A DNA stretch of 64,000 nt from Niastella koreensis GR20-10 (GTDB taxonomy: Bacteria > Bacteroidota > Bacteroidia > Chitinophagales > Chitinophagaceae): the NCBI RefSeq assembly GCF_000246855.1, contig NC_016609.1:7700744-7764743 (forward strand), given 5' to 3'. Shown in pieces: positions 1 through 64,000 of the stretch. The notes beneath the pieces are model-generated. The model saw nothing but the letters and a program-made list of their open reading frames with translations, searched no databases and was not told the DNA's origin. Each line of letters starts with the position of its first letter. The first letter of the stretch is position 1. The translations under genes and the position numbers were made by a program.

Positions 1-565
1 TTACTTCGGGGACCGTTTTAATGATCTTGTCCTGCACCTGTAAAATGCGTTTTACTTCGCTGTTCGATACATCGGGCAAAGTAACCGGCATAAACAACAG
101 CGAGCCTTCATCGAGCGGCGGCATAAACTCCCGGCCCAGGCTCATGAGCAATGGAATGCTGATGGCCAATGCGATGATGTTTATGGCAATGGTTGTTTTT
201 CGCCATTTGATGCAGGCTTTTATCACTGGTTCATAAATGCGCTCCAGCAACCGGTTCACCGGGTTGGCGGTTTCGGGTCTGAAGCGCCCTTTCATAAAGA
301 AAGAGATCAGCACCGGCGCCAGGGTTACCACCAGCACGGCATCTACCACCATAATAAAGGTTTTGGTATATGCCAGCGGATGGAACAACTTTCCTTCCTG
401 ACCGGTTAACAGAAACACCGGCAAAAAAGAAGTAATGATAATGATGGTTGAAAAGAACACCCCCCGCGATACCTGCTTACAGGCCCGTTCAATGATCTGG
501 ATCCGCACCAGTTCGGGAATGCGGGGCTTATCCTTTCCGCTTATTTTGTTAAATAGTTTCGTCAT
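1..565 (-). CDS. CusA/CzcA-type RND efflux pump, C-terminal ORF (partial, cut by window edge)
   Basis: This ORF is open to the left edge, so its stop is not seen. It reads MTKLFNKISG..., then a stretch that matches the part of CusA/CzcA after transmembrane helix 4: hydrophobic helices around STIIIITSFLPVFLLTGQEG, the KTFIMVVDAVLVVTLAPVL helix, and the start of the second periplasmic half (SLGREFMPPLDEGSLLFMP). It is the natural continuation of the 426-residue ORF upstream, but in another frame. Its ATG overlaps that ORF's TGA as ATGA (562-565), so either translation is coupled and the pump is made as two polypeptides, or one frameshift has split one gene. Heavy-metal RND pumps export Cu(I)/Ag(I) or Zn/Co/Cd across the envelope. 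Confidence 0.75.
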   Translation of the reverse strand, partial: MTKLFNKISGKDKPRIPELVRIQIIERACKQVSRGVFFSTIIIITSFLPVFLLTGQEGKLFHPLAYTKTFIMVVDAVLVVTLAPVLISFFMKGRFRPETANPVNRLLERIYEPVIKACIKWRKTTIAINIIALAISIPLLMSLGREFMPPLDEGSLLFMPVTLPDVSNSEVKRILQVQDKIIKTVPEV

Positions 566-1842
566 GATTTTTCACTTTGCTGCTGCTGGTATTCGGCCAG
601 GTGGCGATAGGCGTTTTCACTCATAATAATGCCATTGTCCACAATAACCCCAATGGCCAGTGCGATGCCGGTTAATGACATAATATTCGAAGAAAGTCCA
701 ATGGCGTTGAGCAGAATAAAACTTACCGCAATGGTGATGGGAATTTGAATGATGATGCTTAAGGCGCTGCGCCAGTGGAACAGGAAAATGACCACGATCA
801 CTGCAACCACCGCCATCTCCTCGATCAACTTGTTCTTTACGTTGCCGATGGCCGCCTCTATCAGCTCACTGCGATCGTAACTGGTTTTAAAGGTCACCCC
901 ATTGGGCAAGCCCTTTTCCACCTCTTTCATCTTTGCTTTAACAGCGGTGATTACTTTATCGGCATTTTCGCCATACCGCATTACAACAATTCCGCCTACT
1001 ACTTCGCCCTGGCCATTTTCATCAAAAATGCCCAATCGCAGATCGCCGCCCATTTGCACCGTGCCAATATCTTTTACACGAACCGGAATGCCATTGTAAT
1101 TGCCCACGGCGGTGCTTTCCAGGTCTTCCTTGCTTTTAATATAACCCAGTCCGCGAATGATATAAGCCATGTCGCTCATTTCAAACTTGCGTCCGCCCAC
1201 ATCATTATTGGCAGCTTTTACCTTGTTCATCACATCCATGAGCGATACATTGTAAAACTGCAGTTTAACCGGGTCCAATACCAGCTGGTATTGTTTTTCA
1301 AATCCGCCAAAGGAAGATACTTCCGCTACACCAGGCACCGTTTGCAAAGCGAGTTTTATGTACCAGTCCTGCAGGGCGCGTTGTTCGCCCAGGTCCATTT
1401 GTTTGGCGTCGAGGGTATACCAGAATACATGGCCTACTCCCGTACCATCGGGGCCAAGGGTAGGCGTGATGCCTTCTGGTAACAGGCGTTGTGCATAGTT
1501 AAGGCGTTCCAGCACGCGGGTGCGCGCCCAATAGATGTCGGTATTATCCTCGAAGATCACGTACACAAAACTCATCCCGAACATAGAGGTGGCGCGTACA
1601 TTCTTCACCTTTGGAATGCCCTGGAGGTTGCTCACCAGGGGATAGGTTACCTGGTCTTCTATAATTTGCGGACTGCGGCCCATCCACTCGGTAAAAACGA
1701 TCACCTGGTTTTCAGACAGGTCGGGGATGGCGTCGATGGGGTTCTTTTGCACATTGATGAAACCCCAGATAAACAGCGCCACCGCCATTGCCAGTACGAT
1801 GTACCGGTTCCTTAGCGACCAGGTTATTAGTGATGAGATCAT
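562..1842 (-). CDS. CusA/CzcA-type RND heavy-metal efflux pump, N-terminal ORF
   Basis: 426 residues starting MISSLITWSLRNRYIVLAMA, the usual CusA/CzcA N-terminus with TM1 at about 12-28, followed by the periplasmic porter domain and TM2-TM4 (about 335-415, including GIALAIGVIVDNGIIMSENA, the family signature after helix 4). Family members are about 1040 residues. This ORF stops just after TM4 in a Gln-rich tail (EYQQQQSEKS), and the rest of the pump continues in the overlapping downstream ORF. The cut lies in a cytoplasmic loop, where a split pump could in principle still assemble. The gene follows two metal-associated genes on the same strand (DUF3347, HYC_CC_PP). The membrane-fusion and outer-membrane partners are not in the window. 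Confidence 0.85.
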   Translation of the reverse strand: MISSLITWSLRNRYIVLAMAVALFIWGFINVQKNPIDAIPDLSENQVIVFTEWMGRSPQIIEDQVTYPLVSNLQGIPKVKNVRATSMFGMSFVYVIFEDNTDIYWARTRVLERLNYAQRLLPEGITPTLGPDGTGVGHVFWYTLDAKQMDLGEQRALQDWYIKLALQTVPGVAEVSSFGGFEKQYQLVLDPVKLQFYNVSLMDVMNKVKAANNDVGGRKFEMSDMAYIIRGLGYIKSKEDLESTAVGNYNGIPVRVKDIGTVQMGGDLRLGIFDENGQGEVVGGIVVMRYGENADKVITAVKAKMKEVEKGLPNGVTFKTSYDRSELIEAAIGNVKNKLIEEMAVVAVIVVIFLFHWRSALSIIIQIPITIAVSFILLNAIGLSSNIMSLTGIALAIGVIVDNGIIMSENAYRHLAEYQQQQSEKS

Positions 1843-1885
1843 GCTTCAAATATTGAATGTTGAAGTGGGTGGATGATATTCGTTA

Positions 1886-2488
1886 TTACTGTATTTCCTC
1901 TTCCACTTCTCCGCATTCCATCATCTTTTCACCGAAGTAGGGGTTCTTTATTTCTTTGGTTTCGCTTAACCAGTTGGCGCCTTTTCCATTTTTTGCCATG
2001 GGGCAATGATCGTTGTACAGGGTTTTACCACCGCCAAAAGCTTTCACCAGTGAAGACATATCTTCGCTCATCATGGAAAAATGTTCACGCTGATGTTCAA
2101 TATCGCCAGTGCTTTTAGTGATATGCTCAGCGTGTTCTTTCAGGTCTTCTTCATTCTGATCGTACACATTTTTCTGATCTGCGGAAAGCAGTGATTTGTC
2201 GAAACCCTTCATGGCAGCTGACATGTTTTTTGCAGCGTCACCGGCATCGGTTGCTTTCCCGGCAATCAACGCATTTTTGATCTGCAGGTAACTATTGGTC
2301 AGATTTTTCATGTATGCAGTTACACCGGCATCAACCTTGGTAAAGGAGGCTTTCACCACTTTTACTTCGGTAGTGTCTTCTTGCGCAGCTGGTGTTTGTT
2401 CGGCGGATGGTTTGTTGGTAGCGTTATTGCTGCAGGAATACGTAATCACTGATAAGGTTGTCAGCAACCCAAATACAATCTTTTTCAT
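1886..2488 (-). CDS. DUF3347 domain lipoprotein, probable copper-handling protein
   Basis: 200 residues. The N-terminus is a lipoprotein signal (MKKIVFGLLTTLSVITYSC, Cys at about 19), followed by a Thr/Ala/Glu-rich linker and a helical domain (about 50-160). The C-terminus carries the DUF3347 signature: HCPMA near 160, then GANWLS, IKNPYFGEKMMECGEV. In this family the His, Cys and Met residues are thought to bind Cu, and the domain also occurs fused to CusB-type fusion proteins. The gene sits 43 bp upstream of the CusA-like gene on the same strand, which supports a periplasmic metal chaperone or buffer role. That role is inference; family membership is clear from the C-terminal motif. Confidence 0.8.
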   Translation of the reverse strand: MKKIVFGLLTTLSVITYSCSNNATNKPSAEQTPAAQEDTTEVKVVKASFTKVDAGVTAYMKNLTNSYLQIKNALIAGKATDAGDAAKNMSAAMKGFDKSLLSADQKNVYDQNEEDLKEHAEHITKSTGDIEHQREHFSMMSEDMSSLVKAFGGGKTLYNDHCPMAKNGKGANWLSETKEIKNPYFGEKMMECGEVEEEIQ

Positions 2489-2666
2489 TTGAATAAATTT
2501 TAGTGTGAAGATTTATGGTGCATAGAAAAAGCAGACTGAGGTACACAACAGTACTTTTTCAAATGCGATAATTATTATTTAGGGTAAAAAGGAAACGAAC
2601 GGAGGCATATATGTAACAAATGCCACTGGCCCAACAGAGCGTCAGGTTATACAAAAGAGGAATAAA

Positions 2667-3059
2667 TCAGATGCGGAAAATACAATAACGAATCCGGAGA
2701 GGCACCTTACCTCGTGGGGGCGCATTGGAAACAGGGTGTTCTTCAGCGAGGGAAGCAATGACCGGAGTTACAAAATCGGCATACGTGGTAACTACTGCGA
2801 TGGCAACCGGTGCTTCGGGTTGATAGCGGCTCTCGGCCTTTTGATCTTTTTCTACCTGTAACCGGTGGTGTTTATCCTCGCAGCATCCGCCTTTTTTTGA
2901 AGTGGATTTCACCATACCGCAGCTTTCGCAGGTATGCGTTTCTTTTACAGAAAGGTCCCAGTTGGTAAGCCGGCCCATGCAGTAATGCAGGTTTACCGTG
3001 GCGCCTATGGAGGTGCCCAGGTAAAAAACGGCTACAATAAATACCAGGAGCTTTTTCAT
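2667..3059 (-). CDS. HYC_CC_PP family protein
   Basis: 130 residues from the ATG at 3059 (MKKLLVFIVAVFYLGTSIGA, a clear signal peptide). A longer reading from 3158 adds an implausible hydrophobic prefix. All three name-giving motifs are visible: HYC in NLHYCMGRL, CC in KGGCCEDKHH, and PP in NAPPRGKVP near the C-terminus, plus CESCGM. These small secreted Cys/His proteins are common in Bacteroidota and usually sit beside copper or heavy-metal efflux genes, as here. Function is unproven; metal binding in the envelope is the obvious reading. It is first in the run of metal genes on this strand and probably shares its transcript with the DUF3347 gene 178 bp downstream. Confidence 0.75.
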   Translation of the reverse strand: MKKLLVFIVAVFYLGTSIGATVNLHYCMGRLTNWDLSVKETHTCESCGMVKSTSKKGGCCEDKHHRLQVEKDQKAESRYQPEAPVAIAVVTTYADFVTPVIASLAEEHPVSNAPPRGKVPLRIRYCIFRI

Positions 3060-3177
3060 AACGGTGTAAAAGTAGCGGCTTTTTTGTATAAGAGGTTTAT
3101 AAAATTTGGGGAAAAGGTTATAGAATATTGAGATCAGAGTTAAAACAAACAGATTCAACGAGTTAACCAGTTAACAA

Positions 3178-3223
3178 GTTGACCAGTTGACGTGTTAACT
3201 CGTCAATCGGTCAACTGGTCAAC
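3178..3223. repeat. GTTGACCAGTTGAC inverted repeat
   Basis: Perfect 14-bp inverted repeat: GTTGACCAGTTGAC at 3178-3191 and its reverse complement at 3210-3223, with an 18-base loop. Just upstream (3160-3175) is a related GTTAACCAGTTAAC copy. It lies between the divergent metal genes and the sensor kinase gene. Related GTTGAC/GTTGAT arrays occur near 14536, 25980 and 27938-28057, so this looks like a dispersed intergenic repeat and not a private operator. Confidence 0.6.
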
Positions 3224-3306
3224 CTTCCTGTCTCACACACCCATACATTTCATTAAACTATCGATACAATCAAGAATCTTTAATTCCAAGTTTATTACTT
3301 TGTACC

Positions 3307-4401
3307 ATGCCTTATTCAAAAATATCTGACTTTCTCATTCATCTGTTTGCCGGGTTAGCTTTTTTAGCCCTGCCCCTGCTTTTCATGAGCGGACAAATGG
3401 GGAATGAGGGCATGCTATCCATCGTAACCTCCCCCGGCTATTGGATCTTCGGCCTTACCTATATTGGCATCTTTTATCTGAATGCCTACTGGCTGATCCC
3501 AGCGCTTTATTTCAGAAAAAAGTACCTGTTCTATATCGTTACTATCTTGATCTTATTTGTGGTGGTTTCTTATGCCCGGCCATTTGAACAGTTATTGCAG
3601 CACCAACGGCATCATTTCAATCCACCATCCAGTGGGTTTAATCCGGGTCATGGCGGGCCGCATCAACCAGGAGGAGAGCCGCCGCAAGGCCCCAGGGGAC
3701 CAAGGTCGATGCGGATAGATATCGTAAGTATCTTTCTTTATATTATGACCATTGCTCTGGGGATGGCCATCCAGGTTACCCGCCAGTGGCGCAATTCGCT
3801 GCAACAGGTGGCTCGTGCCGAAGCAGACCGGGCACACGCTGAGCTCTCCTTTTTAAAAGCGCAGATCAATCCACACTTCTTATTCAATACCCTGAACAAT
3901 ATTTACTCGCTGGCCACCACCAAAAATGAAAAAACGGCCGACAGCATTATGAAACTGTCGAACATTATGCGATATGTAACCGATGACGTTTCGAAGCATT
4001 ATGTTCCGTTACAGCTGGAGGTTGATTGTATTCATGATTTTATTGAATTGCAACGGCTGCGGTTAAATAAAAAAACACAGGTTGAATTTAGTGTAAAGGG
4101 CACGCTGGAAGATAAAACTATAGTGCCATTATTATTGATCACATTTGTCGAGAATGTGTTCAAATATGGCATCAGCAGTCACGAAAGCGCTACCATCACT
4201 ATTCAATTAACCGCCGACGAACGCAGTATTACATTCTATTGTCACAACAAGATCTTCATCCCCGCCGGTACCCCGCAACGTACTGGTATTGGCATTGCCA
4301 ATGCAAAAAAACGACTGGAACATTTATACCCGAATAAACATTTGCTGAATATAACCAACGAAAATGGCTTCTTTTCCGTAGAATTGATCGTACTGGCTTA
4401 A
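3307..4401 (+). CDS. LytS-type sensor histidine kinase (His_kinase family) with His-rich loop
   Basis: 364 residues. Four hydrophobic helices (about 10-28, 43-62, 73-90, 139-158) precede a His_kinase domain with the phospho-acceptor box INPHFLFNTLNNIYS (His190) and a C-terminal HATPase (NVFKYGI, GIGIANAKKRL). With the kinase in the cytoplasm, the loop between helices 3 and 4 (about 92-138) is periplasmic. It is rich in His, Gly and Pro, with His at 99, 102, 103, 115 and 119, suggestive of metal sensing. The response regulator gene follows after 11 bp. A TTACTTTG sequence at 3295-3302, close to the Bacteroidota -7 box, almost abuts the start codon. Confidence 0.9.
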   Translation: MPYSKISDFLIHLFAGLAFLALPLLFMSGQMGNEGMLSIVTSPGYWIFGLTYIGIFYLNAYWLIPALYFRKKYLFYIVTILILFVVVSYARPFEQLLQHQRHHFNPPSSGFNPGHGGPHQPGGEPPQGPRGPRSMRIDIVSIFLYIMTIALGMAIQVTRQWRNSLQQVARAEADRAHAELSFLKAQINPHFLFNTLNNIYSLATTKNEKTADSIMKLSNIMRYVTDDVSKHYVPLQLEVDCIHDFIELQRLRLNKKTQVEFSVKGTLEDKTIVPLLLITFVENVFKYGISSHESATITIQLTADERSITFYCHNKIFIPAGTPQRTGIGIANAKKRLEHLYPNKHLLNITNENGFFSVELIVLA

Positions 4402-4412
4402 ACCCTTTTATT

Positions 4413-5111
4413 ATGCAATTGAAATGTGTTGCTATTGATGACGAGCCGCTTGCTCTGGAACTTTTACAGGAGTATATCTCGCGCTTTCCGCAGTTAAAGC
4501 TGGTGCATACATTCGATGATGCTATTTCGGCCGTTGAATTATTACGGAATACAAAGGTTGATCTGTTGTTTATTGACATCAATATGCCTGATATTACAGG
4601 CATTGATCTGGTACGTTCTTTGCAAGAAAAGCCACTGGTCATTTTCACTACAGCGCATAAGCAATTTGCCATTGAAGGGTTTGAACTGGACGCCGTGGAT
4701 TACCTGCTAAAGCCAATCAATTTCGACCGGTTTACCAGGGCGGTACATAAGGCAATCGATTATTATAAGTATAAGAACACTTTATCACAGGAAGAGAACG
4801 ACAGCCTGTTTGTTCATTCAGAATACAAACTGGTGAAAATTCCGCTTAATGATATTGAATACATCGAGAGCCTGGAAGATTATATAAAGATCCATATTGC
4901 CGGCGCAAAACCCATATTAACCCTGCTATCGATGAAAAAAGTGCTGGATAAATTACCAGCCGGTAAGTTTCAAAGAATACATCGAAGTTATATTGTAGCT
5001 GTTTCCCGGGTTAAGGCCATTCAAAACCGGAAAGTACAATTATCTTCTGCTGTTGAACTGCCTATCAGCGATAGCTACGTTCAATTCATCAATAACTGGA
5101 AGAAAAGCTAA
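4413..5111 (+). CDS. LytTR-family DNA-binding response regulator
   Basis: 232 residues. The N-terminal receiver domain has acidic residues at 9-11, phospho-acceptor Asp55 (FIDINMPD) and Lys in YLLKPI. The C-terminal LytTR domain (about 130-232) begins at the SEYKLVKIPLNDIEYIES motif and contains FQRIHRSYIVA, typical of LytR/AlgR DNA binding. It is translated with the sensor kinase (11-bp gap), so the pair forms one signalling unit. Targets are unknown; the adjacent divergent heavy-metal genes are the first candidates. No hairpin terminator is evident directly after the stop. Confidence 0.92.
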   Translation: MQLKCVAIDDEPLALELLQEYISRFPQLKLVHTFDDAISAVELLRNTKVDLLFIDINMPDITGIDLVRSLQEKPLVIFTTAHKQFAIEGFELDAVDYLLKPINFDRFTRAVHKAIDYYKYKNTLSQEENDSLFVHSEYKLVKIPLNDIEYIESLEDYIKIHIAGAKPILTLLSMKKVLDKLPAGKFQRIHRSYIVAVSRVKAIQNRKVQLSSAVELPISDSYVQFINNWKKS

Positions 5112-5316
5112 CATCAATAAAGTCATTTCCCCGATACATTTGCCGGTTTCGTCTATAACATAATTGCAATTATTAATATAGGAACTAATTTCAGGCAGTC
5201 AGAGCAATTTTTGTATATACATGGAGGTTATATGCTGCCTTCCGACCGGCAACCCTTTTTACTGTTGTATCGTAGAAGTGCAAGCATAATAGTTTTTATC
5301 CGATAAAACCTCTTGT

Positions 5317-5679
5317 ATGAAAAAATCGACCACGCTGGCAGTAGTTATCCTATTGGTTGTAGCACTGGCCAATGCCTGTAAAAAGAGCAGCAATGATAAT
5401 GGCTCCGACACGGGCACAGTTGACTGCAGTACTATTACTACCACCTTTTCAGGCAGTGTAAGTCCTTTAATGGGCGCAAGCTGTGCAAAATCCGGTTGCC
5501 ACAATAGTGGAAGTTTGAATGGCCCGGGAGCGCTTACAACCTATATACAGATCTTTAACGCCAAAGCGCAGATCCGGACGGCGGTAGCGAGTGGTGCAAT
5601 GCCCCGGGACGCCAGTTTTACCGCAGCCCAAAAGGCTACCATTACCTGCTGGATTGATGCCGGAGCACCAAATAATTAA
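5317..5679 (+). CDS. Lipoprotein with a CX4CH heme-c motif
   Basis: 120 residues. Lipoprotein signal MKKSTTLAVVILLVVALANAC (lipid Cys21), a Ser/Asp-rich linker, then a compact domain with CAKSGCH (Cys56, Cys61, His62), a heme-c type site with four residues between the cysteines instead of two. The C-terminal part (GAMPRDASFTAAQKATITCWIDAGAP) resembles Bacteroidota cytochrome-like lipoproteins in which a Met and a WIDAGAP stretch close the domain. It probably carries a small outer-membrane-anchored c-type heme, but heme attachment is inferred. It stands alone, 205 bp after the LytTR gene. Confidence 0.7.
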   Translation: MKKSTTLAVVILLVVALANACKKSSNDNGSDTGTVDCSTITTTFSGSVSPLMGASCAKSGCHNSGSLNGPGALTTYIQIFNAKAQIRTAVASGAMPRDASFTAAQKATITCWIDAGAPNN

Positions 5680-6162
5680 AGCGGCATTAAAAAGTTATAA
5701 GAATCTTAAACCGGCCACAATGATACTTTCTAGACGCCGTCTAAATAGATAAGTGAACAACTAGTAATTAGTTTTTCATGGGTGTTACTTTTAAAGTGCA
5801 AAGTCCTGTTTCCACAGGACTTTTTTATTTCTTCCCGGCAACAATTTATTTTTCACATTCTCTAAGTAGAAACAAGTATCCATTACAATAAGTTTTTATA
5901 GGTGGCCTGACTTTTGCTGATACAATCACGGTTTATTTAGTGGTTGCAAAATTTGCACATCATTAAACTTCCCAGATAACCTCCTTCCTAAGTAAATAGC
6001 TGTAACTATTTAACAATTCTCATTTAACTGTTCCCTACTCCATTTCGTAAATAAAATAGAGCAATCGATCCCTACGTCTACTTGTAATTAAATACTTACT
6101 ACCCATTCTATAACAAATTCATTTGTTTATGACCCTTTTTTACCCGACTAAACATCCAATAA
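5680..6162. other. Intergenic region with one hairpin
   Basis: No credible gene lies in these 483 bases. The only clear structure is the hairpin at 5801-5822. A short palindromic AGACGCCGTCT sits at 5732-5742. The 300 bases before the barrel gene are AT-rich and show no clear promoter with both elements. Confidence 0.5.
5801..5822 (+). terminator. Hairpin terminator or small-RNA 3' end
   Basis: Perfect 9-bp stem AAGTCCTGT/ACAGGACTT with a TTCC loop, followed by a T-rich run (TTTTTTATTT). It lies about 120 bases past the heme lipoprotein stop, so it may end that transcript or an unannotated small RNA. Confidence 0.6.
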
Positions 6163-6924
6163 ATGAAAGTGAGTTCCGGAAAAGCTTTTGTAATTTCTCT
6201 TATAGTATGTAGTTTATTTAATAGCGCCCGGGCGCAAACGAGCGTAACTATTCCTAAACATGAAATAGGGGGTAGTATAGGCATGTTTGTTTACCAGGGC
6301 GATTTAACTCCCGAAAAGGCCGGCGCCTTTAAAACACCCGGCTTTGCGTTCAATCTTTTTTACAACCGTTTACTTTCCCCGTCATTTTCATTGAGAACAA
6401 ATCTTGCCCATGGTAAGCTATGGGCCGATGAAGCCAATTACGATGACCCTGCCTGGCGAAAACAACGTAGTTTCTGGTTCAATGCCCGGAATACTGAAAT
6501 TTCGGAACTGCTGGTATGGAATGTTTTAAGAAATAACTACGGCGAAAGAAAGATTTTATCCCCTTATATTTTTGCTGGTGCAGGCATAGCCTCATTGCAT
6601 ATTAACCGCGGCTGGCAGAATCTTAATTACGATTATTTCGTCACCGATTCCGCTATGCTGAATGGATTGGCGGCTGACAGTGTGCATTCCCTGCCCGGTA
6701 CTATTGCGGTAATTCCCGTGGGCGTTGGGGTTCGGTATTCTATATCAAACAACCTGTCCCTCATGGCGGAGGCTTCTTACCGCTTTACGTTCAATGATTA
6801 TATCGATGGATTCAGCCAATCGGCCAACCCCAATACAAACGATCATTACTCGAATTATTCAATTGGCTTAATATATACGTTTGGTAAAAAAACCTCGCTC
6901 GATTGCCCTACTATGCGCTATTGA
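6163..6924 (+). CDS. DUF6089-like outer membrane beta-barrel protein
   Basis: 253 residues. Signal peptide MKVSSGKAFVISLIVCSLFNSARA, then alternating beta-strand patterns typical of an 8- to 10-strand barrel: EIGGSIGMFVYQGDL, SPYIFAGAGIA, IPVGVGVRYSISNNLSLMAEASYRF, SIGLIYTFG. The order of motifs matches the second barrel at 33541-34395 (LGIANYQGDL, TPYIFAGIGLYHF, IPLGVGATYAISEDVRVGLELGYRKLFTDYLDDVS). Both proteins end in CPxxR plus an aromatic residue (CPTMRY here). It likely sits in the outer membrane; its function is unknown. A strong bidirectional terminator follows. Confidence 0.75.
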   Translation: MKVSSGKAFVISLIVCSLFNSARAQTSVTIPKHEIGGSIGMFVYQGDLTPEKAGAFKTPGFAFNLFYNRLLSPSFSLRTNLAHGKLWADEANYDDPAWRKQRSFWFNARNTEISELLVWNVLRNNYGERKILSPYIFAGAGIASLHINRGWQNLNYDYFVTDSAMLNGLAADSVHSLPGTIAVIPVGVGVRYSISNNLSLMAEASYRFTFNDYIDGFSQSANPNTNDHYSNYSIGLIYTFGKKTSLDCPTMRY

Positions 6925-6976
6925 TATAAAGATTTTTAGTGAATGGCTTATTCACTGTTTGAAAAACCAAAAGGAC

Positions 6977-7026
6977 GGCCCCCTCCAACCTCTCCGCCAG
7001 CTGGCGGAGGAGGCAAGGAGGGGGCC
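6977..7026. terminator. Nested GC-rich bidirectional terminator
   Basis: Outer 10-bp arms GGCCCCCTCC/GGAGGGGGCC enclose an inner perfect palindrome CTCCGCC-AGCT-GGCGGAG (6992-7009). T-rich flanks lie on both sides and the genes converge (barrel on plus, transpeptidase on minus). The nested design and high GC resemble a mobile REP-like unit used as a terminator. Confidence 0.75.
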
Positions 7027-7053
7027 TTTTTATTGTTGTGGATATTCCTATCG

Positions 7054-7857
7054 TTAACCGGTAATTACGGGTTGTTGCGGCAATCCCGGCTGAATTATCA
7101 TTTTGGAATGTGAAACATAGAATGAATCGGGGCTATACAGGAACAAACAACTGCCATCTTTTATGGTATTGATAATGGCCTTGTGTAAAGCTGGCGGCAC
7201 TGCAGGGCAGCCTAAACTACGGCCCAGGCAGCCATACGCTTTAATGATTTTTTCATTCACATAATTAGCGGCGTGCATCACAATACTTCTGCTGTACGCG
7301 TTGTCATTGATGCCTGCTTCCTTTCCATCGAGGTGTAGTGAATAGCCGTGTTCGCCTGAATAAGTAGCTCCCGTTACATAAAAACCCAGACTACTCTTAA
7401 AACTGTTGGCGTCATTTGAAAACTCTGTGGCCATTTCCTTGCCCGAATTCCTGCCATGCGAAACAAAGGTGTTGAACAACAATTTACCGGTAGTTACATC
7501 AATTACAAACAACCTCTTTTTGTTGGAAGGCAAACTAAAATCAACAATGCTAAGAATGCGGTCGTTTTTTATTGACCCATCAGAAACCAGGTCGGTATAC
7601 CCCTGCAACGCATAGGTAAAGGCAGTTTGGGAAAGTCCCAGACTGTCTAATTTCATTTGACCATACAAACCGCTATACTGGTTAACGGATTCATTGGTGT
7701 TGACCATAGCTGAATCCTTCACAGGAGTAGCCGTAACGGCTTTTTTATTGTTCAGAAAACTGGCTGCAGGTGCTGCATACATGAAACATGCAACAATTAG
7801 CAATAACGCCGGAAGAAAGATTAATGCTTTGAATTTGGGATGGTTGGATTTTGGCAT
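7054..7857 (-). CDS. Murein L,D-transpeptidase catalytic domain protein (YkuD_2 type)
   Basis: 267 residues. An N-terminal membrane/signal segment (about 10-28) is followed by a catalytic domain from about 70: FVIDVTTGKLLFNTFVSHGR, SSLGFYVTGATYSGEHGYSLHLDG, IVMHAANYV, and the active-site Cys in GRSLGCPAV. Such enzymes form or edit 3-3 cross-links or attach proteins to peptidoglycan in the periplasm. A full-length paralogue lies at 22450-23232 with the same motif order. It is transcribed alone, toward the terminator at 6977-7026. Confidence 0.85.
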   Translation of the reverse strand: MPKSNHPKFKALIFLPALLLIVACFMYAAPAASFLNNKKAVTATPVKDSAMVNTNESVNQYSGLYGQMKLDSLGLSQTAFTYALQGYTDLVSDGSIKNDRILSIVDFSLPSNKKRLFVIDVTTGKLLFNTFVSHGRNSGKEMATEFSNDANSFKSSLGFYVTGATYSGEHGYSLHLDGKEAGINDNAYSRSIVMHAANYVNEKIIKAYGCLGRSLGCPAVPPALHKAIINTIKDGSCLFLYSPDSFYVSHSKMIIQPGLPQQPVITG

Positions 7858-8000
7858 TCACTCGATTTTTGATTAATGGTATTTAAATAAAATCTGCTTA
7901 CCCTATATTAACATATACAGGGGCAAGTGGTTTGCCAAACGGGCCCATTAAGGCAATTTTAACAGTTAAATAGATCGGTGTTGTGTGTCTTGAAAATCTT

Positions 8001-9005
8001 TTATGGTTTACTGTTTTTCTCTGCTTCTTTACGGGCTTTTTCTTCCTGTTTAGCCTTCTTTCTGAAATACCCGCGGAATAAAAAATTATGCTGAATTGCT
8101 TCCAGGTCATCGTCGAGCTTGGTGCTTCCTGAGTTAAGGTTCTCAATAAGGGCTTTCACTTGTTGGGCAGTTGCGGGATCATTTAATAATAAGCCAAGTG
8201 TATTATCGTTTGTGTGTAACTGATCGCTAACCGATTTTAAATTGGCTGTAAATGTGTGGGCAGCATCGGCTGCATTATTTATTTGTTTTACGGCCGCCTG
8301 TAAATTGGCCATTATCATGGTATCGTGCACCAGCCCGTTGGCCAGGCTGCCCGGCTTATCCAACTCCGCCGTGTAGGCCGCAATACGGCTGCTTAACAGT
8401 TCGCTGTTGTGCGCAGCCTGCTGCAAATTGGTAGCGGTATTTGCCAGGCTTTTATATAAAGTAGCATCGGTCAGCAGTGCTCCGGCGGTACCTTCGCCTT
8501 TTACCAGCCGGCTGCTTACCGTTTTAAAATCGGTAGTAATAGCAACCAGGTTCTCATTGTTTTTTTGCAGCGTGGCCATTACATCATCGGTGCTTAACGT
8601 GTTTTCCACCTGCAATTGCTCCCCACCTTCAATAGCTTCGGCCTTGGGAGATCCACCATATATAACTACCAGTTTATTACCTATAAATCCTTCCGAGCCC
8701 ACTTTAGCTTTAGCATCTTTACGAATGAACTCCTGTGCTTTTTTCTCGATTTGCATGGTTACTCTTATTTTGGAGCTGCCATCAAAGTCAACTGCTTTCA
8801 CCGTACCTACTTTAACGCCCGAAAACCAAACGTTTCCTCCCTTTTGTAAACCATTTACGTCATTAAAAACGGCCACTACCTTAATAGAGGGGGTAAATGT
8901 TTTTTTCTGGCCTCCCAGGGTAAATATGCCAACTAAAAAAATCAGCAGACCTATGGTTACAAACAGGCCAACGATCACTGCGCGTTTGTTTTTTTCCGTG
9001 CTCAT
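8001..9005 (-). CDS. MCE/MlaD family lipid-transport protein
   Basis: 334 residues. A single N-terminal TM helix (about 8-29) anchors a periplasmic MCE domain (about 38-115: IKVVAVFNDVNGLQKGGNVWFSGVKVGTV, VGSEGFIGNKLVVIYGG), followed by a long helical region (about 140-310) and a basic Lys/Glu tail. MlaD-like proteins form hexameric rings that carry phospholipid between membranes with an MlaFE ABC transporter. The gene lies 25 bp after the ATPase and permease genes in the order E-F-D. No MlaB or MlaC homologue is present, as is usual for Bacteroidota MCE operons. Confidence 0.9.
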   Translation of the reverse strand: MSTEKNKRAVIVGLFVTIGLLIFLVGIFTLGGQKKTFTPSIKVVAVFNDVNGLQKGGNVWFSGVKVGTVKAVDFDGSSKIRVTMQIEKKAQEFIRKDAKAKVGSEGFIGNKLVVIYGGSPKAEAIEGGEQLQVENTLSTDDVMATLQKNNENLVAITTDFKTVSSRLVKGEGTAGALLTDATLYKSLANTATNLQQAAHNSELLSSRIAAYTAELDKPGSLANGLVHDTMIMANLQAAVKQINNAADAAHTFTANLKSVSDQLHTNDNTLGLLLNDPATAQQVKALIENLNSGSTKLDDDLEAIQHNFLFRGYFRKKAKQEEKARKEAEKNSKP

Positions 9006-9030
9006 CAGATAATATTTTTAATGGTATAAA

Positions 9031-9804
9031 TCAGGTAATAAAATTGTAATTGTAAAAACTTTTCAATCGTTCATCTTCACTGGCAAACACTTCTTCAAAC
9101 GTGCCTTCCTTTACAAACCGGCCATCCAGCAAAACCGCCAGTTTGTCGCCCGTTGCTTTGGCACAGGTAAGGTCATGCGTAATAATTATAGAACTGGTGT
9201 TGAACCGTTCCTGCACTTCATTAATAAGGTCGTTTATTTCCATGCTGGTAATAGGATCGAGGCCGGCAGTAGGTTCATCATACAACATAATTGCCGGCTG
9301 CATAATCAGTGTTCGTGCTATGCCTATCCGTTTCCGCTGACCGCCGGAGAGCTCTGCCGGCCATTGGTTGACGGTTTGCGATAACCCAACCGCTTCGAGT
9401 GCATTTTCAACAGCCTTCGTTACCTGTTCAGCGGTCAAATGTTTTGAATTGCGCAACAGCGGGAACTCCAGGTTCTCACGTACTGTCATGCTATCATACA
9501 GGGCGCTGCTCTGAAAAGAAAACCCGATGCGCAATCGCAATTGTTCCATTTCAGGGTAGCTGATCCCTGCCACATCTTTACCCAATACATTCACCGAACC
9601 TTTATCTGGTTTCAGCAACCCTGCAATGATCTTTATCAACACCGATTTACCGGTTCCCGATCTGCCCAGCACCACTACATTCTCACCCTGGTAAACATCC
9701 AGGTCTATGCCGCGCAACACATGGTTTGTTCCAAAAGATTTATACAGTTCATGTATGGAAATAACCTTTTTTGTTCTGTCGATATGTTTGTTCTTCTTTT
9801 CCAT
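9031..9804 (-). CDS. MlaF-type ABC transporter ATP-binding protein
   Basis: 257 residues from the ATG at 9804 (MEKKNKHIDRTKK). An alternative start at 9822 adds six residues. The preferred ATG overlaps the upstream permease stop as TGATG, which suggests coupled translation. ABC motifs are complete: Walker A GRSGTGKS, Q-loop FSFQSSALYDSMTV, signature LSGGQRKR, Walker B IMLYDEPTAGLD, H-loop IITHD. The ALYDSMTVRENL stretch after the Q-loop is typical of MlaF/Ttg2A. It should power phospholipid movement with the MlaE-like permease and the MCE protein. Confidence 0.92.
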   Translation of the reverse strand: MEKKNKHIDRTKKVISIHELYKSFGTNHVLRGIDLDVYQGENVVVLGRSGTGKSVLIKIIAGLLKPDKGSVNVLGKDVAGISYPEMEQLRLRIGFSFQSSALYDSMTVRENLEFPLLRNSKHLTAEQVTKAVENALEAVGLSQTVNQWPAELSGGQRKRIGIARTLIMQPAIMLYDEPTAGLDPITSMEINDLINEVQERFNTSSIIITHDLTCAKATGDKLAVLLDGRFVKEGTFEEVFASEDERLKSFYNYNFIT

Positions 9805-10604
9805 CAGGGCATTCTGAACCAATTGATGATCTGTACTACAATAATTTCTTCTATAAAAATCAGGAACATGGCCATCACTACCGAGCTATTGGCAGCACGG
9901 CCTACGCCCTGTGTTCCCTGGGTAGTGTTATATCCCTGGTAGCAACCTACAATGCCAATTGTAAATCCGAATAGTATTGTTTTTATAAACGAGGAATAAA
10001 TATCAAGGAAATTAATGCTGTGAAATCCATTTTCAACGAAGGAAACAAAACTGGTTTGTTCATTGCTGTGCACATTTACAAACGCACCCAGCAGGGCCAG
10101 CAAGGCCATATACAACATTAACAACGGAACCATTATGGAGGTAGCAATTACCCGGGTAACCACCAGGAATTTAAAGGGATTGGTAGCCGATACTTCCATG
10201 GCGTCTATTTGCTCGGTTACTTTCATGGAGCCCAGTTCGGCGCCAATGTTTGAACCTACTTTACCGGCAGTGATCAGGCCGGTTACCAACGGCGCCAGCG
10301 CCCTGATAATGGCAATAGTTACCAGTGACGGCAGCCATGAGGTAGCGCCAAAATCTGACAACGAAGGCCGGCTTTGTTTGGTGAAGACGATGCCTGTGAT
10401 GAATCCTGTGAGTGTTATAAGAGGTAAGCTCTTTACCCCTATTGAATAACTCTGCCTCACTATTTCCTTAAACTCGTAGGGAGGTAAAAACAGACTTTTA
10501 AAAAAGCGTGAAATGAACTGCCCGAATGTATACACATCGGTAAAGAACTCATCGATCTTTCCGGTAAATATATATCTGCGCGGCTTTTTCTGTTTTAAAC
10601 TCAT
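9804..10604 (-). CDS. MlaE-type ABC transporter permease
   Basis: 266 residues with about five hydrophobic segments and the MlaE family core: IVRQSYSIGVKSLPLITLTGFITGIVF, SLVTIAIIRALAPLVTGLITAGKVGSNIGAELGSMKVTEQIDAMEV, and ending WFRMP. It is the inner-membrane part of an Mla-like lipid transporter. It is the first gene of a three-gene operon (permease, ATPase, MCE protein), with a 1-base stop/start overlap to the ATPase gene. Confidence 0.92.
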   Translation of the reverse strand: MSLKQKKPRRYIFTGKIDEFFTDVYTFGQFISRFFKSLFLPPYEFKEIVRQSYSIGVKSLPLITLTGFITGIVFTKQSRPSLSDFGATSWLPSLVTIAIIRALAPLVTGLITAGKVGSNIGAELGSMKVTEQIDAMEVSATNPFKFLVVTRVIATSIMVPLLMLYMALLALLGAFVNVHSNEQTSFVSFVENGFHSINFLDIYSSFIKTILFGFTIGIVGCYQGYNTTQGTQGVGRAANSSVVMAMFLIFIEEIIVVQIINWFRMP

Positions 10605-10701
10605 GGATCATAATCCATCGAAATTTAAAACCAGCATATCCTGGGCAACAAATTCCCCAATATGAATACTAATTCAGTTCTGTATTAATTATTTATGGGA
10701 A

Positions 10702-11889
10702 TTATTTATGGGCAATAGGGGTAGGCGCTGACGCGGGGTCGTTTACGGCTGTTCCGGATGACTTTATAGCATTCCCGTCCAACAATAATAAACCGGCAAC
10801 GTGCGGGGCCGCCATGGATGTACCGCTGAAAATAGCGTACTTGCCCCCCATGTAGGTAGAGGTTATCTTTACACCAGGCGCCGCATAATCCACCACATCG
10901 TTACCATAATTTGAAAACGATGCAAAATTATCAACACTATCAACTGCTGCTACTGTATATACATTTTTTGCATTCACCCGGCCTGGCGAAAACTGCGAAG
11001 CCGGCTTATGATCATTACCTGCTGCAATAGCTATGTAAATTCCTTTGGCTGCGGTGTTTTGAACCGCCTGATCTAAAATAGTGGAGACGGTATCTTCACC
11101 CAGGCTCATATTCACTACATCACCTGCTTTCGCATTTGAATTCACGTAAGACAGTGCCTGAATGATGGATCCTAATGTGCCTTTACCATCTTTATCAAAT
11201 ACTCTTAAAGATACCAGGTTGGCCCCAGAGGCTACCCCCAAAACACCATATGAGTTGTTCTTGGCGCCAATAATACCGGCTACGTGCGTGCCATGGCCAT
11301 TTTCATCGCGGGCTGATGTTACGCCGGATATAAAACATTTGCTGCGGGCAGAATCGGCATTCAGGTCCGGATGGGTGAAATCAATACCTGAGTCAATGAT
11401 CCAGGCCGTTTTACCGGTTCCATCGCCATACCCTACGCGTTGTACATTCCAGGTAATTGTTTTTGGTTCAACCACCTGAAAACAGGTACCATAGGCTATA
11501 ATGCGGTCCTGCTCAATATTACTGATGCTGCTATCCTTCCGCAACCGGAACAATTCAGCAGCTGTTAAGTGGGCAATAAAGCCTTTAGCACCGCCGGAAA
11601 AGCTTTGTTTTATAGCATTGAGGTTAATGCTGTGTTTTTGCAATACCGTATTGGTAAAAGAGGCAATTCGTGCAGTGGTTGTTAAATCAATTCCCGTGGC
11701 AGTCGACTCCCGGTATGCTATTATATATTGGTCTGGAATAATGGTTCCATCTTCCACACTTTGACCCACCACGCAATTGTTGGTTGATGCATTTCCATCC
11801 GAACCGGAACCTGCATCATTTTTTTTACAGGCAGCCAACGCTATCAGACCTAAAACCAGTGTTGTTGTGATTATTGTTTTTATCTGCAT
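10702..11889 (-). CDS. S8 family subtilisin-like serine protease, lipoprotein
   Basis: 395 residues. Lipoprotein signal ends LIALAAC (Cys21). Residues about 50-132 look like an I9 inhibitor propeptide (DQYIIAYR... GFIAHLTAAELFRLRKDSSISNIEQD). The catalytic triad is intact: Asp166 in AWIIDSGIDFTHPDL, His199 in ENGHGTHVAG, Ser358 in FSGTSMAAPHVAG, and the oxyanion Asn292 in AAGND. It should be a surface or periplasmic lipid-anchored endopeptidase. It is a single gene with no obvious partner, 97 bp downstream of nothing co-oriented except the Mla operon on its other side. Confidence 0.92.
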   Translation of the reverse strand: MQIKTIITTTLVLGLIALAACKKNDAGSGSDGNASTNNCVVGQSVEDGTIIPDQYIIAYRESTATGIDLTTTARIASFTNTVLQKHSINLNAIKQSFSGGAKGFIAHLTAAELFRLRKDSSISNIEQDRIIAYGTCFQVVEPKTITWNVQRVGYGDGTGKTAWIIDSGIDFTHPDLNADSARSKCFISGVTSARDENGHGTHVAGIIGAKNNSYGVLGVASGANLVSLRVFDKDGKGTLGSIIQALSYVNSNAKAGDVVNMSLGEDTVSTILDQAVQNTAAKGIYIAIAAGNDHKPASQFSPGRVNAKNVYTVAAVDSVDNFASFSNYGNDVVDYAAPGVKITSTYMGGKYAIFSGTSMAAPHVAGLLLLDGNAIKSSGTAVNDPASAPTPIAHK

Positions 11890-12080
11890 TTGAAAGGACC
11901 TCCGGGTTATTATAAACGGTTTTTCAGATTGAAAGGCTGGGTCTTTATGACCGCTTTAACATCTTTTTAATTTTTCAAATATGGGATGTTAAAGGTCAAA
12001 TAACGCGCCACAACTGTTCAAAGTTCGCACTGATAAAAGGCTTCAGAAAGCAGGTTGCAATTTTTTAACAATTGTCAATT

Positions 12081-12626
12081 TCACTCATCTGCCGCAGATG
12101 CCTTTTGTTCAATGCATTGGATAAGCGCCTGCACAGTTTTCAAAATAGCTTCTTTTATAGCTACATCCGACACCTCCCCTTTTTCATTGAATTTTGTTTT
12201 GATAAATGGGATCAGCAAAGCCCCGCCCGGAGGAATGTCTGATGATATGGCAGAAAAGATCTGCAGCCAGGCGGCATGCGCCTTATCGCCGCTTGAGGCC
12301 GCGGTTATTAAGGCTAATGGTTTATTTACCAGCTCGCCCGATCTTACCGTCCACTCAATGGCATTTTTCAATGCTCCGGGAACGCCAAAAGCGTATTCGG
12401 GAGAACAAATTAACACCCCATCCGCTTCGGTCAGTTGCCGGATCCAGTCATTTACTGTTTCCGAAGCCGGGCCATCATCAAATGCGGGCAGGGTGGCCAG
12501 TCCCTGATAAATGGATATCTCCACATTTTCAGGCGCCCATTTTTGAATTTCCTTTACCAGTAAAGCATTGGATGAAGTGGGTCGTATGCCTCCTGATACT
12601 GACAGGATCTTTATCTTTCTGTTCAT
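12081..12626 (-). CDS. NADPH-dependent FMN reductase family protein
   Basis: 181 residues, flavodoxin-like fold. The N-terminal phosphate-binding loop is SVSGGIRPTSSNALLV, and the family motif LICSPEYAFGVPGALKNAIEWT (about 93-114) is complete. These enzymes reduce FMN, quinones or other acceptors with NAD(P)H in the cytoplasm. It starts 12 bp after the stop of the DUF2264 gene and is almost surely on its transcript, though I see no functional link. Confidence 0.88.
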   Translation of the reverse strand: MNRKIKILSVSGGIRPTSSNALLVKEIQKWAPENVEISIYQGLATLPAFDDGPASETVNDWIRQLTEADGVLICSPEYAFGVPGALKNAIEWTVRSGELVNKPLALITAASSGDKAHAAWLQIFSAISSDIPPGGALLIPFIKTKFNEKGEVSDVAIKEAILKTVQALIQCIEQKASAADE

Positions 12627-12638
12627 TCTATAGGTTCA

Positions 12639-13859
12639 TTAATTTTCAATAGCATGATCAATGGGAATGGGCTCGCCGTTCCAGGCTTTTTTGGCGGTCC
12701 AGTCGGCATCGGCGTTTTGCCAAAAGGCATCCGAGGCTTGTAATCCCAACACCAGGAAGGCCTGAGAACATAAATACAGGCTGCCGGTTGAAATATACGG
12801 TTCCCCAACGCCGGGCTGGTGGCCTGCCAGCCCTATTGTTAACCAGCCTGCTGCATCAAAAGTATTGGGCATTTCCAACTGCCGCTTCACCACCGTATAC
12901 AACGCACACCGCACCTGTTGTGGTAATACCTCATCAGGTAATTGGTGCATCAGGGCCATCTTCGACAACAATTGAAAAGCACCAAACCGGTAAGTCAGTG
13001 AGCGGCCAATAGGCGGATAGGTGCCTTCCGGTGAGATCAGACGTTCCTGGATGGCTGCGTATCGCCTGGCCCGGCTTAATTCCAATTCATAGGTTTTGTT
13101 TTCATTCTGGCCACTGTTTATCAGTGTTTGCAACACTTCCAAAAACATGGGCTGAATAACGAAGCTATTGTAATAATCCCAATGAAAACTGGCGCCGTCG
13201 CCATAAACGCCATCGCCTTTGTACCATTGTAAATGTTGTGATACGGCATAGTCTATCCGCATTTTATCGCAACTGCCTTCAAATTGTAATAGGGCCGCTT
13301 CCACCATGGCGCTGAAAAAAAGCCAGTTGCTATGCCCCGGCGTTATTACCCGCGACGATTTGAGGGCCTCCAGCACGTTTTTTTGGGTTTTGGCATCCAG
13401 GCGTCCCCATAACTGTTTGGGCGCACGTAACAGGGCCTGCGACAAAAACGCCGCATCTACCAGGGCCTGTCCGCCTTTATTAAAGTTCATATAATCCAGG
13501 GCAGCAGGGTCGGTGCCATTGCGAATGCAAATGATAGATAGGTCCAGATATTTCTTACGCAGTTTCCCTTCGGCGGTGCTATCCGGCCCCAGTTCCAGCC
13601 AGGGCGCCATACCGGCCAGTAAGCGGCCAAATGCTTCCAGGTAGGTAAAGTTCTGCCGGTCGTTGGTTTTGGCTTCTACCGGCATTTTCTTTTTCAGTTC
13701 GTTTTTGCTGAGCGCCGTTAACAGCGGATCGGCTATCCGTACCATCGCATTTACCAGGTAATCGCGGTGCACGGCACCGTTTGAACCCGGTTTTTGTGCC
13801 TGCATCCATAGAGGCAACAGCAATGACGCAATAAGCAGGCGTTTCGTAAACTTTTTCAT
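12639..13859 (-). CDS. DUF2264 domain protein, secreted
   Basis: 406 residues. Signal peptide MKKFTKRLLIASLLLPLWMQAQ, then a DUF2264 alpha/alpha-barrel: YLEAFGRLLAGMAPWLELG, LDYMNFNKGGQALVDAAFLSQALLR, NWLFFSAMVEAALLQF, GDGVYGDGASFHWDYYNSFVIQPM, YPPIGRSLTYRFGAFQLLS. The family resembles polysaccharide lyases and unsaturated-uronide hydrolases, so a role in glycan or uronide degradation is plausible but unproven here. The signal peptide places it in the periplasm. It is the first of two genes with the FMN reductase. Confidence 0.85.
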   Translation of the reverse strand: MKKFTKRLLIASLLLPLWMQAQKPGSNGAVHRDYLVNAMVRIADPLLTALSKNELKKKMPVEAKTNDRQNFTYLEAFGRLLAGMAPWLELGPDSTAEGKLRKKYLDLSIICIRNGTDPAALDYMNFNKGGQALVDAAFLSQALLRAPKQLWGRLDAKTQKNVLEALKSSRVITPGHSNWLFFSAMVEAALLQFEGSCDKMRIDYAVSQHLQWYKGDGVYGDGASFHWDYYNSFVIQPMFLEVLQTLINSGQNENKTYELELSRARRYAAIQERLISPEGTYPPIGRSLTYRFGAFQLLSKMALMHQLPDEVLPQQVRCALYTVVKRQLEMPNTFDAAGWLTIGLAGHQPGVGEPYISTGSLYLCSQAFLVLGLQASDAFWQNADADWTAKKAWNGEPIPIDHAIEN

Positions 13860-14123
13860 TTGATTTTAGAATCGTTGGTTTAACCGGCGGATTAACTCAA
13901 TCGTTTGCCGGCAGCATCGCAGGGCTGAAGGTACTACTTCAACAACAATTTTGGGAACCAGGCAAACACCTGCCCGTATTACTGCTATAAGCAGAGCCTT
14001 TTCAATTAGCAACCCGGTATTTGTAGTGCCTGAATAATTATACTTATTGCCAGATTAAAATATTCTATCGGAGGGAGAAATTACTCCTGAAAATTGGTAA
14101 TTTTATCAATTATTAACCACCTC

Positions 14124-14534
14124 ATGAGCAAGACGAAAACCCTTTTTATTATAGACGATGATGAAGATGATCAGCTGTTCATTAATGAGGCCATGAAGGA
14201 TTTAAAAATTCCTTTTGAATGCTTTTATGCCAACAACGGCGAGTCAGCGTTAAAGCATTTAAAAGAGGGCACCGTTCCGCTCCCCGATTTTATTTTCCTT
14301 GACCTGAATATGCCCAAATTAAATGGCAAAGAATGCCTGATAGAGATCAAAAAGCTCCCGCAATATTCAACCGTTCCGCTTATTATTTACACTACCAGCA
14401 GCAATCAAAAAGACAAACAGGAAATTATGCAGCTGGGCGCCCACTTCTTCTTAACCAAACCCACCCGCATCAGTGAACTGTGCGTTTGCCTGAACAATGT
14501 TTTCTCTATGGACTGGAAACAGGTGGCGGGGTAA
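14124..14534 (+). CDS. Single-domain CheY-like response regulator
   Basis: 136 residues from the ATG at 14124 (MSKTKTLFIIDDDEDDQLF). A TTG start 30 bases upstream is less likely. Receiver features are complete: acidic cluster at 11-16, phospho-acceptor Asp60 (IFLDLNMP), Thr/Ser in TTSSNQKD, and Lys in FLTKPT. There is no output domain. The DDDEDD start is typical of the Rcp1-like subgroup that works with phytochrome-like or hybrid kinases. No kinase is adjacent, so it must be served from elsewhere. Confidence 0.88.
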   Translation: MSKTKTLFIIDDDEDDQLFINEAMKDLKIPFECFYANNGESALKHLKEGTVPLPDFIFLDLNMPKLNGKECLIEIKKLPQYSTVPLIIYTTSSNQKDKQEIMQLGAHFFLTKPTRISELCVCLNNVFSMDWKQVAG

Positions 14535-14535
14535 A

Positions 14536-14560
14536 GTTGACAGGGTTGACAAATTAACAA
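14536..14560. repeat. GTTGACAGGGTTGAC dispersed repeat copy
   Basis: AAGTTGACAGGGTTGACAAATTAAC follows the stop of the CheY-like gene. The GTTGACAGGGTTGA core also occurs at 27955-27968, within the hairpin region downstream of the family-10-like hydrolase. Confidence 0.5.
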
Positions 14561-14613
14561 GGCCGCAACGCGGTATTCGCCACAATTTATATTTTTGCAT
14601 TCTACCTATTCTC

Positions 14614-17220
14614 TTATCTAATTAAAACCAGAGTACCCCGTTGCACGTATGGTGCTCCCAGATAATCAGTGGCTTTTACCATCCACACATAGGTGCCTGC
14701 CGGCTGTATTTTGCCACCAATGGTCCCATCCCAGCCATGCTCATTGCTCGATGTTCTGAACACCAGTTGCCCCCAACGATTAAAGATCTCGAAATAATCT
14801 ATGCGCGCTATCCCCACTGCAATCGGGCGCAGCATGTCGTTTCTGCCATCGCTGTTGGGTGTAAACGCATTGGGCACAAATACAGTAGGCACAGTTTGAA
14901 ATACTTTCACTTTTATGTAGGCAGAATCAACACAATTGGCTTCGTTATACACCAACACTTTATAGGTTAGGCCGGCGGAAGAGGTGGTATACACAGCCGT
15001 AGGGTTGGCAATAGCAGGATTCGATAAATTGGTGGCCGGGACCCACCGGTAGGCTTTACCACCGCTTGCCTGTAATTGCAACAATTGATTTATCACTACC
15101 GATGTATCCCTGCCTGCAAATGCTTTTATTTGAGGTAATACATTCACTACCACCGTATCATACCCTGGTTTGGGACAGCCTTTATTGTCATAGGCCGAAA
15201 GCACATAAGCCGTACTTGTTTTTGGCGAAGCCACCGGGTTCAGGATGCTGATATTGCTTAGCGACGGCGAAGGCAACCATACAAACCGGATGGCCTCGGT
15301 ACTGGCTAACAATTGCGCTTTTGTATTAAAGCAAATAGTAGTGTCCGGGCCTGCATCCGCTACCGGGTATGGCACGGTTGTAACCAATACCTGGTCTTTG
15401 GCCATGCAACTGCCAATGTTGGCCGTTACTTCATATTTTGTGCTGGCCCTTGTTACCACGTCGGGGTTGGCGGCGGCTGCATTCAACACCTGGTTTGCAG
15501 GTGTCCAGTTATATTTTAATCCGTCTGATGATACATGCAGGCGAACTGTATCGCCCTGGCAAATGGTGGTATCATTCATTGCCAGCAAGGTTACATGATC
15601 TACCACGCGCACCTGTACCGAATCGCGGTTGATGCAGCCATTATCATCCAGCTGCACTGTATAGAAGATGGTGGTCAAAGGATTCACTGTGGGGGTGGCT
15701 GTATTTGCATTCAACATGGCCGTGGCGGGCGACCAGCTGAAAACACCATTGCCAATAGCCTGCAATTGCAACGCATCGGGAATACAAATGAGCGTATCGC
15801 GAAAAGCAAGTGATAAAGGCGGCTTTTCAACAATGGAAATATCTTTAAGCGTAGTATCGCGGCAGCCCTTTGTATTGGTGGCGATCAACCGGACGTTTTT
15901 AACACCCATCGATTGATAGATATAGACAGGCGAGGGTTGCGAGGATACATCACTGCCGGTTCCATCGCCAAAATTCCAGTCCCAGGAATCAACTTTGCCA
16001 TAGGCAGTAACCGATGCATCAAAAAACCTGGTTGGCTTTTTAAAGCAAATGCCATTCACGTTAAAATCGGGTTTAAAGCCAGGATAAACATAGGCCTGTG
16101 AAACGGATGAATCAGAACATTGCTGACCACGGTTGATGACCAGTTTTACGGTATAAACGCCTGTATCGGTAAATGTATAATTGGTAACTGCGTCGTTTGA
16201 ATAGAATACAGTAATCCCTTTGTTATCGATCAGCTCCCAGGTGGTGGAGGTTATAAGCGGACTGGTACTTAAATTAGCCAGAGCTATGGTTTGCGAATTT
16301 TTACAAAGCATATAGTCGGGCGGTATGGTAGCCGATGCAATGGTGCATGCCGTGATGCGGATCTGCAGGTCTTTTCGCTGGGTGGCAATGACAACTCCGT
16401 TCCTGATCTCTTCTACCTGTACCGTTACCACATATATTCCTTCTCCCGGGGCCACGCCGGTTATCATACCCGTATTAGGATTGATCTTTACATTGCCACC
16501 TAATGGCGCGCCTGGTCCGTAATTGGACCCGTAGGGCACTGAAGAATAGGGTGGCGATGCCGGTGGAAAATTTAACCCACCGCCGCCTGAACCGCCCACA
16601 TAGGCATTGGTAAATGAATACCGCAGCTGGTCGTTGTCGTTATCTACCGCTGCAAAACTGTAAGAGAAAGAGTTATTGGCGCAGATCACTACCATATCAT
16701 CGCCGTTGAAAGCAGCACTGCTGTTTTCTGGTCCCGATGGCACCACCCCATTGCCTGGAATTTCACCGGTATACGTAGCCCCGATGTTGCCATAGGCCGG
16801 TACCAGGTTGCTGATGCCCTGTACGCGATATACAACCTGTATTACTATAACATATCCTTCTGCCGAAGGCGGCAGGCTTACATTGAATTCATAAAAACCA
16901 ATATCATAACAAACAGAAGGCGGGTTGGTGATACAGGGACCCGGGTTACTCAATGTAAGTTTATCCTGGTGGGCCATTCCAATGCTGATGTCTTTTATAT
17001 GAGCGCCGGTCCCTTTATTAAAAATGCCAAAGTAAGCAGGATCAGGCAATCGCCGGTTACTATAACAATCCATAAATAATTTAGCGGTTACCTGGTAGTT
17101 GCACATCCCATTACTGATGCCGGTAAATATATAATTCATTTCACCGCCGGTGATGTGATCGGCACGGGCGGTAAATAATTGCATAAGCAGCAGCAAGCAG
17201 CCAATGATCGACTTCTTCAT
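14614..17220 (-). CDS. Secreted PKD-repeat protein with type IX secretion (gliding-type) C-terminal domain
   Basis: 868 residues. Signal peptide MKKSIIGCLLLLMQLFTARA. An N-terminal region (about 20-290) contains DHITGGEMNY and VDNDNDQLRYSF, as in Bacteroidota surface proteins. PKD-type repeats follow (WDWNFGDGTGSD near 415), then several copies of an about 80-residue Ig-like unit with DTTIC and NPxxxPxTxTxYxV motifs (ADAGPDTTICFNTKAQLLAS). The last 85 residues are a CHU_C / T9SS type B sorting domain: VFVPNAFTPNSDGRND, FEIFNRWGQLVF, GWDGT, PAGTYVWMVKATD. It should be exported by T9SS and held at the cell surface or released. It is transcribed alone. Confidence 0.9.
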   Translation of the reverse strand: MKKSIIGCLLLLMQLFTARADHITGGEMNYIFTGISNGMCNYQVTAKLFMDCYSNRRLPDPAYFGIFNKGTGAHIKDISIGMAHQDKLTLSNPGPCITNPPSVCYDIGFYEFNVSLPPSAEGYVIVIQVVYRVQGISNLVPAYGNIGATYTGEIPGNGVVPSGPENSSAAFNGDDMVVICANNSFSYSFAAVDNDNDQLRYSFTNAYVGGSGGGGLNFPPASPPYSSVPYGSNYGPGAPLGGNVKINPNTGMITGVAPGEGIYVVTVQVEEIRNGVVIATQRKDLQIRITACTIASATIPPDYMLCKNSQTIALANLSTSPLITSTTWELIDNKGITVFYSNDAVTNYTFTDTGVYTVKLVINRGQQCSDSSVSQAYVYPGFKPDFNVNGICFKKPTRFFDASVTAYGKVDSWDWNFGDGTGSDVSSQPSPVYIYQSMGVKNVRLIATNTKGCRDTTLKDISIVEKPPLSLAFRDTLICIPDALQLQAIGNGVFSWSPATAMLNANTATPTVNPLTTIFYTVQLDDNGCINRDSVQVRVVDHVTLLAMNDTTICQGDTVRLHVSSDGLKYNWTPANQVLNAAAANPDVVTRASTKYEVTANIGSCMAKDQVLVTTVPYPVADAGPDTTICFNTKAQLLASTEAIRFVWLPSPSLSNISILNPVASPKTSTAYVLSAYDNKGCPKPGYDTVVVNVLPQIKAFAGRDTSVVINQLLQLQASGGKAYRWVPATNLSNPAIANPTAVYTTSSAGLTYKVLVYNEANCVDSAYIKVKVFQTVPTVFVPNAFTPNSDGRNDMLRPIAVGIARIDYFEIFNRWGQLVFRTSSNEHGWDGTIGGKIQPAGTYVWMVKATDYLGAPYVQRGTLVLIR

Positions 17221-17514
17221 GCTTTTGGCAATAAGTAATTAGAATAAAATAATGTAAGGGAACGATGTTTTGAAAAGAGATAATTCAATTAGAACAGCAC
17301 TATCAATTTACGATTTTTCAGGCGGAATAGTTGTTGCGATTTTACAGTAAAAATGAGCGAAAACGATTGATGTGGAGAAAATATACAACTTAACCAAACT
17401 AAATAAACAACTAGTTTACAATGTCTTGAAGAATTCCAATCACTTTTTAACCCGATTTCCGGTCATAATGGAGAGATTATTGTGCACCTTTGTACCAGGT
17501 TAAAAAAACTGAAT
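17221..17514. other. Intergenic region between divergent genes
   Basis: AT-rich spacer of 294 bases between the T9SS cargo gene (minus) and a small plus-strand gene. I see no gene in it. A CACCTTTG sequence at 17486-17493, close to a -7 box, lies 22 bases before the small gene's ATG. Confidence 0.4.
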
Positions 17515-17766
17515 ATGGAAACAGATTTTTCAACTACTATTTTATGTACCGACGGGCAGGAACGGGAATTTCATTTTGCCCGCATTAACTCAGTGGCCAT
17601 TTACTTCCATATTTCTGTTGTTGACAGCAGTGGGCGACTGATCACTGCAACACTTGCCCGGGACTCAACCAATCACTGGAAATTACATGAGCAGGAACTG
17701 CCCCGCTGGTTCATTACTGCCGAACCGGAATTGGGCAATGAAGTGGAACACAAAGCGGGCCGGTAA
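17515..17766 (+). CDS. Small conserved-looking hypothetical protein
   Basis: 83 residues from the ATG at 17515 (METDFSTTILC). A longer reading from 17482 runs through the likely promoter. The pattern FHFARINSVAIYFHISVVDSSGRLITATLARD, then WFITAEPELG, looks like a small beta-rich cytoplasmic domain without signal or membrane segment. I do not recognise the family. It is followed by the terminator of the convergent small membrane gene. Confidence 0.5.
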   Translation: METDFSTTILCTDGQEREFHFARINSVAIYFHISVVDSSGRLITATLARDSTNHWKLHEQELPRWFITAEPELGNEVEHKAGR

Positions 17767-17824
17767 CTACACATTCTCTCCTTCAGTTTCCAGCATGAAT
17801 TCCGGAAGTATAAAAATAAAAAAA

Positions 17825-17846
17825 GGAACCGGTTAACACCAGTTCC
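17825..17846 (-). terminator. Terminator of the 58-residue membrane protein gene
   Basis: GGAAC-c-GGT-TAAC-ACC-a-GTTCC hairpin with one internal mismatch. Read on the minus strand it is followed by a long T-rich run (TTTTTTTATTTTTA), a good intrinsic terminator for the gene ending at 17883. Confidence 0.6.
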
Positions 17847-17882
17847 CTATACCCTTATGTTATGACTGAAAGAAGCTCTTGT

Positions 17883-18059
17883 TTAGCTCAGTACCACTTT
17901 CTTCGTCTGCAACACATAGATCCACAACGCGGCAGATAAATAACTGGTCAGTACCAGCAGTGCAGAGAAGGCGTAATGTCCATGTTGAAATAATACAAAA
18001 CTTACTATACTGGCAATTACTATCAGAATGATGGTAGTGAGGGTAAAAAACGTTTTCAT
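17883..18059 (-). CDS. Small membrane protein, 58 residues, two predicted helices
   Basis: ATG at 18059, TAA at 17883-17885. The reading is MKTFFTLTTIILIVIASIVS..., then HGHYAFSALLVLTSYLSAALWIYVLQ, ending TKKVVLS. Two hydrophobic segments (about 5-24 and 31-50) are separated by a short polar HGHYA turn, and the C-terminal TKK is basic, so both ends probably face the cytoplasm. The clean ATG, in-frame stop, strong helix pattern and a good downstream terminator argue that it is real, although it is short. Function unknown. Confidence 0.6.
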   Translation of the reverse strand: MKTFFTLTTIILIVIASIVSFVLFQHGHYAFSALLVLTSYLSAALWIYVLQTKKVVLS

Positions 18060-18246
18060 ATAAAATGCTTTTAAGGTGAATATTTTTATTACTTGTTATT
18101 AGCGTGTTGCTTTGTATAATAGAAGGTACAGGAGGCTGGAAGTTTATTAAAGAAATGCTAAGAAGAAAGCTGTATTTATAAGGGGTAAACGGGAGCTGGC
18201 GGGTATTAGTAATTCCTTAACAGAAGGGCTTTAAACGCAGAATGCG

Positions 18247-18292
18247 TAACGCCTAACGCAGATACAGTGGTGCATTTTCGCGTTAGGCGTTA
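18247..18292. terminator. Inverted repeat, possible terminator
   Basis: Perfect 13-bp arms TAACGCCTAACGC (18247-18259) and its reverse complement (18280-18292) with a 20-base loop, 10 bases downstream of the thioesterase stop. There is no strong T-run directly after it on the minus strand, so it may be a repeat element and not an efficient terminator. Confidence 0.45.
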
Positions 18293-18302
18293 AGTGTTTG
18301 GC

Positions 18303-18776
18303 TTATTGAACGGGGTTCCTTAACGTTTTTATTCTTTCGTTTAAACCTGCGGGTATATCCACATCATCTACTTTCATGGTGGCTGCAAATTCCATAAAGA
18401 AGGCAGGGTGGTCTTTTCTGCGGCCTGTTTTTATATCCACGCTGGTAAAGTTTGTCCACATGATGGCCTTCAGGGTTTCCTGCTTTTCGTCAAACAACAA
18501 CAATTCCACCAGTACATGCGACTCACCTAATTCAATAAGGCGCGACTCAATACAAACGATCTCATTATAAAAAACCGGACGCAGGTATTGGATATTATGG
18601 CTGCGGGTAACCCAGGCCAGGCCCTGTTTATGATATTCAGACAGGGTTATATTGTAATACTGTTTCAAATGATCTTCACGGGCGTTCAACATATAATCTA
18701 TGTACCGAGCATTGTTCAAATGTCCCAGCGGATCGCAATCACTAAAGCGTACTGTATAAAATGTTTTCAGTTGCAT
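18303..18776 (-). CDS. Acyl-CoA thioesterase (4HBT hot-dog family)
   Basis: 157 residues. The hot-dog fold motif is clear at the N-terminus: FYTVRFSDCDPLGHLNNARYIDYMLNARED (Asp17 in DPLGHLNN region is the catalytic-type residue of the 4HBT family), followed by WVTRSHNIQYLRPVFYNEIVCIESR. It should hydrolyse acyl-CoA thioesters in the cytoplasm; the chain specificity is unknown. It lies 10 bp after the TetR gene and is co-transcribed, which suggests it is the regulator's main target. Confidence 0.85.
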   Translation of the reverse strand: MQLKTFYTVRFSDCDPLGHLNNARYIDYMLNAREDHLKQYYNITLSEYHKQGLAWVTRSHNIQYLRPVFYNEIVCIESRLIELGESHVLVELLLFDEKQETLKAIMWTNFTSVDIKTGRRKDHPAFFMEFAATMKVDDVDIPAGLNERIKTLRNPVQ

Positions 18777-18786
18777 TTGTACTGTT

Positions 18787-19386
18787 TTATGAATGGTTCA
18801 TGTATTCTGTTTCCATGCGGTATTTAAGACTCTCCAGTAATCTGTTCAGCACCGTTACATCGTCGAGCACTTTGGCCATCATTATACCGCCTTCTATTTG
18901 GGCAAAGATCAATTCGGCTTCTTTCTTTACATTCAGATCGCTTCTGAACGATCCTTCCTGTATGCCTTTTTTTAAAATATGTTGCAGTGAGCCCAACATT
19001 TCCTGCAGCGCCAGTTTGGCTTTCTTCTTTAAAAAAGGATAGGCATCGTCGGCATCAACAGCGGTATTCATCAACGGGCAACCACCTTCAATTGATGGTG
19101 TAACGGTGTAGTTCTTATAATACTGAAAAATGGTTTGCAGTTTTTCAACACCCGTCTTTTTTGATTTTATCTTCAGGCCAATATCTTCTTTCAACAGGTT
19201 ATAGGAGTATTCAAATGCCAGGGCGGCAATTTCATCCTTGCTTTCAAAATTACCATACAAGCCGCCTTTGGCCAGGCCGGTCGCCTTCATAATATCGCTC
19301 ATGGAAGTGCCTGCATAACCCTTTTTATTAAACAGGGGAGCTGCTTTGGCAATAATGAACTCTTTTGTTTTTTCTGCTTTTGTCAC
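18787..19386 (-). CDS. TetR/AcrR family transcriptional regulator
   Basis: 199 residues from a GTG start (MTKAEKTKEFIIAKAAPLFNKKGYAGTSMSDIMKATGLAKGGLYGNFESKDEIAALAF): a complete TetR helix-turn-helix with the LAKGGLYGNFESKDE recognition region. The C-terminal ligand domain is of the TetR_C type often seen near acyl-CoA or efflux genes. A 16-bp palindrome sits 11 bases upstream of its start and should mediate autorepression. It forms an operon with the thioesterase gene and is divergent from the MATE efflux gene 306 bp away. Confidence 0.9.
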   Translation of the reverse strand: MTKAEKTKEFIIAKAAPLFNKKGYAGTSMSDIMKATGLAKGGLYGNFESKDEIAALAFEYSYNLLKEDIGLKIKSKKTGVEKLQTIFQYYKNYTVTPSIEGGCPLMNTAVDADDAYPFLKKKAKLALQEMLGSLQHILKKGIQEGSFRSDLNVKKEAELIFAQIEGGIMMAKVLDDVTVLNRLLESLKYRMETEYMNHS

Positions 19387-19396
19387 GCAGCAAAAA

Positions 19397-19412
19397 TAAA
19401 CCGATCGGTCTA
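19397..19412. promoter_or_regulatory. Likely TetR operator
   Basis: TAAACCGATCGGTCTA: a perfect ACCGATCGGT core with one mismatched pair in the outer arms. It lies 11 bases in front of the TetR GTG start. ACCGATCGGT is a common core for TetR repressors, so it probably controls the TetR-thioesterase operon and possibly the divergent MATE gene. Confidence 0.7.
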
Positions 19413-19529
19413 ATTTATAAATTAAAGTTTACTTAATGCTTCAGAGCCGGATTTTCCGGGTTCATCGGATATTATCTGCATCATGGTGTCTTGAGGGCGG
19501 AAAAAGTTTTAGGTTTTGCCTGTATTCTC

Positions 19530-19537
19530 TACCTTTG
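19530..19537 (+). promoter_or_regulatory. Candidate -7 box (TACCTTTG) for the MATE gene
   Basis: TACCTTTG fits the Bacteroidota TAnnTTTG element exactly. The -33 position holds only a weak TTTT. Transcription would start near 19544, giving a leader of about 148 bases before the MATE ATG. Confidence 0.45.
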
Positions 19538-19691
19538 CCTCTCTTCAATTTAATGCTTATGAAGTTTTAAGACCCAGTTCGCTGCAGCATCAGGCATGTT
19601 TCACGAACGTACCAGACTCCTCTACACCTTTTGACTGCGTTGGCAGCGCTTCCGTTTTATTTATTGTATTACTTGTTAAACAGCATTTTAT

Positions 19692-21116
19692 ATGTCGGAT
19701 CAAACACCCAACATAGGTACTATGCGTATCAGATCTTTTTTCTCGTTATTCAAACTGGCGTTATCGGGCCAGCAGCAGGATTACACCCAGGGCAGTATTC
19801 GCCGTGCCGTTTTTTTACTGGCCGTACCCATGATCCTTGAAATGTGCATGGAGTCGGTTTTTGCGGTGGTAGATATTTATTTTGTAGGCCATCTTGGCAA
19901 AAACGAAGCCGTATCAACAGTGGTGCTTACCGAATCGGTGCTTACCATTGTTTATTCACTGGCTATTGGTTTAAGTATGGCAGCTACCGCCCTGGTAGCG
20001 CGCCGCATTGGGGAAAAGAATCCCGAGGCAGCATCAAAAGCCGGGATACAATCAATGTTAATTGCATTCCTGTTTACAGCTGTTATCAGCACCACCGGTT
20101 TATTTTTTGCGCCCGATGTATTAAAGCTGATGGGGGCTTCTGCTGAAACCATTCACATTGGCACCAATTATACCCGGATTATTTATGGTGGCAGCATCGT
20201 AATTATGTTGCTGTTCCTGATAAATGGTATTTTCAGGGGAGCAGGTGATGCATCGATGGCTATGCGATCTTTATGGATCGCCAACATTTGTAATATCATT
20301 CTTTGCCCGGTATTAATTTACGGGGCAGGTCCCATTCCTGGTTTTGGCATTACCGGCGCCGCCATGGCCACTACCATTGGCCGCGGTATTGGGGTGCTTT
20401 ATCAGCTTTATCATTTATTCAGCGGTAAACGGGTTATCAAAGTAAGAAGACAGGATTTTATTCCCGACTGGCCGATCATTAAATCTATCTCAAATATTGC
20501 CTGGACGGGTACTGCGCAATTCCTGATCGCCTCTGCCAGCTGGATGGTGCTGGCCCGTATTATGGCTGAGTTTGGTGATACCGCTGTTGCCGGCTATGGG
20601 GTAGCCATCCGGTTGATCATGTTCTTCTTATTACCCGCATGGGGAATGAGCAATGCTGCCGCCACGCTGGTTGGTCAAAACCTCGGTGCCCAGCAACCAC
20701 TGCGGGCCGAACAATCGGTATGGCGTACTGCTAAATACAATACCATCTTTATGATCTTTGTAACGCTGGTGTTCATGCTTTTTGCTCAACCCATAGTGGC
20801 ATTTATGAACAAGGATGTTACGGTTGAATCTTACGCGGTAATGGCGTTGCGCATTGTAAGCCTTGGGTATATTTTCTTTGGCGTAGGGATGGTTGTTACC
20901 AATGCCTTTAATGGCGCCGGTGATACCCGCACCCCCACACTGATAAACATCTTTGGTTTCTGGATGTTCCAGGTGCCGCTGGCATTTCTGTTGGCCATGG
21001 TGTTTAAGCTGGGGCCGAAGGGCGTATTTATCGCTATTGTGCTGGCCGAAACGGGCATTACCATTGCCGGTATCATCCTTTTCAGGAAAGGCAAATGGAA
21101 GAAAGTCAAAATATAA
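19692..21116 (+). CDS. MATE family efflux transporter
   Basis: 474 residues with about 12 hydrophobic helices in two related halves, MatE motifs: GSIRRAVFLLAVPMILEMCMESVFAVVDIYFVGHLG, and in the second half ASASWMVLARIMAEFGDTAVAGYGVAIRL... GAGDTRTPT. Members export cationic drugs or metabolites with Na+ or H+ antiport through the inner membrane. It is divergent from the TetR operon. The start ATG at 19692 is preferred; another Met lies ten residues on. Confidence 0.9.
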   Translation: MSDQTPNIGTMRIRSFFSLFKLALSGQQQDYTQGSIRRAVFLLAVPMILEMCMESVFAVVDIYFVGHLGKNEAVSTVVLTESVLTIVYSLAIGLSMAATALVARRIGEKNPEAASKAGIQSMLIAFLFTAVISTTGLFFAPDVLKLMGASAETIHIGTNYTRIIYGGSIVIMLLFLINGIFRGAGDASMAMRSLWIANICNIILCPVLIYGAGPIPGFGITGAAMATTIGRGIGVLYQLYHLFSGKRVIKVRRQDFIPDWPIIKSISNIAWTGTAQFLIASASWMVLARIMAEFGDTAVAGYGVAIRLIMFFLLPAWGMSNAAATLVGQNLGAQQPLRAEQSVWRTAKYNTIFMIFVTLVFMLFAQPIVAFMNKDVTVESYAVMALRIVSLGYIFFGVGMVVTNAFNGAGDTRTPTLINIFGFWMFQVPLAFLLAMVFKLGPKGVFIAIVLAETGITIAGIILFRKGKWKKVKI

Positions 21117-21128
21117 CGGCTCCTTTAT

Positions 21129-21158
21129 AAAAGGGCTGACGGTATCGTCAGCCCTTTT
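21129..21158. terminator. Strong hairpin terminator
   Basis: Perfect 13-bp stem AAAAGGGCTGACG/CGTCAGCCCTTTT with a GTAT loop, 12 bases past the MATE stop. Confidence 0.85.
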
Positions 21159-21215
21159 CATTTTTGGCGGAATAGCTTTTGCAATTACTGGTTAATTCGT
21201 TAAGTTACAACCAGC

Positions 21216-22253
21216 ATGAAGCAACAAATACCCAACAATGCCATCAGGCAGGTTCTTATTTTAGCCACCATTATTATCCTCGGCTTAGTATTGTTTAACC
21301 AGTTAAAAAGCCTGATACCAGCTTTTCTGGGGGCCTATACACTATATGTGTTGCTACGTAAATGGATGTTCGTTTTAGAAGGGCGGTATAAATGGAGAAA
21401 AAGCCTGGCCGCTTCCATACTCATGCTGCTCTCTTTCCTGATCATTCTGCTGCCAATTTTCCTGGTAATAAATATGCTCTCTTCAAAAGTGGCCTTTGCC
21501 ATGCAACACTCACAGGAAGTGCTGGCAAGCCTGAAGACATATATTGAAAAACTGGAAGGCCAGTATAAAATAAACATTCTCACAGATACCAACCTGAACA
21601 AAATCACCTCGTGGACCGGAGAAACGGTTCCCAAGATCCTCGGTGGCGCCTTTGATACCCTCACCAGTATTGTGATCATGTATTTTATTCTGTACTTCAT
21701 GTTGGTGGAGGGCCGCAAAATGGAATCGAACTTTTATGACTGGGTTCCCGTGAAAGATGAGAATACCCTGTTGCTGCGCAGGGAACTTAACACCATGGTA
21801 TATTCGAATGCCATCGGCATACCGCTCATTGCCATTTTGCAGGGAGTAGTTGGGCTGATCGGTTACCTGATCCTGGGCGTAAATGAACCCTGGTTCTGGT
21901 TTGTGCTCACCTGCATCACCAGTATGCTGCCAATTCTGGGCGCCGCTATGGCCTATGTGCCAGTGGGGTTGCTATTTTTTGCCAATGGCCATGCCACCAA
22001 GGGAGTTATTATGTTGCTGTACGGCTTTGGCGTTATTGGCACGGTTGATAACCTGTTCAGGTTTGTAATACTGAAACGTATTGGCGATGTGCATCCCCTG
22101 ATCACCGGTTTTGGGGTCATTATCGGGGTAGGACTTTTCGGGTTTATCGGCCTTATATTCGGGCCAATCCTAATTTCACTTTTCCTGGTGCTTATCAAAA
22201 TCTACGCAAACGAATTCAATATTGAGAAAAGAGACCATGCCGGTCCTCAATGA
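21216..22253 (+). CDS. AI-2E family transporter (PerM/YdiK-like)
   Basis: 345 residues. The typical pattern is present: paired N-terminal helices (about 13-30 and 34-48), then helix 3 (about 62-85), a cytoplasmic or periplasmic helical domain (about 90-135), and a C-terminal bundle with FVLTCITSMLPILGAAMAYVPVGLLFF, FGVIIGVGLFGFIGLIFGPILISL. The family includes exporters of AI-2 and Na+/H+ antiporters; the substrate cannot be inferred. It is a single gene. Confidence 0.88.
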   Translation: MKQQIPNNAIRQVLILATIIILGLVLFNQLKSLIPAFLGAYTLYVLLRKWMFVLEGRYKWRKSLAASILMLLSFLIILLPIFLVINMLSSKVAFAMQHSQEVLASLKTYIEKLEGQYKINILTDTNLNKITSWTGETVPKILGGAFDTLTSIVIMYFILYFMLVEGRKMESNFYDWVPVKDENTLLLRRELNTMVYSNAIGIPLIAILQGVVGLIGYLILGVNEPWFWFVLTCITSMLPILGAAMAYVPVGLLFFANGHATKGVIMLLYGFGVIGTVDNLFRFVILKRIGDVHPLITGFGVIIGVGLFGFIGLIFGPILISLFLVLIKIYANEFNIEKRDHAGPQ

Positions 22254-22279
22254 TTTGTAGCCCAAATACTTACTCGACT

Positions 22280-22297
22280 CTAGGTAATTTTACCTAG
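22280..22297. promoter_or_regulatory. AT-rich perfect palindrome
   Basis: CTAGGTAA-TT-TTACCTAG, 8-bp perfect arms, 27 bases after the AI-2E gene and 153 bases before the transpeptidase gene. The weak stem and the lack of a T-run favour an operator for the downstream gene over a terminator. Confidence 0.4.
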
Positions 22298-22449
22298 TAT
22301 TTTATACTTCCTTCTCCATATGGTAGAAAATATTTCGGAAAACACGGAATTTTAGGCTAAATCGACGAAAATAATTTTCGGAAACCTTCGTTAAAGGGCG
22401 TAAATCGTGTGAAACCATAGTTGTTAATCGTTTAGAAGTTCAAATTCCT

Positions 22450-23232
22450 ATGAAGCGGACATATAAGAAAATGTCAATGGGTGTGTTGTTGTGCTTTTTG
22501 GCAGTATCGCCGGTAATGAAATCCGGCGCAGCAGAAGAAACAAAAGAACCAGTTACGGTAAAATCAACCAATCCCGTACCGGTATTTACTTCGCTTAAGG
22601 CGATTGTAAAAAAATCGAAAGCTCAAAAACTGGCTGAAGAAGCCATGGACCTGTATAATGTAATGGACCTGAAAAGCTACGGCCTTTCCATGCCGGCCTT
22701 TGAATATGCGCTGAAAGGGTACAAGTACCTGGTGGAAAAAGGAAAGATCATGAAGAATGAAGTGCTTTCCATCTGCGATTTCAGTCAGTCATCCCGCCAG
22801 AAAAGGTTCTATGTAATTGATATGGTCGAAAAGAAAGTGCTGATCAACACCTTTGTGGCACATGGCCGCAAATCGGGTGGCGAGTTTGCAAAGTCTTTCT
22901 CCAATAGTCCCGAGTCGCACAAAAGCAGTCTTGGTTTTTATGTTACCAGCAATACCTATTATGGTAGCCATGGCCTGAGCTTAAAAATTGAAGGCCTGGA
23001 AAAAAATATCAACGACAAAGCCGACAAAAGAAACATCGTTATTCACGGTTCCAACTATGTTGGTGAAGATTATTTAAAATACGCCGCCATGAACGGCCGC
23101 AGTTATGGTTGCCCTGCGCTTCCTGCCGGTGAAACTGAAGAAGTAATTGAAACGATCAAGGAAGGCACCTGCTTATTTATTTACCATCCTACAAGAAGCT
23201 ATATCACCAAATCTAAAGTATTGAATGGTTAG
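22450..23232 (+). CDS. Murein L,D-transpeptidase catalytic domain protein, paralogue
   Basis: 260 residues. Signal peptide MKRTYKKMSMGVLLCFLAVSPVMKSGA; catalytic domain from about 80 with FYVIDMVEKKVLINTFVAHGRKSG, SSLGFYVTSNTYYGSHGLSLKIEG, IVIHGSNYV and the active-site Cys in GRSYGCPALP. It matches the protein at 7054-7857 motif for motif but is shorter at the C-terminus. Role: periplasmic peptidoglycan 3-3 cross-linking or remodelling. It ends at a strong terminator shared with the convergent membrane gene. Confidence 0.85.
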   Translation: MKRTYKKMSMGVLLCFLAVSPVMKSGAAEETKEPVTVKSTNPVPVFTSLKAIVKKSKAQKLAEEAMDLYNVMDLKSYGLSMPAFEYALKGYKYLVEKGKIMKNEVLSICDFSQSSRQKRFYVIDMVEKKVLINTFVAHGRKSGGEFAKSFSNSPESHKSSLGFYVTSNTYYGSHGLSLKIEGLEKNINDKADKRNIVIHGSNYVGEDYLKYAAMNGRSYGCPALPAGETEEVIETIKEGTCLFIYHPTRSYITKSKVLNG

Positions 23233-23250
23233 TTGGTGATTGAAGATAAA

Positions 23251-23288
23251 AAGAAACGGCCCCGATGGTATCGTCGGGGCCGTTTCTT
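23251..23288. terminator. Bidirectional hairpin terminator
   Basis: 15-bp arms AAGAAACGGCCCCGA/TCGGGGCCGTTTCTT with an 8-base loop and T-rich flanks, between convergent genes ending at 23232 and 23303. Confidence 0.85.
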
Positions 23289-23302
23289 TTTTACATTTTA
23301 TG

Positions 23303-23962
23303 CTATTGAAGCCATACGGCCAGTAACTGGCATAAACCGCCGGCTACAAAGCCCAGGTATATTTCTTTCTGAGAATGATCTGAAACTATGAGGCGGGCCG
23401 TGCAAACAATGCCGGCTATCAGGATGGCGATGGAGAAATAAACGCCGGTAACATCCTGTTGATTAAATGCCTGTAGTAAGAAGAAAGTCGCCAGTCCGCC
23501 CACGCCAATCGCATGCATGCTCACTTTGTTGATGATATTCAAAAACCAGGCGGCACACACTCCTAAGAACGAGCCCAACAGAAAATCAGTAAACGCCTGC
23601 GGATTGTCTTTTTGATTATGGAACACGTACCAGGCCCAGAAGTAAAAGATCATGGCCGCAGCATAGGGAATGATCCTTTCTTTCTGTGTGCGTAATTGCA
23701 TGGACTGGATCAGCTTTAACCGCCACATCAAAAACACGGCAAACCCCGGAATAAGGGCCGTATTAAAAAAAACGGAAATAAGCCGGAACAATTTGTATTT
23801 AGCGTTGACCCCCGCAAATGAATAGGGATCAACAAACAACAAATAAGCTGTTACATACGCCGGGATAAACAACGGATGAAAAATATAGGAAAACAGATGG
23901 GCCAGTACCCTTATGGGAGCTGGTTGCTGGGGACGTACAGCAGTAACCGGTGTTGTTGACAT
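23303..23962 (-). CDS. Integral membrane protein, PAP2-like with degenerate active site
   Basis: 219 residues, six predicted helices. The C-terminal half resembles PAP2 phosphatases: KVSMHAIGVGGL where motif 2 (SGH) should be, and ARLIVSDHSQKEIYLGFVAG where motif 3 (SRxxxxxHxxxD) should be. The final Asp of motif 3 is replaced (HSQKE), and motif 1 is only hinted at by QLRTQKERIIPY. It may be a lipid phosphatase relative that has lost activity, or a divergent one. It precedes nothing co-oriented except rpoN, which ends 13 bp upstream; the two genes are probably one transcript. Confidence 0.6.
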   Translation of the reverse strand: MSTTPVTAVRPQQPAPIRVLAHLFSYIFHPLFIPAYVTAYLLFVDPYSFAGVNAKYKLFRLISVFFNTALIPGFAVFLMWRLKLIQSMQLRTQKERIIPYAAAMIFYFWAWYVFHNQKDNPQAFTDFLLGSFLGVCAAWFLNIINKVSMHAIGVGGLATFFLLQAFNQQDVTGVYFSIAILIAGIVCTARLIVSDHSQKEIYLGFVAGGLCQLLAVWLQ

Positions 23963-23975
23963 AAAAAGTTTACTA

Positions 23976-25463
23976 TTACAGTTCTTTGCGTAACCGGGCC
24001 ACCGGAATATTTAATTGTTCGCGGTACTTGGCAACGGTTCGGCGTGCAATATTATAACCTTTTTCCTGCAATAGCTCAGTGAGTTTTTCGTCGCTCAACG
24101 GTTTCTTTTTGCTTTCGCCCTCAATCAGGTCACTGAGGATCTTTTTTACCTCGCGGGTAGATACTTCTTCCCCGCTGTCGGTACTGAGCGATTCACTAAA
24201 GAAGAATTTCAACCGATAAGTTCCGAACTCTGTTTGTACAAATTTGCTGTTGGCCACCCGGCTCACGGTGGAAATATCGAGCCCGGTACGTTCGGCAATA
24301 TCTTTCAGGATCATGGGCTTCATGGTGGTTTCGTCCCCGGTAAGGAAAAACTCCCGCTGATAGGTCATGATGGTTTCCATTACACTGCTCAGCGTATGCT
24401 GGCGTTGTTTAATAGCATCTATGAACCACTTGGCCGCGTCGATCTTTTGTTTAATGAATAACACCGCTTCTTTCTGCCGCTTATCTTTCTTGCTGCCTTT
24501 ATCGTATTCCCGCAACATATCGCGATAGCCTTCGCTGATGCGCAGATCGGGGGCGTTCTTGGAGTTTAAGGTAAGCTCCAGTTTGCCGCCGTTGTTATAT
24601 ACAAAGAAGTCGGGCACTACATAGCTTTCAGCTTTGTTGATGTCGTAATGGTTACCGCCCGGTTTGGGGGTAAGCCTGATGATCTGGGTGATCACATCTT
24701 TCAACCCTTCATCATCGAGGTTCAGGCCACGCTGAATTTTATCGTAGTGCTTTTTGGTAAATTCATCGAAGTAATCGGTAAGAACATCGATGGCCCTGTC
24801 TACGTTCTTGCCTCCGCGTTGCTGGCGATGTAATTGCAATAACAAACATTCCTGCAGATCACGGGCGCATACTCCCGCCGGATCAAACTGTTGAACCATT
24901 TTGATCACCTTCTCTACTTCCTGTTCGTTGGTTTCAATATTCTGGCGGAACGCGAGGTCATCAACGATAGCGGCTGTTTCGCGGCGCAGGTAACCATCGT
25001 CGTCAATACTGCCTACTATCTGTTCTGCAATCCTTCGCTCATTGTCGGTCATCTTCATCATGCCTAACTGCCCCAGCAGGTGCTCATGAAAAGACGTTTC
25101 AATTTTATATGGAACAACTTTTTTGTCATCCATTTCGGGATAGTTATCATCCCGCAATTTGTAATCAGCTATTTCACCATCTTCGTCGCCTACGTATTCG
25201 CTAATGTCGATATTGCCGTATTCATCCTCACTTCCATCTACATCAAAATCCTCCTCGTCGCTGCTGTCGAATTCATCTTTCGTCTCGGTATCATATTCGT
25301 CATGCGCTTCTTCAGACACTTCCAAAGCGGGATTTTCTTCCAGTTCTTCCTTTATCCGTTCTTCCAGATTAGCCGTAGGCACCTGCAGCAATTTCATGAG
25401 CTGAATTTGCTGTGGAGAAAGTTTTTGTAATAGCTTTTGCTGTAAACTTTGACTCAATGCCAT
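23976..25463 (-). CDS. rpoN: RNA polymerase sigma-54 factor
   Basis: 495 residues from the ATG at 25463 ([27 protein letters not shown]). The ORF can be read from a TTG three codons earlier, but this is unlikely. Region I is Gln/Leu-rich (1-45), region II is a long acidic stretch (about 48-115), the core-binding domain follows, and region III carries the helix-turn-helix ([19 protein letters not shown]) and the RpoN box [10 protein letters not shown] near the C-terminus. It directs polymerase to -24/-12 promoters and needs enhancer-binding AAA+ activators, none of which is in the window. Confidence 0.97.
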
Positions 25464-25567
25464 GTGCGTCAATATTTTATTTCTTCAGATTGCCTGAAAA
25501 TTTAACAAAAATTCGCGGCAACCACAAAAATCAGGCCGTAAATTTACAAACAAATGTAATCAACGTT

Positions 25568-25939
25568 GTGAAACGATTTTATAAAATTATTGTCTTTGCG
25601 GCTTTTTGTTTTCGGGCGGGAGTAATTTCGGCTCAAAATCAGGTAAATATAACATTGGACAGGGTGTTATTTTCTCCCGCCAGGGTAGCGCCCATTTCTA
25701 CGTATAACTTGCCGAAAAAGTTACCAACAATTGGTTTTCATGGGCTAAACTATCCCCAAATGGCCACTCCGCCTGTATTTGTGGCCCCAACGGTGGTTAG
25801 TACTATAAGTAACAACTGTTACACCCAACAGTTTGGCTTTTTTTGCAAAAAGGAGTTGCAATTCGAGAAAACCACTAAAGTTCCTCTCAGGTTTCGATTG
25901 GGATCCTTGGATTATGTGGACCGATTGGAGGGAAAGTAG
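25568..25939 (+). CDS. Small secreted hypothetical protein
   Basis: 123 residues from a GTG at 25568 (signal peptide [23 protein letters not shown]). The same frame is open upstream but would overlap the rpoN start. The mature part has Pro-rich [28 protein letters not shown], then [42 protein letters not shown]. The C-terminus resembles small secreted Bacteroidota proteins of unknown role in which the last residues are [22 protein letters not shown]; I recall this pattern but cannot name the family. It is divergent from rpoN. Confidence 0.6.
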
Positions 25940-25945
25940 CTTTTT

Positions 25946-26003
25946 CGTGAAACGTCAAACGTGAAAGGGTTCGCGAACTGGTTAACAGATCAACTGGTCA
26001 ACT
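25946..26003. repeat. Composite of two dispersed intergenic repeats
   Basis: CGTGAAACGTCAAACGTGAAAGGGTTCGCGAAC (25946-25978) is nearly repeated at 34505-34545. It is followed by GGTTAACAGATCAACTGGTCAAC, a member of the GTTGAC family. Both lie between convergent genes. Confidence 0.5.
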
Positions 26004-26526
26004 ACTTACGAACTATCTTATTTATAACAGTAGCATCATTCTGAAACTTCTCCAAAGTAGTAAGCGCCTGCTTGGGCGTATTGTCTTTAAAGTATTTCTG
26101 TAACCATAATTTGGAGCTGTCTGGCTCGCGCATGGCCCGGTACTGGTCTTTTTCGGCATAGCTGGTGGTAAATACAGCCCCGGCCTCATACATTCTGCGC
26201 AGGGTTAAACAAAGGGTATCACCCGTGGTGCTGTTAATGAGGCTATCGACCATTTCTTTTTTATTACCGGCTATTTCGGCCCTGGTCATTTGCATCTGGC
26301 TTTTCATGATCCAGGAAGTGGCATCGAGGAAAATAATGGAGAGGTCGTTATTTAAATAGTGGGTCTTTCTGAGACTGTCAACATGGTCCTGCGCTTTGCG
26401 GGCTGAATCGCTTACATTATTGACCCCATCGGCAGTGGAATCCTGACTTTTACAACTGGCCAATACTATTAATGCAACCAGGCCGGGTAGGAGGCCTGCT
26501 TTTATAGTGATAACGGTTCTTTTCAT
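26002..26526 (-). CDS. Hypothetical lipoprotein
   Basis: 174 residues. Lipoprotein signal ends VALIVLASC (Cys25), followed by a Ser/Asp linker and a helical domain (SARKAQDHVDSLRKTHYLNNDLSIIFLDATSWIMKSQMQMTRAEIAGNKKEM split over about 40-95; RRMYEAGAVFTTSYAEKDQYRAMREPDSSKLWLQKYFKDN over about 109-148). I do not recognise the family. It is expected at the inner face of the outer membrane. It stands alone, 89 bp downstream of the DegT gene on the same strand. Confidence 0.65.
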   Translation of the reverse strand: MKRTVITIKAGLLPGLVALIVLASCKSQDSTADGVNNVSDSARKAQDHVDSLRKTHYLNNDLSIIFLDATSWIMKSQMQMTRAEIAGNKKEMVDSLINSTTGDTLCLTLRRMYEAGAVFTTSYAEKDQYRAMREPDSSKLWLQKYFKDNTPKQALTTLEKFQNDATVINKIVRK

Positions 26527-26615
26527 TTTCTAAATACGCCGGTTTTGTAAAGTTTAGAAGGTGACCGCCGTTAGGCAATCACCTTCTAAACGCAAGCCCG
26601 ATTTTAAAATTATTA

Positions 26616-27833
26616 TCAGGCGGATATCTTTTGTGCTGCCAGTACTTTTTTAACCACAGCCACTATTTTTTCTCCTTTTTCTTTCCATTGCTGATCGGTT
26701 GGCGTCAGCGCGATCTGGGTAGTAATACCCCGGCTCATTACTGCATCGCTGGCCGAGAAATCTTTGTTGGCCTGGGCCAGGATGGCTGCTTTGTACTCAG
26801 GGTGCAGCGCATTGAGGGTAACGCCTTTTTTCAGGTGCTCCCATTTGCGGATGTAGTGCCAGTTGTGATCGAACCAGTAAAAATTACCGCCCCAGCTATT
26901 CTGGGCTTTCATTTCTGCTACTACTGCCTGGGTGAGTTCTGTTGTGGGCAGGAACCAGCTCAGGAAAGTGCAGCTGTCACCGGCCTCATCGGGCAGGCGG
27001 CGGAAACTGATCTCAGGCACCTGGGCCAGCACAGCTTTCAATTGTGCATGGCCGGCGCGTTGTTTGGCTACAAATTCATCTAACCGGTTGAATTGTGCTA
27101 ATCCAACTGCGGCATGTAATTCAGAAATGCGGAAATTATAACCCAAAAACGGATGCAGATCGGCGCCACGGTCGGCTCCTTTGTGGTCGTGACCATGATC
27201 GCTGAACCCATCGCTGCCGATGTAAACATCTTCGCGGTTGGTTACAATGGCGCCGCCTTCGCCGCAGGTAACGGTTTTTACAAAATCGAATGAGAAGGTA
27301 CCGGCATCGCCGATGGTACCCAGGTATTTTCCTTTATATGTAGCGCCAAAGCTTTGGCAGGCATCTTCGAGCAACAACAGATTATGTTCTTTACAGATCT
27401 GTTTCAAGGCATCCATATCGGCCGATGCGCCGCACATATGCACCGGCATTACGCATTTTGTTTTGGGCGTAATAGCTTTACGAACTGCATCGGGGTTCAT
27501 GGTGAGGGTATCGTCTACATCAACCAGCACGGGAACAGCGCCTACACTGATGATACATTCAAAACTGGCCACGAAGGTAAAAGTGGGCATAATTACCTCA
27601 TCGCCATAACCAATTCCCAAGGCGCTCATTACTGTTGTAAGGGCAGTGGTACCGCTGGATACCAGGTGGGTATACTGACAACCAAATTTTTTGCTGATAG
27701 CGGCTTCCAGCTCCTTTGCTTTCCAGATCCCTTTACGGGCACCATCAAAACCAAATCGCATCAGGATACCGGTTTCCATTACATCGTTTACATGTTTGCG
27801 TTCATCGGCGCCAAAAAGTTCAAAGCCAGGCAT
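26616..27833 (-). CDS. DegT/DnrJ/EryC1/StrS family PLP-dependent aminotransferase
   Basis: 405 residues. PLP-site features are intact: SSGTTALTTVMSALGIGYGDEVIMPTFTF, Asp157 in LEDACQSFGATYKGK, Lys186 in FSFDFVKTVTCGEGG, and NFRISELHAAVGLAQ. Such enzymes transfer an amino group to keto sugars for surface polysaccharide or secondary metabolites. Here the neighbours are not sugar-nucleotide genes, so the substrate is unclear. A C-terminal stretch (SWGGNFYWFDHNWHYIRKWEHLKKG) is longer than in minimal members. Confidence 0.92.
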   Translation of the reverse strand: MPGFELFGADERKHVNDVMETGILMRFGFDGARKGIWKAKELEAAISKKFGCQYTHLVSSGTTALTTVMSALGIGYGDEVIMPTFTFVASFECIISVGAVPVLVDVDDTLTMNPDAVRKAITPKTKCVMPVHMCGASADMDALKQICKEHNLLLLEDACQSFGATYKGKYLGTIGDAGTFSFDFVKTVTCGEGGAIVTNREDVYIGSDGFSDHGHDHKGADRGADLHPFLGYNFRISELHAAVGLAQFNRLDEFVAKQRAGHAQLKAVLAQVPEISFRRLPDEAGDSCTFLSWFLPTTELTQAVVAEMKAQNSWGGNFYWFDHNWHYIRKWEHLKKGVTLNALHPEYKAAILAQANKDFSASDAVMSRGITTQIALTPTDQQWKEKGEKIVAVVKKVLAAQKISA

Positions 27834-27937
27834 ATTGAATTTTGTTTATTGTTAATGTTTATTATGGTGAGAGCAAAGGTAGCTTTTTCGGGGAATTGTG
27901 GTAGTCCGGTTTGTGTAAAATGGGGTATCCACTTGAG

Positions 27938-28057
27938 GTTGATAGAGTTGATATTGTTGACAGGGTTGATAAAGGGATCAAATAAAAAGGCCCCTTTTTA
28001 TAAAGGAGCCTCAAAATAATTTCTTGTCAACTTCGTCAACCTGTCAACTCTATCAAC
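27938..28057. repeat. GTTGAT/GTTGAC inverted-repeat array
   Basis: GTTGATAGAGTTGA (27938-27951) pairs perfectly with 28044-28057. Between them lie more GTTGAC/GTTGAT units on the left (GTTGACAGGGTTGAT) and their reverse complements on the right, with a terminator hairpin in the centre. It is the largest copy of the GTTGAC repeat family and abuts the stop codon of the next gene. Confidence 0.6.
27989..28010 (-). terminator. Terminator of the family-10-like hydrolase gene
   Basis: GGC-c-CCTTT-TTAT-AAAGG-a-GCC hairpin. On the minus strand it is followed by CCTTTTTATTT. It lies in the middle of the GTTGAT inverted-repeat array. Confidence 0.65.
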
Positions 28058-29622
28058 TATTTAGTCACCACATTCGACTCCTTATTCGTAACCCAACCCA
28101 ACCTGTCCACCTTCACCGCTTCCAGCTTTATGGGCCAGTTGGGGTAAGGCTTGCTTTCATTATTTTCATCATCGAGGCAGGTTACGTAAAATCGTACAAA
28201 CTTTTTATCGTTACGCAGGGGGGCATAAAAGACGCAGCTGTCAGATGCCTCGAAACGACAACCTATTAGTTGTGAATTATAGAAGTTGTTGTTATTGTAT
28301 TCCTCGTTATAGCAGGCGTACAGCCGGTAACATTTTATGGTCTTTTTTTCTGAAGCCGTTCTTACCACTTCTATCCGCAGTGTGGTATCAACCGGTTTTA
28401 TCGACAGCACTTCGGGGTTTGCAGGCCTGGCCGAATCGATCCAGGGCATGGGCGGGATCATAGCCGGTTCTTTATAATAATTATAGCGCAGGCTATCGTT
28501 CCACCCTAATGGATTTTTTACAAAAGACTGGGTGCTAAAGTAAATAGCGCCCTGAACCTGAGGGTATTTGCGCATGGCCGCTATCTGGCGGGGGAGCTGG
28601 GTCTTATCGCGCCAGGCAGCATTGGTTCCAGCCTTAAAAATGCCTAAGCCAATGTAGCAGTGCCTGCCGTAGGTGTGTTTGGCCCACCAGTCGAGCAATA
28701 CTGCGTAATCTGCTCGGGGATGGCCAAATTCAAAATACAATTGGGGAGCTACATAGTCTATCCAGCCGTTCTTTAACCAAAGCAGGATGTCGGCATACAG
28801 CTCACCATAGTTGGTCAATGCCGCCGTTTCACTGCCATCGGGGTCCTGGCTTTTGTTGCGCCAGATGGCAAAGGGCGATACTCCAAAACGGCAATATCGG
28901 TTCTCTTCTTTTATGGCGCTGCTGATTTTCAGGATGATAGAATCGGTATTGCTGCGGCGCCAATCGCCCAGACTCATTCCATTACCATATTTCCTGAAGC
29001 TTTCAGTATCGGGGAAATCCTTCCCCTCGGGGTAAGGATAAAAATAATCATCGAAGTGTATAGCGTCCACATCGTAGCGGCTAACAATATCGCGGATCAC
29101 ATTTACCACGTATTGCTGCGCTTCTTTATTGCCGGGATCGAAGTAGCGCGTGCCGGCATAACTCACAAACCACTCGGGGTGTGCTTTGGTAATATGGCTG
29201 GGTGCCACAGATGATTTTCCGATCGAAAATTCGGCCCGGTATGGGTTACACCAGGCATGGAATTCCATGCCTCGTTTATGGGCTTCTTCAATCATAAACT
29301 GAAGAGGATCATAAAAAGGCGTGGGCGCCTTACCCTGTTTACCGGTAAGCCATTGGCTCCAGGGCTCGTATTGCGATGGGTAGAAGGCATCGGCACAGGG
29401 GCGCACCTGCACAATTACGGCGTTGAGGCCGTTGCGCTTATGCATTTCAAGCAGATTGATGTATTCTGCTTTCTGGCTTTCGGGGTTAAAATTCCCTTTT
29501 GTTGGCCAGTCAATGTTCTCTACTGTAGCAATCCACGCCGCCCTGAACTCATATTTGGGTTGCGCCACTACATACGATACCAACATACAAACGCCTGCCA
29601 TCAGGCTTATAGCTTTTTTCAT
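28057..29622 (-). CDS. Family-10-like glycosyl hydrolase (GHL10/DUF187, YngK-like), secreted
   Basis: 521 residues. Signal peptide MKKAISLMAGVCMLVSYVVAQ. TIM-barrel of the glycosylhydrolase-like 10 family: EFRAAWIATVENIDWPTKG, GLNAVIVQVRPCADAFYPS, MEFHAWCNPYRAEF, YVVNVIRDIVSRYDVDAIHFDDYFYPYPEGKD, RFGVSPFAIWRNKSQDPDGS, WIDYVAPQLYFEFG, with a C-terminal Fn3-like region (PANPEVLSIKPVDTTLRIEVV). It probably acts on cell-wall or glycan substrates in the periplasm; no activity can be assigned. Single gene. Confidence 0.9.
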   Translation of the reverse strand: MKKAISLMAGVCMLVSYVVAQPKYEFRAAWIATVENIDWPTKGNFNPESQKAEYINLLEMHKRNGLNAVIVQVRPCADAFYPSQYEPWSQWLTGKQGKAPTPFYDPLQFMIEEAHKRGMEFHAWCNPYRAEFSIGKSSVAPSHITKAHPEWFVSYAGTRYFDPGNKEAQQYVVNVIRDIVSRYDVDAIHFDDYFYPYPEGKDFPDTESFRKYGNGMSLGDWRRSNTDSIILKISSAIKEENRYCRFGVSPFAIWRNKSQDPDGSETAALTNYGELYADILLWLKNGWIDYVAPQLYFEFGHPRADYAVLLDWWAKHTYGRHCYIGLGIFKAGTNAAWRDKTQLPRQIAAMRKYPQVQGAIYFSTQSFVKNPLGWNDSLRYNYYKEPAMIPPMPWIDSARPANPEVLSIKPVDTTLRIEVVRTASEKKTIKCYRLYACYNEEYNNNNFYNSQLIGCRFEASDSCVFYAPLRNDKKFVRFYVTCLDDENNESKPYPNWPIKLEAVKVDRLGWVTNKESNVVTK

Positions 29623-29659
29623 GTTCGGATTAAAAGATTAACGGATGTTGTAAAGTACA

Positions 29660-30112
29660 CTATTCTGAGCTTCTAATTTTATCGAGTAATTGATTTAACA
29701 TTTTTGCATCATCTTCAGTAAGGTTGCCCAGCATAGCATCCATTTGCTCGTTGTAGCTATCCAGTTTATCAAGTAATTGTAAACCAGTGTCGGTAATGGT
29801 AACATCTACCAGGCGACGGTCGGTTTTACAAATTACTTTTTGAACGAGTTCTTTCTTTACCAGCCGGTCAACAATACGGCTGGTATCGCTCATTTTGTCC
29901 AACATCCGCTGGCGGATCTGTAAGGTAGATAAAGGTTTTCCGGCGCCCCGCAAAATGCGCAGGATATTATACTGCTGTGAGGTAATGTCACCTTTATCAA
30001 AAAACTGTTTGGTCTTTTCGGTGATCCAGTTGTAAGTAAAAATAAGGTTGACCACTGTTTTGTGATACTCGTTCCGGAATTTTGACTGTTGGATGTCTTT
30101 TTCAATACTCAT
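29660..30112 (-). CDS. MarR family transcriptional regulator
   Basis: 150 residues from the ATG at 30112 (MSIEKDIQQSKFRNEYHKTVV); an upstream TTG is less likely. The winged helix is visible: ITSQQYNILRILRGAGKPLSTLQIRQRMLDKMSDTSRIVDRLVKKELVQKVICKTDRRLVDVTITDTGLQLL (given here as the region about 43-115). The basic DRR wing is intact. It lies 46 bp after the DinB-like gene and may regulate it. No distinct palindromic operator stands out. Confidence 0.88.
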   Translation of the reverse strand: MSIEKDIQQSKFRNEYHKTVVNLIFTYNWITEKTKQFFDKGDITSQQYNILRILRGAGKPLSTLQIRQRMLDKMSDTSRIVDRLVKKELVQKVICKTDRRLVDVTITDTGLQLLDKLDSYNEQMDAMLGNLTEDDAKMLNQLLDKIRSSE

Positions 30113-30158
30113 GGCGCTGCTCAAGACTTTATGGTTTAATTAGTGAAACAAAAGGTAT

Positions 30159-30632
30159 TTACCCTGGTTGGGTTGATCGTGTTAGCATAAAAATGCTGAA
30201 TAGATGATGTGCTTCATGCAGCAGGAAAAATTCTGTCCACTCTACAATCGTCAATGATCCATATTTAGGATGATGCCCGGTTCTGCCTGCTGCCGGTTCG
30301 GTTAATGTCATAAGATAATTGGTGATGCCTGAACGCCGGGCCAACAGATCATCGAGTAAATCCTGTAACGATCTTTTACAACATGCAATAAATGCAGGGT
30401 CATGGTCGGCCACATACCGGTTGAACGACGGTTGGTTTTCCTGATGTATTATTTGCAACCGTTGCATAAAAACGGGCTGGTATGAAACCAGATGGGCTAA
30501 CTGCTCAAAGGCACTCCATTTTCCAGGTTGTAAACGCTGTCGCAATTGCTCTTCTGAAAATCCACGTATTAATTCATAAATGGTTTCATGCTGATGTTGC
30601 AACCGGCTACAAACAGATGCAGACAAGGACAT
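30159..30632 (-). CDS. DinB superfamily protein
   Basis: 157 residues, four-helix bundle. Typical features: RGFSEEQLRQRLQPGKWSAFEQLAHLVSYQPVFMQR with the first metal-type His in LAHL, GSLTIVEWTEFFLLHEAHHLFSIFM with the His pair near the C-terminus. DinB-like proteins bind a divalent metal and include thiol-dependent transferases. Function unknown. It is upstream of, and probably co-transcribed with, the MarR gene. Confidence 0.8.
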   Translation of the reverse strand: MSLSASVCSRLQHQHETIYELIRGFSEEQLRQRLQPGKWSAFEQLAHLVSYQPVFMQRLQIIHQENQPSFNRYVADHDPAFIACCKRSLQDLLDDLLARRSGITNYLMTLTEPAAGRTGHHPKYGSLTIVEWTEFFLLHEAHHLFSIFMLTRSTQPG

Positions 30633-30909
30633 ATCAGTTACAGATTTAATCTTGTTCTGCGGCCAGGTATGGGGAGGATGAGGTCTCGCTTTTCCGGTTC
30701 CGGATTGTAACGTTTAGCTCCGGGCTGTTAGGGGTTTTGGTCGGGTATACTGTGTGACCTGTGTATAGTGCTGCTAAACCTATTTTGTTTGTCGAAATTA
30801 CATTATTTCTTTCTCCATTCAGTACTTATTCCATCTTTATTCTTCATTTTCACAGGCCCCATCATGAATAGTTATATATTCATTCTGTCCGCTATAAATG
30901 CTCTTGCCA

Positions 30910-31941
30910 TCAATCTCCCCAAACTCTGGTACCCTCACTGCAATTGGCGCAAATGTCAATATTTTTCCTGCTCATCAATACCTGCTTCCGAAATCGCTTA
31001 TACTTATCGTTATGCCAGATCTCTTTAAAGCTTTTACCTTTCAGGTCTCCAAGGGGATGCTGGGCATCTTTATCAAAGCAACAGGGCACCACCAAACCAT
31101 CCCAGCTTATAACCGTGGCATGCCATAACCGCCAGCAATGGTTGTTCAGGGCATTCTTAAACTCCGTTTGCCCCTGCTGGTTTTTGCGGTACCTGCTGTA
31201 TTTTTCAATAGTAGGGATCAGATTATTGGGGTCGGTCTCATAATCGTACACCTGCGCTGTTTTAAACCGTACTTCATCAACCCCTATGTCCTGTGCCAGG
31301 CGCTTTACATCTTCTATCTGATGCTCGTTTGGTTTTACAACCAGGAACTGGAAGAACACAAACGGCGTTTTACTTTTTAATTCTTTTTTCCACTTCACAA
31401 TATTGCGGGCGCCCTCCAGTACCTTATGCAATTTTCCGCCCACCCGGTATTGTTGATATACGTCCTGGGTAGTGCCATCAATGGATATGATGAGGCGGTC
31501 TAACCCGCTTTCTACCGTTTTACGTGCATTTTCATCGGTGAGGTAATGGGCGTTTGTAGAAGTGGCCGTATAAATACCCTTTTCCGCCGCATATTTTACC
31601 ATATCCAGAAAAGCCGGATTGAGGTACGGTTCTCCCTGAAAATAAAATACCAGGTACAGCAACTCCTTTGACAACTGGTCAATGGTTTGCCGGAAGAAAT
31701 CATTTTGTAACATCCCCGTTGGACGGGTAAATGCCCGTAAGCCACTGGGGCATTCCGGACAACGCAGGTTGCAAGACGTGGTAGGTTCAAACGAAATAGA
31801 GATCGGATACCCCCACTGTACTGGCTTGCCGGTTATTTTACTAATATAATAACTGCTTAGTACCTTACCGGCATTCCATGCTCGGCGGGGTGTTAACCTC
31901 GATAATAAATTGAAACTATCGTGCCAGTTAATTGCGGGCAT
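30910..31941 (-). CDS. Radical SAM/SPASM domain protein
   Basis: 343 residues. The radical SAM cluster motif is CNLRCPECPSG (CxxxCxxC, about 53-60), with SFEPTTS before it. The C-terminal SPASM region has HCWRLWHATVISWDGLVVPCCFDKDAQHPLGDLKGKSFKEIW and closes with ICANCSEG, giving Cys ligands for an auxiliary cluster. Such proteins modify peptides or carbohydrates, or mature other enzymes. No precursor peptide or partner is adjacent, so the substrate is unknown. It is divergent from the GH25 gene. Confidence 0.9.
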   Translation of the reverse strand: MPAINWHDSFNLLSRLTPRRAWNAGKVLSSYYISKITGKPVQWGYPISISFEPTTSCNLRCPECPSGLRAFTRPTGMLQNDFFRQTIDQLSKELLYLVFYFQGEPYLNPAFLDMVKYAAEKGIYTATSTNAHYLTDENARKTVESGLDRLIISIDGTTQDVYQQYRVGGKLHKVLEGARNIVKWKKELKSKTPFVFFQFLVVKPNEHQIEDVKRLAQDIGVDEVRFKTAQVYDYETDPNNLIPTIEKYSRYRKNQQGQTEFKNALNNHCWRLWHATVISWDGLVVPCCFDKDAQHPLGDLKGKSFKEIWHNDKYKRFRKQVLMSRKNIDICANCSEGTRVWGD

Positions 31942-32058
31942 AAGTGTAAAATTAGGGTTCGCCAGCTTAAAGACAATGTTTTATGTACCTCAACGTTTAA
32001 AAGAGTTAAATTTTTCCACTTCAACAGATTATATCATCGCTTTGTTTAGGCGCACCAA

Positions 32059-32066
32059 TATATTTG
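32059..32066 (+). promoter_or_regulatory. Candidate -7 box (TATATTTG) of the GH25 gene
   Basis: Exact match to TAnnTTTG, 9 bases before the ATG at 32076. If used, transcription would begin only a few bases before the start codon, giving a nearly leaderless mRNA. No clear TTTG is placed at -33. Confidence 0.45.
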
Positions 32067-32075
32067 TGGACCCTT

Positions 32076-32849
32076 ATGGCAAAAAATAAAAAGGCAGCCA
32101 TTTTCTGGAGAATTGCCCTTGGCCTGATCGTAGCTGCTACTGTGGTTATGCTCATGTTTCGCGTATATGAATGGTACCAGGAGCGTCGGGCGCATTTTGC
32201 CCGGTATGAGGCATTTGGTATAGAAATTCCCACCCGGTATACCATCCATGGCATTGACGTTTCCCGCTACCAGGAAACTATTGACTGGGAGAGCGTTAAA
32301 GCGATGAATGTGGAAGGGCTGAAATTGGGCTTTACTTTTATCAAGGCTACCGAAGGTTTGGTTAACGAGGACCGCTATTATAAACGTAACTGGAAACGCG
32401 CCAAGGAGGCCGGAATGGCCCGCGGCGCTTATCATTTTTTTATAGCCACCAAAAACGGCAAGGCACAGGCCGAACACTTTATAAAAACAGTTGAACTGGG
32501 TCCCGGCGATTTGCCCCCCGTACTGGATGTGGAAGCTACCTATGGGGTGCCTTATAAAAAAGTTCGGGAACGGGTGAAAGAATGGCTGGTTACCGTAGAA
32601 AACTACTACGGGGTTAAACCCATGATCTACGCAAATGTGGATTTTTACCAACAAGTGCTGAAAGATGAGTTTGATGAATACCCATTATGGGTGGCCCACT
32701 ACCTGCAAAAAGAAAAACCGCGGATCTACCGCACCTGGCATTTTTGGCAATACAGTGAACAGGGCCACGTAAACGGAATCTTTTGCCGGGTTGACTTCAA
32801 TGCCTTCAGCGGCGACTCCACCGAGTTTAAAAATTTACTGTTCCATTAA
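32076..32849 (+). CDS. Glycoside hydrolase family 25 (lysozyme-like), membrane-anchored
   Basis: 257 residues from the ATG at 32076 (MAKNKKAAIFWRIALG); a TTG four codons earlier lies in the promoter. One N-terminal TM helix (about 9-29) anchors a GH25 barrel: HGIDVSRYQETIDWESVK, FTFIKATEG, GAYHFFIATKNGKAQAEHF, PPVLDVEAT (acidic catalytic residues), PMIYANVDFYQQ, PLWVAHYL, HFWQYSEQGHVNGIFCRVDFNAF. It should cleave peptidoglycan as an N-acetylmuramidase from the periplasmic face of the inner membrane. Confidence 0.93.
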   Translation: MAKNKKAAIFWRIALGLIVAATVVMLMFRVYEWYQERRAHFARYEAFGIEIPTRYTIHGIDVSRYQETIDWESVKAMNVEGLKLGFTFIKATEGLVNEDRYYKRNWKRAKEAGMARGAYHFFIATKNGKAQAEHFIKTVELGPGDLPPVLDVEATYGVPYKKVRERVKEWLVTVENYYGVKPMIYANVDFYQQVLKDEFDEYPLWVAHYLQKEKPRIYRTWHFWQYSEQGHVNGIFCRVDFNAFSGDSTEFKNLLFH

Positions 32850-32886
32850 GGGTGAAACGAGGTCATTTAATTGATTAAATGAAGCT

Positions 32887-33118
32887 CAAATCAGATTTTG
32901 CTATAGCCAAATTACTTTTTGCTATACACAAATTTGGTTTATCATAGCCAAAATTCAAAAAGTGTATACACAAGTCAAATTTGTGCATCATTAAATCAAA
33001 AAAGTGTACGCACTTTCACAATCAGGCTATACAGAAATTTGCTTTTGCTATAGCAAAATTTGAAAAGTGTATACCCAAACCAAATTTGTGCATCATCAAA
33101 TCAGAAAAGAGCATGCCC
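32887..33118. repeat. Degenerate AT-rich direct repeat with internal palindromes
   Basis: Two diverged copies about 105 bases apart: AAAAGTGTATACACAAGTC... at 32957 and AAAAGTGTATACCCAAACC... at 33063, each followed by CAAATTTGTGCATCAT and (A/T)AAATCA. Upstream parts share TTTTGCTATAGC (about 32896 and 33043) and TTTTTGCTATACACAAATTTG. The region contains perfect palindromes GTGTATACAC (32962-32971) and CAAATTTG (32976-32983 and 33081-33088). It has no open frame and fills the 334-base gap before the small membrane gene. Function unknown. Confidence 0.6.
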
Positions 33119-33183
33119 TTTTTCAATTAAGTGATGTCAAAATCTTTTAAGTGACGCATTTGTCCGATTTTGCAAGCTGAAAA

Positions 33184-33432
33184 ATGCTTTTATCTATGGG
33201 TTTAATGGAAGATGATGTAAAGGATTTTCTGAAGCGCATCGTTTGGACGGTTTCTTCAGGATTTTTATGGCTTACCATTACAGTGGGTATTGGCGCCTAT
33301 GCCGGCCTGCTGGTGCCGGAACATGGGCTCAGGGTGAGCAATATCATCTTCTACATCTGGGGTGTGGGCAGCCTGGCTGCACTGATTTATATGTATACCC
33401 GCATTTGGAGAAAAAAATTCCCGCATGGGTAA
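33184..33432 (+). CDS. Small membrane protein, two predicted helices
   Basis: 82 residues (MLLSMGLMEDDVKDFLKRIVWTVSSGFLWL...). Later Met codons at 33196 and 33205 are also possible starts; MEDDVKDFLKRIV would begin at 33205. Helices at about 22-41 and 52-70 are separated by a short loop (LLVPEHGLRVS), and the C-terminus RIWRKKFPHG is basic. No family is recognised with confidence. It lies directly downstream of the AT-rich repeat. Confidence 0.6.
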   Translation: MLLSMGLMEDDVKDFLKRIVWTVSSGFLWLTITVGIGAYAGLLVPEHGLRVSNIIFYIWGVGSLAALIYMYTRIWRKKFPHG

Positions 33433-33534
33433 ATCAATAGGCAATTAGCAATTGACAAAAATCCCTTCTGGCATTAGCTTGCCTATAATCGATCACTCCC
33501 CAATACGCGAACCCTTGTCTATTGCCTATTGATT
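33432..33534. repeat. Inverted repeat between convergent genes
   Basis: AATCAATAGGCAAT (33432-33445) and its perfect reverse complement (33521-33534), 75 bases apart. It overlaps the stop of the small membrane gene and ends 6 bases before the barrel gene's stop. It may insulate the convergent transcripts, or be the ends of a small mobile unit. Confidence 0.45.
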
Positions 33535-33540
33535 AGGGGT

Positions 33541-34395
33541 TTAAAATCTTGTAGCCGGGCAACCTACTTTTTTATCGCGGTTATAGGCAGGTAAGCCTGC
33601 AATGCGTTTGTACTGGTCAATAAATCCCCGCACGGTAACGGTTAAAGCCATGTAATAATAGCCATCTTTCACATTTGCACCGCCGCGGTTTGTTTTGGCG
33701 GCAGGGTAACCACCGGCGCCTACTTCATTTCCCCGGTAAGCCAGGTCAACAGCCGTTTGGCCTTTGGCAGCCAGCAATGCTCCCTGATCGGCATAGGTAG
33801 TGCTCACATCATCCAGGTAATCGGTGAACAGTTTCCGATAACCCAATTCCAATCCAACGCGAACATCTTCACTGATGGCATAAGTAGCGCCTACCCCCAG
33901 GGGTATATTAAATTGAGTGAGTTTATATTCTTTTTTACCGGGCTCAAAGCCTTCACCTTCGGTGCTCAGCGGTTGCAGGTAGGTTTTATCGCCAGCGGCA
34001 GTGTGCGTGTACGGATTAAAATGATACAGGCCAATACCGGCAAAGATGTAAGGCGTCCACCAGCTGTCGTTGAGGCTTAAAATATTGTATTGAGCGCCTA
34101 ACTCTATGTCCCACAATTTGGTTTGAAAGTTCAGGTTGCGTGCCTTCATCACGGAGGTACCTTTTTTATCATCAGCCTTCAGCGAGGTGAGGGTAAAATA
34201 GGTACGGGCGGTAAAATGTTCCGACAGGTCGTACATGGCGCCCAGCGAACCTAAAAACTTAGCCTGATTAAAAGTGATGCTCTTGGCCTGCAGATCGCCC
34301 TGGTAATTGGCGATACCCAAACGGGCCGCAAAATGGAAGTTTTGTGCAGCAGCTGCCAGGGGAAGGCAGGCTAATAACGTGGTAATGACTCTCAT
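33541..34395 (-). CDS. DUF6089-like outer membrane beta-barrel protein, paralogue
   Basis: 284 residues. Signal peptide MRVITTLLACLPLAAAAQ, then LGIANYQGDLQAKSITFNQAKF, KLWDIELGAQYNIL, WWTPYIFAGIGLYHFNPYT, FNIPLGVGATYAISEDVRVGLELGYRKLFTDYLDDVSTTYAD and MALTVTVRG, the strand and loop order of the DUF6089 family. It shares this order and the C-terminal CPxxR-aromatic ending (CPATRF) with the barrel at 6163-6924. Predicted outer membrane; function unknown. Confidence 0.8.
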   Translation of the reverse strand: MRVITTLLACLPLAAAAQNFHFAARLGIANYQGDLQAKSITFNQAKFLGSLGAMYDLSEHFTARTYFTLTSLKADDKKGTSVMKARNLNFQTKLWDIELGAQYNILSLNDSWWTPYIFAGIGLYHFNPYTHTAAGDKTYLQPLSTEGEGFEPGKKEYKLTQFNIPLGVGATYAISEDVRVGLELGYRKLFTDYLDDVSTTYADQGALLAAKGQTAVDLAYRGNEVGAGGYPAAKTNRGGANVKDGYYYMALTVTVRGFIDQYKRIAGLPAYNRDKKVGCPATRF

Positions 34396-34503
34396 TAGAT
34401 ATTCAATTAGGATATAATTCGTTCACCAGCGCAAATCTACGGTTTGGTTGACACCTTTTAAACGGTTTGATAGTGAATTTATTACCTCCGCCGTAGGCAG
34501 AGA

Positions 34504-34650
34504 GTCGTGAAACGCCAAACGTGAAACGTGAAAGGGTTCCCGAACGTTGAGACTTATAACTATTGCTTCGCCGGCATTTTCTCTGCCTTCTGCCGCGCAG
34601 CGGTGTATTGCTTATAGCTTACAGCTTGAGGCCTGAAGCTTGAGGCTGCT
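34504..34650. repeat. Intergenic repeat cluster
   Basis: GTCGTGAAACGCCAAACGTGAAACG... (34504-34545) repeats the element at 25946. After it come short GCTTGAGGC-type direct repeats (TTACAGCTTGAGGCCTGAAGCTTGAGGCTG, about 34616-34648). It lies in the 257-base gap upstream of the barrel gene and downstream of the SPFH gene. Confidence 0.45.
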
Positions 34651-34652
34651 TT

Positions 34653-35561
34653 CTACTGTTTCCCGTCCAAAATAACTGGCGTATTACCCTTACCCATAAT
34701 CACCATTTTGGCATTGGCTGAACCGGCCAGTTCTTTCATGGCCTTTATTTGTTCGTATTGCAGCTGGCGGTCCGTAAGGCTTTCGTTTATTATGCGCTGG
34801 TAGTCGGAAATACCCTGCGCTTCTACCCGTTTACGCTCTGCTTCCTGCCGTTCTTTTTGTAAAACGAACTGCATTTTCTGGGCATCCTGTTCGGCGGTGA
34901 TCTTTTGTTCGATAGCCGTTTTTACCATCGCCGGCAATACTATATTGCGGATCAGGATCTGTTCAAGCAACAGGCCGCGCCGTTTAAAATCGCCTTCTAT
35001 GGTTTTAAAAATACGGCTCTGAAATTCATCGCGTTTGGTTGAATACAGGGCCACCGCGTCATAATATACCGCGTTGTCGCGGATTTTGGTACGGGTAACG
35101 GGCCGGACTATTTTATTGGTATAGTCCAAACCGGTTTCCCGAACAATACTGGGCGCTTCGCTGGGCAATACCTTGTACAGAACGGTTAGATCGATCACCA
35201 CTTCCAGTCCATCGGAGGTGAGTACGCGAATGGCATCATCTCCTTCTTTGGCGCCTTCATCACGCACGCCGCTCATGGTGTAGTTCTGGGTTTTGATATC
35301 CATTTTCTCTACATCCATCAGGGGATTTATAAAGTGTAAACCGCTTTGAAGCACATTGTTCTGCACCTTTCCGAATAATTTTTGTACGCCGATCTCACCT
35401 GCTTCTATTTGAATGATACAAGCCACCAGGATACCAATTATTATTAAGATGCCACCTATAAAGCGAACAGGTGAAGCAAAACGCCTGAAGTTAACGTCGT
35501 TGCTGCGGGTTACTGCCAGGCCTAGCAGAATTATGATAACCCCGATAATAATGAGAACCAT
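34653..35561 (-). CDS. SPFH/prohibitin family membrane protein
   Basis: 302 residues. Two N-terminal hydrophobic segments (about 1-19 and 32-52) are followed by a band-7 domain (GEIGVQKLFGKVQNNVLQSGLHFINPL, DGLEVVIDLTVLYKV, RRGLLLEQILIRNIVLP) and a coiled coil (about 225-275: EQKITAEQDAQKMQFVLQKERQEAERKRVEAQGISDYQRI). Such proteins form rings or cages at the membrane and stabilise or regulate proteases. The C-terminus ends in GKGNTPVILDGKQ. It is probably transcribed with the NTF2-like gene 36 bp upstream. Confidence 0.9.
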   Translation of the reverse strand: MVLIIIGVIIILLGLAVTRSNDVNFRRFASPVRFIGGILIIIGILVACIIQIEAGEIGVQKLFGKVQNNVLQSGLHFINPLMDVEKMDIKTQNYTMSGVRDEGAKEGDDAIRVLTSDGLEVVIDLTVLYKVLPSEAPSIVRETGLDYTNKIVRPVTRTKIRDNAVYYDAVALYSTKRDEFQSRIFKTIEGDFKRRGLLLEQILIRNIVLPAMVKTAIEQKITAEQDAQKMQFVLQKERQEAERKRVEAQGISDYQRIINESLTDRQLQYEQIKAMKELAGSANAKMVIMGKGNTPVILDGKQ

Positions 35562-35597
35562 AAATTAAGATTTGAAGTTGGTTGCCGCGTTGTGGAG

Positions 35598-36023
35598 TTA
35601 ACTACTATGGTCAGCTACAATTACCCAGGTACCATTAACTTTCCGGAAAAGTAAGTTATAGTGGCCGCCCACATCGCCGATACTCCTTTTCAAGTGCCAT
35701 TTGCCTACCACAAAATAATATTCGGGGCTCAGGCGCTGCACTTTAATCAGGTCGAACGACAGGGTTCCCATAGCGTCGGCATTGTTGTAATTCTTTTTAT
35801 AATTCATTAGTGTGTTCTGATAGCCATATGTTACACCATTCTTACCAATAAACATCAGGGAGTCGTTGTTCCAGTACCCTTTCATAAAATCTTCTATATT
35901 CCCTTTGTTCCAGGCAATGGTTTGATCGCTCAGTACTTTGCGAATGGTTTGGTCATCTTTATCCTGGGCGAGCGCGTGCTGAATTATAAAAAAGGAGAGA
36001 ATGAATAAAGGCAAACTTCTCAT
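35598..36023 (-). CDS. Secreted SnoaL/NTF2-like (DUF4440) protein
   Basis: 141 residues. Signal peptide MRSLPLFILSFFIIQHALA, then an NTF2-like cone fold: IRKVLSDQTIAWNKGNIEDFMKGYWNNDSLMFIGKNGVTYGYQNTLMNYKK (about 26-77), YYFVVGKWHLKR, GHYNLLFRKVNGTWVIVADHSS. DUF4440 proteins usually bind small ligands or act as isomerase-like domains; no activity is assignable. Located upstream of the SPFH gene on the same strand. Confidence 0.82.
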   Translation of the reverse strand: MRSLPLFILSFFIIQHALAQDKDDQTIRKVLSDQTIAWNKGNIEDFMKGYWNNDSLMFIGKNGVTYGYQNTLMNYKKNYNNADAMGTLSFDLIKVQRLSPEYYFVVGKWHLKRSIGDVGGHYNLLFRKVNGTWVIVADHSS

Positions 36024-36056
36024 AATATGTAGTTGTTTGTTTAAAGATAGGCTAAA

Positions 36057-36127
36057 GTTGAAAGCCTAAAGCTGAAAGCAAATACAGTTTTTATGGTGCT
36101 TTGGGCTTTTAGCTTTGGGCTTTCAAC
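36057..36127. repeat. AAAGCTTTGGG-type inverted repeat
   Basis: GTTGAAAGCC (36057-36066) pairs with GGCTTTCAAC (36118-36127), with further partly paired AAAGCTGAAAGC and GCTTTTAGCTTTGGG units inside. It sits between the NTF2-like gene's start and the terminator of the isomerase gene. Confidence 0.45.
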
Positions 36128-36133
36128 CAACAA

Positions 36134-36166
36134 AAAGCCCGGGAGAATGGAATTCTCCCAGGCTTT
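36134..36166 (-). terminator. Terminator at the end of the glycoside cluster
   Basis: AAAGCC-c-GGGAGAA-loop-TTCTCCC-a-GGCTTT hairpin. On the minus strand it runs into GGGCTTTTTGTT, 24 bases past the isomerase stop, which marks the left end of the glycoside gene block. Confidence 0.8.
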
Positions 36167-36189
36167 CGATATATACATTTAATAACGAC

Positions 36190-37062
36190 CTACATCTTAA
36201 ACTTCTTCATATACGCCGCATCTGCTTCAGCGCTTTTCAGCGGTGTGCTGTTATCCCAAAGCTCCTGCTCAACTATATAATATTGCAGGCCTTTAGTTGA
36301 ACCTGCTTTCAGGATCTTTTTAAAATCTATACTGCCAGAACCCAGGTCAGCGGAGGCATCGTGCTCTTTTGGATCCGCCCCTTTCTTACGGTCTTTTACG
36401 TGACACAGTTTGAACCGGCCAGGGTATTTGTTCAGCCAGGCAATAGGATCAGCGCCGGCAGTAACTACCCAGTAAATATCCATTTCAAAATCAACGGTAT
36501 CTTTATTGGTGCCCTCCATCATAATATCCTGCGGCATCTTACCATCTATTTCGGTAAAGCTGTAGCCATGGTTGTGATAGGCAAAACGCAACCCGTTCTT
36601 TTTACAAATGTCGCCACAGGCATTGAACTTATCGGCGGCTCTTTTAAAGTCATCGATCGTTTTGGGACCACCCAAACTTGGACAGATCAGGTATTTCATC
36701 CCAATTTCACCTGCCTGCGCCGCTTTGGTTTCAAAATCTTTATTGATATCGCAATGGGTTGAAATGAATGCGAGACCCAGTTCATCCATGTACTTTTTGA
36801 ATTCCTTATTGGTCATACCCCAGAAAATCCCCTGCTTGCCTTCAAAACCCTCAATTTGTTTATAACCATATCCGGATAACAATTTCAATGTGCCCTTCAC
36901 ATCTTTTGACAGATCGTCGCGCACCGACCACAACTGCAAACCAAATTTACTGATAGAACCATTGGGTGCAAATGCATTGCCCATTGAGAAAGCCGATCTT
37001 GAAATAAGTATTCCTGCTCCGAGTGCTCCGGTTGCTTTGAGAAAATTTCTTCTATTGTACAT
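36190..37062 (-). CDS. Exported sugar phosphate isomerase/epimerase family protein
   Basis: 290 residues. Twin-arginine-like signal MYNRRNFLKATGALGAGILI. AP endonuclease 2-like TIM barrel: FGLQLWSVRDDLSKD, YKQIEGFEG, GLRFAYHNHGYSF, DTVDFEMDIYWVVTAGADP, FKLCHVKDRKKG, GSIDFKKIL, YYIVEQEL; the Glu, Asp, His and Glu metal ligands are in place. It closely resembles the protein at 49677-50546 at the other end of the block (EMDIYWV, HVKD, GSGxIDFKKI, VEQ). In 3-keto-glycoside pathways such proteins are candidate lyases or isomerases acting on 3-keto sugars. Separated from the upstream gene by a strong hairpin. Confidence 0.88.
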   Translation of the reverse strand: MYNRRNFLKATGALGAGILISRSAFSMGNAFAPNGSISKFGLQLWSVRDDLSKDVKGTLKLLSGYGYKQIEGFEGKQGIFWGMTNKEFKKYMDELGLAFISTHCDINKDFETKAAQAGEIGMKYLICPSLGGPKTIDDFKRAADKFNACGDICKKNGLRFAYHNHGYSFTEIDGKMPQDIMMEGTNKDTVDFEMDIYWVVTAGADPIAWLNKYPGRFKLCHVKDRKKGADPKEHDASADLGSGSIDFKKILKAGSTKGLQYYIVEQELWDNSTPLKSAEADAAYMKKFKM

Positions 37063-37088
37063 ATGGATGGTTGATATGATTAAAAATC

Positions 37089-37131
37089 AATGATGAATGT
37101 CGAAGTAGAAAATACTTCGACATTCATCATT
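37089..37131 (-). terminator. Perfect 19-bp hairpin terminator
   Basis: Arms 37089-37107 and 37113-37131 pair perfectly over 19 bp around a 5-base loop. On the minus strand the hairpin is followed by GATTTTTAATC. It ends transcripts of the hitch-hiker subunit gene or attenuates read-through into the isomerase gene. Confidence 0.8.
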
Positions 37132-37151
37132 TAATATTCAAGATTCAATAT

Positions 37152-37727
37152 TTACAGCGCCCAGGCTTTATCGCCTTTTTTGTAAGGAATGCAGGCATCA
37201 AAGCGGCCTGGAACCGGCACATATCTCAGGGCCTTGGTAGCGCCTGGCTCTGATGTAAAGTAACCCAACAGGGTCAGCTGTTTCATCAGAGTGAAATAGT
37301 GCGGATCATCTTCCTTCTTTTTATCTTTTGCGTAAGCCTTTTGTTCTTTATCCAGTTCGTTCAGCAGCTCTTTGCGTTGTTCGGGTGTTATTTTCATAAA
37401 CCCGTTACCGCTGAATTTTTTCTTGCTGGCTTCGTTCAATTTATTCATTCCTTCCAGGAACACTTTCTGTTCATTTGGTTTATAGCAATCCTTTACCATA
37501 ACGCCCATGAACTGGCCTACTTTGGCATCTTTGGCACCAGGAGTATCGGTAGCAGGAATAATTGTTTCTGCTATTTCATCCAGGTAAGCCAAATCGTCGG
37601 CAGTAAAGTCAACAGACTGGCCGAGCTTTTTATCAGTGCTGGTGCAACCGCTCAGAAAAAATTCACCTCCTATCACGGTTCCTCCTAATAACAAGGCAAC
37701 ACGGGATAAAGCGTCTCTTCTGTTCAT
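37152..37727 (-). CDS. Gluconate 2-dehydrogenase subunit 3 family protein (Tat hitch-hiker subunit)
   Basis: 191 residues. The signal combines a twin-arginine start (MNRRDALSRVALLLGG) with a lipobox (FFLSGC, Cys28). The mature domain matches the small subunit of GMC dehydrogenases: FTADDLAYLDEIAETIIPATDTPGAKDAKVGQFMGVMVKDCY, then PHYFTLMKQLTLLGYFTSEPGATKALRYVPVPGRFDACIPYKKGDKAW. In glucoside 3-dehydrogenases and gluconate dehydrogenases this subunit carries the signal-less flavoprotein through the Tat system. It starts 37 bp after the stop of the GMC gene at 37765. It is the only such subunit in the window although two GMC genes are present. Confidence 0.9.
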   Translation of the reverse strand: MNRRDALSRVALLLGGTVIGGEFFLSGCTSTDKKLGQSVDFTADDLAYLDEIAETIIPATDTPGAKDAKVGQFMGVMVKDCYKPNEQKVFLEGMNKLNEASKKKFSGNGFMKITPEQRKELLNELDKEQKAYAKDKKKEDDPHYFTLMKQLTLLGYFTSEPGATKALRYVPVPGRFDACIPYKKGDKAWAL

Positions 37728-37764
37728 AATTATTAATTTGAAGTATGAATCAATTCATGATTTT

Positions 37765-39480
37765 TTACAGATTGCCCTTCTTCAGTTCACTCACTGCATG
37801 ATCTGCGGCGCGGGCTGTAAGCGCCATGTACGTTAACGATGGATTTTGACAGGCAGATGAAGCCATACAAGCGCCATCGGTGATATACACATTTTTTACA
37901 TCGTGCATTTGGTTATTGCCATTCAGTACCGAAGTTTTAGGATCTCTTCCCATCCGGGCAGTTCCCATTTCATGGATACAAAAACCAGGGGCAAAATCAT
38001 AGTCGAAAGTCTTCACATTTTTCAACCCTGCTTTTTCCAGCATTTCAACCGCACATTCTCCCATGTCTTTTCGCATGGTCTTTTCGTTTTCCCTGAATTC
38101 ACAATCGATATCGAGCGTTGGCAATCCCCATTTATCTTTCTTCTCTTTATTCAGCGTTACTTTGTTCTCATAGTAAGGCAGGTGCTCGCCCCAGGCGCCC
38201 AACTGCATCGTCCAGTTGCCGGGTTCAGTGAGTTTTTCCTTCAGTTCAATACCTATGCCTTCTGCACTATCAACGCGGCTGCGACTGGCGCCACCCTGGT
38301 AACCAAAACCACGTACATAATCGGTACGTTTTGTTTTGTCGTTGATATTTCTGAACCGGGGTACATAGATCCCATTCGGTCTTCTGCCATAAAAATACTG
38401 ATCTTCAAATCCATCATACTCGCCACGGGCCCCAATACCATAATGGTGGTCCATCAGGTTATGGCCAACCTGCGCACTGCTGTTACCAAATCCGTTGGGG
38501 AATGCATCCGAAACGGAGTTTAACAGAATGTGTGCTGTACCCAGGGTGGAGGCATTCAGGAAAACCACTTTCGCATAGTACTCTTCGGTTTTCATGGTCT
38601 CCGAATCCAGGATGCGAACGCCGGTAGCGCGCTTTTTATCTTTATCGTACAACACATCCAGCACTATCGAAAACGGGCGCAGGGTTAAATTACCTGTTGC
38701 CGTTGCCGCCGGCAATGTGGCCGAATTACTGCTGAAATAGCCGCCGAACGGACAACCCTGGTGGCATTTGTTACGGTACTGGCAGGGACCACGGCTACCA
38801 ATTTGTTTGGTATGGTTGGCTGAACGGCCTATGATCATGGCGCGGTCGCTAAAGCTCTCTTTAATGCGGGCAGCCACGTGTTTCTCCAGGCAGTTCATTT
38901 CCATGGCTGGCAAAAACTCCCCATCGGGCAGTTGTGGCAGGCCATCGCGGTTTCCATTTATACCGGCAAACTTCTCCACATAGCTGTACCAGCTGGCCAG
39001 GTCATTGTAGCGAATGGGCCAGTCAACGCCATGGCCATCCCGGGCATTGGCGCCAAAATCAAGGTCGCTCCAGCGGTAGCTTTGGCGGCCCCACATGAGT
39101 GAGCGGCCCCCTACATGGTTACCACGTACCCAATCGAAAGGTTTTACCTGGGTGTATGGATTCTCCAGATCGTTTACAAAGAACTTCTTCGATACCTCAT
39201 CAAAAGCATAACATTTGCTTTGGATGGGACTGCTTTTTTTATCTTCTGCCGTTAACTTATTGCGGTGGGTTAAATCCCAGATGTCCTTTTCTGTTCCGGC
39301 GTAATCTTTTATGTGTTCAACATTTCTGCCGCGTTCCAGTACCAGCGTCTTCAATCCTTTTTCGCATAATTCTTTGGCGGCCCAGCCTCCACTTATTCCC
39401 GATCCTACTACTATAGCATCATAGGTGTTTTGTGCGGTTGCTTTTGTGTTCAGGTGTACGTTTAGAGAATCTCCAGGCAT
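37765..39480 (-). CDS. GMC oxidoreductase, probable glucoside 3-dehydrogenase catalytic subunit (copy 1)
   Basis: 571 residues with no signal peptide. FAD-binding GxGxxG in YDAIVVGSGISGGWAAKEL; GGRSLMWGRQSYRWSDLDFGAN; a Cys triplet Cys233, Cys239, Cys243 (CQYRNKCHQGC); catalytic His503 in IHEMGTARMG and Asn546 in CQNPSLTYMALTARAADH. In related FAD-dependent sugar dehydrogenases a Cys cluster near this point binds a 3Fe-4S centre that passes electrons to a cytochrome; here that is inference. It should oxidise the C3 hydroxyl of glycosides in the periplasm after export with the hitch-hiker subunit. It has a private promoter region with a 22-bp direct repeat. Confidence 0.92.
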   Translation of the reverse strand: MPGDSLNVHLNTKATAQNTYDAIVVGSGISGGWAAKELCEKGLKTLVLERGRNVEHIKDYAGTEKDIWDLTHRNKLTAEDKKSSPIQSKCYAFDEVSKKFFVNDLENPYTQVKPFDWVRGNHVGGRSLMWGRQSYRWSDLDFGANARDGHGVDWPIRYNDLASWYSYVEKFAGINGNRDGLPQLPDGEFLPAMEMNCLEKHVAARIKESFSDRAMIIGRSANHTKQIGSRGPCQYRNKCHQGCPFGGYFSSNSATLPAATATGNLTLRPFSIVLDVLYDKDKKRATGVRILDSETMKTEEYYAKVVFLNASTLGTAHILLNSVSDAFPNGFGNSSAQVGHNLMDHHYGIGARGEYDGFEDQYFYGRRPNGIYVPRFRNINDKTKRTDYVRGFGYQGGASRSRVDSAEGIGIELKEKLTEPGNWTMQLGAWGEHLPYYENKVTLNKEKKDKWGLPTLDIDCEFRENEKTMRKDMGECAVEMLEKAGLKNVKTFDYDFAPGFCIHEMGTARMGRDPKTSVLNGNNQMHDVKNVYITDGACMASSACQNPSLTYMALTARAADHAVSELKKGNL

Positions 39481-39506
39481 GATTACGATTTGAAAATTTT
39501 AAAATG

Positions 39507-39521
39507 TGAAAATGATTTTCA
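39507..39521. promoter_or_regulatory. Palindrome in the leader of GMC copy 1
   Basis: TGAAAAT-G-ATTTTCA, 7-bp perfect arms, between the candidate -7 box and the start codon of the dehydrogenase gene; a possible operator or mRNA hairpin. Confidence 0.35.
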
Positions 39522-39535
39522 TTTCATTTTCTGCA

Positions 39536-39543
39536 CTAATATA
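39536..39543 (-). promoter_or_regulatory. Candidate -7 box (TATATTAG) for GMC copy 1
   Basis: On the minus strand TATATTAG matches TAnnTTTG with one change. The -33 position is poor and overlaps the direct repeats at 39551-39594, which fits activator-dependent expression. Confidence 0.4.
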
Positions 39544-39550
39544 AGATGGC

Positions 39551-39594
39551 TTTCATCAATTAAAGGTGGCAATTTCATCAAATAAAGGTGGTAA
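39551..39594. repeat. Two tandem 22-bp direct repeats upstream of GMC copy 1
   Basis: TTTCATCAATTAAAGGTGGCAA followed directly by a second copy with two differences (39573-39594). The 22-bp period equals two helical turns and the repeats cover the -33 region of the candidate promoter, so they look like a regulator binding site. Confidence 0.6.
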
Positions 39595-39678
39595 AAGCAT
39601 AAATTAATTTAAATTAAATGTCTTTTTACCATTTTACCTTCCACCAGTTTCACATTTTGAAATTTTCAAACTTATACC

Positions 39679-41358
39679 TTAAATATTTCCTTTTTTCAAT
39701 TCGCTTACAGCATGGTCAACGGCGCGGGCTGTTAATGCCATGTAGGTAAGTGAGGGGTTAACGCAGGCAGCAGATGTCATACAGGCGCCGTCGGTTACAT
39801 ATACATTCTGTGCGTCCCAAACCTGGTTGTGCGCATTCAGCACAGAAGTTTTGGGGTCTTTACCCATGCGGGCCGTACCCATTTCATGTATACCCATGCC
39901 CATGAAATAATCGCTTTCAGATGGTTTAACATCTTTTAACCCGGCGGCTGTCAGCATTTCCATGGCGTCGTTCTTCATATCAACGCGCATCTTCTTCTCA
40001 TTATCCCTTATTTCACAATCTATGGCCAGTACCGGTAAGCCCCATTTATCTTTTTTTGTTTTATCGAGGGAGATCGTGTTCTCGTGGTAGGGTAGTATTT
40101 CGCCAAAGGCGGTCATTCCAAGCGACCACGGACCTGGTTCTGATAATGCGCTCTTCAGTTCGGCGCCAATGCCCAGTTCAGCAATCTGGCGGTTCCAACC
40201 CTGGCGGCTGGCGCCACCCTGGTAACCAAAACTGCGAACATAATCTCTTTTGTCGCTGCCTGTATTGCGGAAACGCGGAATGTAAAAACCTGTGGGACGG
40301 CGGCCGAAGTAATATTTGTCGTCGAAGCCTTCGACAATACCTTCTGCACCCGTGCGGAAGTGATGGTCCATTACATTATGGCCCAATTCGCCACTGCTGC
40401 TGCCCAAACCCCCAGGCCAGATGTCGGTAGCAGAGTTGAACAACACCCAGGTGCTGTTAAAGGCAGAGGCGCACAGGAATACCACTTTCGATTTATACTC
40501 GTAGGTTTTATTATCCTGCGTATCCAGCACTTCTACGCCAGTGGCTTTTTTCTTGTCTTTATCGTACAACACTTTTGTCACCAGGGAAAAAGGACGCAGC
40601 GTTAAATTGCCGGTGGCTACTGCTGCCGGCAGCGTAGATGATTGCGTGCTGAAATACCCGCCAAACGGACAACCCAGCCAGCATTTGTTGCGGTACTGGC
40701 AATTGGTTCTGCCCGGTAAAGGTTGGGTGATATTGGCCACCCGGCCTATAAATAAATGACGTTCTCCTTTGTAATGTTCTTTCAGGCGGGCGGCTACATC
40801 TTTCTCCACGCAGTTCAACTCCATTCCGGGTTGAAACTGTCCGTCGGGTAAATGCGCCAGTCCTTCCCTGGAACCACTGATCCCGGCAAATTTCTCAACA
40901 TGATCGTACCAGGATGCGATGTCTTTATAACGGATCGGCCAGTCAACGCCATGGCCGTCTTTTGCATTGGCGCCAAAATCCAGATCGCTCCAACGATAGC
41001 TTTGGCGGCCCCACATCAGCGAACGGCCACCCACATGATAGCCCCGGAACCAGTCGAAACGTTTTGTTTCGGTGTACGGACAATCCTTTTCGTTCGTCCA
41101 GTAGTTCAGGTTCATTTCATTCAGTGGGTAATCTCTGTCCAGTACAGGATATTCTTTAGTCATCTCTGTGGTTTTACCACCACGATGCGGGAATTCCCAG
41201 GGAGCTTTGTTGGCGCTTTTATAATCTTTAATGTGCTCAATATTTTCGCCACGTTCCAGCAACAAAACTTTCAATCCTTTTTCGGTTAATTCTTTTGCTG
41301 CCCATCCGCCTGCAATTCCTGACCCTACGACAATAGCATCATAAACATTATCTGGCAT
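39679..41358 (-). CDS. GMC oxidoreductase, probable glucoside 3-dehydrogenase catalytic subunit (copy 2)
   Basis: 559 residues, no signal peptide, clearly paralogous to copy 1: YDAIVVGSGIAGGWAAKEL, GGRSLMWGRQSYRWSDLDFGAN, Cys220/Cys226/Cys230 (CQYRNKCWLGC), His491 in IHEMGTARMG, Asn534 in CVNPSLTYMALTARAVDH. All catalytic features are intact, so it is an active relative and not a decayed duplicate. It has no small subunit of its own and probably uses the hitch-hiker encoded at 37152. The next gene upstream is 55 bp away. Confidence 0.92.
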   Translation of the reverse strand: MPDNVYDAIVVGSGIAGGWAAKELTEKGLKVLLLERGENIEHIKDYKSANKAPWEFPHRGGKTTEMTKEYPVLDRDYPLNEMNLNYWTNEKDCPYTETKRFDWFRGYHVGGRSLMWGRQSYRWSDLDFGANAKDGHGVDWPIRYKDIASWYDHVEKFAGISGSREGLAHLPDGQFQPGMELNCVEKDVAARLKEHYKGERHLFIGRVANITQPLPGRTNCQYRNKCWLGCPFGGYFSTQSSTLPAAVATGNLTLRPFSLVTKVLYDKDKKKATGVEVLDTQDNKTYEYKSKVVFLCASAFNSTWVLFNSATDIWPGGLGSSSGELGHNVMDHHFRTGAEGIVEGFDDKYYFGRRPTGFYIPRFRNTGSDKRDYVRSFGYQGGASRQGWNRQIAELGIGAELKSALSEPGPWSLGMTAFGEILPYHENTISLDKTKKDKWGLPVLAIDCEIRDNEKKMRVDMKNDAMEMLTAAGLKDVKPSESDYFMGMGIHEMGTARMGKDPKTSVLNAHNQVWDAQNVYVTDGACMTSAACVNPSLTYMALTARAVDHAVSELKKGNI

Positions 41359-41413
41359 GGTTCAATCGTTTTTAATTATAAAGAAGACGTTAGAAATGGG
41401 AAATCGGTTTTAT

Positions 41414-42304
41414 TTATACATCACAAATTTTAATTCCTTTTTCCAGTGACACCAATTTTTCTTCATTGGTTTTTGGTGTTGGAATAAATTCCTGCGCTAC
41501 ATAGCCTTTAAAACCAAGGTCAACGATGGCCTTCATGATAGCAGGATAATATAATTCCTGTGTTTCATCAATTTCATTCCTTCCGGGAACACCACCGGTA
41601 TGATAATGGGAAATGTACTGGTGATTGTCTTTGATCGTTCTTATTACATCCCCTTCGTCTATCTGCATGTGATAGATGTCGTATAACAATTTGAAATTTT
41701 CTGACCCTGTGCGTTTGCACAATTCCACGCCCCAGGCGGTTCTGTCGCACTGGTAATCTTTGTGGTTTACCTTGCTGTTCAGCAGCTCCATTACAATCTC
41801 CACTTTATTTTTCTCAGCCAGGCCCATGATCTGTTTCAATCCTTCAGCACAATTGTTCCAGCCTGTTTCATCGTCTATACCGCGCCGACTGCCGCTAAAA
41901 CAAATCAGTTGTTTGTAACCGGCTTTGGCAACGAGGGGGATCATTTCAGTATAATTCTTTATCAGTTGCGGATGGAATTTTTTATCGTTCCAGCCATCTA
42001 CCAGGTTCAGTTCAGCGCCATTACACATAGAAGAAAAGATGCCGTACTTTTGCAGCGTGGGCCATTCTTTAGGACCAACAAGGTCAATTGCGCTAAAGCC
42101 TATTTTTTTAACTGCAACACACAGATCTTCCAGGGAAATGCTCCCGTAGCACCAACGGCAAACAGAGTGGTTGATATTTCCTTTCAAGGCGGTTGATTTA
42201 ATTTCCTCAGTTGTGGTAAAAGACGAAAGCATGTTGGCCGTTCCCAGCGCAGCAGTGCCGGCTACCAGGTTCTTGATGGCAACTCTTCTCGATTGATTGG
42301 CCAT
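41414..42304 (-). CDS. Hydroxypyruvate isomerase-like TIM-barrel protein, exported
   Basis: 296 residues. N-terminal export signal with adjacent arginines (MANQSRRVAIKNLVAGTAALGTANML). Barrel motifs of the Hyi group: HSVCRWCYGSISLEDLCVAVKKIGFSAIDLVGPKEW, EIVMELLNSKVNH, FKLLYDIYHMQIDEGD, ISHYHTGGVPGRNEID, FKGYVAQEFIPT, with the Glu/Asp/His/Glu metal site. Substrate is unknown; in this context a 3-keto sugar or its glucal-type elimination product is likely. It lies between the MFS permease and GMC copy 2, probably in one operon. Confidence 0.85.
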   Translation of the reverse strand: MANQSRRVAIKNLVAGTAALGTANMLSSFTTTEEIKSTALKGNINHSVCRWCYGSISLEDLCVAVKKIGFSAIDLVGPKEWPTLQKYGIFSSMCNGAELNLVDGWNDKKFHPQLIKNYTEMIPLVAKAGYKQLICFSGSRRGIDDETGWNNCAEGLKQIMGLAEKNKVEIVMELLNSKVNHKDYQCDRTAWGVELCKRTGSENFKLLYDIYHMQIDEGDVIRTIKDNHQYISHYHTGGVPGRNEIDETQELYYPAIMKAIVDLGFKGYVAQEFIPTPKTNEEKLVSLEKGIKICDV

Positions 42305-42409
42305 TTTTTTAATAATTGTTAAGATTGAAATTTACAAATTGTTCCCACAAAAACGATTAAATGTAAAACCGTTAGCGTTAAAATATTACAAAAGGTTAAG
42401 ATAGTACTA

Positions 42410-43717
42410 TTATGCGCTAACAGGTGTTAACAATTGCGTCTTCTTTCTTCCACGCATGTAAACAACCAATCCGGTAAATGCAAAAACAAGTATAATCGGT
42501 ATTATTAATGTGGTATCCAGAATTTGCGGGCCTGCTGCTTTTTTAGCTTCGGCCAGGGCATTCGCCATTTCTGATCCGCCGGGCGCATTGGTGTACGCTT
42601 TCAGATCGGCGCCTGCTGGTAATTTATCACCCAGCAGTTTATCGTAATGGCTGCCCATAAGTATCATATAAACAGAAACGGCAAACATGCCGGCTCCGCC
42701 CATAAAATTCAACCCAACCGCACCGGTTTTGGGAAGATTTTCTGACACAAAACCCAACATGGTGGGCCAGAAATAACATACACCCATTCCAAAAATAAGG
42801 GCGCCGGCAAATACCATGTTTCCGGTAGTATGTCCTAACAGATATATTCCCAATGCAGCTAATACGGAAGAGATCAGCAGTACACCCTGGGGAGATAATT
42901 TATGCACTACAGGTTCTGCCAGTCCGCGGCCAACCACCATTACACCGGTCTCCAACGTGAGGATCAACAGAGGATTATCGGTAACGTTTTTCAGGAGTAC
43001 ATCTATCCATTGACCGGTAAACAACTCTGTGATGGCGGTGCCAAACATGCAGACGATCATAAAAACGAACAGCGGAGTGGCTAATGCCTTGTACATTTCG
43101 CTTGTTGAAACACCTGCAGCCACCCGCTCGGTAACCGGGAATTTAAGGCGGGAAACCAGGTAACCATAAATTAATGTGGGTATCAGCATCACTGCCACCT
43201 GTACTTTCCAGGGATCCCAGCTGCCAATGGGTCCAATACCGGCTTTGTTATAAAGAAATACGATGAGTGTACCAATAAAAATGCCACCGGGGAACCAGAG
43301 ATGGAAGTGATTTAATTTGGTGGTTTTGTTCTCAGGATAGATAGCTGCCACCAGTGGATTACAGGCTGCTTCTACAGTTCCGTTAGCTATTCCTATTAAT
43401 AAGGTGGAGAGAAATAACGTCCAGTAACCGCTTGCAAAAACTGTTAGCAAAATACCCACAAGGTGAAACACACAGGCAAGCAGTAATAATTTTTTCATGC
43501 CTATAATATCAACGACCATACCGCCAATGATCACGGCTAAAGGAAAGCCCCAGAAGGCAGTGGCTGCAATGGTACCCAGTTCCGAGGCATTGAGGTGAAA
43601 GTCTACACCTAACTGGCCCAGGATCCCGGCACGGATGCCGAATGACAATGAGGTCACTAAAAGAGCTGAACAACTGGCCAAAAATAGCTGGCCGCGATGA
43701 ATCGTTGGTTGTTGCAT
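42410..43717 (-). CDS. MFS sugar transporter
   Basis: 435 residues with about 12 helices. The N-half motif LGTIAATAFWGFPLAVIIGGMVVDIIGMKKLLLL matches loop 2-3 of the major facilitator superfamily, and GIANGTVEAACNPLVAAIYPENKTTKLNHFHLWFPGG resembles FucP/NanX-like sugar permeases. It is the first gene leftward from the divergent promoter and should import the product released by the periplasmic enzymes. Confidence 0.87.
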   Translation of the reverse strand: MQQPTIHRGQLFLASCSALLVTSLSFGIRAGILGQLGVDFHLNASELGTIAATAFWGFPLAVIIGGMVVDIIGMKKLLLLACVFHLVGILLTVFASGYWTLFLSTLLIGIANGTVEAACNPLVAAIYPENKTTKLNHFHLWFPGGIFIGTLIVFLYNKAGIGPIGSWDPWKVQVAVMLIPTLIYGYLVSRLKFPVTERVAAGVSTSEMYKALATPLFVFMIVCMFGTAITELFTGQWIDVLLKNVTDNPLLILTLETGVMVVGRGLAEPVVHKLSPQGVLLISSVLAALGIYLLGHTTGNMVFAGALIFGMGVCYFWPTMLGFVSENLPKTGAVGLNFMGGAGMFAVSVYMILMGSHYDKLLGDKLPAGADLKAYTNAPGGSEMANALAEAKKAAGPQILDTTLIIPIILVFAFTGLVVYMRGRKKTQLLTPVSA

Positions 43718-43818
43718 GGCAAGATTCGTTTAGGTTTTTTATATGGTGGGTAATTGATAATTTTTAAACTTTATACCGAACCACCGTAATTTTATCGAAT
43801 GCAATTGTAAATTCGTTA

Positions 43819-43831
43819 GCTTAAATTAAGC
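43819..43831. promoter_or_regulatory. Palindrome in the divergent promoter of the glycoside cluster
   Basis: GCTTAA-A-TTAAGC lies in the 175-base gap between the MFS gene (minus) and the Gfo/Idh/MocA gene (plus), so one regulator could control both arms. No regulator gene is present in the block. Confidence 0.4.
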
Positions 43832-43892
43832 ATGTAAATGTAATTTTTTATTTTAAAACAAATCCTTTTTCACATTTTCTAATTTCTATTTC

Positions 43893-45059
43893 ATGAACAG
43901 AAAATTAAGAATGGGAATGGTAGGTGGAGGCAAAGATGCCTTTATCGGCGCTGTTCACCGCATTGCTGCTAATATGGATGGACTGATCGAGCTTGCCTGT
44001 GGCGCTCTTAGTGTTAATCCCGAAACAGCTATTGATTCTGGAAAAATGTTATTTCTGCCCGATGACCGCATATATACCAATTATGAAGATATGATTAAGG
44101 CGGAAAGCAAATTACCAGCGGACAAACGCATGGATTTTGTTACCATCGTAACACCCAACTTCGCACACTTTGCTCCGGCAATGATGGCGCTTGACCATGG
44201 CTTTCACGTGGTGATTGAAAAACCAATGACCTTCACGCTCGATGAAGCTAAACAATTGCAAAAGAAAGTGGCCGAAACAGGTTTGCTGTTGTGCCTCACT
44301 CATACCTATTCAGGTTACCCGATGGTAAAACAGGCGCGTGCCATGGTACAGGGCAATGCGTTGGGTAAGATCAGAAAAGTAATTGTTGAATATCCGCAAG
44401 GCTGGTTAAGCAAGCTCAGCGAACGCGAAGGCAATGCGCAGGCTGCCTGGAGAACCGATCCTAAGAAATCGGGTAAGGCCGGCGCCATGGGTGATATTGG
44501 TACGCATGCCGCCCACCTTACCGAATACATCACTGGTTTAAAGATCATGCAGCTGTGCGCCGATCTGAATATAATGGTAGAAGGCCGTCACCTCGATGAT
44601 GATGGCAACGTATTGCTGAAATTCGACAATGGCGCCGCCGGTGTTTTAATAGCTTCACAAATTGCAGCCGGTGAAGAGAATGCATTGAAAATTCGGATAT
44701 ACGGCGAGTTGGGTGGCGTTGAATGGGCACAGCAGGAACCCAATACACTGCTGGTTAAATGGCTCGACCAACCCATGCAGGTACTGCGTGCCGGTGGTAA
44801 TTATACAGGTGTGTTGTCCACATTTGCTACCCACAACTGCCGCACTCCTGGTGGACACCCCGAAGGCTACCTCGAAGCATTCGGTAATATCTACCGCAAC
44901 TTTGCATTGACGTTGTCTGCGCAAATAGACGGGGTTCAACCTACTAAAGAAATGCTGGACTTTCCACGGGTAGACGAAGGCGTTCGCGGCATGGCGTTTA
45001 TCGACAATGTAGTAAAGAGCAGCACCAGCAAGGAAAAGTGGACACCGTTTGAAGTGTAA
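43893..45059 (+). CDS. Gfo/Idh/MocA family oxidoreductase, cytoplasmic
   Basis: 388 residues, no signal. Rossmann start MGMVGGGKDAFIGAVHRIAA, then FVTIVTPNFAHFAPAM, the EKP catalytic motif in HVVIEKPMTFTLDEA, and GDIGTHAAHLTEYITG near 205. Such enzymes reduce or oxidise sugars with NAD(P). Here it probably reduces an imported 3-keto sugar to the parent sugar. It is the first gene of the plus-strand arm and 37 bp ahead of a TIM-barrel isomerase. Confidence 0.92.
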   Translation: MNRKLRMGMVGGGKDAFIGAVHRIAANMDGLIELACGALSVNPETAIDSGKMLFLPDDRIYTNYEDMIKAESKLPADKRMDFVTIVTPNFAHFAPAMMALDHGFHVVIEKPMTFTLDEAKQLQKKVAETGLLLCLTHTYSGYPMVKQARAMVQGNALGKIRKVIVEYPQGWLSKLSEREGNAQAAWRTDPKKSGKAGAMGDIGTHAAHLTEYITGLKIMQLCADLNIMVEGRHLDDDGNVLLKFDNGAAGVLIASQIAAGEENALKIRIYGELGGVEWAQQEPNTLLVKWLDQPMQVLRAGGNYTGVLSTFATHNCRTPGGHPEGYLEAFGNIYRNFALTLSAQIDGVQPTKEMLDFPRVDEGVRGMAFIDNVVKSSTSKEKWTPFEV

Positions 45060-45096
45060 TACCTAATTCAAAACATTCATCTCAAAGCGCCATTTA

Positions 45097-46152
45097 ATGA
45101 AAACGTTAAAAGGACCTGGATTATTCCTCGCCCAGTTTATGGGCGATCAGCCACCGTTCAATTCGCTTAAATCAATATGCCAGTGGGCTAAAAGCCTGGG
45201 GTTTGCAGGTGTGCAAATACCTACCTGGGATAGCCGCTGTATCGACCTTCAAAAAGCAGCCGAAAGTAAAACTTATGCCGATGAGCTGAAAGGCCTCGTA
45301 AACGAATGCGGACTGGAGATCACTGAACTCTCCACCCATTTGCAGGGGCAACTTATAGCCGTTCACCCGGCTTATGATACCCTGTTCGATGGTTTTGCCC
45401 CCGAACAATATCGCAACAATCCCAAGGCGCGTACCGAATGGGCCGTGCAACAACTGCGGTATGCCGCCCAGGCTTCGCAAAATCTGGGATTGAACGCACA
45501 CGCCACTTTCAGCGGTGCGCTGTTATGGCCTACGGTTTATCCCTGGCCACAACGCCCCGCCGGACTGGTTGAAACCGGTTTTAAAGAACTGGCCAATCGC
45601 TGGTTGCCCATCCTCAACAAATTTGATGAACATGGCGTAGACCTTTGTTATGAAATACATCCCGGTGAAGACCTGCACGATGGTATTTCGTATGAGATGT
45701 TCTTACAGCATACCAACAACCACCCACGCGCCTGTTTGCTATACGATCCATCGCACTTCGTATTGCAATGCCTCGATTACCTGGAATACATCGACAACTA
45801 TCATGAGCGCATCCGGATGTTCCATGTAAAAGATGCCGAGTTCAACCCAACCGGCAAACAAGGGGTTTATGGTGGTTATCAGAATTGGATTGACAGGGCC
45901 GGCCGTTTCCGCTCACTGGGCGATGGACAGGTTGATTTTAAATCTATTTTCAGCAAACTGGCTGCTTATGATTATCCGGGCTGGGCGGTGCTGGAATGGG
46001 AGTGTTGTATCAAACATCCTGAAGATGGCGCGAGGGAAGGAGCTCCATTTATTAAAGACCACATCATCCGTGTTACAGAAAAGGCTTTTGATGATTTTGC
46101 AGGAACGGGCAACAATGAAGAATTTAACAGAGCCGTATTAGGCTTAAAATAA
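45097..46152 (+). CDS. Sugar phosphate isomerase/epimerase, cytoplasmic
   Basis: 351 residues, no signal. TIM barrel with GFAGVQIPTWD, ITELSTHLQGQLIAVHPAYD, DLCYEIHPGEDLHDG, ACLLYDPSHFVLQCLDY, IRMFHVKDAEF, LGDGQVDFKSIFSKL, WAVLEWECC; Glu, Asp, His and Glu metal ligands are in place. It is longer than the exported barrels in the block (351 versus about 290). It pairs with the cytoplasmic oxidoreductase and likely acts after it or on the same imported sugar. Confidence 0.9.
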   Translation: MKTLKGPGLFLAQFMGDQPPFNSLKSICQWAKSLGFAGVQIPTWDSRCIDLQKAAESKTYADELKGLVNECGLEITELSTHLQGQLIAVHPAYDTLFDGFAPEQYRNNPKARTEWAVQQLRYAAQASQNLGLNAHATFSGALLWPTVYPWPQRPAGLVETGFKELANRWLPILNKFDEHGVDLCYEIHPGEDLHDGISYEMFLQHTNNHPRACLLYDPSHFVLQCLDYLEYIDNYHERIRMFHVKDAEFNPTGKQGVYGGYQNWIDRAGRFRSLGDGQVDFKSIFSKLAAYDYPGWAVLEWECCIKHPEDGAREGAPFIKDHIIRVTEKAFDDFAGTGNNEEFNRAVLGLK

Positions 46153-46204
46153 TGTAATTTGCTAAACTATTAACTTGCAATTCAGAATTTAAATTTTTGT
46201 TTCG

Positions 46205-46600
46205 ATGAAGAAATTACTCGTTTTTGCTGCTTTATGTACAGCCGTTGCCTGCGGTTCTGCAGACAATAAAAAGGGCACAGAAGAAAAACCCGCTGAAGGC
46301 GCCAGCACTTCTACTCCTGCGCCGGAAGCCAGCGCCAATGACAAAGGCCTGGATATGATCGTTTCGCTCGATTGTACTACCTGTCACAAGATCAATGAAA
46401 AAAATATCGGTCCTGCTTACACCGATGTAGCAAAAAAGTATGAAACCACCGATGCCAATATTGAAACCCTTGCTAACAAGGTAATCAAAGGCGGATCTGG
46501 TAACTGGGGGTCTGTTCCAATGACACCACATCCGGCATTGAGTGTAGACAGTGCCAAGGAAATGGTTCGCTACATACTGAACTTAAAAAATGCAAAATAA
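46205..46600 (+). CDS. Lipoprotein c-type cytochrome
   Basis: 131 residues. Lipoprotein signal ends CTAVAC (Cys16), Pro/Ala/Ser-rich linker, then a class I cytochrome c domain with CTTCH (Cys57, Cys60, His61), IGPAYTDVAKKY and the likely axial Met106 in GSVPMTPHPAL. In glucoside 3-dehydrogenases a small cytochrome c takes electrons from the flavoprotein, so this is the natural electron acceptor for the two GMC proteins. It is in the plus-strand arm, between the isomerase and the DUF1080 genes, and is followed by a terminator. Confidence 0.9.
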   Translation: MKKLLVFAALCTAVACGSADNKKGTEEKPAEGASTSTPAPEASANDKGLDMIVSLDCTTCHKINEKNIGPAYTDVAKKYETTDANIETLANKVIKGGSGNWGSVPMTPHPALSVDSAKEMVRYILNLKNAK

Positions 46601-46608
46601 ATTTCAGC

Positions 46609-46635
46609 AACCCCTGCTTCTCAGAAGCGGGGGTT
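46609..46635 (+). terminator. Hairpin terminator after the cytochrome gene
   Basis: AACCCC-t-GCTTC/GAAGC-g-GGGGTT stem around TCA, followed by CTTTTTAAGG. It would reduce transcription into the two DUF1080 genes unless they have their own promoter. Confidence 0.8.
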
Positions 46636-46689
46636 CTTTTTAAGGTATTGCCTGCCTGTTTACGTGTACCATTTATTCTGAAATCATTC

Positions 46690-47418
46690 ATGAAAAAGTT
46701 TATTATCGCCTTATTCCCTGTGGCCTTGCTGGCCTGCCATACAGCAAACAAAACAACCGATGACGCCAAAGCCACCAAAGCATCAAAAAAAAGTGATGGC
46801 TGGCAGTCGCTCTTCAATGGCACCTCAAAAGAAAACTGGCACGTTTATAATAGTAAATCAGATGGCGCTGCCTGGAAAGTGTTAGGTGATGGTGTATTGT
46901 ACCTCGATCCTGTAGCCAAGAAAAGTGGCGCAGGCGGTGGCGACTTAGTCACCAACGATGAATTTGAAAATTTTGATCTGAAGCTGGAATGGAAAATTGA
47001 CTCGGCCGGCAACAGCGGGATTATTTTTCTTACCCAGGAAGATCCCAAATATGGCCAATCGTATTTAACAGGTCCCGAAATGCAGATCATTGACAACAAT
47101 GGCCACCGCGATGCAAAGATCAACAAACACCGCGCAGGCGACCTGTACGATCTAATTGCCAGTACGCCTGAAAATGTACATCCTTTGGGTCAATGGAACC
47201 AGATAGAGATCATCATCAATAAAGGTCAGCTCGATCTGTTTCAAAATGGCGCCAAAGTGGTTTCTACAACCATGTGGAACGACAACTGGAAACAACTGAT
47301 CGCAAACAGTAAGTTCAAAAACTGGGCAGGTTTTGGTATGTTTCAGAAAGGCCGCATTGCCTTACAGGACCATGGCGATGGCGTAGCATTCAGAAATATC
47401 CAGATCAAACGCTTATAA
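46690..47418 (+). CDS. DUF1080 (3-keto-disaccharide hydrolase) lipoprotein, copy 1
   Basis: 242 residues from the ATG at 46690 (MKKFIIALFPVALLAC, lipid Cys16); the frame is open 42 bases further upstream. LamG-like jelly-roll domain: WQSLFNGTSKENWHVYN, GDLVTNDEFENFDLKLEWKID, GNSGIIFLTQE, GPEMQIIDNNGH, HRAGDLYDLI, WNQIEIIINKGQLDLFQNG, AFRNIQIKRL. The family is named for hydrolysis of 3-keto-disaccharides made by glucoside 3-dehydrogenase. It is expected on the periplasmic side, lipid-anchored, near the GMC enzymes. Confidence 0.92.
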   Translation: MKKFIIALFPVALLACHTANKTTDDAKATKASKKSDGWQSLFNGTSKENWHVYNSKSDGAAWKVLGDGVLYLDPVAKKSGAGGGDLVTNDEFENFDLKLEWKIDSAGNSGIIFLTQEDPKYGQSYLTGPEMQIIDNNGHRDAKINKHRAGDLYDLIASTPENVHPLGQWNQIEIIINKGQLDLFQNGAKVVSTTMWNDNWKQLIANSKFKNWAGFGMFQKGRIALQDHGDGVAFRNIQIKRL

Positions 47419-47446
47419 TTCGCATTTTCACTAAAATCATCTATAT

Positions 47447-48244
47447 ATGCGCACAACTTTTGCTTGCCTGTTTATTGCTGGCGCCATTGCAGGTTGCCAG
47501 GGTGGTTCCGGCACACAACAAGCGGGAACCGATACAACAAAAACAACAACAGCAGATACTATGGCCAAAGCAGCTCCTGTTGAAATGAACAACAGCCTCA
47601 CCAATGAAGAAAAAAGTGCCGGCTGGCAATTACTGTTCGATGGCAATTCGAAAAGTAATTTCCATGTTTTTAATAAGAAGTCTGACGGCGCAGCGTGGCA
47701 GATTGCTGATGGCGCTTTACACCTCGATACCGCCAATAAAAAAGATGGTAAGATCACAGGCGGCGGTGACCTGGTAACCAACGATGAATACGATAATTTC
47801 GATCTGAAACTGGAATGGAAGATCTCGGCAGGTGGTAACAGCGGGATCCTGTTTTATGTGCAGGAAGGGCCTAAATTCGGCGAAACCTATCATACCGGTC
47901 CCGAAATGCAGGTGCTGGATAACGCAGCGCATCCCGATGCCAAGATCATTAAACACCGCGCCGGCGATCTGTATGATCTCATCACCAGTACGCCCGAAAC
48001 GGTAAAGCCTGCCGGTGAATGGAACCAGGTGGAGATCATCTCCAATAAAGGCGCACTGGAGTTTCATTTGAACGGCACCAAAGTGGTTTCAACTACCCTG
48101 TGGGATGATGCCTGGAAGAAGATGGTTGCCGCCAGCAAATTCAAACAATGGCCTGGCTTCGGCACGTATAAAACCGGTCACATTGCCTTACAGGATCACG
48201 GCAATGCTGTTTGGTACCGGAATATCAGGATCAAAAAATTGTAA
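47447..48244 (+). CDS. DUF1080 (3-keto-disaccharide hydrolase) lipoprotein, copy 2
   Basis: 265 residues. Lipoprotein signal MRTTFACLFIAGAIAGC (Cys17), a Thr/Ala linker, then the same domain as copy 1 with nearly identical motifs: WQLLFDGNSKSNFHVFN, GDLVTNDEYDNFDLKLEWKIS, GNSGILFYVQEG, GPEMQVLDNAAHPDAK, HRAGDLYDLI, WNQVEIISNKGALEFHLNG, WYRNIRIKKL. It begins 28 bp after copy 1, so this is a tandem duplication with kept function; differences suggest distinct linkage preferences. It ends at a strong bidirectional terminator. Confidence 0.92.
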   Translation: MRTTFACLFIAGAIAGCQGGSGTQQAGTDTTKTTTADTMAKAAPVEMNNSLTNEEKSAGWQLLFDGNSKSNFHVFNKKSDGAAWQIADGALHLDTANKKDGKITGGGDLVTNDEYDNFDLKLEWKISAGGNSGILFYVQEGPKFGETYHTGPEMQVLDNAAHPDAKIIKHRAGDLYDLITSTPETVKPAGEWNQVEIISNKGALEFHLNGTKVVSTTLWDDAWKKMVAASKFKQWPGFGTYKTGHIALQDHGNAVWYRNIRIKKL

Positions 48245-48257
48245 GAAACTAACTATA

Positions 48258-48300
48258 AGCCCCCCACCAGCCCCCATTAGGGGGAAGCTGGTGGGGGGCT
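48258..48300. terminator. Nested GC-rich bidirectional terminator
   Basis: 14-bp perfect arms AGCCCCCCACCAGC/GCTGGTGGGGGGCT enclose an inner CCCC-ATTA-GGGG hairpin, with AT-rich flanks, between convergent genes ending at 48244 and 48307. Confidence 0.85.
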
Positions 48301-48306
48301 AAATTT

Positions 48307-49638
48307 TTATACTTTAGGCAGTTTATAACCATTGTTATACTCCTTCAACAGGTACTCGCTGTTCACTTTTTCGTCGGTAAATTTTCCCTTGTCTTTATCC
48401 CACACCAGCTTTTGTCCGCTTCTAAAGGCGATATTGCCCATTTGCGCTACTGTGGCTACATGCGCCCCGGCTTCAATGGAACAATGCAGGTCTTCGGTTT
48501 TCCGCGATTTTACGGCATCTACAAAGTTTACCCAATGCAGGTCAACCCCACTATCAATACTCCTGGCAAACGCCTTTGAAGCTTTCTCAGTGGCCTTTGG
48601 TTCTTCTATTACTTCCCAGCCGCCGCGGGAAAGCACCAGGGTGCCGTTGTTACCGATGTAAGCGATACCATGGTTCCTGCCATAGGACCCATTGTCTATT
48701 CCCATAGCAGAATCCCACACCAGGTTGAATTTATCAAACTCGTATAAGGTGGTCAATGTATCAGGTGTTTCTTCACTCAGTTCGGGATAGGCAAACTTGC
48801 CGCCCAGGGCAGAAATTGATTTGGGTACATCGGCTTTCATCCCCAACAGGGCATAATCCAGCAAATGCACGCCCCAGTCGGTCATTAAACCGCCGGCATA
48901 ATCCCAAAACCACCGGAAGTTAAAATGAAAGCGGCTGGCATTGAAAGACCGTTTGGGAGCGGGACCCAGCCAGGTGGCAAAGTCAACACCTGCAGGCGGG
49001 TTACTATCGGGCACAACAGCAGCCGGCCGCATCCAGCCCTGATAACACCAAACCTTTACAGTACGGATCATTCCCAGCTTTCCGCTTTGTACATAATCAA
49101 CCGCATCTTTAAAATGCTGCTGGCTGCGTTGCCATTGGCCGGCCTGCACCACCTTGTTATAGCGTTTTGCGGCAGCTACCATGGTACGGCACTCTATTAT
49201 CGAATTGCCAACGGGTTTTTCTACATACACATCTTTACCCGCTTCGCAGGCATTTATCATTTGTAAGGCATGCCAGTGGTCGGGCGTGCCTACAATTACC
49301 ACATCAATATCTTTTTGCTCGAGCAGCTTACGGTAATCGCCATAGGTTTTCACTTTTGACGTATCCACATTCATTTTTGCCAGCTCGGCCATTCTTTTAT
49401 CCAGTACATTTTTGTCAACATCGCACAACGCGACTATGTTAACACCTGGTACTTTCATCGCGGCCATTACATTGGCCCAGCCCATGCCATTGATGCCAAT
49501 GGCGCCAACCTGCAATTGATCGCTGGGCGCTATGCGGTTTTTGAAAATGGCAAATGCGTTATTATCTATGGCTGATAATACTGTTCCCCCGGCAAGCAAT
49601 GTACCCGCCTGTTGCAAGAACCTCCTGCGTTGCATCAT
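48307..49638 (-). CDS. Exported Gfo/Idh/MocA family oxidoreductase
   Basis: 443 residues. Twin-arginine signal MMQRRRFLQQAGTLLAGGTV. Rossmann start QVGAIGINGMGWANVMAAMKV, ALCDVD, VVIVGTPDHWHALQMINACEAGKDVYVEKPVGNS (EKP motif), FNFRWFWDYAGGLMTDWGVHLLDYAL. Tat export implies that the nucleotide cofactor is bound before export and kept, as in glucose-fructose oxidoreductase. In this block it could oxidise or reduce sugars at C3 in the periplasm. It begins 38 bp after the exported isomerase gene, so they form a two-gene operon. The start could also be the second Met. Confidence 0.92.
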   Translation of the reverse strand: MMQRRRFLQQAGTLLAGGTVLSAIDNNAFAIFKNRIAPSDQLQVGAIGINGMGWANVMAAMKVPGVNIVALCDVDKNVLDKRMAELAKMNVDTSKVKTYGDYRKLLEQKDIDVVIVGTPDHWHALQMINACEAGKDVYVEKPVGNSIIECRTMVAAAKRYNKVVQAGQWQRSQQHFKDAVDYVQSGKLGMIRTVKVWCYQGWMRPAAVVPDSNPPAGVDFATWLGPAPKRSFNASRFHFNFRWFWDYAGGLMTDWGVHLLDYALLGMKADVPKSISALGGKFAYPELSEETPDTLTTLYEFDKFNLVWDSAMGIDNGSYGRNHGIAYIGNNGTLVLSRGGWEVIEEPKATEKASKAFARSIDSGVDLHWVNFVDAVKSRKTEDLHCSIEAGAHVATVAQMGNIAFRSGQKLVWDKDKGKFTDEKVNSEYLLKEYNNGYKLPKV

Positions 49639-49676
49639 ATGACATTTGTATTAGGTGTGGTAATAGGATAACCAGT

Positions 49677-50546
49677 TTATTTTACGATATTCTTTTTCAG
49701 GTAAGCAATGCTTTTGGCAGTACTGTCAAGTGGCGCCCCGGGACACTGGTCCTGCTCAACAAAGAAGTATTTCATGCCGCTTTGTTTGGCGTGGGTAAAA
49801 ATCTTTTTAAAGTCAATTACGCCGCTGCCCACTTCGGTAAAGTTCTTTTGTGGGGTATTGTCCATATCCTTCACATGCCACATGGCAAAACGGCCGGGGT
49901 ATTTGGAGAAGAACGATAATGGGTCCTTACCGGCTTTGGAAACCCAGTAAATATCCATTTCAAAGAATACCAGTTTGGGATCGGTATCTTTCAATAATAC
50001 GTCGAAGCCATTTGTGCCCGCCAGCGGAGCAAATTCAAAATCGTGGTTATGATAAGCGAGTTTGATGCCTGCCTGCTTACAAATTTCTGCGGCTTTGTTG
50101 AGGACGGCAGCCAGTTTTTTAAAATTGTTGATATCGGTACGGAATTGTTCTTCCATCCAGGGAACAACTATGAACTCCTGGCCAACCGCTTTTGCATCTG
50201 CAACGGCAGGTTTCCATTTTTCTTCCCAACCGCTACCCAGGAACACACTGGCGGGAAAGGTGTGGCCGCTGGGGGTAGTTAAGCCCAGTGACTTTAATTC
50301 GGCACGCAGTTCGGCGGCATTCATCCCAAACCATTTTCCGTTGCCATAACCAAAGGTTTCAACGGTTTTATATCCTTGTGCTGCTACTTTGGCTAAAGTG
50401 CCTTTCGCATCTTTACCCATTTCATTGCGGAGTGTATATAATTGCAGGCCTATTTTCTGAGGCTCAAAAAACCAATCTTCTTTGCTGATAATTAAACTGG
50501 CGGTAAGCAGTGATGACTGCCTGAGGAAATCCCGGCGGGTTGGCAT
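49677..50546 (-). CDS. Exported sugar phosphate isomerase/epimerase family protein, paralogue
   Basis: 289 residues. Twin-arginine-like signal MPTRRDFLRQSSLLTASLII. TIM barrel with IGLQLYTLRNEMGKDAKGTLAKVAAQGYKTVETFGYG, IKLAYHNHDFEF, LVFFEMDIYWVSKAGKDP, FAMWHVKDMDN, VGSGVIDFKKIF, KYFFVEQDQ. It is the paralogue of the protein at 36190-37062, at the opposite end of the block. First gene of the two-gene operon with the exported Gfo/Idh/MocA protein; the pair could act sequentially on 3-keto sugars. Confidence 0.88.
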   Translation of the reverse strand: MPTRRDFLRQSSLLTASLIISKEDWFFEPQKIGLQLYTLRNEMGKDAKGTLAKVAAQGYKTVETFGYGNGKWFGMNAAELRAELKSLGLTTPSGHTFPASVFLGSGWEEKWKPAVADAKAVGQEFIVVPWMEEQFRTDINNFKKLAAVLNKAAEICKQAGIKLAYHNHDFEFAPLAGTNGFDVLLKDTDPKLVFFEMDIYWVSKAGKDPLSFFSKYPGRFAMWHVKDMDNTPQKNFTEVGSGVIDFKKIFTHAKQSGMKYFFVEQDQCPGAPLDSTAKSIAYLKKNIVK

Positions 50547-50697
50547 AACGAATCGTTTTAGTGTATTGAAATTACTTAAAAATCAGACACTCCCAGCGGC
50601 CGCCCCGCAGAATAACAGGAAGATGCCAGTAAAAAGATGTCTTACGCCGGCTCACGGTTGCATAGCTGGTTGGGGCTTTGCCGGATATGCATAAAAA

Positions 50698-50732
50698 AAC
50701 CGGTTACTGGTTACCGGAACCAGCCCCCGGTT
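50698..50732 (-). terminator. Nested hairpin terminator of the TPM-domain gene
   Basis: Outer AACCGG/CCGGTT and inner CTGGTT/AACCAG stems. On the minus strand it is followed by seven T residues, 30 bases past the stop at 50763. Confidence 0.8.
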
Positions 50733-50762
50733 ATTAAAGTTATTATGTTTTTTATTGCTGTG

Positions 50763-51719
50763 TTACCAGCTGCCACTGGCCCCGCCACCCGAGGTCCTTC
50801 CTCCGCCGTAACTTGCACCAGAGCCGGAACCTGAACTGCCACCACCTTTTCCGAAGAAACCGCATATAAAAAGCGGTAGCATCAGTACAAATTTTATCAC
50901 GAAAAAAAGCGCCATGACAACTCCGATAAGGAAGATTAAAATGGGATTTGATTTTTCCCCGGTGGGGTTTTTGCTGGTGTTTTCTGGCGACTCTGTTGTA
51001 TAACCTGAAGATGAATAGGTATTTTCAAGCGGCAGACTTTTTAGATACCTGATGCGCCACACAATTGCTACCACTATAGCAATTAAACTCCAGAAGATCC
51101 AGCGGGCAATTTTGTCATTGGGTCCTGAAGTGTCGATAGTATTGGAGCCATAGTTAATGACCTGCTGTGGGGGAAGTGTTTGGGCCTGAGGCGCTGTAGT
51201 TACCGGCGCAGGATTCTGCCTGGTATATTGCTCCCTGTTGCCGAGGATAATTTCAATTTCGTTTACTCCATCAGCCAACCCGGTGTAAAAATCACCCGCT
51301 TTGAAGGAAGGCACTATTGTTTCATCGATAATGTGTTGGCATTTGTAGTCAGTTAAGATATCGTCTATACCGCTTCCAGTAGTTATTCTTACCCGGCGGG
51401 GATACCGGCTTACCAACAACAATACTCCATTGTTCTTTGACCAGGAGCCAATGCCCCATTTATTAAAATATTGAATAGAAGTTTCCTTAATGGAATAAGG
51501 TAATGTAGAGAGGGTTATTACAACAATTGCATTTCCTGTTCTTCTGCGATAGGCTTTTAGTTCGTCTTCAAGCCTGCCTTCCTGCCTGTAAGAAAGAAAA
51601 TTGCCATAGTCGCATACTACCTGGCCCCATCCGGGATGGTCTTTGATTTCGGGGCCATAACGCTGAGCCAGCAACACCTGGCTGGTTAGAAAAAGAGAAA
51701 CCAGTAAAAGGGTACGCAT
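50763..51719 (-). CDS. TPM domain (YgcG-like) secreted/membrane protein
   Basis: 318 residues. Signal peptide MRTLLLVSLFLTSQVLLAQ, TPM domain (about 35-165: VVCDYGNFLSYRQEGRLEDELKAYRRRTGNAIVVITLSTLP, YFNKWGIGSWSKNNGVLLLVSRYPRRVRITTGSGIDDILTDYKCQHIIDETIVPSFKAGDFYTGLADGV, cited here as region 38-158), a Pro/Thr linker, TM helices (about 208-227 and 265-290), and a C-terminal Gly/Ser-rich tail ending GGGASGSW, the hallmark of YgcG-like proteins. The role may be in photosystem-like repair elsewhere; in bacteria it is unknown. Confidence 0.85.
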   Translation of the reverse strand: MRTLLLVSLFLTSQVLLAQRYGPEIKDHPGWGQVVCDYGNFLSYRQEGRLEDELKAYRRRTGNAIVVITLSTLPYSIKETSIQYFNKWGIGSWSKNNGVLLLVSRYPRRVRITTGSGIDDILTDYKCQHIIDETIVPSFKAGDFYTGLADGVNEIEIILGNREQYTRQNPAPVTTAPQAQTLPPQQVINYGSNTIDTSGPNDKIARWIFWSLIAIVVAIVWRIRYLKSLPLENTYSSSGYTTESPENTSKNPTGEKSNPILIFLIGVVMALFFVIKFVLMLPLFICGFFGKGGGSSGSGSGASYGGGRTSGGGASGSW

Positions 51720-51761
51720 AGGGCTAAATTGGATCGGGGTTACGGGTTGGTCGGTTTATAA

Positions 51762-52436
51762 CTAGCCTTCTTCCTCCATCTGGTACAACAGTTCTTTCAG
51801 CTTCTGAATATGCTGACCGTACATTTTATTAATAAGCCAGCGATTTAAAAAATAGCTGCCAACGGTTAATACGGCGCCAATTGAAATAAACAATACAAAA
51901 AACCGATGATTGCTGATGTGTGCAACAACAGGTATTGTAGATACCGATGCCTGGGTATCACTACCAGGTACATCAGCAAGTGGAGAGTTAAAATCCTGTG
52001 CGTTGAATAAAATGATAACGCCGGCTGCAAAATAAGCGAGGGGGGTAAGTATGGTACCTGCTATAAAATAAAAGCGCACGTATTTTTCAAGGGTAACCAG
52101 CTGTTGTTTCAGGTTCGAACGCACTTCACAGGCCACACACTGCATTTGATTCAGCAGCTTGCTCTTGCGATAGTAATAGAACAGAAAAGCACCACCTACC
52201 AATCCCAGCAATACAGACAGCTCACTATACATTTGCTGGTAGGTAATAATATACCAAATGGTTATTGAATATATAACAACCACCGCAATGAGCTCGCGGT
52301 TCAAATTGCGTTTAAGCCGCGCAATAGTGCTTTGCGACCGCTTTTGTAACATGGACAAAATAGGCACTTCCTTTGCTGGTTGAAGATCTTCTTCATCCAG
52401 GTTTTTCCAGATATCTTTCAGGCTATCTAACTCCAT
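51762..52436 (-). CDS. Membrane protein downstream of ECF sigma factor, putative anti-sigma factor
   Basis: 224 residues. N-terminal cytoplasmic segment MELDSLKDIWKNLDEEDLQPAKEVPILSML..., then four hydrophobic segments (about 49-67, 73-87, 122-144, 181-197) and a cytoplasmic tail. The DSLKDIWKNL start is common to proteins encoded after ECF sigma genes in Bacteroidota. It overlaps the sigma gene by 14 bases, so the two are coupled. An anti-sigma role is inference from position; no canonical zinc motif is present. Confidence 0.65.
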   Translation of the reverse strand: MELDSLKDIWKNLDEEDLQPAKEVPILSMLQKRSQSTIARLKRNLNRELIAVVVIYSITIWYIITYQQMYSELSVLLGLVGGAFLFYYYRKSKLLNQMQCVACEVRSNLKQQLVTLEKYVRFYFIAGTILTPLAYFAAGVIILFNAQDFNSPLADVPGSDTQASVSTIPVVAHISNHRFFVLFISIGAVLTVGSYFLNRWLINKMYGQHIQKLKELLYQMEEEG

Positions 52437-52938
52437 GTTCTACAGATTTTGTGAGTTTACGTAATTTTTCTTTGATCCGGTTCATTTTCACGCGCAGGTT
52501 ATTCTGATTGATCCCCAAAATGTCTTCCATTTCTTCGTAACTCTTGTCTTCAAGGTACAGCATTACAATAGCCCTTTCGATTTCAGTAAGATGGTTAATT
52601 GCTTTATAAAGTTGCTGCAACCGTTCTTCTTTTTCGTTACTGTATTGTATGTCCTGTATCTCAGTAGGCAATAATTCGGGTTCTACGCTCTTGATATACT
52701 TCTTTTGTTTACGCAGGTCTGAGATGGCAGTATTGAGTGCAATCCGGTACAGCCAGGTGCTGAATTTTGAATCGCCCCTGAACCTTGGATAAGCGCCCCA
52801 TAGTTGTATTACGATCTCCTGGAAAAGGTCCTGTTTATCGTATTCGGTTGTGCAATACAAATTGCACACCTTGTACAACATTGCGCGGTGTTCATGCACC
52901 AATGCCACAAACTCATTCTGGTTAAGTTTTGCCTGCAA
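52423..52938 (-). CDS. ECF-type RNA polymerase sigma factor
   Basis: 171 residues from a TTG at 52938 (MQAKLNQNEFVALVHEHRAMLYKVC); no ATG is in frame upstream. Sigma region 2: YKVCNLYCTTEYDKQDLFQEIVIQLWGAYPRFRGDSKFSTWLYRIALNTAISDLRK (about 22-77). Region 4: LPTEIQ... LTEIERAIVMLYLEDKSYEEMEDILGINQNNLRVKMNRIKEKL. It should direct transcription of an envelope-stress or surface regulon. The membrane protein gene overlapping its 3' end probably controls it. Confidence 0.92.
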   Translation of the reverse strand: MQAKLNQNEFVALVHEHRAMLYKVCNLYCTTEYDKQDLFQEIVIQLWGAYPRFRGDSKFSTWLYRIALNTAISDLRKQKKYIKSVEPELLPTEIQDIQYSNEKEERLQQLYKAINHLTEIERAIVMLYLEDKSYEEMEDILGINQNNLRVKMNRIKEKLRKLTKSVEHGVR

Positions 52939-53088
52939 CTGGGTTGGTTTTAGCGAAAAGATAATAAATTGGTCGGCGAAATACCTAAAAAATTACATGT
53001 CAACCTCCATATTTCTGTAAATAAAATGTGAAAGGCGGTGCCGCCAACATCCTATCTTCGCGTTCTTATCAATTGATTTTAAGCATTT

Positions 53089-53442
53089 ATGAAAAAAATC
53101 TATCATCTGGGCACCTGTACCACCTGCCAGGCAATCATAAAAGAAACCGGAATTGATAAAAAGGGATTTGAGATGCAGGATATTAAATCCGAAAAAATTA
53201 CCCCGGCCCAGCTCGATGAAATGAAAAGCAAAACCGGCAGCTATGAATCGCTGTTCAGCCGCCGCGCGCTTAAATACAAGGAAATGGGCCTGAAAGACAA
53301 AGTCCTTACAGAAAACGATTATCGCCAGCTGATCCTTGACGAATACACCTTTCTTAAAAGACCTGTGGTTTTTGTAAACGACAGGATCTTTGTTGGCAGT
53401 GAAAAGAAAAATGTGGAGGCATTAAAGAACGCGTTAAGCTGA
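53089..53442 (+). CDS. ArsC/Spx family thioredoxin-fold protein
   Basis: 117 residues. CTTC redox motif at 10-13 (LGTCTTCQAII), then the ArsC-family core: MQDIKSEKITPAQLDEMKSKTGSYESLFSRRALKYKEMGL and LKRPVVFVNDRIFVGSEKKNVEALKNAL. It lacks the full arsenate reductase arginine set as far as I can judge and resembles Spx/MgsR-like or YffB-like proteins. A TATCTTCG sequence at 53053-53060, close to a -7 box, lies about 30 bases before the start. Its 3' end overlaps the convergent RAYT gene by 9 bases. Confidence 0.85.
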   Translation: MKKIYHLGTCTTCQAIIKETGIDKKGFEMQDIKSEKITPAQLDEMKSKTGSYESLFSRRALKYKEMGLKDKVLTENDYRQLILDEYTFLKRPVVFVNDRIFVGSEKKNVEALKNALS

Positions 53443-54036
53443 ACCGTTCTTTAACAGCGACATCCGCAGGGCCTCAAAGTTTATTACATGTACTTTAACC
53501 AGGCCCGGTTTTCCGGTATAATCAATTGCTGAACTGTAGGTGTAATGCTCAGGACTGCTAACTATTCCATCCCGAATGGGGTTTTCGTGAATGTACAGCA
53601 CCCGCTCCTGAAGCTTATATACCTGTTTGAAGTCGATGTATGAGGGATTGGTGCAGGTTTGCCACAACTGAAACTTCTCAATTTTTTTAAGGCTGAGGCT
53701 ACAGCTTTCAAATCGCTGTAACATCCACGACCGGCGCAGGTCGGGTTCAATATCAATAGCTTCCAGTATTTTAGTAGTAGTATATCTTTTAAATTCCTTT
53801 TCTATCATGGCCAGGCCCGACCCATCCTGGGCCCGCGCCAGTAAATGCATATGATTGGTCATTAAGACCCAGGAATATATCGTGAACTTTTTTGTTTCAA
53901 CACAGTGATTTAATGCGTCAACAACGATCTGTTTGTAAGTAGGTCTTATAAACACATCAATCCAATCAACTACATTAAATGTCAGGTAAGAACAATCCTG
54001 CTGATTCAGACCCTGGTTTTTGTTTTTATTGATCAT
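53434..54036 (-). CDS. REP-associated tyrosine transposase (RAYT), intact active site
   Basis: 200 residues, Y1-transposase fold. HUH motif in WVLMTNHMHLLARA (His62, His64) and catalytic-type Tyr85 in EKEFKRYTTTKILE. The C-terminal part, LYIHENPIRDGIVSSPEHYTYSSAIDYTGKPGLVKVHVI, is typical of Bacteroidota RAYTs. Such enzymes nick single-stranded REP or BIME DNA and are thought to maintain these repeats; they are usually single-copy and vertically kept. A complex palindrome lies 10 bases upstream of its start. The 3' end overlaps the ArsC-like gene. Confidence 0.88.
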   Translation of the reverse strand: MINKNKNQGLNQQDCSYLTFNVVDWIDVFIRPTYKQIVVDALNHCVETKKFTIYSWVLMTNHMHLLARAQDGSGLAMIEKEFKRYTTTKILEAIDIEPDLRRSWMLQRFESCSLSLKKIEKFQLWQTCTNPSYIDFKQVYKLQERVLYIHENPIRDGIVSSPEHYTYSSAIDYTGKPGLVKVHVINFEALRMSLLKNGSA

Positions 54037-54070
54037 AGGAGCATTGATTTATCAATGATCATTAATAAAT
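54029..54070. promoter_or_regulatory. Palindromic region upstream of the RAYT gene
   Basis: ATTTAT-c-AATGATCATT-a-ATAAAT (54047-54070) is palindromic but for one mismatched pair, and overlaps ATTGAT-TT-ATCAAT (54043-54056); TTGATCAT recurs at 54029-54036. It may be an operator or a RAYT target. Confidence 0.45.
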
Positions 54071-54395
54071 AAGTTAACGAATTATAAAACCATGCTGTTG
54101 ATTTGGCTCCGGGCGCGGTATTGCTAACAATCAGACCGAAATATATAGCAGAGACAAGGAGATGTAATATACTAAATGTTGTTTATAAAACGGCCGGATG
54201 TTAATGCTCACTTGGGAATAATAATGCTTTAATAATGGTTTTGATTTTTTTATAACTGTTTTAACGATATCGCCCGAACTTAATGAGCGTTTGCTTTTAT
54301 AAGACATAAAAAGAGAATACCCCGCCAATTTATGTGTTATAAACTGACCGGTATTCCTTTGCAGGCAATTGGGGGTGAACGGAGTTTACGGCATG
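54071..54395. other. Intergenic region between the two RAYT genes
   Basis: No convincing gene in these 325 bases. GAATACC (54315-54321) and GGTATTC (54350-54356) form a 7-bp inverted repeat around a 28-base loop. A possible 65-codon minus-strand frame at 54131-54328 shows no family resemblance. Confidence 0.4.
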
Positions 54396-54923
54396 CTATT
54401 GCCAGGGCGCCAGCTTAACCCGTTGCTGGGGATGCGCACTGCTATAAAAATAGTGATGGGGATCATCTACCAGCCGGGTGGTAACCGGCATGTTCACTAC
54501 TGTTGATATATGATGGGTAAACAACTCGTTGCTGTCCAATACAACGGGGTGGTTACCAAATTGCCAGAAGTGATGTTCCGCATCCTGCTGATACCTGTTG
54601 CTGTAATAGCTGAACAATCGCATCATCCATTCCTTGCGCTTTTCGTCAGGATTTTCTGCAATTGATTTCAACACCTGTTTGGCGGTGCCATTTTTAAACT
54701 CCCTTAAAATAGTAGAGATGTGTTTTTTCTTTGAAGAGGCAATAAGCGTAATGTAGCTGGGCATTAACACGTATTCATAAACATGCAGGTTTTTAGTGTC
54801 AATACAATGGTTTAGGTTGTCAATTAAAATTTCGCAATAAGCGTGGCAGGTGAAAACGTCTATCCAGCCAGACACACTTAAGGTTACATAATAAGAGCCG
54901 AACGGTGGGGGTTTTTCGTACAT
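54396..54923 (-). CDS. RAYT-like protein with lost catalytic residues
   Basis: 175 residues. Its alignment to the neighbouring RAYT is clear (SGWIDVFTCHAYCEILIDNLNHCIDTKNLHVYEYVLMP versus VDWIDVFIRPTYKQIVVDALNHCVETKKFTIYSWVLMT), and the later EFKNGTAKQVLKSI, HHFWQFGNHP and HHYFYSSA also match. However, the HUH histidines are replaced (VLMPSYITL: Tyr57, Thr59) and the catalytic Tyr is Gly79. The reading frame is uninterrupted to a C-terminus shorter than its neighbour (missing the DYxGKxGL tail). It may be domesticated as a DNA-binding protein, or be an inactive but recently lost copy. Confidence 0.75.
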   Translation of the reverse strand: MYEKPPPFGSYYVTLSVSGWIDVFTCHAYCEILIDNLNHCIDTKNLHVYEYVLMPSYITLIASSKKKHISTILREFKNGTAKQVLKSIAENPDEKRKEWMMRLFSYYSNRYQQDAEHHFWQFGNHPVVLDSNELFTHHISTVVNMPVTTRLVDDPHHYFYSSAHPQQRVKLAPWQ

Positions 54924-55274
54924 TCATATAAGGTAGTAAAGTTTTTGGATTTAATCACTCAATGGTTACCTCTTTCAGGGAAATTAATTTTATTTTGATA
55001 CGGATCAACTATTACCCCTTCCATTTCAATGACTTAACCCCACAAAAATCGGTTTTTCACCTTGTCGCCGCGGGTTAGCGTTACCTTTCTTACTTGTCAA
55101 GCCGGTTCGTTCTTCGACGACGAAACTCTTTAATCCAGCTTTACTGTTTTTGTCTACAGATTGCTGCATTCTAACATAGTTGGCAATTATATCAGCTACT
55201 TTACCAATTACCCGGCTCGCACGTGTCATAGTTTTACAGGGTTCATCAATTCATATACAGTAAAGCACTTAGTC
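54924..55274. other. Intergenic region before a small secreted-protein gene
   Basis: These 351 bases show no structured RNA or strong repeat. They contain the doubtful minus-strand ORF at 55026-55229. No promoter with both elements is evident for the gene at 55275. Confidence 0.4.
55026..55229 (-). CDS. Possible small basic protein, uncertain
   Basis: 67 residues from an ATG at 55229 (MTRASRVIGKVADIIANYVRMQQ..., ending RRQGEKPIFVGLSH). It is strongly basic and its frame lacks hydrophobic segments. I do not recognise it. The sequence looks protein-like in its middle (GLKSFVVEERTGLTSKKGNANPRRQG) but there is no supporting context, so it may be a remnant of a longer gene or a chance frame. Confidence 0.25.
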   Translation of the reverse strand: MTRASRVIGKVADIIANYVRMQQSVDKNSKAGLKSFVVEERTGLTSKKGNANPRRQGEKPIFVGLSH

Positions 55275-55613
55275 ATGAAAAAACAAGTAATGGTATCATT
55301 GATCGCCGGCCTGCTGTTTCAGGTCAGCACATTTGCACAGAGTAAGGGTTCTCCGGAAGGGGTATCTGAAAAAGGGTGGTGGGTAATTGAAAACAACATT
55401 CACACGCCCAAAAACAACATCGTTTACTTTTATAATAACGATGGTATTCTGGTTTATAAAGAAAAGATCGAAGGCATCCGCATCAATCCATCCCGTAAAT
55501 CTACCCGCCTGCAGTTGAAACAGGTACTGGAATCGGCGGTAGTTACCTGGGAAGAAAAGCATAAGCTACAGGAAAATCAGGCATTGGTAGCGAACAGCCT
55601 CCGGAAAAAATAG
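55275..55613 (+). CDS. Small secreted hypothetical protein
   Basis: 112 residues from the ATG at 55275 (MKKQVMVSLIAGLLFQVSTFAQ, a clear signal peptide); the upstream in-frame extension is not credible. Mature part: KGWWVIENNIHTPKNNIVYFYNNDGILVYKEKIEGIRINPSRKSTRLQLKQVLESAVVTWEEKHKLQENQALVANSLRKK (region 32-112). The pattern WWVIExNxxxPxxxxVxFYxNxxxLVYxExxEG is one I associate with small periplasmic proteins encoded near LytS/LytTR pairs in Chitinophagaceae. It lies 111 bp before such a pair. Confidence 0.65.
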   Translation: MKKQVMVSLIAGLLFQVSTFAQSKGSPEGVSEKGWWVIENNIHTPKNNIVYFYNNDGILVYKEKIEGIRINPSRKSTRLQLKQVLESAVVTWEEKHKLQENQALVANSLRKK

Positions 55614-55711
55614 CCACTTCCACTCATCACTCCCCAGACACTTTTGTCGACGAAAAAAAGCAGTACAGCGATATTAACACGTGGTGGCATCGATTTAAGC
55701 CGATCGAAATG

Positions 55712-55719
55712 TAACTTTA
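55712..55719 (+). promoter_or_regulatory. Candidate -7 box (TAACTTTA)
   Basis: One mismatch to TAnnTTTG, ending 5 bases before the ATG of the kinase gene; transcription from it would be leaderless. Confidence 0.3.
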
Positions 55720-55724
55720 GGAAT

Positions 55725-56891
55725 ATGCAACCCACCGAAAAATATCCATTTATTTTTTCTGATGAACGCAAGTACCGCGTCAGGCGGCATTCGGCGTTCT
55801 GGACGTTTTGGTGGATCACGCAGGGAATACTGTATTCGGTAATTGGTTATTCGGGCAAACCCGTTTATTCTGTGCGCCTGGCGAACTCCATAACGGAATC
55901 GTTTTTTTACATGATCGCCCATATTACGCTGGCGTATGCCCTTATGTACTTTGTAATTCCGCGGTACCTGCTAAAACAGAAATACTGGCTTACGGCCACG
56001 TGGGTGCTGATCTGTTTCCTGGGCGCCGCAGTAATTTCTACCATCTTATCGGCTACTATTATTCCCGAAATCGAGGAATGGTTCCTGCACACGCCTGTCG
56101 ACGAAAACACGTTACGAATACGGGCAGCAGCGCGGGTGCACCTGTCATTGATGGCTGGTTTGCGGGGCGGTATTACCATCGCAGGCATTGCTGCTTCCAT
56201 TAAACTGATGAAGCACTGGTATGTGAAGGAGCAGCGCAACCTGCAATTACAAAAAGAAAATGTGGAAGCGCAACTGCAGTTGTTAAAAGCTCAGGTGCAT
56301 CCACATTTTCTATTCAATACGCTTAATAACATTTATTCGCACACGCAGAACAAGGCGCCGGTAGCTTCACAACTGGTAATGGGTTTGTCGGACATGCTGC
56401 GGTTTATGTTGTACGAATGCAACCAGCCGCAGGTGCCATTATCAAAAGAGTTAAAAATGATCCAGGATTATATTTCCCTGGAACAAATTCGCTACGACGA
56501 CCAGCTGGATGTACATGTTGATCTGCCAGTCAATACGGAAAACCTGTCCATTGCCCCCCTGTTACTACTGCCCGTGGTTGAGAATTGTTTCAAACACGGC
56601 ACCAGTAGCATGATTGAACAACCCTGGCTGAACTTACAGGTAACCCTGGAAGCCGACAGGATGTATGTAAAGCTTATGAATGGCAAGGCAAATGAAGCAG
56701 CCAATAACAATCATAAAGGCATTGGTATTTTAAATGTTCGCAAACGCCTGAGCCTGTTATACCCCGGTAAACACGAATTAACGATCACTGATGAGGAGGA
56801 TGTGTTTATCGTAAATCTTTGGTTACAATTAGACAGAATGCCTTTGACCAAAAAAGAAAGCGGCGCTTTCAAGTTAACCTACCATGAATGA
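55725..56891 (+). CDS. LytS-type sensor histidine kinase
   Basis: 388 residues from the ATG at 55725 (MQPTEKYPFIFSDERKYRVRRHSAFW); an upstream TTG is possible but unlikely. Four hydrophobic helices (about 26-44, 57-80, 93-115, 150-172) precede the kinase: AQVHPHFLFNTLNNIYSHTQNKAP with phospho-His, then NCFKHGTSS and GIGILNVRKRLSLLYPG of the HATPase. It lacks the His-rich loop of the first kinase. It overlaps the response regulator gene by 8 bases. Confidence 0.9.
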   Translation: MQPTEKYPFIFSDERKYRVRRHSAFWTFWWITQGILYSVIGYSGKPVYSVRLANSITESFFYMIAHITLAYALMYFVIPRYLLKQKYWLTATWVLICFLGAAVISTILSATIIPEIEEWFLHTPVDENTLRIRAAARVHLSLMAGLRGGITIAGIAASIKLMKHWYVKEQRNLQLQKENVEAQLQLLKAQVHPHFLFNTLNNIYSHTQNKAPVASQLVMGLSDMLRFMLYECNQPQVPLSKELKMIQDYISLEQIRYDDQLDVHVDLPVNTENLSIAPLLLLPVVENCFKHGTSSMIEQPWLNLQVTLEADRMYVKLMNGKANEAANNNHKGIGILNVRKRLSLLYPGKHELTITDEEDVFIVNLWLQLDRMPLTKKESGAFKLTYHE

Positions 56892-57615
56892 ACCCCAAAC
56901 CATACGGTGCCTGATCGTAGATGATGAACCGCCTGCCCGCGAGATCATTCGCCGGTATGTTCAGGAAATTCCCACTCTTCAATTGATGGGCGAATGCGCC
57001 AACGCCATCCAGGTGCTCACCATTCTACAACAGCAACCCATCGACCTGTTATTTCTCGACATCCGTATGCCGCAACTAAACGGTACCGATTTCATAAAAA
57101 TATTGCAGCACCCACCCAAGGTTATTTTCACCACTGCTTTTTCCGAGTATGCGTTGGAAGGGTATGAACTGGATGTAGTGGATTACCTGATGAAGCCTAT
57201 TCGCTTCGATCGTTTTTTGAAAGCCGTTAACAAAGCATTCCCGTTGAATAATGCGCCTGCTGTATTAAAACCGGTAATACCTGATGTTGTAGAGGAAAAG
57301 AAAAATGAGAGCTTCGTGTATTTCCGCGCCGACCGAAAAATGGTAAAAGTAATGCTGGATGATATTTTGTATATAGAAAGTATGAAGGATTACATTAAAG
57401 TACACACCCTGCAGGGCGTCATCATCACCAAACAATCCATCAGTTCGGTAGAGGCCATGCTGCCGGGAAAATTATTTGTTCGAACCCACCGGTCGTTTAT
57501 CGTTTCCATTAATAAAATAAAATCTTTCACCAACGAATTGGTGGAGATTGATAAAACCGATATTCCCATTGGTAAATTATTCCGGAACGGCGTAATGAAA
57601 GTATTTACGCCATAA
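56884..57615 (+). CDS. LytTR-family DNA-binding response regulator
   Basis: 243 residues. Receiver domain with acidic IVDDEPPAREI, phospho-acceptor Asp59 (LFLDIRMPQ) and Lys in YLMKPIRFDRF, then a LytTR domain (about 135-243) with VYFRADRKMVKVMLDDILYIESMKDYIKVHT and FVRTHRSFIVSINKI. It forms a unit with the kinase encoded just upstream (8-base overlap). Targets unknown; the secreted protein gene 55275 is a candidate. Confidence 0.92.
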   Translation: MNEPQTIRCLIVDDEPPAREIIRRYVQEIPTLQLMGECANAIQVLTILQQQPIDLLFLDIRMPQLNGTDFIKILQHPPKVIFTTAFSEYALEGYELDVVDYLMKPIRFDRFLKAVNKAFPLNNAPAVLKPVIPDVVEEKKNESFVYFRADRKMVKVMLDDILYIESMKDYIKVHTLQGVIITKQSISSVEAMLPGKLFVRTHRSFIVSINKIKSFTNELVEIDKTDIPIGKLFRNGVMKVFTP

Positions 57616-57618
57616 CCC

Positions 57619-57656
57619 TTCGACTCCGCTCAGGGCGAATCCCGGGCGGAGTCGAA
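57619..57656. terminator. Hairpin from a dispersed repeat, between convergent genes
   Basis: TTCGACTCCGC (57619-57629) pairs with GCGGAGTCGAA (57646-57656) with a 16-base loop. The CCCTTCGACTCCGCTCAGGG stretch resembles a repeat I recall from many Bacteroidota genomes. It separates the LytTR gene from the convergent helicase gene and may act as a terminator. Confidence 0.65.
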
Positions 57657-57660
57657 ACGT

Positions 57661-60012
57661 TTATAATATTCTTAATCTTGCATAGTTAAGCATGATCTTC
57701 TTTTCCCCATTCGTATCAAACTTCACCGTAGCAATTGGGTTGTGCGCACTTCCTTCCATTTTTATTACTTCCCCAAAACCAAACTTTTGGTGTTCAACCC
57801 GGTTACCTACCTGTAAATTTGAAATATCACTGGCAACAAAATCAGCTGAGGGCACATGCTCCACCGGTTTGCTTTGTTGCTTGGGTGCTAAATAGGAAGG
57901 TGTACCGGGGGTAGTAGATGGCTTTTTTGATGGTGGAGCGCCATAACGCTTTTCTGCATTGGCGGCCGAATTACCACCACCCCAGCCTCCGCCGTTCATT
58001 CTGTCGTAGGCACTGCGGTTATTCACCTGGTTACGCAAACCACCACCGGCAAAGCTTCTGTCAACATAATGTTCAGGCAGTTCATCCAGGAAACGGCTGG
58101 GTTCATTTTGAACCAGGTTACCAAAGCGGTACCGGGTATTGGCGTAAGAGATCCACAGTCTTTCCTTTGCCCGGGTAATCACCACATAAAACAGGCGGCG
58201 TTCTTCCTCCAACTCTTCGCGGGTGTTAATGGCCAGTCCGCTGGGGAATAGCTGTTCTTCCAACCCCGCGGCAAATACACAGCTAAACTCAAGTCCTTTT
58301 GCAGCGTGGATCGACATCAGTTTTACCGTATCTGCATTGGGGTCTTTTTCATCAGCATCGGTCAGCAGGGTAATCTGTTGCAGGTAAGCGCCAAGGCCTT
58401 TATCAGTTACTTCTCCTTCTTCTGTATCGGGGCTTTCAGTCCACTCTTTAATACTGTTCAGCAATTCCTGTACGTTCTCGTAACGTTGAACGCCTTCGGT
58501 GCTTTTATCGTTGAATAACTCTTTTACAAAACTGGTTTGCTTACCAACATGCACAGCCACATCATACGCATTCTTGCTTTGCAGCATGCTGGCGAAGCTT
58601 TTGATCATCACCACAAAGTTTTCGATCGCCTCCAGGGTGCCGGCTTTAAAACCAGCTTCACGCGCCCGCTCCAGCACTTCCCACATGGTAATATTATTCT
58701 GATTGGCCATCAAAACCGTTTTATCGATGGTTGTTTTACCAATACCGCGTACGGGGTAATTGATAATACGCTTTAACGCTTCTTCATCACGGGGATTTAC
58801 AATTACGCGCAGGTAGGCCACATAATCTTTTATCTCTTTACGCGCATAGAAGCTAAGTCCGCCAAACATAGTATATGGAATACTCATGCGGCGCAGGCTT
58901 TCTTCAAACGCCCGGCTTTGTGCGTTGGTGCGGTAGAGAATGGCGAAATCGCGGTTGTTATAGTGATTGCGCAGTTTTTGCTCCTGGATGGTGTCGGCCA
59001 CATACTTGCCTTCATCATTATCAGTATTCAACCGTACCAGCTTTATCTTTTCGCCTTCGCCTTTATCTGTCCAAAGGTTTTTGGGAATTTGCCCTTTGTT
59101 GTTTTTGATAACCTCGTTGGCTACATCCAGAATGCTTTTGGAGCTGCGGTAATTTTGTTCCAGTTTCACCACTTTAGCGTCTTCATAATCCTTCTGGAAT
59201 TGCAAAATGTTTTCAATGGTAGCGCCGCGAAAGCTATAGATACTTTGCGCATCGTCACCCACCACGCACACATTCTCATGCATGGCGCCCAGCAGTTTTA
59301 TTACTTCATACTGGGCAGGGTTGGTATCCTGGTACTCATCAACCAGGATATATTTGAACTTGCGTTGGTATTTGCTCAGGGATTCGGGTACATTTCTTAA
59401 CAGCTCATAAAATTTCAACAGCAGATCGTCAAAATCCATCGCACCGTTTTTGAAACAGCGTTTTACATACGCATCATAGATCTGTGCAATGGCCGGGCGG
59501 TTAGCACGCATATCTTCCTGCTGAAGGGCGTAGTCGTTGGCATATTCCGCCGGACCAACCAGCGCATTTTTGGCGCCTGAAATGCGGTTATATACAGCGG
59601 CAGGTTTGTAATGTTTGTCATCGAGGTTCAACTCGTTCACCACCGTTTTTATAACGCTCTTGGTATCGTCGGTATCGTAAATGGTAAAATTGTTGGGATA
59701 GCCTATGTTATGTGCCTCGCCCCGTAAAATTCGGGCAAACACACTGTGAAAAGTACCAATGTATAAATTACGGGCTTCATTGTTACCAAGCACTTTTTCA
59801 ATACGCTCCTTCATTTCCTTGGCAGCCTTATTGGTAAAGGTGAGTGCCAGAATATTAAATGCATCTACACCGGTGGCCATTAAGTGTGCAATACGCGTGG
59901 TAAGCACTTTTGTTTTACCACTGCCGGCGCCGGCCACAATCATTAACGGACCATCTCTATGGATAACAGCTTCACGTTGCTGTGCGTTCAATCCCTGTAA
60001 GTAATCTTGCAT
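57661..60012 (-). CDS. pcrA: ATP-dependent DNA helicase PcrA/UvrD
   Basis: 783 residues, complete SF1A helicase. Q motif LNAQQREAVIH, Walker A GAGSGKTKVLTTRI, VDEYQDTNPAQYEVIKL, VGDDAQSIYSFRGA, QNYRSSKSILDVAN, LSFYARKEIKDYVAYLRVI, LMSIHAAKGLEFSCVF, RRLFYVVITRAKERLW. The C-terminus has a Gly/Asn-rich linker and a Tudor-like NRVEHQKFGFGEVIKMEG segment that is normal for PcrA and UvrD. It acts in nucleotide excision repair and replication restart. It is transcribed alone, after the terminator at 60057-60086. Confidence 0.95.
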   Translation of the reverse strand: MQDYLQGLNAQQREAVIHRDGPLMIVAGAGSGKTKVLTTRIAHLMATGVDAFNILALTFTNKAAKEMKERIEKVLGNNEARNLYIGTFHSVFARILRGEAHNIGYPNNFTIYDTDDTKSVIKTVVNELNLDDKHYKPAAVYNRISGAKNALVGPAEYANDYALQQEDMRANRPAIAQIYDAYVKRCFKNGAMDFDDLLLKFYELLRNVPESLSKYQRKFKYILVDEYQDTNPAQYEVIKLLGAMHENVCVVGDDAQSIYSFRGATIENILQFQKDYEDAKVVKLEQNYRSSKSILDVANEVIKNNKGQIPKNLWTDKGEGEKIKLVRLNTDNDEGKYVADTIQEQKLRNHYNNRDFAILYRTNAQSRAFEESLRRMSIPYTMFGGLSFYARKEIKDYVAYLRVIVNPRDEEALKRIINYPVRGIGKTTIDKTVLMANQNNITMWEVLERAREAGFKAGTLEAIENFVVMIKSFASMLQSKNAYDVAVHVGKQTSFVKELFNDKSTEGVQRYENVQELLNSIKEWTESPDTEEGEVTDKGLGAYLQQITLLTDADEKDPNADTVKLMSIHAAKGLEFSCVFAAGLEEQLFPSGLAINTREELEEERRLFYVVITRAKERLWISYANTRYRFGNLVQNEPSRFLDELPEHYVDRSFAGGGLRNQVNNRSAYDRMNGGGWGGGNSAANAEKRYGAPPSKKPSTTPGTPSYLAPKQQSKPVEHVPSADFVASDISNLQVGNRVEHQKFGFGEVIKMEGSAHNPIATVKFDTNGEKKIMLNYARLRIL

Positions 60013-60056
60013 TTATGCAAGTTAATGCCTCTGCCTGTTATTTGTAGCAAAAAATA

Positions 60057-60086
60057 AAAGTCCTTCTCAATTAAGAGAAAGACTTT
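60057..60086 (-). terminator. Terminator upstream of the helicase gene
   Basis: AAAGTC-c-TTCTC/GAGAA-a-GACTTT hairpin with one mismatched pair. On the minus strand it is followed by TTTTATTTTTTG, so it ends the small gene at 60149-60454. Confidence 0.7.
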
Positions 60087-60148
60087 ATAATTCATTATTC
60101 CGGTATAGGAAAATGTAAGGGTTAAAAGGTTGAACGAAAGATACTTGC

Positions 60149-60454
60149 TTATGCAGTAGTTTCTTCCAGTGCCAGCGCCTCGGCTTGAGGTGTTACATTT
60201 TTAATGCTTACCTGGAACTTTGTATTGAGGCTAATAGTGTAGTTATTAGCAGCCAGCAAAGTCTTCATGGTCGCATCTTCCAACATAACAGCAGCCAGGT
60301 CAAGGGCCAGCTGTGAGGTGCTGATCACATTCGCCACTTTACCATTGGTGTACTCAATGGTGAATTTGTATCCGGCTTTGCGCGCTACGCCGGCTTTTTC
60401 AAAGTCTGGACGATTGAGATTAAGCACTTGATCACCTGCGGCCGATTTCTTCAT
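60149..60454 (-). CDS. Small hypothetical protein
   Basis: 101 residues from the ATG at 60454 (MKKSAAGDQVLNLNRPDFEKAGVARKAGYKF). The frame is open for 86 more codons upstream, but these run into the adjacent peptidase gene and look non-coding. The domain has alternating beta/alpha patterns (FTIEYTNGKVANVISTSQLALDLAAVMLEDATMKTLLAANNYTISLNTKFQVSI over about 31-84) and an acidic tail. No signal or membrane segment. I do not recognise the family. Confidence 0.55.
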   Translation of the reverse strand: MKKSAAGDQVLNLNRPDFEKAGVARKAGYKFTIEYTNGKVANVISTSQLALDLAAVMLEDATMKTLLAANNYTISLNTKFQVSIKNVTPQAEALALEETTA

Positions 60455-60674
60455 CAAAATCCTAATAATGGGCAGGTATTTCAGCCAAATGTGAGTATAC
60501 ATTATTCTAAGCGGTTTTACTATGGAAATAATAAACTTTATATTATGGCAGCAAGCGTCTGCAAAGATGTAAATTTTATTTGCAAAAACGAATGAAAATT
60601 TAAAAAAACTTAATCTGGTTTTCCACTTTAACAACCTGAAATAAGTATTAACCCTGCTAAATACAAAAAAACTA

Positions 60675-62540
60675 TTACTTGTTATTCCATATATTGTCTT
60701 TCCTGTTAACATCCGGAACGTACGTACTTCCCAGCAAAACAGATTTTAGCACCTTTTTCTCAGGAATCGAAAATGAAATTGTGCCCGATTTTTCCCACAC
60801 AGCGATCGACCGGTGGATTTTTTCTGTAGAACCATCTTCATATGTCAGGGTGACATCTACCGGCACAGGTTTATTTCCTTTACAATCAACGGTAATTTTG
60901 TATCCCGCCTGATTTTTTACCTTTAATGACAGATCAGGTACACCTCCATCGATAAACCACCTTCTCCAGAACCAGTTCAGGTTTTTACCCGACCCCGTGT
61001 TCATGCAGTTGAAAAAATCAAAGGGCATGGGGTGTTTTCCCTGCCATTGTTGTATATAATAGTGTAATGCTTTAGTAAACAAGGTGTCACCCAACATATC
61101 TTTCACGTACAAATAACCGAGACCAGGCTTGGGATAAGAATTTACAAAATAGTTAGTGCCAGTCATTTGTGTTGATAAGCTGCTGATAGGCGCATCAGTT
61201 TCTGAACCTGCCACTCTTTCATAGCCGTGAACGCCATAATCGTCCTTTAAACTGGTATCAATGATCGAAGAAATGATCCATTCGCCAATAGTGGCCCAAC
61301 CTTCATCCATCCAGGCGTATTTTGTTTCATTTATCCCCATGTAAAATGGAAACATGGTATGAAACACTTCATGGTCAACCAGCTCGATGGTTTCCGCACG
61401 GCTTTCCAGCGGATTGTCGTTTACCATCATTGGATATTCCATTTGATCGAGCCCGTCGAAAATAGTTTCGTGCGAGTAGGGAAAAGGCCAGCGGGGGAAT
61501 ACGTGGCTCATGGCCCAAACGGTTTTTCTATTGAAATCAACTACTTCATAATAATCCTTGTGCGCCGGATTAAACACTGCATCCACACGCGTTCTTCTTT
61601 TTGTAGCAGGATCCACTTCCACACTTGCAGCTTTCCACAGGTAATGATCGCTCACACAAAAGGCAAAATCGGTAACATTGGCGGCCGAAAACTTCCAGGA
61701 ATTAAATGCATTTGGCCGCGTAACGCTCTTTTGTTTCAGATCGGCAGAATCGATGATGTTAACAACAGCATCCTGCTGTTCAGCTGTGCGCAACCGTTGA
61801 CAATATGTTTCATTCAGCACTTCATTACAATTGGCCAGGTCGCCGGTGGCCCACACTACATAATTTCCGGGCACTTTAATGGTCGCATTGAAATTGCCGA
61901 AATCATTGTAAAACTCCTGCGGGCCCAGGTATGGCTCCATATTCCAGCCATCTATGTCGTCGTATACTGCAATACGGGGGAAAAAGTACGCTATAAAATC
62001 TGCCCCGGGTTCTATTTCGCCGGTACGGATGTGAGATGTTTTATTGAGCGTATACGCGTATTGAATACTGAAGTGCATGGTACCACCGGGCGCCAGCGAA
62101 GGAACCGGCACCATCATATTGGTGCCATCTATCCGTAAGCGGTTGCTGTCGATGGCAGCACTGTTAACCTGAAAGGAGGAAATACGTACGCCATCGGTAA
62201 TATCGTGTGCTCTTACCGACATCATGCGCATGCTTCCCTTTTTGTAAATATTGGGATACAGCTTGAAAACGATCTGCTGTAATGTGTTTGGACTATTATT
62301 TACGTAATCAATGTCAACCTTGCCGGTCAGCAGCCGGGTTTCGGGATTAAAGTTGATATCGAGGTTATAGGTCCCGGTATTCTGCCAGTATTTGCTGCCC
62401 GGTTCCCCGCTGTTGGTACGGGTGCCTTTTTCATATGCGGCCGGCAAATTACGGGGCATGCTCAATGTTTCCTGGGCATTTACCTGTACGCTGCCAATCA
62501 ATGCCAGTATTACCAGTGACCGTTTAATCAACATACTCAT
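60675..62540 (-). CDS. M1 family metallopeptidase, secreted
   Basis: 621 residues. Signal peptide MSMLIKRSLVILALIGSVQVNAQ. N-terminal beta domain (about 55-290), then the gluzincin core: GLDQMEYP (about 363-370, the exopeptidase motif), HEVFH (His390, Glu391, His394) with the third zinc ligand Glu413 in MDEGWATIGEW 18 residues later. The C-terminal beta region (about 535-610) resembles that of other Bacteroidota M1 proteins. It should be a periplasmic or surface zinc aminopeptidase. It lies 115 bp downstream of the TPR-like gene on the same strand. Confidence 0.93.
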   Translation of the reverse strand: MSMLIKRSLVILALIGSVQVNAQETLSMPRNLPAAYEKGTRTNSGEPGSKYWQNTGTYNLDINFNPETRLLTGKVDIDYVNNSPNTLQQIVFKLYPNIYKKGSMRMMSVRAHDITDGVRISSFQVNSAAIDSNRLRIDGTNMMVPVPSLAPGGTMHFSIQYAYTLNKTSHIRTGEIEPGADFIAYFFPRIAVYDDIDGWNMEPYLGPQEFYNDFGNFNATIKVPGNYVVWATGDLANCNEVLNETYCQRLRTAEQQDAVVNIIDSADLKQKSVTRPNAFNSWKFSAANVTDFAFCVSDHYLWKAASVEVDPATKRRTRVDAVFNPAHKDYYEVVDFNRKTVWAMSHVFPRWPFPYSHETIFDGLDQMEYPMMVNDNPLESRAETIELVDHEVFHTMFPFYMGINETKYAWMDEGWATIGEWIISSIIDTSLKDDYGVHGYERVAGSETDAPISSLSTQMTGTNYFVNSYPKPGLGYLYVKDMLGDTLFTKALHYYIQQWQGKHPMPFDFFNCMNTGSGKNLNWFWRRWFIDGGVPDLSLKVKNQAGYKITVDCKGNKPVPVDVTLTYEDGSTEKIHRSIAVWEKSGTISFSIPEKKVLKSVLLGSTYVPDVNRKDNIWNNK

Positions 62541-62605
62541 CGTTTAATTATAGATAAATATACAAACCTCATTGGCTATTTCCCTGCCATTCATAAAAAG
62601 CAAAA

Positions 62606-62627
62606 TCCTCCCGATGCATCGGGAGGA
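62606..62627 (-). terminator. Hairpin terminator of the TPR-like gene
   Basis: TCCTCCCGA-TGCA-TCGGGAGGA perfect stem. On the minus strand it is followed by TTTTGCTTTTTATG, 28 bases past the stop at 62655. Confidence 0.8.
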
Positions 62628-62654
62628 CTTTACCTATTCTATATAAAACTATAA

Positions 62655-64000
62655 TTAACGCCGGTGTTTACTTTGTAAATATTTCCCATATACGATTTCC
62701 TGCATGGGTTTCTGGTAAACTTTACTTTCCGTCCACGAAATAATATCCAGGTAAGCGAAGGCCCGTGTTTCGTACGGGTTCTTTTCCAGGTGTTTGATCT
62801 TATTTAAGAATTTTTCCAATTCAGGTTTTAATTCCCGCGGACTGATGCCAAAAGAATGGCGAAGGAATTTCAGCATTTCTTCTTCTACCACGGTAATGTT
62901 CTTCATGCGGGCCATAAACCGGAAAACCGATTTGCTCAGCGATTCCATCAATTCGAAATTGCCCATTTCATAGTGGGCCAGCATGTGCAGCAACCTGGCG
63001 TAACATTGCAGGTCAATGCGCATATCGAGCGGTCCGTTAATAATGCGTTGCAGGTAATCGATCGCTTTTTCAAAATCACCATTCCCGAAATGCAGGGTGG
63101 CAATTTTGTAATTGAATACCAGGATGCGGTGCTGATCAACAAACAGCGCATATTCTTCCAGCTTTTCTTCAATTTCGGGAACCAGTGCCAGACCTTCCTT
63201 AAAAGTGCCCTGCATCAGGTGCTGGTTGATCTTGGCGCCATTTATATAAATAAACGTATGCGTGCGAAAATTGTCGTGGTGAGTAGCTACCGGTGTTTTG
63301 GAAAACTCTTCAAACTGATTCAGCGTAATTTCAAATTGTTTGAAATTACGCAGGTCAAAATGGGCATTCAGCAGGTTGTGCATGCCTTTTATATAGTGGC
63401 CCGTTTCTACTTCCTTCATTTCCGGATGCTCATTGTACAGGTCTATCCATTTTTGACCATAGCGGTAATACATCAAAAAATCCTGTTTGATAAATGCATA
63501 CCAGTTATAGCTCTGGTACAGGTACAGCCTCTCGTAAAAGCCATCTACCGCATTTTGATCGCTAGGCAAATAATCTTTCAGGTATTTTTTAAGCGCCTGC
63601 TCATCTTCCGGATTGCGGGCATGCCCGTTTAAGACGAACCAACGGTAAAGGAGCAGTGCCAGGTTCGATAAACGTGTTACCCGGTCGATATGGCTGCTGA
63701 TCTCCTGGGCTTCTTCAGCCAGGATAGCTGTTTTTTCGGTGGAACTTCTTGTAATGTGAAGCGTTTCAATCTTTTTTTCGAGGGAAATTACCTGGGCCAG
63801 AAAATTGAATTTCTGGTTGGCGCGTGCGATTTCCTTAGCCCTTTCAAGAATTTTAAGGCTTTGCAGTTTTAATCCCTTATTGTATAGCACCCGCGCATGA
63901 TCAAGGTGTTCACTAAGTTGAAGATCAATGTTTTCGGTGGCTTTTAACAGCCTAAGGCTGCCAAGTAACTGTTTATATAAATGGGTCTTTATGTTGGCAA
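62655..64000 (-). CDS. TPR-like helical repeat protein (partial, N-terminus beyond the window)
   Basis: At least 448 residues. The frame has no stop up to the right edge (ANIKTHLYKQLLGSLRLLK... just inside the edge), so the true start is outside. A GTG at 63890 is only an internal codon. The sequence is all-helical with repeated amphipathic pairs (ILERAKEIARANQKFNFLAQVISLEKKIETL, GHYIKGMHNLLNAHFDLRNFKQFEITLNQFEEFSK, IATLHFGNGDFEKAIDYLQRIIN), as in TPR/SEL-like scaffolds. I see no catalytic motif. It is upstream of, and may be co-transcribed with, the M1 peptidase gene, although a terminator stands between. Confidence 0.7.
   Translation of the reverse strand, partial: ANIKTHLYKQLLGSLRLLKATENIDLQLSEHLDHARVLYNKGLKLQSLKILERAKEIARANQKFNFLAQVISLEKKIETLHITRSSTEKTAILAEEAQEISSHIDRVTRLSNLALLLYRWFVLNGHARNPEDEQALKKYLKDYLPSDQNAVDGFYERLYLYQSYNWYAFIKQDFLMYYRYGQKWIDLYNEHPEMKEVETGHYIKGMHNLLNAHFDLRNFKQFEITLNQFEEFSKTPVATHHDNFRTHTFIYINGAKINQHLMQGTFKEGLALVPEIEEKLEEYALFVDQHRILVFNYKIATLHFGNGDFEKAIDYLQRIINGPLDMRIDLQCYARLLHMLAHYEMGNFELMESLSKSVFRFMARMKNITVVEEEMLKFLRHSFGISPRELKPELEKFLNKIKHLEKNPYETRAFAYLDIISWTESKVYQKPMQEIVYGKYLQSKHRR

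Follow-up and report, generated by a model that had tools for sequence, protein, structure and literature searches.

A set of 13 genes in the genome of Niastella koreensis GR20-10 very probably breaks small glycosides by a route in which C3 is oxidized outside of the inner membrane, the bond is cleaved and the sugar is repaired inside. A split-compartment 3-keto-glycoside pathway, with small glycosides as the presumed substrate, is the best explanation of the block, and one that we hold with considerable confidence. Pathways of this kind are already published; here the kind is found in unusually complete form. Oxidation at C3 is the best reading because a predicted glucal hydratase, 3-keto-O-glycoside eliminase (OGE)-type sites, 3-keto-disaccharide hydrolase domains and an FAD dehydrogenase/hitch-hiker/cytochrome c set occur together and are sorted by export signals. 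The first-pass annotation of this DNA had proposed C3 oxidation and elimination; the former stands as the best reading, and it is the TIM barrels only that speak for the latter.

Gene content and layout of the block

What was established here for the block is which genes it contains, their homology and active-site residues, the pattern of export signals and the co-conservation. By ORF and Pfam scan, positions 36190-50546 of the window (the 64,000-nucleotide stretch that was analyzed) were found to hold 13 genes: two for GMC proteins, one for a Tat hitch-hiker, one for a mono-haem cytochrome c, two for DUF1080 lipoproteins, four for TIM-barrel proteins (PF01261, starting at 36190, 41414, 45097 and 49677), two for Gfo/Idh/MocA proteins and one for an MFS permease. 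All of the families that the first-pass annotation had named were recovered in place by the Pfam scan, and a candidate protein is available for each step (oxidation, cleavage, import, hydration and reduction). The assignment of these steps to periplasm and cytoplasm by export signals, also made at first pass, proved consistent across the orthologue rows. The label 'periplasmic' for the whole block fits oxidation and cleavage, which are predicted to be exported, but not hydration and one reduction, which are predicted to be cytoplasmic.

The reported absence of a SusC/SusD pair was likewise borne out. None of the 150 Plug-domain places detected genome-wide (150 of 193 candidates scored) falls in the window, and the largest window ORF encodes a PKD/CHU_C protein of 868 aa; with no Plug place listed there and no ORF long enough, no SusC was found in the window. 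A Pfam scan of 30 window proteins did not detect the SusD family. No SusC/SusD pair of a Sus-type polysaccharide utilisation locus was found in the block. An Rfam scan of 30000-56000 gave no match, and the promoter and terminator scans of the region were close to shuffles (34 sites vs 27.2 and 20 sites vs 18.4, respectively). A terminator-like stem of 16 pairs, detected by consensus scan only, lies 3' of TIM36 (36133-36167, minus strand).

Cytoplasmic hydration and reduction

The strongest assignment in the block is that of HYD45 (45097-46152, plus strand; PF01261) as the predicted cytoplasmic 2-hydroxy-3-keto-glucal hydratase. HYD45 displayed close, full-length homology (residues 1-350, E 3.7e-176, 588.8 bits) to the 2-hydroxy-3-keto-glucal hydratase of PDB 8ro4, and a signal was found in 0 of 98 rows. 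For linkage analysis the hydratase was used as anchor, with the best 80 of 594 confirmed genome loci as the sample. In 74 of these best 80 loci the hydratase is adjoined by GFO43 (43893-45059, plus strand), a Gfo/Idh/MocA oxidoreductase which is without a signal in 93 of 94 rows and which we propose to be the 3-keto-glucose reductase. A point against this role is that no function has been assigned to the best solved relative of GFO43, the oxidoreductase 3v5n (1.9e-105), and that its highest NCBIfam score, to levoglucosan dehydrogenase, is 98.7 bits vs a cut-off of 650. In the cytoplasm, HYD45 would add water to the glucal to form 3-keto-glucose, which GFO43 would reduce to glucose.

The putative C3 dehydrogenase complex

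GMC39 (39679-41358, minus strand; PF00732/PF05199) is predicted to be the catalytic subunit of an FAD glycoside 3-dehydrogenase based on its homology to FDH/GDH (about 1e-31 vs PDB). The active-site residues H491 and N534 were conserved in 75 of 76 rows and C220/C226/C230 in all 76, and no signal peptide was detected in 104 GMC rows. The second FAD dehydrogenase catalytic subunit, GMC37 (37765-39480, minus strand; PF00732/PF05199), has H503, N546 and a C-x5-C-x3-C motif and grouped apart from GMC39 in a quick tree, in a clade of 10 rows from this genus and one Niastella MAG. HH37 (37152-37727, minus strand; PF13618, 141 bits) is a Gluconate_2-dh3 hitch-hiker subunit with RR in 70/70 rows and a Tat-like signal in 69/69; a solved relative was not found by sequence. 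CYT46 (46205-46600, plus strand; PF00034) is a mono-haem cytochrome c lipoprotein with the haem motif CTTCH at residue 57 and PDB matches to cytochrome c (1.1e-18) and c-552 (3.1e-17). Of a LacABC-type FAD glycoside 3-dehydrogenase, these features are present: a GMC protein that has the His/Asn pair and no signal of its own, a third subunit with a Tat signal, and a mono-haem cytochrome c nearby. CYT46 is our proposed electron acceptor for the GMC complex, and a mono-haem acceptor is described for the R. radiobacter enzyme (PMC9915066).

The reactions, electron route, transported species and substrate of the pathway are inferred. A complex of HH37 with GMC39 or GMC37 would be exported and carry out the putative oxidation of glycosyl C3 in the periplasm, and the electrons would pass, probably via an iron-sulfur cluster, to lipoprotein CYT46. 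It is improbable that the complex instead oxidizes a sugar or polyol at another position in the periplasm (as a dehydrogenase of the glucose, gluconate or fructose type) and feeds the respiratory chain, with neighbors that process another oxidized sugar, for example inosose. Among solved structures, the GMC proteins come closest to fructose and glucose dehydrogenases; IolE is matched by three of the TIM barrels, and models of inositol dehydrogenase by both Gfo proteins. However, the IolE matches (51.7, 65.5 and 68.9 bits) are far under the cut-off of 290, the HYD45 match to the glucal hydratase is at 588.8 bits, and the DUF1080 and OGE-type proteins of the set fit 3-keto-glycosides.

Candidates for cleavage in the periplasm

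TIM36 (36190-37062, minus strand; PF01261) and TIM49 (49677-50546, minus strand; PF01261) are Tat-exported candidates for 3-keto-O-glycoside eliminases. TIM36 is AtOGE/8TCD-like (8tcd, 2.5e-37; 8bvk, which is AtOGE, 1.2e-16), and TIM49 matched 8tct (1.7e-39) and 8bvk (1.3e-25). Both have residues that match the His-Asp-His-Glu metal ligands of AtOGE and its catalytic His two residues past the first ligand (PMC10628242): H163, H165, D195, H221 and E265 of TIM36 were each conserved in 33/33 rows, and H166, H168, D198, H224 and E264 of TIM49 each in 42/42. Compared by motif and spacing rather than by alignment, the ligands are spaced 32/26/44 in TIM36 and 32/26/40 in TIM49 vs 31/26/44 in AtOGE. 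Tat-like signals were detected in 32/32 TIM36 and 39/41 TIM49 rows. An acidified C2-H would let these proteins carry out a beta-elimination in the periplasm that yields the aglycone and 2-hydroxy-3-keto-glucal.

DUF46 (46690-47418, plus strand) and DUF47 (47447-48244, plus strand) are putative 3-keto-glycoside hydrolase/lyase lipoproteins. Both are exported and score well over the 26.8-bit Pfam cut-off for PF06439 (3-keto-disaccharide hydrolase), at 159 and 165 bits, respectively, and a hydrophobic N-terminus was found in 68/68 DUF1080 rows. For DUF46, ATG 46690, with a lipoprotein-type signal, is a better start than TTG 46648. DUF47 matched PDB entries 4hxc (2.5e-45), 8tda (1.3e-39) and 8rr2 (2.5e-39), most of which are named putative glycosyl hydrolase. 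These two proteins may also cleave in the periplasm by hydrolysis or elimination, perhaps with another anomer or aglycone class. The whole genome has 10 DUF1080 genes, the same number as a Pedobacter strain in which a lactose phenotype is reported for 0 of the 10 (PMC9007349).

TIM41 and the import step

The first-pass annotation had taken the TIM barrels for isomerases or lyases; of the four, TIM41 (41414-42304, minus strand; PF01261) is not eliminase-like but hydroxypyruvate-isomerase-like. The His-x-His pattern of AtOGE was not found in TIM41, in which the first ligand position is Glu173 with no His after it. Residues E173, D209, H235 and E272 were conserved in 69/69 rows and a Tat-like signal in 64/68. 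TIM41 is a regular GMC partner: among the best 80 of 594 hydratase loci, it was present in 50 of 52 with GMC and in 4 of 28 without. Its AlphaFold model (pLDDT 84.7) matched D-psicose 3-epimerase at rank 1, 3ngf at rank 2 and YcjR (6wn6) at rank 14 in PDB. Of three profiles compared, hydroxypyruvate isomerase scored best (1.9e-13), followed by 2-oxo-tetronate isomerase (3.5e-11) and YcjR (6.5e-08); against the curated models of the first two, TIM41 scored under the cut-offs (85.4 vs 353.45 bits and 82.3 vs 325 bits). TIM41 may act as an isomerase or epimerase on a periplasmic keto-sugar.

A minority reading, which we consider rather unlikely, is that the set also serves lactose and galactosides in LacABC fashion, with TIM41 as a YcjR-type periplasmic 3-keto-sugar 4-epimerase that converts 3-keto-galactose to 3-keto-glucose. 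TIM41 is exported and accompanies GMC (50/52, as above), its Glu-Asp-His-Glu residues resemble those of epimerases, and it can be aligned to YcjR, which is annotated as 3-dehydro-D-guloside 4-epimerase; 3-keto-gulose and 3-keto-galactose are one compound. The profile scores, however, favor hydroxypyruvate and 2-oxo-tetronate isomerase over YcjR, and the top fold is that of D-psicose 3-epimerase. In Caulobacter, LacABC, DUF1080 and neighboring epimerases matter for lactose, but LacABC is active with the glucoside salicin as well (PMC9007349).

MFS42 (42410-43717, minus strand; PF07690, 71 bits) is a major facilitator permease and the candidate importer of the cleaved keto-sugar; it would bring the glucal or keto-sugar into the cell. 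Among the best 80 of 594 hydratase loci, an MFS42-like or nucleoside-permease-like MFS was found in 23 of 30 full-length GMC loci, and such a gene was missing in 15 of 49 full-length loci, 7 of which have GMC. Three plasmids have ABC importer genes in the neighborhood. We tentatively suggest that the reactive 2-hydroxy-3-keto-glucal (or 3-keto-glucose) itself may be transported, by an interchangeable MFS42, nucleoside-permease-like MFS or ABC importer, with exported TIM41 as the standing partner of the flavoprotein. If so, TIM41 could, for example, turn 3-keto-galactose into 3-keto-glucose, which would give galactosides and glucosides a common exit. A literature search, with thin coverage of subscription journals, recognized no paper on this locus or on a glucal transporter; absence from print is not claimed.

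A BT_2158-like dehydrogenase candidate

GFO48 (48307-49638, minus strand) is a Tat-exported Gfo/Idh/MocA protein that matched PDB 8tdf (1.4e-33) and scored 185 bits with NCBIfam BT_2158_fam (NF058561), under the cut-off of 750. It is a candidate to work like BT_2158, with no family membership claimed, and may act in the periplasm as a second C3 dehydrogenase, of NAD type. Two routes might conceivably share the locus, one of GMC, OGE, HYD and GFO43 and another that is BT2158-like (GFO48, TIM49 and DUF1080), with NAD-type oxidation, cleavage and reduction all in the periplasm and no import, although we judge this doubtful. The resemblance of GFO48 to 8tdf/8tdh and BT_2158_fam is consistent with such an arrangement, as is the placement of TIM49 and GFO48, which form a separate pair on the minus strand where the block ends. 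Moreover, among the best 80 of 594 loci close GFO48 proteins occur only in L012 (72%), L059 (78%) and L068 (55%), the others being at about 25-30%. Its score under the family cut-off argues against this division, and its retention with the rest of the block in 8/8 congeneric regions suggests joint use.

Conservation and linkage

Among the best 80 of 594 hydratase loci, GFO43 was found in 77, the cytochrome in 68, TIM41 in 54, GMC in 52, DUF1080 in 50 and the hitch-hiker in 46. The flanking control genes occurred in few (Band 7, 1; DUF4440, 2; TPM, 0; OMP, 1) and in none of the 49 full-length loci. The block genes are, thus, linked above chance compared to the flanking controls. Nine same-genus genomes were available, of which the ninth (61% complete) was left out; all 13 genes were in the same order in the 8/8 regions fetched, a result that alone does not discriminate since the flanks are conserved there too. 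In other genera of the family, 0/7 regions had all 13 genes and 5/7 had a GMC of this type.

GMC was not nearby in 28 of the best 80 loci (19 full-length), which indicates that the hydratase and reductase also serve other or unlinked front ends. The PF13618 hitch-hiker was present in 19 of 20 genomes checked and absent genome-wide only from that of L075, which has the hydratase, GFO43, TIM41, TIM49 and MFS42. Nine full-length Chitinophaga loci had no GMC nearby, and the two read by ORF (L032 and L058) have a large ThuA-like/haem-c fusion protein downstream. A swapped dehydrogenase of PQQ type was rejected for Chitinophaga; since all nine genomes hold 2-4 hitch-hiker genes, it is simpler to assume a GMC enzyme that is encoded elsewhere.

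The dehydrogenase and hydratase were also detected on proteobacterial plasmids at 64-74% identity, and GMC39 relatives (60-80% identity) on seven plasmid records from Bacteroidota, Proteobacteria and Gemmatimonadota-type hosts. Plasmids of X. sacchari, Paracoccus and Palleronia have related neighborhoods. Identity to the window was only 24-32% for the plasmid-borne DUF1080, OGE-like and cytochrome genes. By eye, signal sorting on four proteobacterial plasmids was the same as in the orthologue rows.

Relation to known systems

Comparison with known 3-keto-glycoside clusters, as advised at first pass, identified published relatives of the block (LacABC with DUF1080, and GlycDH-OGE-HYD-Gfo). The LacABC + DUF1080 system of Caulobacter crescentus and Pedobacter similarly has a three-part dehydrogenase beside DUF1080, periplasmic oxidation and cleavage, and known Bacteroidota members (PMC9007349). 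Compared by description, the block differs from LacABC systems in having two GMC subunits per hitch-hiker and OGE-type proteins, and a solved homologue allows one of its 'sugar epimerases' to be named as a glucal hydratase. Price et al. describe the fate of 3-ketogalactose as unknown and assign no exact function to the reductase, the transporter and the two 'sugar epimerases' encoded next to lacB (PMC9007349). The block offers candidates for most of these roles (glucal hydratase, 3-keto-glucose reductase and OGE-type eliminase); TIM41 and one transport step stand out as having no assigned function. It is ordinary in kind and a useful test locus, compact and made up of individually deletable genes.

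The Agrobacterium tumefaciens GlycDH/TAT-OGE-HYD-Gfo operon shares with the block the order of oxidation, elimination, hydration and reduction, a dehydrogenase with a TAT-signal partner, and a hydratase and Gfo within the operon; oxidation by GlycDH+TAT and elimination by OGE are demonstrated, and the evidence for HYD and Gfo is preliminary (PMC10628242). That operon has two TIM-barrel genes only, and DUF1080 is unmentioned in the main text (PMC10628242); beyond it, the block adds two DUF1080 proteins, TIM41, a BT2158-like Gfo and a second GMC. The 3-keto-disaccharide hydrolase domain and BT2158-like dehydrogenase of Bacteroides thetaiotaomicron BT2156-BT2160 (PMC11300592, PMC11501099) have relatives in the window; unlike that system, the block starts from a front end of respiratory FAD/cytochrome type and has a predicted cytoplasmic finish. 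In favor of the proposed pathway, deletion of BT2158 abolished growth on trehalose, leucrose and palatinose (PMC11300592); against it, growth on raffinose-family sugars was undiminished by deletion of BT2157 or BT2158 (PMC11501099). The LgdA-LgdB1-LgdB2-LgdC levoglucosan pathway of Bacillus smithii takes its chemical steps in the same order as the block and passes through the same glucal, but uses NADH-dependent Gfo-type oxidation, has genes for ABC import of the intact sugar, and consists of proteins of different subfamilies (PMC7676230, PMC10066097).

Organization and conservation of the 13-gene block

Thirteen genes fill positions 36190-50546 of the window (7700744-7764743 on one contig of 9,033,684 bases), and the families assigned to this stretch by the first-pass annotation were confirmed. 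A minus-strand run of MFS42 (permease), TIM41 (TIM barrel), GMC39 and GMC37 (flavoproteins), HH37 (PF13618 hitch-hiker) and TIM36 (TIM barrel resembling O-glycoside eliminase, OGE-like) is divergent from a plus-strand run of GFO43 (Gfo/Idh/MocA), HYD45 (2-hydroxy-3-keto-glucal hydratase homologue), CYT46 (cytochrome), DUF46 and DUF47 (PF06439/DUF1080), and the block ends with the minus-strand pair TIM49 (OGE-like) and GFO48 (Gfo/Idh/MocA). Intergenic gaps within the block are 28-198 bases. Inverted repeats of 16 pairs at 36133-36167 (after TIM36) and 19 pairs at 37089-37131 (between HH37 and TIM36) are a possible transcription end and a possible processing or attenuation site, respectively. 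In line with the proposed lack of a SusC/SusD pair in the block, no SusC/SusD was found in the window by listing of Plug-domain places (150 of 193 candidates scored), ORF sizes and a Pfam scan of 30 window proteins. The window also encodes, at 14614-17220 (minus strand), an 868-aa PKD/Ig-like protein carrying a domain for type IX secretion (CHU_C signal).

Conservation was scored in the best 80 of 594 confirmed hydratase loci, 49 of the 80 being full-length. In these best 80 of 594, homologues were counted for GFO43 (77), cytochrome (68), TIM41 (54), GMC (52), DUF1080 (50), hitch-hiker (46), TIM36/TIM49 (42), MFS42 (35) and GFO48 (27), compared to 1, 2, 0 and 1 for the flanking controls BAND7, DUF4440, TPM and OMP. 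The corresponding counts in the 49 full-length loci were 47 for GFO43, 42 for cytochrome, 30 each for GMC, TIM41 and DUF1080, 27 for hitch-hiker and 0 for each control. Close matches to GFO48 were present only in L012, L059 and L068 (55% in the last) of the best 80. Within this same set, the loci closest to that of the host were mostly from Chitinophagaceae or other Bacteroidota, and the nearest named relative of HYD45 was from a Niastella MAG (88%).

The hydratase was detected in 20 of the 39 genomes searched as relatives, the host's own included (genus, 10/10; other genera of the family, 9/14; other families of the order, 1/15). All eight congeneric regions fetched had the 13 genes in the same order, although the permease was divergent in two of them (53% and 48%); the seven regions taken from other genera each lacked part of the set. 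In two Chitinophaga loci (L032, 13476-16892; L058, 13098-16505), the hydratase-cytochrome-DUF1080 run is followed by a 1135-1138 aa protein with ThuA-like, sorbosone/PQQ-type dehydrogenase-like and CxxCH haem-c domains, as named by eye.

A predicted 3-keto-glycoside pathway

We regard a 3-keto-glycoside pathway as a highly probable function of the block, with confidence slightly reduced because the 28 loci that lack GMC (among the best 80 of 594) include 19 full-length ones. From the route first proposed, the C3-oxidation reading was supported; "elimination in place of hydrolysis" would apply to the OGE-like TIM barrels, and DUF1080 may act in either way. The chemistry of this kind of pathway is already known; the locus is of moderate interest and makes pathway steps beyond that chemistry directly testable. 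Bitter et al. 2023 (PMC10628242) assign GlycDH+TAT, OGE, HYD and Gfo to the four steps of one route, the evidence for HYD being preliminary. In the Pedobacter of Price et al. (PMC9007349), a lactose phenotype was seen for 0 of 10 DUF1080 genes. The window combines the Price et al. set, which includes DUF1080, with that of Bitter et al.

Export signals were called with simple pattern rules instead of a trained predictor. The rows came from the best 80 of 594 hydratase loci, three loci on plasmids and 15 further regions, and those truncated at a contig end or unusual in length were left out. By these rules, no signal was detected for GMC (0/104 rows; 29 + 75), HYD45 (0/98) or 93 of 94 GFO43 rows. 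Tat-like signals were found for the hitch-hiker (69/69), TIM36 (32/32), TIM49 (39/41) and TIM41 (64/68); DUF1080 had an N-terminus of exported type in 68/68 rows, and that of the cytochrome was hydrophobic in 79 of 86, with no signal found in seven. The claim that export signals sort the steps was thus borne out.

Oxidation

The first step, oxidation, would be carried out by the GMC subunits with HH37 and CYT46. PF00732/PF05199 were detected in both GMC37 and GMC39, which retain the GMC active-site His and Asn and a C-x5-C-x3-C motif, which carries an iron-sulfur cluster in the fructose/glucose dehydrogenase family. Catalytic subunits of these dehydrogenases were the alignment partners of GMC39, the sole query, among solved structures. 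In Rhizobium radiobacter, the acceptor of FAD glucoside 3-dehydrogenase is a mono-haem cytochrome c (PMC9915066).

In a quick tree of 108 rows, which carries a long-branch warning, GMC37 grouped in a clade of 10 rows (host genus plus one Niastella MAG; support 99) separate from the 75-row GMC39 clade; therefore, neither is a recent copy of the other. A search of the host genome with GMC39 returned five places: GMC39 itself, GMC37, a copy at 5888348, a distant relative at 3256328 that has a hitch-hiker of its own, and a partial match of low score. The host genome encodes two PF13618 hitch-hikers. The third GMC subunit (C1, the host contig, 5888348-5890033; L133, 8346-10076) is 71-72% identical to GMC39, and no hitch-hiker gene was found near it within the 19 kb fetched; thus, HH37, the single close hitch-hiker, may serve up to three catalytic subunits. 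A Mucilaginibacter locus (L075) has the hydratase, GFO43, TIM41, TIM49 and an MFS42-like permease; no PF13618 hitch-hiker was found in its genome, so any C3 dehydrogenase that it has must belong to another type.

Cleavage and TIM41

Cleavage, the second step, would involve TIM36, TIM49 and the DUF1080 pair. Among solved structures, TIM36 and TIM49 matched 8TCD/8TCS/8TCT and the A. tumefaciens eliminase AtOGE (8BVK). We take the 8TCx/8TDx entries to be from a 2024 paper on the 3-keto-glycoside pathway of gut bacteria. For AtOGE, PMC10628242 gives His132, Asp163, His189 and Glu233 as ligands and His134 as catalytic; counterparts of all five, assigned by motif and spacing, were invariant in 33/33 TIM36 and 42/42 TIM49 rows. 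DUF46 and DUF47 both score well against PF06439, a family with 10 proteins in the host genome, and DUF47, the only one used as query, matched solved members, most of which bear the name putative glycosyl hydrolase. Judged by sequence, the pair are candidate cleavage enzymes, acting by hydrolysis or elimination. The best 80 of 594 loci had both cleavage families in 26 cases, DUF1080 only in 24, OGE-like only in 16 and neither in 14.

Among the best 80 of 594 loci, TIM41 was found in 50 of the 52 that have GMC, adjoining it on the same strand in 36, and in 4 of the 28 that lack GMC. Its residues E173, D209, H235 and E272 were invariant (69/69); a Glu replaces the eliminase His, and the following His is absent. 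The AlphaFold model (pLDDT 84.7) matched D-psicose 3-epimerase first and Hyi-like 3ngf next, with the 3-keto-glucoside 4-epimerase YcjR at rank 14; of three profiles tested, hydroxypyruvate isomerase ranked first and YcjR third. TIM41 is taken as a predicted periplasmic keto-sugar isomerase or epimerase.

Import, hydration and reduction

Steps three to five would be import by MFS42, hydration by HYD45 and reduction by GFO43. Provided that cleavage takes place in the periplasm and hydration in the cytoplasm, a keto-sugar must cross the inner membrane. Among the best 80 of 594 loci, an MFS42-like or nucleoside-permease-like MFS was found in 34 of 49 full-length loci overall and 23 of the 30 with GMC; one of the remaining seven had another polytopic ORF by crude hydropathy scan. 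ABC importer genes stand in the MFS place on the Ketogulonicigenium, Paracoccus and Palleronia plasmids. HYD45 residues 1-350 match the solved 2-hydroxy-3-keto-glucal hydratase, and GFO43 adjoins the hydratase in 74 of the best 80 of 594 loci. On a Sinorhizobium meliloti pSymB (L128, 8001-10445), the neighbours of the hydratase and a Gfo gene include xylA, xylB and a GH1 beta-glucosidase, and the 17 kb shown list no gene for GMC; thus, the hydratase and Gfo steps may also be used for other sugars.

Related loci on proteobacterial plasmids

According to PLSDB gene tables, which are incomplete, plasmids of X. sacchari, Paracoccus and Palleronia carry TIM41, GMC, hitch-hiker, DUF1080, OGE-like TIM barrel, Gfo, hydratase and importer, with a cytochrome annotated in X. 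sacchari only; TIM41, DUF1080 and cytochrome were absent from the stretch shown of the Ketogulonicigenium plasmid. Identities to the window proteins were 69-72% for GMC, 64-74% for hydratase, 54-55% for TIM41, 37-43% for hitch-hiker, 28-44% for Gfo, 29-32% for OGE-like, 24-26% for DUF1080 and 27% for cytochrome. Based on this spread, the GMC/hydratase core pair and TIM41 are closely shared and the rest are common by family only; the X. sacchari reductase (28%) may be another one. The cross-phylum range of GMC identity overlaps that inside Chitinophagaceae, and in the quick tree the two proteobacterial GMC rows nest within Bacteroidota (support 90, not starred); together these point to, and do not prove, horizontal exchange. 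Plasmids of four Proteobacteria (L130, L131, L140 and L141), whose GMC and hydratase are 64-74% identical to those of the window, likewise suggest exchange between phyla.
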